From a virus, in IMG/VR virus record IMGVR_UViG_3300025168_000642, positions 1 to 24,423 of that record: a stretch of 24,423 nucleotides of DNA, one strand, 5' to 3'. Below are positions 1 through 24,423 of the stretch, piece after piece. The number at the start of each line of letters is the position of its first letter. The first letter of the stretch is position 1. The position numbers were made by a program, and so were the translations under genes. A model generated the notes under the pieces. The model saw nothing but the letters and a program-made list of their open reading frames with translations. It ran no database searches and had not been told where the DNA came from.

Positions 1-1
1 T

Positions 2-1624
2 ATAGCTGCTGCCGCTCCTGACGTCGACGACGCTGTTATTCCTGGGATAGCGGATAACCCGCCCCTTCTAAATCTGGAACCTACCGCCAAGACTGTTCAG
101 TACTTGGGCGCAGCTGCGGTTGCCTACCAAGAGGAAGTTGCCAGACAGATTGATGAGAGTGAGGTGGAGGAGGAGAAAGAGATGGAGGAAGGTAACATTG
201 CATCACCTGAGAACAATGCCCCTGAAGAGGAGATTACTTTAGACGAAGACTCCGAATGGAATACACAGGTGTCCGAGATGTCCAACGCGTACATTTCCAT
301 GGGAGACTCTGCGGAATCCCCCCACATTAGCATGTTTTTGGAAAAAATAATTAACAACCTAAACAGAGTTATTATTGGCAGGGACTCGAAGTTGATGGTC
401 CAACCTATTCAAGTTAACAGTTTATCCCCTGAGGACAGGCAAACCCTGTCAAAAACTTCTATAGCTCTGAAAGGGTATGATTGGAAAGACGACTGGGTGA
501 AAAATGATTCTGTAATGTTAATTATAGGTACCGAATCGGACATAACTGCACAATATGGCGACCCTCTAATTCGCCCTATCCTTTCCTTTCCCCAAGTCCT
601 TCAAGAGAAGATAGAAGAAGGGGGAGCTTCTTTTAATCTTGACCCTGATGTAGAACAAGAATACACAAATCAAATGATGTGGTTAGATTATGGTACGCCT
701 GATTCCCTTATAGCTAAACTAGATTTTACTGGAGATATTCGTGTATTGGTTAATTTAGCGCAAAGTAATTTTGCTGCCCGTCAATGGAACGATGTTAAAA
801 AATTATTTGATGGGACTGAGACCCTGTCTAAAGACATGATAACCAATGTTATTTCCCGGGGGCTGGCAATTAAAATTGCTGCATTGAATGCCAAGGTAGC
901 AAGTCAGGGTTCCGACCAAACTGAGTCTCAATTAGCCGAGCAACAGGAACTCACGCGACTTAACAACTTAGCTAAGACAAGCGCAGAATCTTCTGACGCT
1001 CTTATAAACCAAGAGTTGTTAAGTATCTTCCCGTCCATGGTCGCTTCCTTTGATACGGATGAGGCTTTGGCTAAGGTCGTAGGCAGAAAATCCGAAAGGC
1101 AAATGAAAGTTTTAGCTAGTTTAGTAGGAAATCCTAAGACGTTAAATATGCTCTTCCCAGAAGCGGAGATAGAAGGAAGAACTAACAAGATGAGGTCCCA
1201 AGCCATCATCGTAGGTCCTGATAAGGTTGAAAAGATGGATGTGATATCCCCTATTCTACAGAGGAAAGTGGATTTTGACCAGATTCACGCCAGAATCAGC
1301 GTCTTAGACACGCAAAACAAACTATCTGACGTAAGTTTTAACTTCGTAGCGGCTATGCAGCAAGAATCATTTACGTTAAAACTAACTACTTTGGGAATGC
1401 CTGAAATAGATAACCCAGCACAAGAATTTCTTAGTAGGTATATCTTTTTGAGATTTTATGACCCACGTCTAGCTAATGGTTCTTTACACTGGTTAAGCGG
1501 AGTTTATAAAATGACTGGGTTTAAACACGTCATTAATCCAAGCCAAGGATTCTTAACTGAGTTGAGCATTCTAAGACTGGCAAACAGTGAGGGAGATATA
1601 CAAACCGCGAGGGATACAAGATAA
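2..1624 (+). CDS. Baseplate/tail hub-like structural protein, 5'-truncated by window edge
   Basis: The frame is open from base 2 with no stop, so the gene begins before the window; a TTG at 104 is not needed as a start. About 540 residues are visible. The first ~110 are acidic and Pro/Glu/Asp rich, probably a flexible linker. The middle is helix-rich. The last ~90 residues (motifs FYDPR, LHWLSGVYK, TGFKHVIN, FLTELSILRL) have the look of the closing beta-barrel of phage hub proteins (gp27/gpD class), in which a ligand-like strand pattern ends in a T-x-L-x-x-x-R strand. It lies directly before the spike gene, as hub genes do in many contractile-tail phages, and its stop overlaps the next start (TAATG). 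In the virion it would form the ring that links tail tube and spike. The hub assignment is inferred from pattern and position; another baseplate role is possible. Confidence 0.65.
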   Translation: MAAAAPDVDDAVIPGIADNPPLLNLEPTAKTVQYLGAAAVAYQEEVARQIDESEVEEEKEMEEGNIASPENNAPEEEITLDEDSEWNTQVSEMSNAYISMGDSAESPHISMFLEKIINNLNRVIIGRDSKLMVQPIQVNSLSPEDRQTLSKTSIALKGYDWKDDWVKNDSVMLIIGTESDITAQYGDPLIRPILSFPQVLQEKIEEGGASFNLDPDVEQEYTNQMMWLDYGTPDSLIAKLDFTGDIRVLVNLAQSNFAARQWNDVKKLFDGTETLSKDMITNVISRGLAIKIAALNAKVASQGSDQTESQLAEQQELTRLNNLAKTSAESSDALINQELLSIFPSMVASFDTDEALAKVVGRKSERQMKVLASLVGNPKTLNMLFPEAEIEGRTNKMRSQAIIVGPDKVEKMDVISPILQRKVDFDQIHARISVLDTQNKLSDVSFNFVAAMQQESFTLKLTTLGMPEIDNPAQEFLSRYIFLRFYDPRLANGSLHWLSGVYKMTGFKHVINPSQGFLTELSILRLANSEGDIQTARDTR

Positions 1625-2748
1625 TGCCAATACAAGACGAAATTTCAGCAGCAGGCGGGGTAGCCGAATACGCGCGCCAACTCTTAACCAAAATGCAACT
1701 TTATGGGGAGGAAACACCTGTCCAAGAAGAAGCTTCTTCAGAGTCGGCTCCCATACCCTCAACGGGACTTGCCTTTGGGATAGTTACTCAGTGTTTGGAC
1801 GGCGACCACGCTGGAAGAATAAAAGTATCCTCTAAGAAATTTGGAGACCTGCCCCAAACCTGTGATTATGTATCCCCTATCGCGGGCGCAGGTTATGGGT
1901 TATTTGCGGTTCCTGGGATAGGCTCCATCGTCTTAGTTGGTGAGAATCCTTACTCCGATGCTTATGCTAAGTATTTTTGGCTTGGGTGTTTGTATGCCCC
2001 TGGGCAACGGGAAATACCTGGCGCCAAATCACAGCCTTACATACTCGGAAAAGGGCATGAAGCACAATTAACAAAAACAGAAGTCGATGATACGGGCAAT
2101 CCTCTCCCCAATGACCCTACTGTATCTTTTGGTGTTCCCAACGAGGCTAGTGTTTATCAGGATAACAACCTCCCCGATTCGTTCGTTTTAAAACACCCTG
2201 CGGGACACAGTATATCCTTAACTGATAAAAGCTCCTCGGAACGTAAGACAGATGAAATAAAAATAAAATCAGCGCAAAATAAGAGGCTAATTTTAAGTGA
2301 TGCTCCCGCCGAAGGCTCCGGAGGAGAGCGAATTACTTTGAGTGACGAGAACGGTAATTCTATATGTATCGCAACCGAAGGCGATGGTACTTTACAGCCG
2401 GACTCCATTAACACTTTTGCGAACGGTGATATCTACGTAGACACCGCTACAGGAAACATCGACAATACTATCAGCACTAAAAGCGAAGGAAATTATAGTA
2501 TAACAAATGCAGGTAAAGGTAATATTGATATTGCAGCTGATAATGGGCATGTTACAATAGACGCTAAAGCAGGAATCACTCTAACATGTGGCTCCTGTAG
2601 TATTAAGATGACCCCTAACTCTATTAATATCACTGGTCCTACCGGAGATGTGGTTATCGAACAAACTTCACTCAACAAACATACTCACCAGTACGTAGCT
2701 CCAGTGCACCCCGCCGGTTCTGTGCCTACTACACCACCAATCCCATAA
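1624..2748 (+). CDS. Central baseplate spike protein (gp5/gpV/VgrG-like), no lysozyme domain
   Basis: This 374-residue protein should be the trimeric needle at the tail tip that breaches the cell envelope. After a short helical lead (1-45) comes a gp5/VgrG-type OB fold at about 48-130 (FGIVTQCLDGDHAGRIKV, then a YGLFAVPGIGSIVLV strand pair and YFWLGC). Residues ~195-350 are short alternating strands rich in Gly, Asn, Asp, Ser and Ile, as expected of a triple-stranded beta-helix. The tip carries His-Thr-His at 353-355 and a further His at 362, before a Pro-rich tail ending TTPPIP. In P2 gpV and phi92 gp138 such an HxH motif binds an iron ion at the apex. T4 gp5 has a lysozyme domain after the OB fold; none is visible here. 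The ATG overlaps the stop of the hub-like gene. Family assignment is firm; metal binding is inferred. Confidence 0.9.
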   Translation: MPIQDEISAAGGVAEYARQLLTKMQLYGEETPVQEEASSESAPIPSTGLAFGIVTQCLDGDHAGRIKVSSKKFGDLPQTCDYVSPIAGAGYGLFAVPGIGSIVLVGENPYSDAYAKYFWLGCLYAPGQREIPGAKSQPYILGKGHEAQLTKTEVDDTGNPLPNDPTVSFGVPNEASVYQDNNLPDSFVLKHPAGHSISLTDKSSSERKTDEIKIKSAQNKRLILSDAPAEGSGGERITLSDENGNSICIATEGDGTLQPDSINTFANGDIYVDTATGNIDNTISTKSEGNYSITNAGKGNIDIAADNGHVTIDAKAGITLTCGSCSIKMTPNSINITGPTGDVVIEQTSLNKHTHQYVAPVHPAGSVPTTPPIP

Positions 2749-2750
2749 TC

Positions 2751-3902
2751 ATGATTACAGTCGTAGAACAAGAAATATATGGAAGCTCTCTTTGCTTTTG
2801 GGGGAACACCAGAGATGTCCCTGACAGGTATGCAGGAGGAGCTGCATTTGGGACTCTCTTAGGACAGACGTACGAGTTAGACACAGTCTCTGGCAGCCAA
2901 ATGGTTTACAGGAATAGACAACCTCAATCCAATGGCGCGTTTCCGCCCACACCGAAAATTATCAACAAAATAAGTATTGAACCGCTGTGGACTTATAGTA
3001 ATTTAAATCCTAGTGCTGTTACTCTTCCAGGTGCCCCAGCAAACCCTTACTTTGCGTTTTTCGCTGATGTAAAAATACAACCTTATATCGCCACACAACC
3101 TCTTAACAATTTAACTCAAAATTTCTTTGCTTTTTCTGCAACAAATGATGTTGAGTGGGAGCTGAATCAGTGGAGTCCGAGCGCTGGTCTTGAAAAAGTT
3201 AACGACATACATTTTGATGACAAGTTTGTATTACAGCCGTGGGAAGATTTAAAGGTAAGGTTGCTGGACGCTCAACTATCTGGGACACTACAAACGTTTG
3301 CCACAGGCAACGTCACTGTATCCAACGCACGACTTAGGCAGTGGGTTTACAACTGGGCTGAGTCAACCCAACCTGTTGCCAAGATTCGCATTGAGATGGA
3401 AGAGTTCGTCGCATCCTCCCAATACTTTCACAGGACCAGTCTTAATGATGTAAATATTAAGGGCACGGGGCTCTTCAGCGACACACCCGAGGAGTGGCAA
3501 GAGGTAACTCTTTTAGATTTTCGAAGCACTTCGCTAACGCTTAACGAAGCTCCATTTAACACCTCATCGTTCACGTCCTTCCAGTTAGATAACTTAGATT
3601 TCAGAGGAGCGTACCCATGGGGCGGAACGAGCACATCTCGTTTCATGTATTCAATTATGTTGCATACTGAAGGAAACCCTCCTGCCACCAGACACATTAG
3701 AAAATATGTTAGGTTTGCTGGCGGAGCAGTATCCGACTTAGAAATCAATGGACTTTTACAGGATATAGGTCCTATACAAATAGAGAAGGGACAGTGGTTG
3801 ACAGCGAGATTGTATGATATCGCATCGGCTATACCAACAACTACCGAAGCTTACTCAGCTAGACAAATGCCTGCATTTTGGCTAAATGGAACAGTAACCT
3901 AA
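2751..3902 (+). CDS. Unrecognised virion structural protein (383 aa)
   Basis: I do not recognise this family. The protein has no signal peptide, no membrane segment and no catalytic motif. It is rich in aromatic residues, Thr, Ser and Asn, with many short predicted strands, so an all-beta fold is likely. Two halves are suggested: about 1-190, ending at a strand-rich PWEDLKVRLLDAQLSGT stretch, and 200-383, which contains QWVYNWAE, YPWGGTSTSRFMYSIMLH and a closing QMPAFWLNG. It sits between the spike gene and the lectin-like gene, two bases after the spike stop, inside the baseplate operon; a baseplate or tail-tip accessory role is inferred from that alone. The ATG at 2751 is the first in frame after the upstream stop, but there is no Shine-Dalgarno-like sequence in front of it. 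Confidence 0.85.
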   Translation: MITVVEQEIYGSSLCFWGNTRDVPDRYAGGAAFGTLLGQTYELDTVSGSQMVYRNRQPQSNGAFPPTPKIINKISIEPLWTYSNLNPSAVTLPGAPANPYFAFFADVKIQPYIATQPLNNLTQNFFAFSATNDVEWELNQWSPSAGLEKVNDIHFDDKFVLQPWEDLKVRLLDAQLSGTLQTFATGNVTVSNARLRQWVYNWAESTQPVAKIRIEMEEFVASSQYFHRTSLNDVNIKGTGLFSDTPEEWQEVTLLDFRSTSLTLNEAPFNTSSFTSFQLDNLDFRGAYPWGGTSTSRFMYSIMLHTEGNPPATRHIRKYVRFAGGAVSDLEINGLLQDIGPIQIEKGQWLTARLYDIASAIPTTTEAYSARQMPAFWLNGTVT

Positions 3903-3914
3903 ATACAATAGACG
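3903..3914 (+). other. Largest intergenic gap (12 bases)
   Basis: An AT-rich spacer between the unrecognised 383-residue gene and the lectin-like gene. It has no hairpin, no T-run and no clear Shine-Dalgarno sequence. It is too short to contain a promoter by itself. No stretch over 300 bases in the window lacks a gene. Confidence 0.6.
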
Positions 3915-6900
3915 ATGACGTTATTCACAGAAAAATCACTCAACTTAATGCCTTCACAGGCTTTAACGGGGTTGAGCAATTCCTTAATTGTAGACAAAGC
4001 CTCTAAACAAGTAGAACTTTCAACTAAAAGTGCCAAGATATCCAAATTAGAAGGAACCTCCCAAATAAGAACCCCTGTATCAGGACGTATATCAGTATCC
4101 AACGGAAGTAACCAAGCCAAAAGCCAACAAGAATCTATGGCGACCCCAGCTAAGTCCACTGCACAAGGCGCTTCTATAATGAGCGACCCTACTATTAATA
4201 GTGCAGCGGCTCCTGTCTATGTTCCCGGTACTGTACCTCCCGATACAAGCTCGGACGATATTAGCAGTATGTCTTCGGAGATTAACTCCTATTTCGGTTC
4301 TACCGAACAGCCGTCTAGCCCCATAACGTCTGCACGAATTTCTAAACTGCAGATGAGAATTACGGAACTACAGCTTGAGATAGGGGAGATAGATACCAAT
4401 CTAGAATTTATTAATGTGATTTTGGAAGGAAGAGCTTCCGGGGAATTAACTAACCCTGTACTCAATTTATCTGCTCTTGATATTGGCACTCTGCCTGATG
4501 CTACCCGAGAAAAAATCACTACCGCCGTTCAAAACAATAAGGAATTTGTCCAAAATAAAATCATAGCCCCTTTTATAGAAAATCAGAAAATCTTAGCAGC
4601 CCTACAGGCTCAATTCTCTGGTACTCTTGGAAGTCCAGACCCCATCTTTGATTTAGATTTTGGTCCACCTATCTCGACAGAACAACGGTTTGTGTTGTCT
4701 CGAGATGGTTTATACTACGACTCCCGTACAAACCCGGTCCCGAACGTAATACCGTCCCCTGTCTCAGCTAATATGTGGGACCTTCAGTATGACTCCAATC
4801 GCGGTGGTCGTGGTCTATCTTTTTCAGAAGAAGATGGGGAGAGTGTTGTTAACACTATTTTTGATTTAAACAGAGATTACGAGGGAGAAAACCCGAACGT
4901 CGAAAGCTATTTTAAATATGATGATGTTTTGCAGCAGTTTAAAGATGATAAGATGTCCCATATGAGTGAAGTATCTGGTTATATTACTGAGATTTTGGCA
5001 AATGGGTATGGCGCTACTGACGCCATTGTACAGACTTACACGGCTCAGCTCGGCGCTGTAGCATCGGTATACGACGGGAAGATAAAAAAACGTAAAAGAC
5101 AACTTACAATTGCAGCTATTTACGGGAGAGACACTTTTCAAGTAACGGACAGAACTCATCCTCTTGGAGAAGGTGTATTTTTTGTATATGAACCTCCTAC
5201 AGGAAAAGCTTTTGAGTACATGTTACAGTACGATAACCTTTCTGATGAATTAAAAAGCAGTACCTTCTACACTTTGGTAGGAGGGGAAACGGTTCTTTTT
5301 AATACTCACACTAAAAGGGTGGTAACAGGGGAGAACGCAGATAATATTTTAGGACGAGTAGGTACTTGGAAAGAAATTCCTCGCATTCCTATTAATGATT
5401 TCTCTTACTTAAAACAAAGCGACATCCCTTTAACTACACAAAGAAATCTAACCTTATTCTCTGAGGACTTAGACACCATTATTGCTCCATTCCAGGCAAG
5501 GTATGTGGTAGGTCCTAACGATATGCCCGCAACGTCCGTCAATTCCTTAGCAGTAGACCCTATTGGATTAGGTGATTGGACACACAGACAAACTTCTGGG
5601 AGTTTAAGTGCTACAACTCCTCTTTATAAATCACTTACGGATGACATTATTACTGATGGTTTGTTAGTTTGCTACAATTTCTTAGACCCTGATGCAGTAA
5701 CTCAACCTTCTGGAACTTTGTATGCTTTAAATAATGCAGCTGAAGGCTCCACACGTCTTGACGGTAAATTGGTAGGATGGGACAAATCGTTAGTATTCCC
5801 ATCGGGAGTAGGGCAGGCTTATTTTGCGGGGACTATCTTCGATGAGAGAGAATCACAAAACGCCTTGTGGTCTAATGTTTCGGGGTCCTACGTGAGATTA
5901 CCTAATTCCACCAAAGACTACTCAACCTTACAACCAAACATACCTTACAAAGGGTCACGATTGCTAGATAATTTATTTTACAGTAATGAAGGGGTAACTA
6001 TAGACTTCTGGGCTTATGTCCCTCGGGTTTTTAGTGACATGGATGATAACCACCGGTATAGGTTAGCCTTTGCCAATGAAAACAGCGGTCCGGTAGCATC
6101 TAATTACATTGCCGCCAGCACTCAATCCCAAACGAGCCAAGGAAATGGATTAACAGTAGGAGGCACCAACTTCGATAGAACTATAGGGATGATAATGGGT
6201 TGGAGAGACAAAGGGTCTCCTGACAACACCTCGGTTGGAGGAACCGATTACTATTCAAGCGGGATAGAGTTTTGTATTTCCCCTACAGTAGGACAAAACC
6301 AATCATACCCAACGGACCCAACCACTTCCTGGGGTCACAGTGTGTGTATCGCCGAGAGGTGGAACGCGTCGTCAATCGTTCCTGACAATAAGACAACAGC
6401 CCTCACCGAAGTAGGTATGTACGTCCCAAGCTCACTTCTAACAGCAAGTGGGTACGGTATTCAGGACGTGAGTTCAGGGTACCACCACATCAGCGTGTCC
6501 TTTGATTATAATAAGGACGTAGTTAATTTTCATTTTGATGGTGAATTACTTACAACCTCCTCTTTAGGAATGGTATTAGGGGGAAGCCCCGATGACACTA
6601 GTTTGCCGACTTCTGTTAAAATGAACTTAGAAAATAAAACAGATACTATTGTTTTTAATGACCCTACTACAGAAAGCTTTTTAGGAAATACTATTTATGA
6701 TGAAAGGTGTACCCCTGAACGAGTAGCTTTCCCAGTATTCACCCCGTGGATTATTGGGGGAGGTTACACCGATAATATCCCGAAAATACCTGGAACGAAT
6801 TACAGACCGCAAGGGTTCCTAGGAAGTAACACCAACAACACCTACCAAGGGACCCAGAAAGGGGACACGGTAGATACCGTCTCGCTCGGAACAGGCGGGG

Positions 6901-7106
6901 ATTTCATCGTAGGTCAGCACGAACCCCCCTTATCAGGAAGCAAAGGAGGCACCTCGGCTCTTAGAAGGCGTATTCCTCGAAGCGGTTTAGACGGGTATAT
7001 TGGGAGTTTTAAGATTTACTCACGACCTCTAACTACTAATGACGCTAAACGTAATTACGATAGCCAAAAAGGATTCTTTCAAAATATCTTACTGCCTACC
7101 CCATAA
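3915..7106 (+). CDS. Large virion protein with C-terminal LamG/concanavalin-like lectin domain
   Basis: This 1063-residue protein probably decorates the baseplate or tail tip and binds host glycans. Residues 1-130 are Ser/Thr/Pro-rich and low in complexity. A heptad-like helix follows at about 136-170 (SKLQMRITELQLEIGEIDTN), which may drive oligomerisation. The segment near 255-305 (FVLSRDGLYYDSRTNP, then MWDLQYDSNRGGRGL) looks like a separate beta module. From about 693 (GVTIDFWAYV) to the end the strand pattern fits a LamG/concanavalin A-like fold: HHISVSFDYNKDVVNFHFDG around 855-875 and the closing DGYIGSFKIYSRPL then NYDSQKG near 1025-1055, a typical final strand of such domains in phage proteins. 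The 12-base gap before this gene is the largest in the window. Lectin fold is well supported; the ligand is unknown. Confidence 0.8.
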   Translation: MTLFTEKSLNLMPSQALTGLSNSLIVDKASKQVELSTKSAKISKLEGTSQIRTPVSGRISVSNGSNQAKSQQESMATPAKSTAQGASIMSDPTINSAAAPVYVPGTVPPDTSSDDISSMSSEINSYFGSTEQPSSPITSARISKLQMRITELQLEIGEIDTNLEFINVILEGRASGELTNPVLNLSALDIGTLPDATREKITTAVQNNKEFVQNKIIAPFIENQKILAALQAQFSGTLGSPDPIFDLDFGPPISTEQRFVLSRDGLYYDSRTNPVPNVIPSPVSANMWDLQYDSNRGGRGLSFSEEDGESVVNTIFDLNRDYEGENPNVESYFKYDDVLQQFKDDKMSHMSEVSGYITEILANGYGATDAIVQTYTAQLGAVASVYDGKIKKRKRQLTIAAIYGRDTFQVTDRTHPLGEGVFFVYEPPTGKAFEYMLQYDNLSDELKSSTFYTLVGGETVLFNTHTKRVVTGENADNILGRVGTWKEIPRIPINDFSYLKQSDIPLTTQRNLTLFSEDLDTIIAPFQARYVVGPNDMPATSVNSLAVDPIGLGDWTHRQTSGSLSATTPLYKSLTDDIITDGLLVCYNFLDPDAVTQPSGTLYALNNAAEGSTRLDGKLVGWDKSLVFPSGVGQAYFAGTIFDERESQNALWSNVSGSYVRLPNSTKDYSTLQPNIPYKGSRLLDNLFYSNEGVTIDFWAYVPRVFSDMDDNHRYRLAFANENSGPVASNYIAASTQSQTSQGNGLTVGGTNFDRTIGMIMGWRDKGSPDNTSVGGTDYYSSGIEFCISPTVGQNQSYPTDPTTSWGHSVCIAERWNASSIVPDNKTTALTEVGMYVPSSLLTASGYGIQDVSSGYHHISVSFDYNKDVVNFHFDGELLTTSSLGMVLGGSPDDTSLPTSVKMNLENKTDTIVFNDPTTESFLGNTIYDERCTPERVAFPVFTPWIIGGGYTDNIPKIPGTNYRPQGFLGSNTNNTYQGTQKGDTVDTVSLGTGGDFIVGQHEPPLSGSKGGTSALRRRIPRSGLDGYIGSFKIYSRPLTTNDAKRNYDSQKGFFQNILLPTP

Positions 7107-7108
7107 CA

Positions 7109-7519
7109 ATGCCTAACTTCGATTTAAATTATATAAAAACAAACGCTAAGAAGAGAATCTTAGGCGTCGCATTCCCTATGATGAATGAAGGGATTGGCGG
7201 TTACGTAGCTCAGAATGAAAACCTTAAATCCCTAAAAGATTGTGTTATACAATTAATTATGACAGGTAGAGGAGCCCGGGTGATGAGACCTGACTATGGG
7301 ACCGACTTACGTGCCTCTGTATTTGAGCAGATGACTGGGGATATGATTGACGCCTTAAAGCAGCAAATCTTACAAACGATTTCGAAGTATGAGCCTCGGG
7401 TTATCGTTAAGCGTATAGCTCTTACACCCAATTTTGAAAGACATACCCTAAAGGTAGAACTTTATATCACATCAAAAGATGATTTACTAAACGGAGAACT
7501 GGTGGAGGTTCTCGTATAA
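7109..7519 (+). CDS. gp25: Baseplate wedge / sheath initiator, gp25-like (GPW_gp25 family)
   Basis: At 136 residues this is close to the size of T4 gp25 (132) and of TssE-like proteins. Hallmarks are visible: the GRGARVMRPDYGTDLRASVF stretch at about 53-72 matches the R-x-M-x-P-D-[FY]-G-x-x-L signature, and Glu-Pro-Arg at 95-97 is the conserved EPR motif of the family, followed by paired strands (VIVKRIALTP, then HTLKVELYIT). In contractile tails gp25 joins the inner baseplate wedge and nucleates the first ring of sheath subunits. Its place directly before the gp6/J gene is the order seen across myoviruses. The start lies two bases after the previous stop with no Shine-Dalgarno sequence, so coupled translation is likely. 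Assignment is secure. Confidence 0.95.
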   Translation: MPNFDLNYIKTNAKKRILGVAFPMMNEGIGGYVAQNENLKSLKDCVIQLIMTGRGARVMRPDYGTDLRASVFEQMTGDMIDALKQQILQTISKYEPRVIVKRIALTPNFERHTLKVELYITSKDDLLNGELVEVLV

Positions 7520-7521
7520 CT

Positions 7522-9150
7522 ATGCCAACCAACGCCGACTACTCTCGTTATTTTCAAGGTCTGTATAATATCTCAGGCTTCGATGGGACCATTGAGTCCG
7601 ACTTCTTAAAATTAGGACAAGTTCCTGACGATAGAAAATCTGACCTAATTGATTACAACGTCAATGGGTTTGACCAGTATCGAACTGCCTTACAGAATTA
7701 CCTGAAATCCGTATACCCACTAGACTATAACAACTTTGCAGCCTCCGACTTAGGTCAGATGTTAGTTGAGATGTTTGCTTACATGTCCTCTGTTTTAGCC
7801 TTACGCGCAGATATGACCGCCAATGAAATGTATATTGATACGGTAAAGAATGAGGATAACCTAAAAAGGCTTCTCGAGCTTATTGGCGTAAGGATGAAAG
7901 GTCCTACCGCATCTAAGGCTACAGGGTTATTAGTTATTCCGGACGATATAACAATCGACGCGAATGGGGTTGTGATTAACAGAAACGACCGTAGCGTTCA
8001 GGTAGCCAACCAGAGAAGCAATGTCGCTTTGTCGTACACTGTGACTAAGCAGCTAAATGACGGAACCTTAGATTTATTCTCACAAGATTTGACCTTAAAT
8101 GCTGCTGCTTTTAATGGTCAATCCGCGAGTGGTTTATTTCTAGTAGAAGGAGAGTTCAATACTGCTGACGGTACGTTTAGAGGAGGCGCTAAGACGCGTC
8201 AAACTTTTGAAATTACCAATGGTCCTGTTATTGAAGGAAGTATCGGCGTCTCTTCAACGGAAAACAACGGTACACTATACAATGAAATTAGTAATTTATT
8301 TTTAGCTTCTGGAGGTACGCAAACCGTATTTGAGAAAACCTATACCGGAGGGTACGGCTGTATCCTTACCTTTGGTGATGGGGTAAGAGGTAGTTTACCA
8401 ACCCCGGGCGCTAATTTTACAGTAACTTACCGGACAGGAGGAGGAGGTAACGGAAATATCGCCCAAGGAACATTAAACACAACTGTTAAATGTTTTAACG
8501 GGGGAGTCAGCCCAGTAGACGCAACTCTAACTAATACAACTAAGGGTTCGGGAGGTACTCCAGCCGAATCTGTAGCTCACGCTAAACGATACGCCCCGTA
8601 TTTCTTCCGGACTCAGTACCGAGCGGTTACGGGGGAGGACTATAATGTCCTTGCCAATTCTTTTGTGGGTACCGGAGGAACTACAGCTAAAGCTATGGCT
8701 TCTTTGAGAACCAATGGAGCAGCAGCTAACGTAATTGATTTATTTGTCCTATCAAAAGCATCATCCACCCAGCTAGAACGCGCTTCGGTTGCCATGAAAA
8801 AAGAATTACTAGATTACTTCCAGAACTACAAAATGTTGACGGACGACATCGTTATTTCAGATGGGGTAGTACGCACCTTGGATATAGTAGCAACGCTTTA
8901 TATTGATAAATCGAATAAGAGATTCATTGATTCTATTCAACAAAAAGCAGCCGACAAACTTCTAGCATTCTTTGATGTGGATAATCTTGCATTTGGGCAG
9001 AAGATAAGTCTAGCGGAGGTAAATAATTTTATGCTTACAGTCCCAGAAATTAGGTTCTTTAAGATAGACAACCTCCCTGACGACTTATACGTAAACTTTA
9101 ATGAGATTGTTCAACTGAACAACTTTGAATTTAATACGGAGCTTGTGTAA
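7522..9150 (+). CDS. gp6: Baseplate wedge protein, gp6/J-like (Baseplate_J family)
   Basis: This 542-residue protein is a wedge subunit that, in T4 and P2, dimerises to form the inner ring around the hub. The N-terminal helical part (about 60-130) has the family pattern: SDLGQMLVEMFAYMSSVLAL, then a helix with NEMYIDTVKNEDNLKRLLEL and IGVRMKG. A beta-rich middle (130-345) includes LTFGDGVRGSLP, a G-D-G-x-x-G loop common in J proteins. The conserved FFRTQYRAVTGEDYNVLA motif at about 361-378 (R-A-V-T-x-x-D-Y) is diagnostic. The remainder alternates strands and helices, with a DIVATLYID strand and a final NFEFNTELV. T4 gp6 is 660 residues and P2 gpJ 302, so the length is in range. A GGAGG occurs upstream at an unusually long spacing of 13 bases. 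Confidence 0.95.
   Translation: MPTNADYSRYFQGLYNISGFDGTIESDFLKLGQVPDDRKSDLIDYNVNGFDQYRTALQNYLKSVYPLDYNNFAASDLGQMLVEMFAYMSSVLALRADMTANEMYIDTVKNEDNLKRLLELIGVRMKGPTASKATGLLVIPDDITIDANGVVINRNDRSVQVANQRSNVALSYTVTKQLNDGTLDLFSQDLTLNAAAFNGQSASGLFLVEGEFNTADGTFRGGAKTRQTFEITNGPVIEGSIGVSSTENNGTLYNEISNLFLASGGTQTVFEKTYTGGYGCILTFGDGVRGSLPTPGANFTVTYRTGGGGNGNIAQGTLNTTVKCFNGGVSPVDATLTNTTKGSGGTPAESVAHAKRYAPYFFRTQYRAVTGEDYNVLANSFVGTGGTTAKAMASLRTNGAAANVIDLFVLSKASSTQLERASVAMKKELLDYFQNYKMLTDDIVISDGVVRTLDIVATLYIDKSNKRFIDSIQQKAADKLLAFFDVDNLAFGQKISLAEVNNFMLTVPEIRFFKIDNLPDDLYVNFNEIVQLNNFEFNTELV
9138..9141 (+). promoter_or_regulatory. Shine-Dalgarno-like GGAG before the gpI-like gene
   Basis: GGAG lies 11 bases before the ATG at 9153 and 17 before the alternative ATG at 9159. 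The spacing favours the first ATG but is longer than the usual 5-9 bases. It lies inside the 3' end of the gp6/J gene, so coupling may matter more. Confidence 0.35.
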
Positions 9151-9152
9151 AC

Positions 9153-12100
9153 ATGACAATGTCAGATAAGGGTACGGGGCAAGAACACTTTAAGTCTAAT
9201 TACATTGAAGTAATTAAGCGTATTGTTCCTGAGTACTATGATGTCACCGAGTACAACTTATTTGGCTCTGAGGAGGATTTGCAATATAGAGTTTTAGGCT
9301 CCATTTTATATACCACTAATAATGTGTCATCCCTGATTGGCGCACCAACAACTTACAATCTTCAAGCGTCCTCATTTAGCGGAAATGAATCATACGTCCC
9401 ATACTGTGTCCCCTTTAATAATCTGACTGATGTAAGCCCCACCACCTATGAGAATTACGTTCTGAGACCTCTAGGAAAAACGTTCGGCAGCTTCAGAAAC
9501 AAAGACGAATTCTCCGAATTTCTTTTAGCTTCCGCTTTGCCCCACACAGAATTTAATAATGTTAGTGATTTTTTCTGCAGCAGCTTTAGTTCTACGGTTG
9601 ACCCTAATGTAACCACTACCTCGGGGGTAGCTAATACGCTCATTGATAAGCTAGGGTGGGTATACTTTCAAAACACTTCAGGAACAATAGTCGATACCAA
9701 TTCAGTGGGGGTAAGCTCATTTTTATACAGTTCCATAATGGATAATCTTTATTATGGGAAGAGAGTACAGACTTCCGATGGGGTTCGAAACTTGTTTAAG
9801 TGGATGTACACTAACGCTAAAGGTGGTGCGGCTGAGTGGTCTGAGATAAGAACTAAGTTCTTACCTGTCCCTTTCAATAGCCCTTCTTCCACATTTGCTC
9901 CGGCTATAGGAGAGGAAGGCAACTTCTACGCATCCGGAGGACAGCTTGTAAGCGCGTTAGACACGCTTGTAAACGTATGGGTAAATGAAGACGACCCAAA
10001 CTCTTTGTACTTCAGAGACATCGTTAACGCGTCTCTGCTGGGGTTTGACGTTACTCGAATGGAGAACGCCGGTCCTATGGGTAAGATGCTCAAAGCTCTC
10101 GCCTACGGATTCTATGACGTTCAAACTTCCATCAGGGATATCCAATACTTGTTGGACATTGAGCGCTGTCCCGAAGAATTTCTACAATACTTAGGGAGGT
10201 ACTTAGGCTGGACATTTTTCTCGGATGACCCGGATAAATGGCGTGACCAGTTAAGACAAGCTATTTACCTTTATAAAGCCAAAGGCACTAGACAGGCTTT
10301 AGCAAATGCGGTCAATATGGTTATACCTTCCTCTGTGTATAACCCAGTGGCTCCTGTATCTGGTCTCCAAGAGTTATGGGAATCCTATGTCCCAAACCTT
10401 CTTTATTACACTCTGAAAACAGAGACCCCCCTGGGGAAAGACAACCAGAAGTATTTAGCCTTTAAGTCTCAATGGACGAGGTCCTTACAGGCATCCGGCA
10501 TACCTCTAGGTAACATTAATTACGACTCACAAAACAAAGATAATAATGTTCGCTTCGCCGTGGACGCAATCTTGGAGTTGTTAAATTACCAGTATGGTTA
10601 CTTAGACATTGGAGGAATTCCTTACAAGGAAACCGCATACTGGAAACAACAGCAAGCAGCGGGGCGGGCGCCTGGCTACAGCTATCGCGGAGCTATGCTA
10701 AATATTCCTCCATGGGAAGAAAGTAGATTCTATCAAAATTGCGGAATTGGTCCTAATATGGATGACTTCATACGCAGTGTTTCCTCCGTGCTATCCAGAA
10801 CGTACGACCAAATAGGCTGTGGAGTTTCTTCCACTGCTGCCAATACTGTAGCAAAATATATTTTAAGTTCTGTTTCTATTAAAGACGCGAACGGTATATT
10901 TGAGCCTGGATGGGGAGCTAACAACTCGTTCAAGTTTATGACCTCATCTTTAGAACTTCCATTCAATTACCATACTGTAATTAAAGAAGGAGACTTAGAT
11001 AGTATGAGCGTGTTCGATTTCTGGAACTCCAAATCATCAGAAGTACACTCAAAGTTTTATGCGTCCGCTATCGATTTCTCTTCAAATGACTTCACAAATT
11101 TAGCAATCACAAAAATAGGACGTAAGGGTATTCCGACCATTGTCGACGTGTTTCGTCAATTCGCACCCTTCCATACCTTAAACAAAATATTCGTAGGCTC
11201 GGCAATAACAGACGACTACTACGGAACAAGACATGGGATTGATACTGCATGGTCTGGGACCATGGACTTAGAGGTAGTTAATACTATCCAGTCCGATATG
11301 GACCAACTTTACAGTACCTACACCGTCTCCGCCTTCCCCGGACTTCGCCGAGGAGGACGAAGTGGTCCAGGCTCATTTAGCGGGGTGGGCGTGTTCCCTA
11401 GTGTATGGGACCCACAGAACGGAAGATACCTTCCCTCGGCGACATTACACGGGACTAGAGGAACTGGTGCTCAAGGATATTTCTGGAGTGGTGGTGTCTC
11501 GGGAACGCAAAGGGGTCCAATTGACCCAGCCCCCCAAGGAAATAAAGCAGTCATTGCAAGTAGAACTGCAGGCAGACGTAAAGATTTAAAATATAAATTT
11601 ACCGGCTGGTCACAAAATAGGCAAGGACTTAACCAACCCATCAGCACTGACTGGTTTGGTATGAGTGGGGGAGGCGTACAACCCGTACTAAAGGCAAGAG
11701 GTCTTAAGCTACCAGGCTTTGTGCCGAAAGGATTTAACTTCTCTTCCCAAAACTTCGTTGATACTAGTGGAAGTCTGTCGTCTGTGTACTCTTATTACAA
11801 CACCTCGGCTACTCCGTTCTTTGAGTTTTACACCTCTTCCTTCTTTCCAGCACGGGCTATCCCTGACTTTGAAGGCAATGCATCTAGCTTTAATCAATTA
11901 AGAGATGTTTTTGGTTCTCAAATTCTGCGAGCCATGACCAACATCTTCGTCAGGCGAGGAAAAAAGGATTCACGATGGAACCGATTTACAGACCAAGGAT
12001 TCGAAAACTTTAAATTCGGTACAGGAGTACAGAAACTTTACTGGGATTACAACAATACATTCCGAAGACAACTTCAGTGTTGGGTAGACCAAGAGACGCA

Positions 12101-14030
12101 GGTAGATGGGGATAGATATGCCGGGGGTTTCAATATACTGGCTCATGTTTTTGGTCCTTTACTTTTCAACCATAATTTTTCTATAAAAGGTAATATCCAA
12201 AATAATCTTGGAGTTAAGTCTTACCCAAACTCGTTTGCCGGAGCAATTTCTTCTATTAGCCCAGATTGGAGCGGAGTAGTAGCCACCCCTGCAGTAAATC
12301 AAAATAATGTTTATATTAACACCCGGGGAAAGAATACTACTCTTACCGACGGAATTCTAGGTGCAGGAGCTTTTGGGTCGTACGTAAACACATTAGATAC
12401 TTTCGAAAATCCAACACAAACTTACTACGCAAATAAAACTATGCTTTCCGGTATAGAGTTTGTGGCTCCTCAAGTTAACTCATTCGCTGTTTGGAATAAC
12501 CCGTCTAACCCATCTTATAATATTGATTTAATTTCCGCGAGCGGAATTACTTTTGTGCAACGCCATGGAGGAGAGAACCCCTTAAGAACCGTCCGCGCGC
12601 GATTTGCGTTGAATGGTAATATGAATTACTCTTATAACGGAAAATTAAAGTATCCTCCAAGAGATATTGCCCGTGAAAGTAAATCCCTCTCCGCAATCGC
12701 TGGGTGGCAGTTGCAAGAAGCAACCCGGACCCCTAACATTAATTCCGCAGGACACAGGACCAACACCTTCAGCCCACAATGCCACTTGGTCAATACAGCA
12801 GGAAGTGCAATACCCTACGTTCAAATGCAAGGAGTAGGTGGTTACTCAGGTACTGGCGTCCTAGGAGTTATGTCTGGTGTGCTAGGAACATCGCACACCC
12901 CCATGCTCGCAACGGTTGTGAATGTAACGGACCGCCAAACCCCCGCTAACCTAAGACCCTTCACCCCAGCAGATTCCTATCAAATTTCTTTTGAGGCTTC
13001 GGGGAGCCCTGCAGCTGGCAACTCTAGAATATGTTATGCAGTGTTTAATCAGACAGCTGAAAAGCAATGGGTCGAGCCTACAGGTCAGTGGCGTGACATG
13101 GAGACAACATACTCTTCCAACTTAGTAAACGTGATGACAAGTAGTGTGGGTAGTGACCCCGATTGGAACCTTTATACAGGAATCATAACACCATCATCCA
13201 CCTTCCTCCAAAATGATAATTACCAATTAATTATTGCTCCTGGAAGAAAAACCAAGACGGTTTCAACTAGGTTCCGTGTTCGGAATATTAAAGTGGAAAA
13301 CCGTGAACAAGGTATTACAAAGATTACTGCTGGTAGACAAGGAAATAAATTATTCAAAGATGAACAATATTTGTTAGGAATCAGCGCCAGAGTTGCAAGA
13401 ATTTCCGCCGCAGCATCTCAACCCGACGAAAACTTGTACGTTAGAATTGTGACAGACCCGAAACCTTTTGTAGGGAATGGGTGGAATACATTTGCTAAAA
13501 ATTGGTGCTACGATTGGAAAGCCAAAGCGTGGTCGCAGGCTACCACTACCTCATATGATAGGCAGTGGAAACAACTCCCACTCGCGGGCAGCTCAATAGA
13601 GCCTACCCGACATGTCTTAGAGTTTAATACTCTTAACAGTAGGACTCCCCTTAAATACAATTCTCTTTCCAAAGACGGTCCCTTGGGAGGGTACTTCGCG
13701 TCCGCAGGACCCGTTCATGATGACCAAACTGTTTATTATGTGGAAATAGGGAAACCTGACAGAACCGGCGAATTTAATGGAGTAACATTATTAGGCATAG
13801 ATATTGTAAATAAACTCTATAATATTTATGCAGAAGATTATTCTAAAAAGGATTTTGTAGATATGTTTGATTTCTTTGATGATTTGAACATAAGTAAATC
13901 TTCCCGGGATTCCCGAAACTCGTCCAGCACCTACCTATTATCAGGAGGAAGCCGAAGTGAGTACCTAGAATACTGGGGAGGCAGCCACTCCGCTACAAAC
14001 GGAGTTTATGGATTTAGAGAAAATGATTAA
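9153..14030 (+). CDS. Giant baseplate wedge protein: tail-protein-I (gpI-like) core with long beta-rich extensions
   Basis: At 1625 residues this is far longer than P2 gpI (about 176). The recognisable core is at roughly 300-395: MGKMLKALAYGFYDVQTSIR, then an ERCPEEFLQYLGRYLGW segment, then WRDQLRQAIYLYKAKGTRQA, the typical gpI pattern ending in K-G-T and a helix. The N-terminal 300 residues lack a known signature. About 730-870 is a Gly/Arg/Ser-rich stretch likely to be flexible. The C-terminal ~370 residues hold at least two beta-sandwich modules with a Y-(x)n-W signature (Trp1306 and Trp1460) like those in the next gene. It follows gp25 and gp6/J, the normal wedge gene order. The ATG at 9153 has GGAG at 9138-9141; a second ATG lies six bases further on. 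It may do the job of both gpI and the larger wedge arm T4 gp7; that is inference. Confidence 0.87.
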   Translation: MTMSDKGTGQEHFKSNYIEVIKRIVPEYYDVTEYNLFGSEEDLQYRVLGSILYTTNNVSSLIGAPTTYNLQASSFSGNESYVPYCVPFNNLTDVSPTTYENYVLRPLGKTFGSFRNKDEFSEFLLASALPHTEFNNVSDFFCSSFSSTVDPNVTTTSGVANTLIDKLGWVYFQNTSGTIVDTNSVGVSSFLYSSIMDNLYYGKRVQTSDGVRNLFKWMYTNAKGGAAEWSEIRTKFLPVPFNSPSSTFAPAIGEEGNFYASGGQLVSALDTLVNVWVNEDDPNSLYFRDIVNASLLGFDVTRMENAGPMGKMLKALAYGFYDVQTSIRDIQYLLDIERCPEEFLQYLGRYLGWTFFSDDPDKWRDQLRQAIYLYKAKGTRQALANAVNMVIPSSVYNPVAPVSGLQELWESYVPNLLYYTLKTETPLGKDNQKYLAFKSQWTRSLQASGIPLGNINYDSQNKDNNVRFAVDAILELLNYQYGYLDIGGIPYKETAYWKQQQAAGRAPGYSYRGAMLNIPPWEESRFYQNCGIGPNMDDFIRSVSSVLSRTYDQIGCGVSSTAANTVAKYILSSVSIKDANGIFEPGWGANNSFKFMTSSLELPFNYHTVIKEGDLDSMSVFDFWNSKSSEVHSKFYASAIDFSSNDFTNLAITKIGRKGIPTIVDVFRQFAPFHTLNKIFVGSAITDDYYGTRHGIDTAWSGTMDLEVVNTIQSDMDQLYSTYTVSAFPGLRRGGRSGPGSFSGVGVFPSVWDPQNGRYLPSATLHGTRGTGAQGYFWSGGVSGTQRGPIDPAPQGNKAVIASRTAGRRKDLKYKFTGWSQNRQGLNQPISTDWFGMSGGGVQPVLKARGLKLPGFVPKGFNFSSQNFVDTSGSLSSVYSYYNTSATPFFEFYTSSFFPARAIPDFEGNASSFNQLRDVFGSQILRAMTNIFVRRGKKDSRWNRFTDQGFENFKFGTGVQKLYWDYNNTFRRQLQCWVDQETQVDGDRYAGGFNILAHVFGPLLFNHNFSIKGNIQNNLGVKSYPNSFAGAISSISPDWSGVVATPAVNQNNVYINTRGKNTTLTDGILGAGAFGSYVNTLDTFENPTQTYYANKTMLSGIEFVAPQVNSFAVWNNPSNPSYNIDLISASGITFVQRHGGENPLRTVRARFALNGNMNYSYNGKLKYPPRDIARESKSLSAIAGWQLQEATRTPNINSAGHRTNTFSPQCHLVNTAGSAIPYVQMQGVGGYSGTGVLGVMSGVLGTSHTPMLATVVNVTDRQTPANLRPFTPADSYQISFEASGSPAAGNSRICYAVFNQTAEKQWVEPTGQWRDMETTYSSNLVNVMTSSVGSDPDWNLYTGIITPSSTFLQNDNYQLIIAPGRKTKTVSTRFRVRNIKVENREQGITKITAGRQGNKLFKDEQYLLGISARVARISAAASQPDENLYVRIVTDPKPFVGNGWNTFAKNWCYDWKAKAWSQATTTSYDRQWKQLPLAGSSIEPTRHVLEFNTLNSRTPLKYNSLSKDGPLGGYFASAGPVHDDQTVYYVEIGKPDRTGEFNGVTLLGIDIVNKLYNIYAEDYSKKDFVDMFDFFDDLNISKSSRDSRNSSSTYLLSGGSRSEYLEYWGGSHSATNGVYGFREND

Positions 14031-17000
14031 AGGTAATATAGAAATTTTCCAAAGTTATGGAAAGGAACACAAGAGTCTTTACACAGGCTCCAACATGGTG
14101 GTCGATGGTTTTAGGAAAACAATCGCCGATGTAATGACCTATATGCCTAACCCCAGCGGTGGTGCACAAATGGAAGTCGGGACAAGCTCAGTATCCAGCT
14201 ACCAGATTCAAGCAATGACATTAGGAAGTGCGAAAGAAGGTTACGACCAGAGAGACTCCAGATTCTGGTACAGTGGAATGGCAACCTCTGCGGAGAACTA
14301 CCAACTGTTACCTGTTACAGATAACGCTGTATTCGAAATGTGGGACTGTTATTCTGGGTTAGGGTTTAATCAGTGGAAGTATGATAACCACGTAGACGCT
14401 AACTTATTAGTTAATCCCACGCTGAAAACTACTTCGGGGTGGACAGTTAATTATTTACATACACCCTCTGCAGGTATGGTTACTCGAACAACAGATACCA
14501 TGGCTGAAGGAGAAGTTGATATCACTAAATTCGAGTTAGTTGCGGGACAGGAACAAGTAACTTTACGCCAAAGGCTTCCTGAAATGGAGTTGGGAGGAGT
14601 GTACACTTTATACACGAATGGAAAAGCTTACAATGCTACTATGGATATTCGTATTGCTCGCGGAAAGAATAATGTTCCTTTGGAGTACTATGATTTTGCT
14701 ACGGAACGATTTGTTGTTCTAGACAAAGACAACACAGATTTGAGTCATACGGTGAAGCTAAAGAATTTCTACGAGGTGGATGAATTTAGATTCCTCTTAA
14801 AGGGAAACGCCACAGACCAAGCATTCCAACCCAACAATCAATACTTTGTTGAATATATTTTCCCATCTATAGGTTTTATAGATACAAGTTTCGCACCCTG
14901 GGATTTTAATTATGTGAATCCTTACATTAATATCGTGCGTCTAGAGGTGTGCGATGAACGCCACCAAATTCTCAGAAACCCGAACTTCTTAGAACATCAA
15001 AGTCTGTTAATGAATAACGACTTTGACATCGTCACCGAGTTCCTCCCTTCCGAGGCAACTAATCCAGCTGAGTGTGCGCAGGCGGGCTTATATAAAACTC
15101 CTGGATGGACACAACTTAATCCATTGGCGAGAGATTCACAGAACCCAGCAAATCGGGACGACCTAGCCCCTCGCGGCGCGGTTTTCCCTTTGTCCACAAA
15201 CCAAAAAGCAATTACCAACGACCAGCTTGACGGAGTGGCGCTTTATGCGTCATCTGTTGATTTAGCCTCTAGCGGAGCAGCCTCAATAGAACAAACATTT
15301 AATTTAGGGGATAAGTATAAAAATCCTTTCGCGTTTGCCAAGAGCACCAGCCAAACCCCTGACCTCTTAGGGGCAGCTAACGGTCAGTACGACAATAACC
15401 GCACGTTAATGTTATCCTTCGATACCGTGGTATCTGGCGCACCAGCCGCTTCCAAGTGTGGAAGTCTTAGGGTAACCCTCTCGAGGGACTCCGATGGCTT
15501 TGAGTATAATTTTACTGAGCATTCTACAACATTAGAGAATGATATTTGGACTCCAGCAGGAACCCCTTTAAATATTTATTATACATCGAAAAGCACATGG
15601 GTCCAAACAGGAGTTCAAGTCATCCTTCCCGCTGACGCTCAACATGAAACGTACACTATCAGAATAGCAGGTACAGGAAGAAGCGACGGAACTAACGGAT
15701 TCTGTTATTACTTAATAAGAAATTTTTCTTTTGGACCTTTGGCAGGATGGAGAACTTACGTATATGACCAGAGTGGTATTGCAAAGTGGAGCCTTAATTC
15801 AGCTGAGTCTAGAGTACGCGCAGGTAATATTTTTTCCGGGCTAAATTTAAGCGCAACTAAATACTCTGATTTAGCTGGTACGGCTGCTGCTAATATTACC
15901 GCCTCAATAGATGGGATTAATGTCCCTGCTAAAACTCAGTTAGTACAAAACTTCGTGGGGTTGGAACCAACCAAAACTTATAGAGTAGCAGTAAAAGGTA
16001 CAGCAATAAATACTACGGAACCTGAATTCAAGTACAGTTTAAAAGCGAAAGCCAGAACTACCCCGGGAAGTAATAACTATAACGTCTTATCCACATGGAT
16101 GAAAGATAATGAAGGGTTCTACAGCGCAACTAATACCCCCACTAACCTTAATCCTTACTGCACAAACACTGACGCCCACAGAGCAACACACCCCTTCTTT
16201 TCTAAATCTCTGAAAAGTAAAGATGCGTCGCCATTAGATTGGGGGTTATGGGTAACTGCGTCTGGAGGCTCCGCAGCGAGCTCCGTTACGTCGACCAACC
16301 TCGCCGCCAATGCAGGAGAGTACACACTATCGATGAAAGTGTTTAATAGTAATAATGCTCCGGCTTATTTTGTGTTAAGCTCTTTAACGGGTGGTGATGG
16401 CTCCCCAACATTCTTTAACTGGGAAACGTATGAATGGGATGCCTTCCCAACCGGTATTATCCCAAGATACGGGAATAGTGTGTCGGGCGCATATTTTTTA
16501 CCCCTCCCTGCGGAATCCAATACGAACAATCTTATCCCGTATACTTACCCGCACCCGATAACGTTACCTGACGTAACCTCAACCACCTTACGCCGCTATA
16601 CGAGCGAGACGCCAGATGGTATAGGACTCCGCGGCGACTACCGTCTAACTGCTGCTTTATACGGTCCTACCTCCGAAGCAGGGTCAACTTTAGTTAGCGA
16701 CCTTGCGTTAAAGGGACCTGGTCTCGGGACGAATGTTGATATTTGGAAAGAGCTATATTACAACTTTACAGCGGGGGATTGGCAACCTACCCCAATCCAA
16801 GGGACTGATTACTACTCACCACAGCCTCACGTTGACGGCGGGAGTTTTATCTCATGCCCTATTAATCTTATCTCGAAGATGGCTTTGTTTGGTTTGGATA
16901 GAGATACGGAATACCAGTTAAACATTATAGACGCCGCAGGAGGAGAATACACTATTCACGATATTAGTTTACAAGATGTTTCTTTGGTAGCAAATAGCGG

Positions 17001-18528
17001 AAGAAGCAGATGGATTAGAGACGCAAGTAAGTGGACCAGCGAGCCTTACTCCAACAGTCAGTACCACGAGTACAATGATGGCGCGGTCTTCAAACTACGT
17101 AACAAAAACGACGGCTCACCCATACTATCCAATACGACCTCCCCGTCAGCTATGACAGACTGGAAAGTTCCAGGAGGACTAATGTTTGTGGGCACCTCTG
17201 GAACCAATACTTCTTCATCGCCTATTTATGTTCCAGCCATACGTGTTCAAAACGAGAGAAGTAGTACGTTTGCTCCATGGCTTACACAAAACTTCACGTT
17301 AGGTGAATATAACCTCCGGGGAGGTAATACCTTCGCTGTTGGGCTCGAAGGCATCGCTCTGCAATCAGCTCTCGAGTCTATTGATATGTCTGTAGCGGCT
17401 CAATATAATGGGGTACGCTATGAGTACAACCTGACTACAAGAGAATGGGAGGAAGGAGTAGAAGGTAGAACATTATCTTTTCCTTTATACCCTAGGAGTT
17501 CGCAAAGTGCAGATGAGTTTTACGCAGACGCCAAGACGTGGAATCAACTAGTATCTCCTCCAATTGTCGCTCCTTCATTTGGACCAAACACTAAAATAAC
17601 TACCAGTTTTATTTGTACTGTGGGGTCGAATAGTTTGAGAGATATAGACATAAAAGATTTTAAAGTGTATCGGTGGACCGACGCCTCGTCAAATCATTAC
17701 CATGTATCGGGGGCAACCTTCAATTTCCCTGAGTTTCCAACACCAGCGGACCCAACTCTACAATCAACCCAACCGTCAGGCACACCAGGGGAGCTAGGTC
17801 AATTTTTAAATAGAATTAATTTCTTTAATTACTACCCAACTAAGTTGCGTAGTCAAGCCACTGCACAAAATCCTGACGTAAGTGGTCTCCGAGCTATTAA
17901 TAATCCTATGGCTCCTTCTATAACTGGAGAAAAAACTTTGGAGGAAGCCGTTACCATGGGCGCGTACCTCCCGTCAGCAGGACTCTTCTTCGGCTCTGGA
18001 ACGTACGGACTGCAGAACTTCCCAGCAGCCGGCTACGGATTAGCTCCTAGCGGGGGGTTAGTTTCTGGAGTACTGAACCGAATGGGCGTTGTAAATAGTG
18101 ATGGTTATATTTATCGTCACCCCTACACCCCTACTGATAATGATGCGCGTGACGCAAGTGCGGGATTCCTAGTATCTTCCTTTACTTACGGTGCAGGAAC
18201 CTACAAACATAAAACTCTGCGATACATCTTAAAACTTCACAAAGACGACTGGAGATTCCTGGATTATTATATGGGAGGGCTTGGAGCCTTAGGCTTAAAC
18301 ACTATCGACTATAAGCAAACATACAATAAACTAGGAACCGCTTACCAGATTAGTGGTACGGGAGTTACATATTCCGCAGGTTCGCGTGTAGGACTATATA
18401 AAATAGCAGACCCTTCACGGAATCCTGTCTTTAATCTAACCAATAAGAAAGTAACATTTCCGCCTGGTCTAAAAATAGATTACGATAACACAAACCATAT
18501 TACTATAATATGGGATATCAATTACTAA
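14008..18528 (+). CDS. Giant multi-jelly-roll adhesion/fibre-type structural protein (1506 aa)
   Basis: The protein appears to be a chain of beta-sandwich modules between two end domains. The N-terminal ~80 residues (GNIEIFQSYG, then N-x-V-V-D-G-F-R-K-T-I-A-D at 29-41) match the start of the next, much smaller gene. N-P-x-[LF] followed by G-W at 136-145 and 324-367 is typical of the first strand of CBM-like jelly rolls. Aromatic-Tyr/Asn strands closing on Trp recur at Trp531, Trp810, Trp925 and Trp1147, with strands like YYLIRNFSF and RDIDIKDFKVYRW closing modules. The end, ITIIWDINY, resembles C-termini of many phage fibre proteins. Carbohydrate binding is inferred from fold only. The gene overlaps the gpI-like gene by 23 bases; GGAG sits only 3 bases before ATG 14008, and ATG 14023 (8-base overlap) is an equally plausible start. 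Confidence 0.82.
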   Translation: MDLEKMIKGNIEIFQSYGKEHKSLYTGSNMVVDGFRKTIADVMTYMPNPSGGAQMEVGTSSVSSYQIQAMTLGSAKEGYDQRDSRFWYSGMATSAENYQLLPVTDNAVFEMWDCYSGLGFNQWKYDNHVDANLLVNPTLKTTSGWTVNYLHTPSAGMVTRTTDTMAEGEVDITKFELVAGQEQVTLRQRLPEMELGGVYTLYTNGKAYNATMDIRIARGKNNVPLEYYDFATERFVVLDKDNTDLSHTVKLKNFYEVDEFRFLLKGNATDQAFQPNNQYFVEYIFPSIGFIDTSFAPWDFNYVNPYINIVRLEVCDERHQILRNPNFLEHQSLLMNNDFDIVTEFLPSEATNPAECAQAGLYKTPGWTQLNPLARDSQNPANRDDLAPRGAVFPLSTNQKAITNDQLDGVALYASSVDLASSGAASIEQTFNLGDKYKNPFAFAKSTSQTPDLLGAANGQYDNNRTLMLSFDTVVSGAPAASKCGSLRVTLSRDSDGFEYNFTEHSTTLENDIWTPAGTPLNIYYTSKSTWVQTGVQVILPADAQHETYTIRIAGTGRSDGTNGFCYYLIRNFSFGPLAGWRTYVYDQSGIAKWSLNSAESRVRAGNIFSGLNLSATKYSDLAGTAAANITASIDGINVPAKTQLVQNFVGLEPTKTYRVAVKGTAINTTEPEFKYSLKAKARTTPGSNNYNVLSTWMKDNEGFYSATNTPTNLNPYCTNTDAHRATHPFFSKSLKSKDASPLDWGLWVTASGGSAASSVTSTNLAANAGEYTLSMKVFNSNNAPAYFVLSSLTGGDGSPTFFNWETYEWDAFPTGIIPRYGNSVSGAYFLPLPAESNTNNLIPYTYPHPITLPDVTSTTLRRYTSETPDGIGLRGDYRLTAALYGPTSEAGSTLVSDLALKGPGLGTNVDIWKELYYNFTAGDWQPTPIQGTDYYSPQPHVDGGSFISCPINLISKMALFGLDRDTEYQLNIIDAAGGEYTIHDISLQDVSLVANSGRSRWIRDASKWTSEPYSNSQYHEYNDGAVFKLRNKNDGSPILSNTTSPSAMTDWKVPGGLMFVGTSGTNTSSSPIYVPAIRVQNERSSTFAPWLTQNFTLGEYNLRGGNTFAVGLEGIALQSALESIDMSVAAQYNGVRYEYNLTTREWEEGVEGRTLSFPLYPRSSQSADEFYADAKTWNQLVSPPIVAPSFGPNTKITTSFICTVGSNSLRDIDIKDFKVYRWTDASSNHYHVSGATFNFPEFPTPADPTLQSTQPSGTPGELGQFLNRINFFNYYPTKLRSQATAQNPDVSGLRAINNPMAPSITGEKTLEEAVTMGAYLPSAGLFFGSGTYGLQNFPAAGYGLAPSGGLVSGVLNRMGVVNSDGYIYRHPYTPTDNDARDASAGFLVSSFTYGAGTYKHKTLRYILKLHKDDWRFLDYYMGGLGALGLNTIDYKQTYNKLGTAYQISGTGVTYSAGSRVGLYKIADPSRNPVFNLTNKKVTFPPGLKIDYDNTNHITIIWDINY

Positions 18529-18529
18529 A

Positions 18530-19126
18530 ATGCAATTTCTCGAAAAATCAGAACCCCATGGACACTTAGAAGTCTGGAAACATTACCCAGATGGAAAAAA
18601 GGAACTCCACTTCAAAGATGATAATGTTATCTGTAGTGGTATGGGAGCTACGTTAGCGGAGATGTTCGACGCAGAACCAACTGTAGACGTAGAGAATTTT
18701 CAATGCGTGTACTTTCGCTGTGGCTCTGGAGGACAAACGTCCTACCAAGTTTCCAGTCGGTCGGATGTAGAAGAACCCTTTAGTCGTGCACAATACGGTA
18801 CGGGAAACTTGAATATGAGTATACATAATTTGATTGCGAATGGAGCTAAAAGTGCCTCTACTACCGCTTTCGGTGTCATCCCATACGGCTACATTAAACG
18901 TATTACCCCCACAAAATGTATGTGGCAAATCGTATTGGACGAACAGACGTTGAATGTGGGAGATAATGACCCTGATGAAGGGTATATTAATGAGATTGGT
19001 TTGTTTAGTAAAAACCCTTATGTGGAAAGCACCGACGCTTCCATGTTGTGCGCGTACAGGTACTTTAAAAAGATTTATAAGACCGACGCATTTATTTTAG
19101 TCTTTAGATGGACGATTGAATTCTAA
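18530..19126 (+). CDS. Small fibre/adapter-type structural protein sharing both end domains with the preceding giant protein
   Basis: This 198-residue protein starts with GHLEVWKHY and a D-N-V-I-x-x-G-M-x-x-T-L-A-E-M segment at 31-45, which lines up with residues 28-43 of the upstream 1506-residue protein. A following V-x-x-[FY]-Q-x6-G-S pattern (54-66) also aligns with residues 62-74 there. The C-terminal part (about 150-198) has INEIGLFSKNP, then AYRYFKKIYKTDAFILVFRW, a pattern I associate with the closing domain of many phage tail and fibre proteins. No catalytic residues, signal peptide or membrane segment are visible. It starts one base after the previous stop and its own stop overlaps the next start. 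A role as adapter or connector between baseplate and fibre is plausible from size, place and shared ends, but is inference. Confidence 0.8.
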   Translation: MQFLEKSEPHGHLEVWKHYPDGKKELHFKDDNVICSGMGATLAEMFDAEPTVDVENFQCVYFRCGSGGQTSYQVSSRSDVEEPFSRAQYGTGNLNMSIHNLIANGAKSASTTAFGVIPYGYIKRITPTKCMWQIVLDEQTLNVGDNDPDEGYINEIGLFSKNPYVESTDASMLCAYRYFKKIYKTDAFILVFRWTIEF

Positions 19127-22100
19127 TGGTAAGTTTCAAAAATGTAAGCAGTGTAGGCGGCGATGGAACCATCCCCCTCAATTGGACTGATTCAGTCCCT
19201 AAGTATGACCCTAGTTCTTTTTATAACTGGGAGCAGGATAATGTTCCTTTATGGTCTATCGAACAAAGAGGTGATACTCTTTACCGCGCTATGGGGTATC
19301 CAGGAGGTAACCCCCAGGGCGTCACCTTTACCCTTTCGTCTGAAGGTAATTATGATGAAAGCAAAGCTATTTATGATTCCATTGAGGATATCGTTGAAAG
19401 AATCCCTAAAAGGCTTAAGTTTCCAGTTCTAATTGAGATATGTAAGTATGGACCTTTAGGACATTTGGACCTCGCGAATATTACTTGCGAAGGAGAAGGA
19501 AAGCTAGAAGTTAAAAATAAAGCTTTCTTCTCAGACGTCAACGCCTCGGCTCAAGCTGTTGCGGCTGTGTCGGGAAGCCCTGCGGATTCTGCTTTAGGAA
19601 ATCGGGATTATGTAAAGACAGCCTACTCGGTGAACGCATCTGCTACGATGATGAATGTATCATCTACAAGACTAGAGAGGTCGTTTGCGAGCGACACCGC
19701 TTGGTATACCAACGGACGACTGTTTACTATGCAGGGTCCGGATACCGACCGCCAAGCTAATAATATCAGTGTCTACGTACCGTCCGCATCAACCTCTTGG
19801 ATTGGTACGGTTGGCGGAAAGGGTAACGGTTACTTTAGTATCCCCCAGGTATATAACTGGCAAAATGATTATGGCGCTGGAGCGGATACTCTGACAACTG
19901 GCGCAGGCGCAGCAGCTAGTGGGTGGGGAGATGCAACGCCGTGGTACGGCTCTTCAACAGGTCAATATATGGTTACAAAACGAGCCATGCAGTACACTAA
20001 AGGACAAAACACCTTAGTCGGATATGGCGCATACTTTAGCTCCATCTCTCTAAAGGATTGTCAAGGAACCATTATTCTCAGAGACCTTCTGATAGACGCC
20101 GGAAACAACCAAAACGACGAAAGTGGAAATCAAATTCACAGAGGAACGTATGGGTTGGATATAGAAAATTCCGAAGTAATCCTGGATAATATTACTTCTA
20201 TGAGAAATTCGTTGGGGGGTTTTAAAGCCACCAATTCTCGAGTTAAAATTACTGGTCACTGCATGGGTTACCGTAACTATACGAAAACTGGTAAAGCAAA
20301 CACTGATAGATTACAGAATGGAGTAGGCTTCTACTCACTAAACAGTGATTTGGAATGGGACTCAACAGATTACCCGGACGCTAGAAAATACATTAATTTG
20401 TTTACAAAGTCTAAGCGGGGTATGGATTTAAGAAATACCACCGTACGCGGGGGCATCGCTTGGAACGAAACCACCACATCTGCTATCCCCAATGGAGGTT
20501 CCCAACTCCTGGGTCAACCACGCACGGTAAACGGCACATCTTACGTCACAACGTCAGGAGCTGGCGGTGACACCTTAACAACCTTAGTTAATATTTCCGA
20601 CTGCAATGAACACGGTTTATACAGTGAGGGAAGTGATATTGAGTTCAACGGACGTTTTAACTCCTTCCTTAATGTTGGAGACGGAATACATTTAGCAAGG
20701 TCTCAGGCTGCCCTACCTCAATTCACCTGTAATAACAATACTGGATGGGGTCTAAGTTTGGAAGGCTCTCAACTAACCTACGCAGGAGGAAGTGAAAACT
20801 TCCCGGTACGTGCTGACGGCTACTCACAAGTTACCGCAGGTGGACGTATTCTTGACGGCTCTATTCCAACAAATGACTTTGGCATTAAGGCTCCTATCTT
20901 CTCAGTAGCAGCAAAGACTAGACGTATTAGAAATCGTGCACAATTCCACGTAGATTCTAACAACCAAAATTTGTTGGTCGACAAGTCTTCTTCAGTACAA
21001 GTCGCACAAATAAATAATATTCCTTTCTACGTAGGACAGTGGGGTGGGTGTAATTGGGTGAATTCCAATACCGCAGGCTCTCAATATGATTTAGGTCTCG
21101 CTGTTCGATATCTTCCAGCTACTCACTTCGGAGCAACTCCGTATAGAGCAAACAACCAGCCAGGAATGGTGGTTACCAATAACTCCGACGCAGAACTAGT
21201 TGGCGTAAGTTACGCTGTAGACTCACATGATACCGGAAAAGGAAAAGTTGCGATTGCTTCTAATGGGTCCAACCTCACCTTTAGAGGCACCTCCTCTACG
21301 TGTACTACTTTTAATTATTACCCTGTTAATGACGTCGCTTCTCAATTTAGAAGTTGGATGTCTGCAGGTGTGGTAGCGACTGATAATTCAAACGTTGAAC
21401 TAACTGGTCCAACTAAGTCCACTCGATTTGGAGTACCTTTCTTAGCAGAGAATAACTCTAATTTTAAAGTTAAGCCCCCTACTTTTGTAGGTACGGATGA
21501 TATCCTGGATATCTCCGGGTATCACCTTATCCCTTATGCTGGTGCCGGTATTTCACAACCTAACCACACAAGCCTTGAGGTTCACGCAACACGAGCCTGT
21601 CTGGTCGCAAATAAGAAATCTAGCATTGAACTGTTTGGTTTGGGTGGAAAGGTTCTTCAAGGCGCGACTGGAAACACTATAGACTCTGTAGACGTATTTG
21701 CTACAGCTTACGCTGATGATTATATCGGAGACCAAAACAACCAATGGGATAGGTCCACTTCAGCGGGCTACCTTAAGTTTTACCCTAACGCGTTTACTAG
21801 TGGTGTAGCAACCGACTTCGCTTCACGACTTTCGTTACAGCCCGGCGGCGTAAACGAGTCCTTCAACATCACCAACCCTTATGTCAGGACGCCCGACACA
21901 GGAGCAGCTGATTTTAACCACAGAAATGGTATGACGGGGGGTATGTGTGTACGCGCAGTTCAAGATAGTTCTGTGGATGTTAACCTTGTGAACTTCCATT
22001 TCCAGGGTTCCCCCTCTTCCGTATCGGGAGTTTACTATAACCTTAAAGGGACAGGATGCGGTAGGTTTATAGACACTGCCCCTTCCGTAGGTACAAATGA

Positions 22101-23388
22101 CACTGACCCTCCGTTCTTCACCGCGGTGGATACAGCAGCTTTAGAGACCGGGTCTTCGCCAGTAGACGGTATTGGCGAGCCTCCAGGAGGTGGAACCGGT
22201 TCAGCCGGAAACTCCGACTTTACTGACACTGTTGTCGTAGGGGGAGGCGGTGGTAATTACACTGGAGGAACTACAGACCAAACAGGTCAAGGTGACTTGG
22301 CTACTGTCGCTGGTAAAGGAACTATGAACTCAACCTTCGGCAACAACACAAAGAACGACCAAATAGGAAGTATGACTGTGATTGGAGATGAGCGAGCCCC
22401 TAAAGAACGCTTCCGCGCCTACATGAGAACTAAACAAGGTGCAACTATCAATGCTCCTACCGGAGGCTTAATGGCGGACCCTGATTGTATGGGTTCTCAA
22501 ATTCAGATTTGGAACTTAGCAGACACTTCACGTATCCATGCTTCCAATATCCTAGCTAATGGAATGGACCCAATGACATGGTCTTTAAGCGCAACAGCTC
22601 CTGGAGGAGGCGCTAACTGCCATGGTCCAATGGGTAAATGGAGAAATGGTGTTGCTTTAGACTACTATGGTTTAGGTGGTCGAAGAACTACTTACGGAGG
22701 CTGTGGAGCAGTTTATGCTAATACTGGAGTATTCCGTTTGATGATGTCCACTCGCGGTGACCTTAAATCGTTCTACGATGTAAGTACTTTGAGCGGGACA
22801 AGCACAGGTCCCCAAGGATGGCGAGAAACAGCAACGTCCGGAGGTTCGCCCGTCGACCAAGTTAACGGGCAAGGATATCCTCACTGGACACAAAATGTTC
22901 GTGTTCTTGGAGCTGCGGACAACATCCGACGCTTAACCGGAACTGACTCAGACTTCCCACAAGGAATTTACCAGCTTTCAAGCTGTTTAAGAGTGTTTGG
23001 TTGGGGAATGCCTTCGATGAACCCATCTGCTGGCGTTGCCACTATGCAGCCTAGATTAGGTGGGTTTAGTGCTTTCAATGCAGTTTCGGGTAGCGATGGA
23101 ACGGCATCCGCCGGATGGTATTACACAACCGCCGAACCCGTAACCCCATTACCTCCTTTAGGTATGGATTCTTTAGGATATATGAGAAACTGGTTGGATG
23201 AAAGCGCGGCTGGGATGTGGCAAAATGCCAAACATATGGCGGAGGATAAAGTTAACGGGGTATCTATTTATAGGTCCCACATGGGCGGTAAATCCGGAGG
23301 AGAGGGACGAGACCACGATGCTGAGAACTGTTCCTTCGGAGTTGGAGTAAGGTCGCTCAACATATTTGACCTGGAGAGATTAGTATAA
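19126..23388 (+). CDS. Large beta-helix fibre-like virion protein (1420 aa)
   Basis: The N-terminal segment 32-61 contains FYNWEQDNVPLWSIEQRGD and ends MGYPGG, and is likely the part anchored to the particle. Around 75-130, SIEDIVERIPKRLKFPVLIE and ICKYGPLGHLDL form a compact domain. From about 290 to 950 the sequence is a run of short strands broken by Asn/Gly/Ser turns, with at least twelve copies of a degenerate [NGKD]-S-x-[VLI]-x-[LFV] unit, consistent with a right-handed beta-helix of the pectate-lyase/tailspike kind. A Gly/Thr/Asn-rich linker (about 1014-1080) separates a C-terminal region (1085-1420) rich in Gly, Trp and Met that I cannot assign. No catalytic signature for depolymerase activity is recognisable. 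Its likely job is host attachment. Start and stop both sit in TAATG overlaps. Confidence 0.83.
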   Translation: MVSFKNVSSVGGDGTIPLNWTDSVPKYDPSSFYNWEQDNVPLWSIEQRGDTLYRAMGYPGGNPQGVTFTLSSEGNYDESKAIYDSIEDIVERIPKRLKFPVLIEICKYGPLGHLDLANITCEGEGKLEVKNKAFFSDVNASAQAVAAVSGSPADSALGNRDYVKTAYSVNASATMMNVSSTRLERSFASDTAWYTNGRLFTMQGPDTDRQANNISVYVPSASTSWIGTVGGKGNGYFSIPQVYNWQNDYGAGADTLTTGAGAAASGWGDATPWYGSSTGQYMVTKRAMQYTKGQNTLVGYGAYFSSISLKDCQGTIILRDLLIDAGNNQNDESGNQIHRGTYGLDIENSEVILDNITSMRNSLGGFKATNSRVKITGHCMGYRNYTKTGKANTDRLQNGVGFYSLNSDLEWDSTDYPDARKYINLFTKSKRGMDLRNTTVRGGIAWNETTTSAIPNGGSQLLGQPRTVNGTSYVTTSGAGGDTLTTLVNISDCNEHGLYSEGSDIEFNGRFNSFLNVGDGIHLARSQAALPQFTCNNNTGWGLSLEGSQLTYAGGSENFPVRADGYSQVTAGGRILDGSIPTNDFGIKAPIFSVAAKTRRIRNRAQFHVDSNNQNLLVDKSSSVQVAQINNIPFYVGQWGGCNWVNSNTAGSQYDLGLAVRYLPATHFGATPYRANNQPGMVVTNNSDAELVGVSYAVDSHDTGKGKVAIASNGSNLTFRGTSSTCTTFNYYPVNDVASQFRSWMSAGVVATDNSNVELTGPTKSTRFGVPFLAENNSNFKVKPPTFVGTDDILDISGYHLIPYAGAGISQPNHTSLEVHATRACLVANKKSSIELFGLGGKVLQGATGNTIDSVDVFATAYADDYIGDQNNQWDRSTSAGYLKFYPNAFTSGVATDFASRLSLQPGGVNESFNITNPYVRTPDTGAADFNHRNGMTGGMCVRAVQDSSVDVNLVNFHFQGSPSSVSGVYYNLKGTGCGRFIDTAPSVGTNDTDPPFFTAVDTAALETGSSPVDGIGEPPGGGTGSAGNSDFTDTVVVGGGGGNYTGGTTDQTGQGDLATVAGKGTMNSTFGNNTKNDQIGSMTVIGDERAPKERFRAYMRTKQGATINAPTGGLMADPDCMGSQIQIWNLADTSRIHASNILANGMDPMTWSLSATAPGGGANCHGPMGKWRNGVALDYYGLGGRRTTYGGCGAVYANTGVFRLMMSTRGDLKSFYDVSTLSGTSTGPQGWRETATSGGSPVDQVNGQGYPHWTQNVRVLGAADNIRRLTGTDSDFPQGIYQLSSCLRVFGWGMPSMNPSAGVATMQPRLGGFSAFNAVSGSDGTASAGWYYTTAEPVTPLPPLGMDSLGYMRNWLDESAAGMWQNAKHMAEDKVNGVSIYRSHMGGKSGGEGRDHDAENCSFGVGVRSLNIFDLERLV
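20164..21987 (+). repeat. Degenerate N-S-x-V-x-L type protein repeat inside the beta-helix gene
   Basis: Units seen by eye, with first residue: ENSEVILDN (347), TNSRVKITG (369), LNSDLEWDS (405), EGSDIEFNG (501), EGSQLTYAG (546), NNSDAELVG (685), NGSNLTFRG (713), DNSNVELTG (753), NNSNFKVKP (776), KSSIELFG (831) and QDSSVDVNL (946), plus looser copies. Spacing ranges from about 22 to 95 residues, so these are rung-like structural repeats, not a tandem DNA repeat; the codons differ between copies. Confidence 0.7.
23373..23376 (+). promoter_or_regulatory. Shine-Dalgarno-like GGAG before the last gene
   Basis: GGAG lies 11 bases before the ATG at 23388, within the end of the beta-helix gene. Because the start overlaps the upstream stop (TAATG), this site may assist re-initiation rather than independent loading. 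The spacing is longer than usual. Confidence 0.3.
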
Positions 23389-24423
23389 TGACACAAAGAA
23401 TTAATGAAGATATTAGGTTCTACTTACCAGCAGACCCGTACTACTACCAAGTAGATAACCTTCCTTTAGAGGATTTGTTATCTAACGACGTAAGACTGCA
23501 ATCTCAGATTGACGAGATTAATTCATCGGAAAGGGGAAACACTGTAGGTAGAGCTGGTTTCACCGAACTGCAACCTTTTGTAGATGCTGGACTACCAGGA
23601 ACTATATCCGTCAGACCGGGTAACTTCATCGGGCGAGTAGAGAGGACTAATGGTGGTGGGCTTTACGGCAACAACGGAGAAGTTCACAGAATAGATAATG
23701 GTCTTTGGGATTTTAACAACCCCCCAACTACATTCGGAACCGGGGAGAATCCAACAGGAACCTATAGTGTAAACAATCCCCCTAATACACCAGCAAACGC
23801 AGCTAATGGTGTGGCAAGAACTGCAGTCTTCAATTTTCCAGGCGGAAACATTTCTCTTGACTCGTTTGGTTTCACAGATTTCCAAGGACCAGATGGCGGG
23901 GTTACAGCACCTCTAGGACGTCTGGACCTTATTGGTATCACTACTGTGAATGGAGCTATGGACGACCCATACCTCCCAGGAACTGAACTCCCCGGAGTCG
24001 AGACAGGTGACGGACAACCTAAACTGGCAGTCGTAAAAGGGGCTGGAATGGTAACATCTGACAACGGAAGACGACAGGTAGTGATTGGCGAAAGGTACGT
24101 CACTATTGGATTGCCTCAGGAGTCCGCCAATGATTACGGAAGAAATCTAGACGGTGATGTTGTCCCTAATCCAACATGGCTAACGACGCCTGCTCCTGAC
24201 GATGCAATAAATATTAACTACGCTAGGGATATAATGGAAAATGGGGAAATTTCCCAGAGGCTATGGGACTGGGCGTACTCAAATAAGAACGCAAGCTTCT
24301 TTCTACCAATAGCTTATGTATATGTTCCTCAAAGCCACGTGGAAGGAAACCCAATCCCTCAACAGTACTTAAAGGATATTAGACCTTTCTTTAGAACAGC
24401 AGAACTATCCAATGCTGAAAGAG
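23388..24423 (+). CDS. Virion structural protein with N-terminal D-N-L-P-L motif, 3'-truncated by window edge
   Basis: The frame opens at an ATG overlapping the previous stop (TAATG) and stays open to the last base, giving 345 visible codons; the gene continues beyond the window. Residues 16-41 (DPYYYQVDNLPLEDLLSNDV) match the N-terminal segment of the preceding beta-helix protein (Y-x-x-x-x-D-N-x-P-L), suggesting a shared mode of attachment to the particle. Residues 50-75 (GRAGFTELQPFVDAGLPG) and 75-150 are Gly/Asn/Pro-rich with short strands. A later segment, SQRLWDWAYSNKNASFFLPI followed by AYVYVPQSH, near 300-325 is more helical and then beta. I associate such proteins with large marine or cyanobacterial myoviruses but cannot confirm this here. 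Function is unknown beyond a probable virion role. Confidence 0.8.
   Translation, partial: MTQRINEDIRFYLPADPYYYQVDNLPLEDLLSNDVRLQSQIDEINSSERGNTVGRAGFTELQPFVDAGLPGTISVRPGNFIGRVERTNGGGLYGNNGEVHRIDNGLWDFNNPPTTFGTGENPTGTYSVNNPPNTPANAANGVARTAVFNFPGGNISLDSFGFTDFQGPDGGVTAPLGRLDLIGITTVNGAMDDPYLPGTELPGVETGDGQPKLAVVKGAGMVTSDNGRRQVVIGERYVTIGLPQESANDYGRNLDGDVVPNPTWLTTPAPDDAININYARDIMENGEISQRLWDWAYSNKNASFFLPIAYVYVPQSHVEGNPIPQQYLKDIRPFFRTAELSNAER

Follow-up and report, generated by a model that had tools for sequence, protein, structure and literature searches.

Loss of GATC and GGCC sites and scarcity of the Trp-Pro dipeptide in uncultivated T4-like myoviruses

Introduction

The loss of recognition sites under restriction has long been known and is usually regarded as a question of codon usage. 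Non-temperate dsDNA phages are recognised to counter orthodox Type II systems by eliminating the target sites (PMC6286503). The loss of GATC, the Sau3A site, from Staphylococcus phage K has been put down to Sau3A avoidance (PMC6532042), and the loss of GGNCC from Rosenblumvirus to Sau96I (PMC6346686). GGCC is also a known restriction-modification (R-M) motif, and in contigs of sea-ice bacteria both GATC and GGCC are within the three most prevalent such motifs (PMC12570018).

Several isolated phages lack one or both of these two words, as indicated by counts that were made, for the larger genomes, in samples of 50-100 kb. Phage K (GATC 0 against 135 expected, GGCC 0 against 16), Enterococcus phage EF24C (0 against 93 and 0 against 33) and Listeria phage A511 (0 against 171 and 1 against 57), all lytic Herelleviridae, are the ones that share both depletions with the contig described here; A511 was dropped as a non-avoiding control, given that it avoids both words. 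These three are, however, unrelated phages of Gram-positive hosts in which, unlike in the contig, GGNCC and Gly-Pro are missing as well. Two Bacillus phages, SPO1 and phi29, share the depletion of GGCC (2 against 123 expected and 0 against 21, respectively) but retain GATC (232 against 337 and 42 against 75) and differ further in lacking CGCG (0 against 34 in SPO1, L201 and L202; 0 against 26 in phi29, L203). The window analysed here, a stretch of 24,423 nt, is the entire 24.4 kb viral contig of its record and contains neither GATC nor GGCC.

Results

Both words are four-base palindromes, so that a string search of all 24,423 bases (positions 1-24423) covers both strands; it finds GATC zero times and GGCC zero times, and the complete absence of GGCC in the original prediction is exact. 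These are the only zero-count words among the 256 tetramers; after them, the strongest depletion is that of CTTG (0.49 of expectation), and no further 5-base word is missing against expectation. The 55-60 GGCC sites originally expected hold as a composition-only figure (57), whereas a Markov model gives 39 and the codon-preserving null, in which synonymous codons were shuffled 300 times inside each of the ten window genes, yields the lower value of 36.1 +/- 5.1 (minimum 23). Under the same null, 75.1 +/- 6.7 GATC are expected and no shuffle comes near zero, so the absence of both words stands. Both count as eliminated under a published criterion (observed/expected ratio, or compositional bias, below 0.1, with at least 15 sites expected; PMC6286503), with 0 of 62 GATC and 0 of 39 GGCC, or 0 of 75 and 0 of 36 by the codon null. 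Chance or base composition has a negligible probability as the cause in view of the Markov and codon-shuffle nulls and the repetition of the pattern over about 1 Mb of unique sequence from relatives. The similar words that had been said to be present do occur (CCGG 56, GCGC 47, CGCG 45, GGTCC 28 and GGACC 25 times), and a general avoidance of G/C-rich words is rejected. The 53 occurrences of GGWCC indicate that the avoided word is GGCC rather than GGNCC.

All ten genes of the window are on the plus strand (104-23388). Among their products are a baseplate hub-like protein with the phage/T6SS injector OB domain (1624-2748; PF04717), a T4 gp25-like baseplate wedge protein (7109-7519; PHROG 261/43, PF04965), a T4 gp6-like baseplate wedge protein (7522-9150; PHROG 219) and a member of a 1625-aa tail protein family (9153-14030) that was assigned from a weak match to the tail family PHROG 48 and from alignments. 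With gp6, which is also the basis of the tree of avoidance states, 67 related viral contigs were found, and more were added through the terminase and the DnaB-like helicase of relatives of 68 kb and 51 kb. The longer relatives encode a terminase, sheath, gp23-like capsid protein, ssDNA-binding protein, ribonucleotide reductase, family-A DNA polymerase, toprim primase and glutamine synthetase. This T4-like myovirus gene set, with gp25 and gp6 in the window and gp17, sheath, gp23 and gp32 in relatives, identifies the window as a fragment of an uncultivated T4-like myovirus. Judged by low identity to isolates alone, the group appears to resemble the uncultivated Far-T4 phages (PMC4360716). Homologs of gp6, gp25, gp17, sheath, gp23, gp32 and of the gp46/47 type are shared with the Far-T4 group and Kyanoviridae, whereas gp17 (terminase) and gp23 (capsid) are no more than about 36% identical to those of the listed isolates, most of which are cyanophages, and the family-A DNA polymerase sets the group of the window apart from the comparison phages. 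When gp6 and gp23 were used in two scans of bacterial genomes to look for a host, no match was obtained, and no tRNA genes that might hint at a host were found. In the phage group, the glutamine synthetase gene directly precedes the DNA polymerase gene (L072:4494-5474, L166:806-1819; PF00120). Related contigs (L208, L209, L212, L157, L166 and L169) carry a long run of sugar-nucleotide genes, apparently of the dTDP-rhamnose pathway, and of glycosyltransferase-like genes; these genes, named by eye from the sequence, are variable between contigs.

Across 128 related contigs, which are not independent inside the clade, GATC is close to bimodal, that is, near all-or-none. In 96 contigs totalling 1.28 Mb (about 1.0 Mb unique), only 2 GATC are found against 3,508 expected, both in the final 31 bases of one contig (L111:10004-10034), where an assembly artefact is possible. 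In 23 contigs GATC is near normal (923 against 1,138 expected), and the other 9 are intermediate; six of the latter (L164, L165, L166, L170, L190 and L197) share the spacing of their sites and thus apparently represent one species. GGCC is nearly absent among the related contigs, with 100 sites remaining of the 1,650 expected in the GGCC-depleted ones. On the gp6 tree, GATC changes state 4 times and GGCC 6 times, independently of each other, and GATC-normal lineages (L009-L015, L027 and L029) are nested among GATC-zero ones. The two states are uncoupled in L166, which has 33 of 69 expected GATC yet a single GGCC, located at a Trp-Pro, and in L045, with 0 of 21 expected GATC yet 15 of 24 GGCC. 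Avoidance of the two words has therefore been gained and lost independently in this clade, which rules out one joint pressure on both and bears out the two separate pressures proposed at the outset. Some GATC-normal distant relatives lack ACGT instead (G033, comprising L082 and L083, with 0 against 74 expected; L048-L053; L061), and in L048 and L050-L052 TTAA and AATT are also few.

Comparison of orthologous sites shows how completely the words were removed. Between L010 and the window, 0 of 27 GATC are kept, against 12 of 42 AGCT and 8 of 37 GTAC; between L166 and L162, 0 of 23 GATC against 20 of 40 CATG; and between G005 and G014, 1 of 11 GGCC against 77 of 127 AGCT. An erasure of sites by mutation, for example by deamination at methylated cytosines, would fit the finding that the transition products GGTC and GACC are somewhat more frequent than in the codon null (1.39 and 1.20, respectively), but an excess just as large is seen for other neighbouring words (GTCC 1.41, GGCT 1.37, GCTC 1.36), the replacements include transversions (GATA, GAGC, GGAC) and track the third positions of codons, and an exact zero beside near-normal close relatives is not expected from mutation, which makes this explanation very unlikely. 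The sites were lost by selection, largely via codon choice. Selection rather than mutation, as originally favoured, is upheld by these comparisons and by the residual GGCC sites at Trp-Pro.

Trp-Pro (TGG-CCN) is the sole dipeptide whose every codon pair creates GGCC, whereas GATC locks no dipeptide, and any GATC can be dissolved by a synonymous change. Just two of the four-base palindromes lock dipeptides in this way: GGCC (Trp-Pro) and TGCA (Met-His and Met-Gln). This difference accounts for the exact zero of GATC against the near-zero of GGCC. Of the 100 residual GGCC sites in GGCC-depleted contigs, 51 are at Trp-Pro and most of the other 49 are in lineages that apparently re-acquire sites (G004, G005, G016 and their kin, and L048). 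In the strict lineages the majority of leftover GGCC is TGG-CCN; a few single unlocked GGCC persist, against practically no GATC. A weaker pressure on GGCC as the main cause of the residual sites is thus largely superseded by the Trp-Pro lock. Several of the locked sites belong to conserved motifs, namely QWPNYDK in the ssDNA-binding protein (kept in 16 of 17 non-redundant sequences), FWPM in a large virion protein (11 of 14) and YWPWVK in the tail sheath (3 of 3), and here it is the function of the protein that keeps GGCC from reaching zero.

Beside the codon-level loss of GGCC, the phage proteins avoid Trp-Pro itself. The ten proteins of the window contain no Trp-Pro against 5.9 expected, compared with 7 Pro-Trp. 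In the clade, with redundancy removed, there are 20 Trp-Pro against 66.8 expected and 70 Pro-Trp, and in the strict lineages no dipeptide is more depleted than Trp-Pro (0.25). In the 1625-aa protein family, a Trp-Pro of GGCC-permissive relatives is replaced by Trp-Ser or Trp-Ala in GGCC-free members. The position is residue 819, where the window has Trp-Ser, encoded by TGGTCA (11607-11612, plus strand); Trp-Ala is present in 18 of the 25 sequences aligned, and Trp-Pro is found only in the GGCC-permissive G033 and L045. In non-avoiding phages Trp-Pro is itself at about 0.7 (0.71) of expectation, so part of the deficit in the clade may be background. Compared with that rate, the depletion in the clade is strong (Poisson probability 6e-6), with counts that are not fully independent within the clade, and the difference in the Trp-Pro to Pro-Trp ratio between the clade and the non-avoiders is modest (Fisher p 0.04).

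The same footprint recurs in isolates. Trp-Pro is absent in K, EF24C and A511 (0 against 17.3 expected), as in the window, and in SPO1 and phi29 (0 against 13); over these five GGCC-avoiding isolates together, 0 are found against 30.3 expected, with 27 Pro-Trp, and Trp-Pro ranks lowest of 399 dipeptides. Four non-avoiding isolates have 28 against 35.1 expected; LP65, a non-avoider that carries a Mom-like gene, has 1 against 3.5, too small a count for a test. An analogous effect is seen in the phages without GGNCC, K (L222), EF24C (L221), A511 (L206 and L207) and phi29 (L203), where Gly-Pro is reduced to 1 against 127.7 expected, with 48 Pro-Gly, as GGNCC locks Gly-Pro; the corresponding counts are 37 against 43.7 in T4 and 25 against 37.2 in the window. 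This dipeptide, or amino-acid, footprint is the new part of the analysis; the literature searched makes no mention of dipeptide effects of word avoidance, a search that is no proof of novelty.

Discussion

Taken together, it is highly probable that this lineage shed every GATC, and every GGCC that a synonymous change can remove, under two strong, independent pressures, most simply Type II restriction. Site loss known in K, in Rosenblumvirus and in non-temperate phages, combined with the prevalence of the two motifs, makes two host restriction specificities the best reading. Specificities for GATC (as in Sau3AI/MboI) and for GGCC (as in HaeIII/BsuRI) would be frequent among the hosts, and the phages would escape through loss of every GATC and every synonymously removable GGCC; GGCC would remain where a protein needs Trp-Pro, and GATC, having no lock, would go to exact zero. 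The original prediction was right in its main points. The host restriction it proposed is kept as the simplest account, given the parallel case of Sau3A and phage K (PMC6532042), and we infer the enzymes themselves from that analogy. Site loss rather than modification, also part of that prediction, is consistent with the finding of no Dam, C5 or N6/N4 methyltransferases (PF02086, PF00145, PF01555) in 35-49 related records, all of them fragments. The phage DNA is presumably unmodified, and the phage itself is probably lytic.

Some observations could also be accommodated by a phage-encoded, sequence-specific nuclease that cuts the host at GATC (or GGCC) and leaves the site-free phage genome safe. 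The absence of GATC is extremely strict, with no scattered single sites in the zero lineages, as if a site were lethal, and related lineages switch the zero word (to ACGT in G033 and L048-L053) as might follow a change of nuclease. However, nucleases of the DpnII or MutH/Sau3AI type were absent from 33 related records, all fragments; PDDEXK proteins occur in GATC-zero and GATC-normal lineages alike; Trp-Pro GGCC sites persist that would not be tolerable under a self-encoded GGCC nuclease; and two independent nucleases would be needed. Such a nuclease therefore appears quite improbable. A PADLOC search of ten proteins returned a Cas4-like nuclease and weak matches only.

Slightly more probable, though still unlikely, is a pressure from host methylation by orphan Dam-like or GGCC methyltransferases, in which the phages would escape DpnI-type cutting or regulatory or mismatch-repair effects rather than classical restriction. 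Phages of hosts with Type IIM enzymes avoid GATC in 45 of 46 cases (PMC6286503), and enzymes of the Dam type are widespread among marine bacteria (PMC12570018). The former study itself, however, holds such avoidance to be weak and mainly due to Type II enzymes, T4 and cyanophages tolerate GATC (63 against 174 and 268 against 312 expected, respectively), and GGCC is less simply explained. Cyanophage Syn19, one of the T4-like comparison phages, differs from the window in that it carries dam, keeps GATC and lacks CCGG. The absence of CCGG extends to the 595 kb uncultured phage LR756511 (L204, L068; 0 against 187 expected) and S-PM2 (L199; 0 against 21), beside Syn19 (L200; 0 against 40).

The dipeptide footprint and its Gly-Pro counterpart in isolates are the part worth following. 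Selection appears here to be strong enough to alter proteins, and the footprint carries its own means of telling selection from mutation and accounts for the exact zero of one word and the floor of the other. It is likely, if somewhat less so than the loss of the sites under two pressures, that restriction reshapes phage proteomes in that an avoided word bans its locked dipeptides (Trp-Pro for GGCC, Gly-Pro for GGNCC), with residual sites marking functions that outweigh restriction. Close relatives in this clade differ in the avoidance of GATC, GGCC and ACGT, and the clade could serve to date when restriction pressure arose and vanished in uncultivated hosts. If the proteome reading is true, a missing dipeptide could expose the restriction history of a phage from protein sequence alone.
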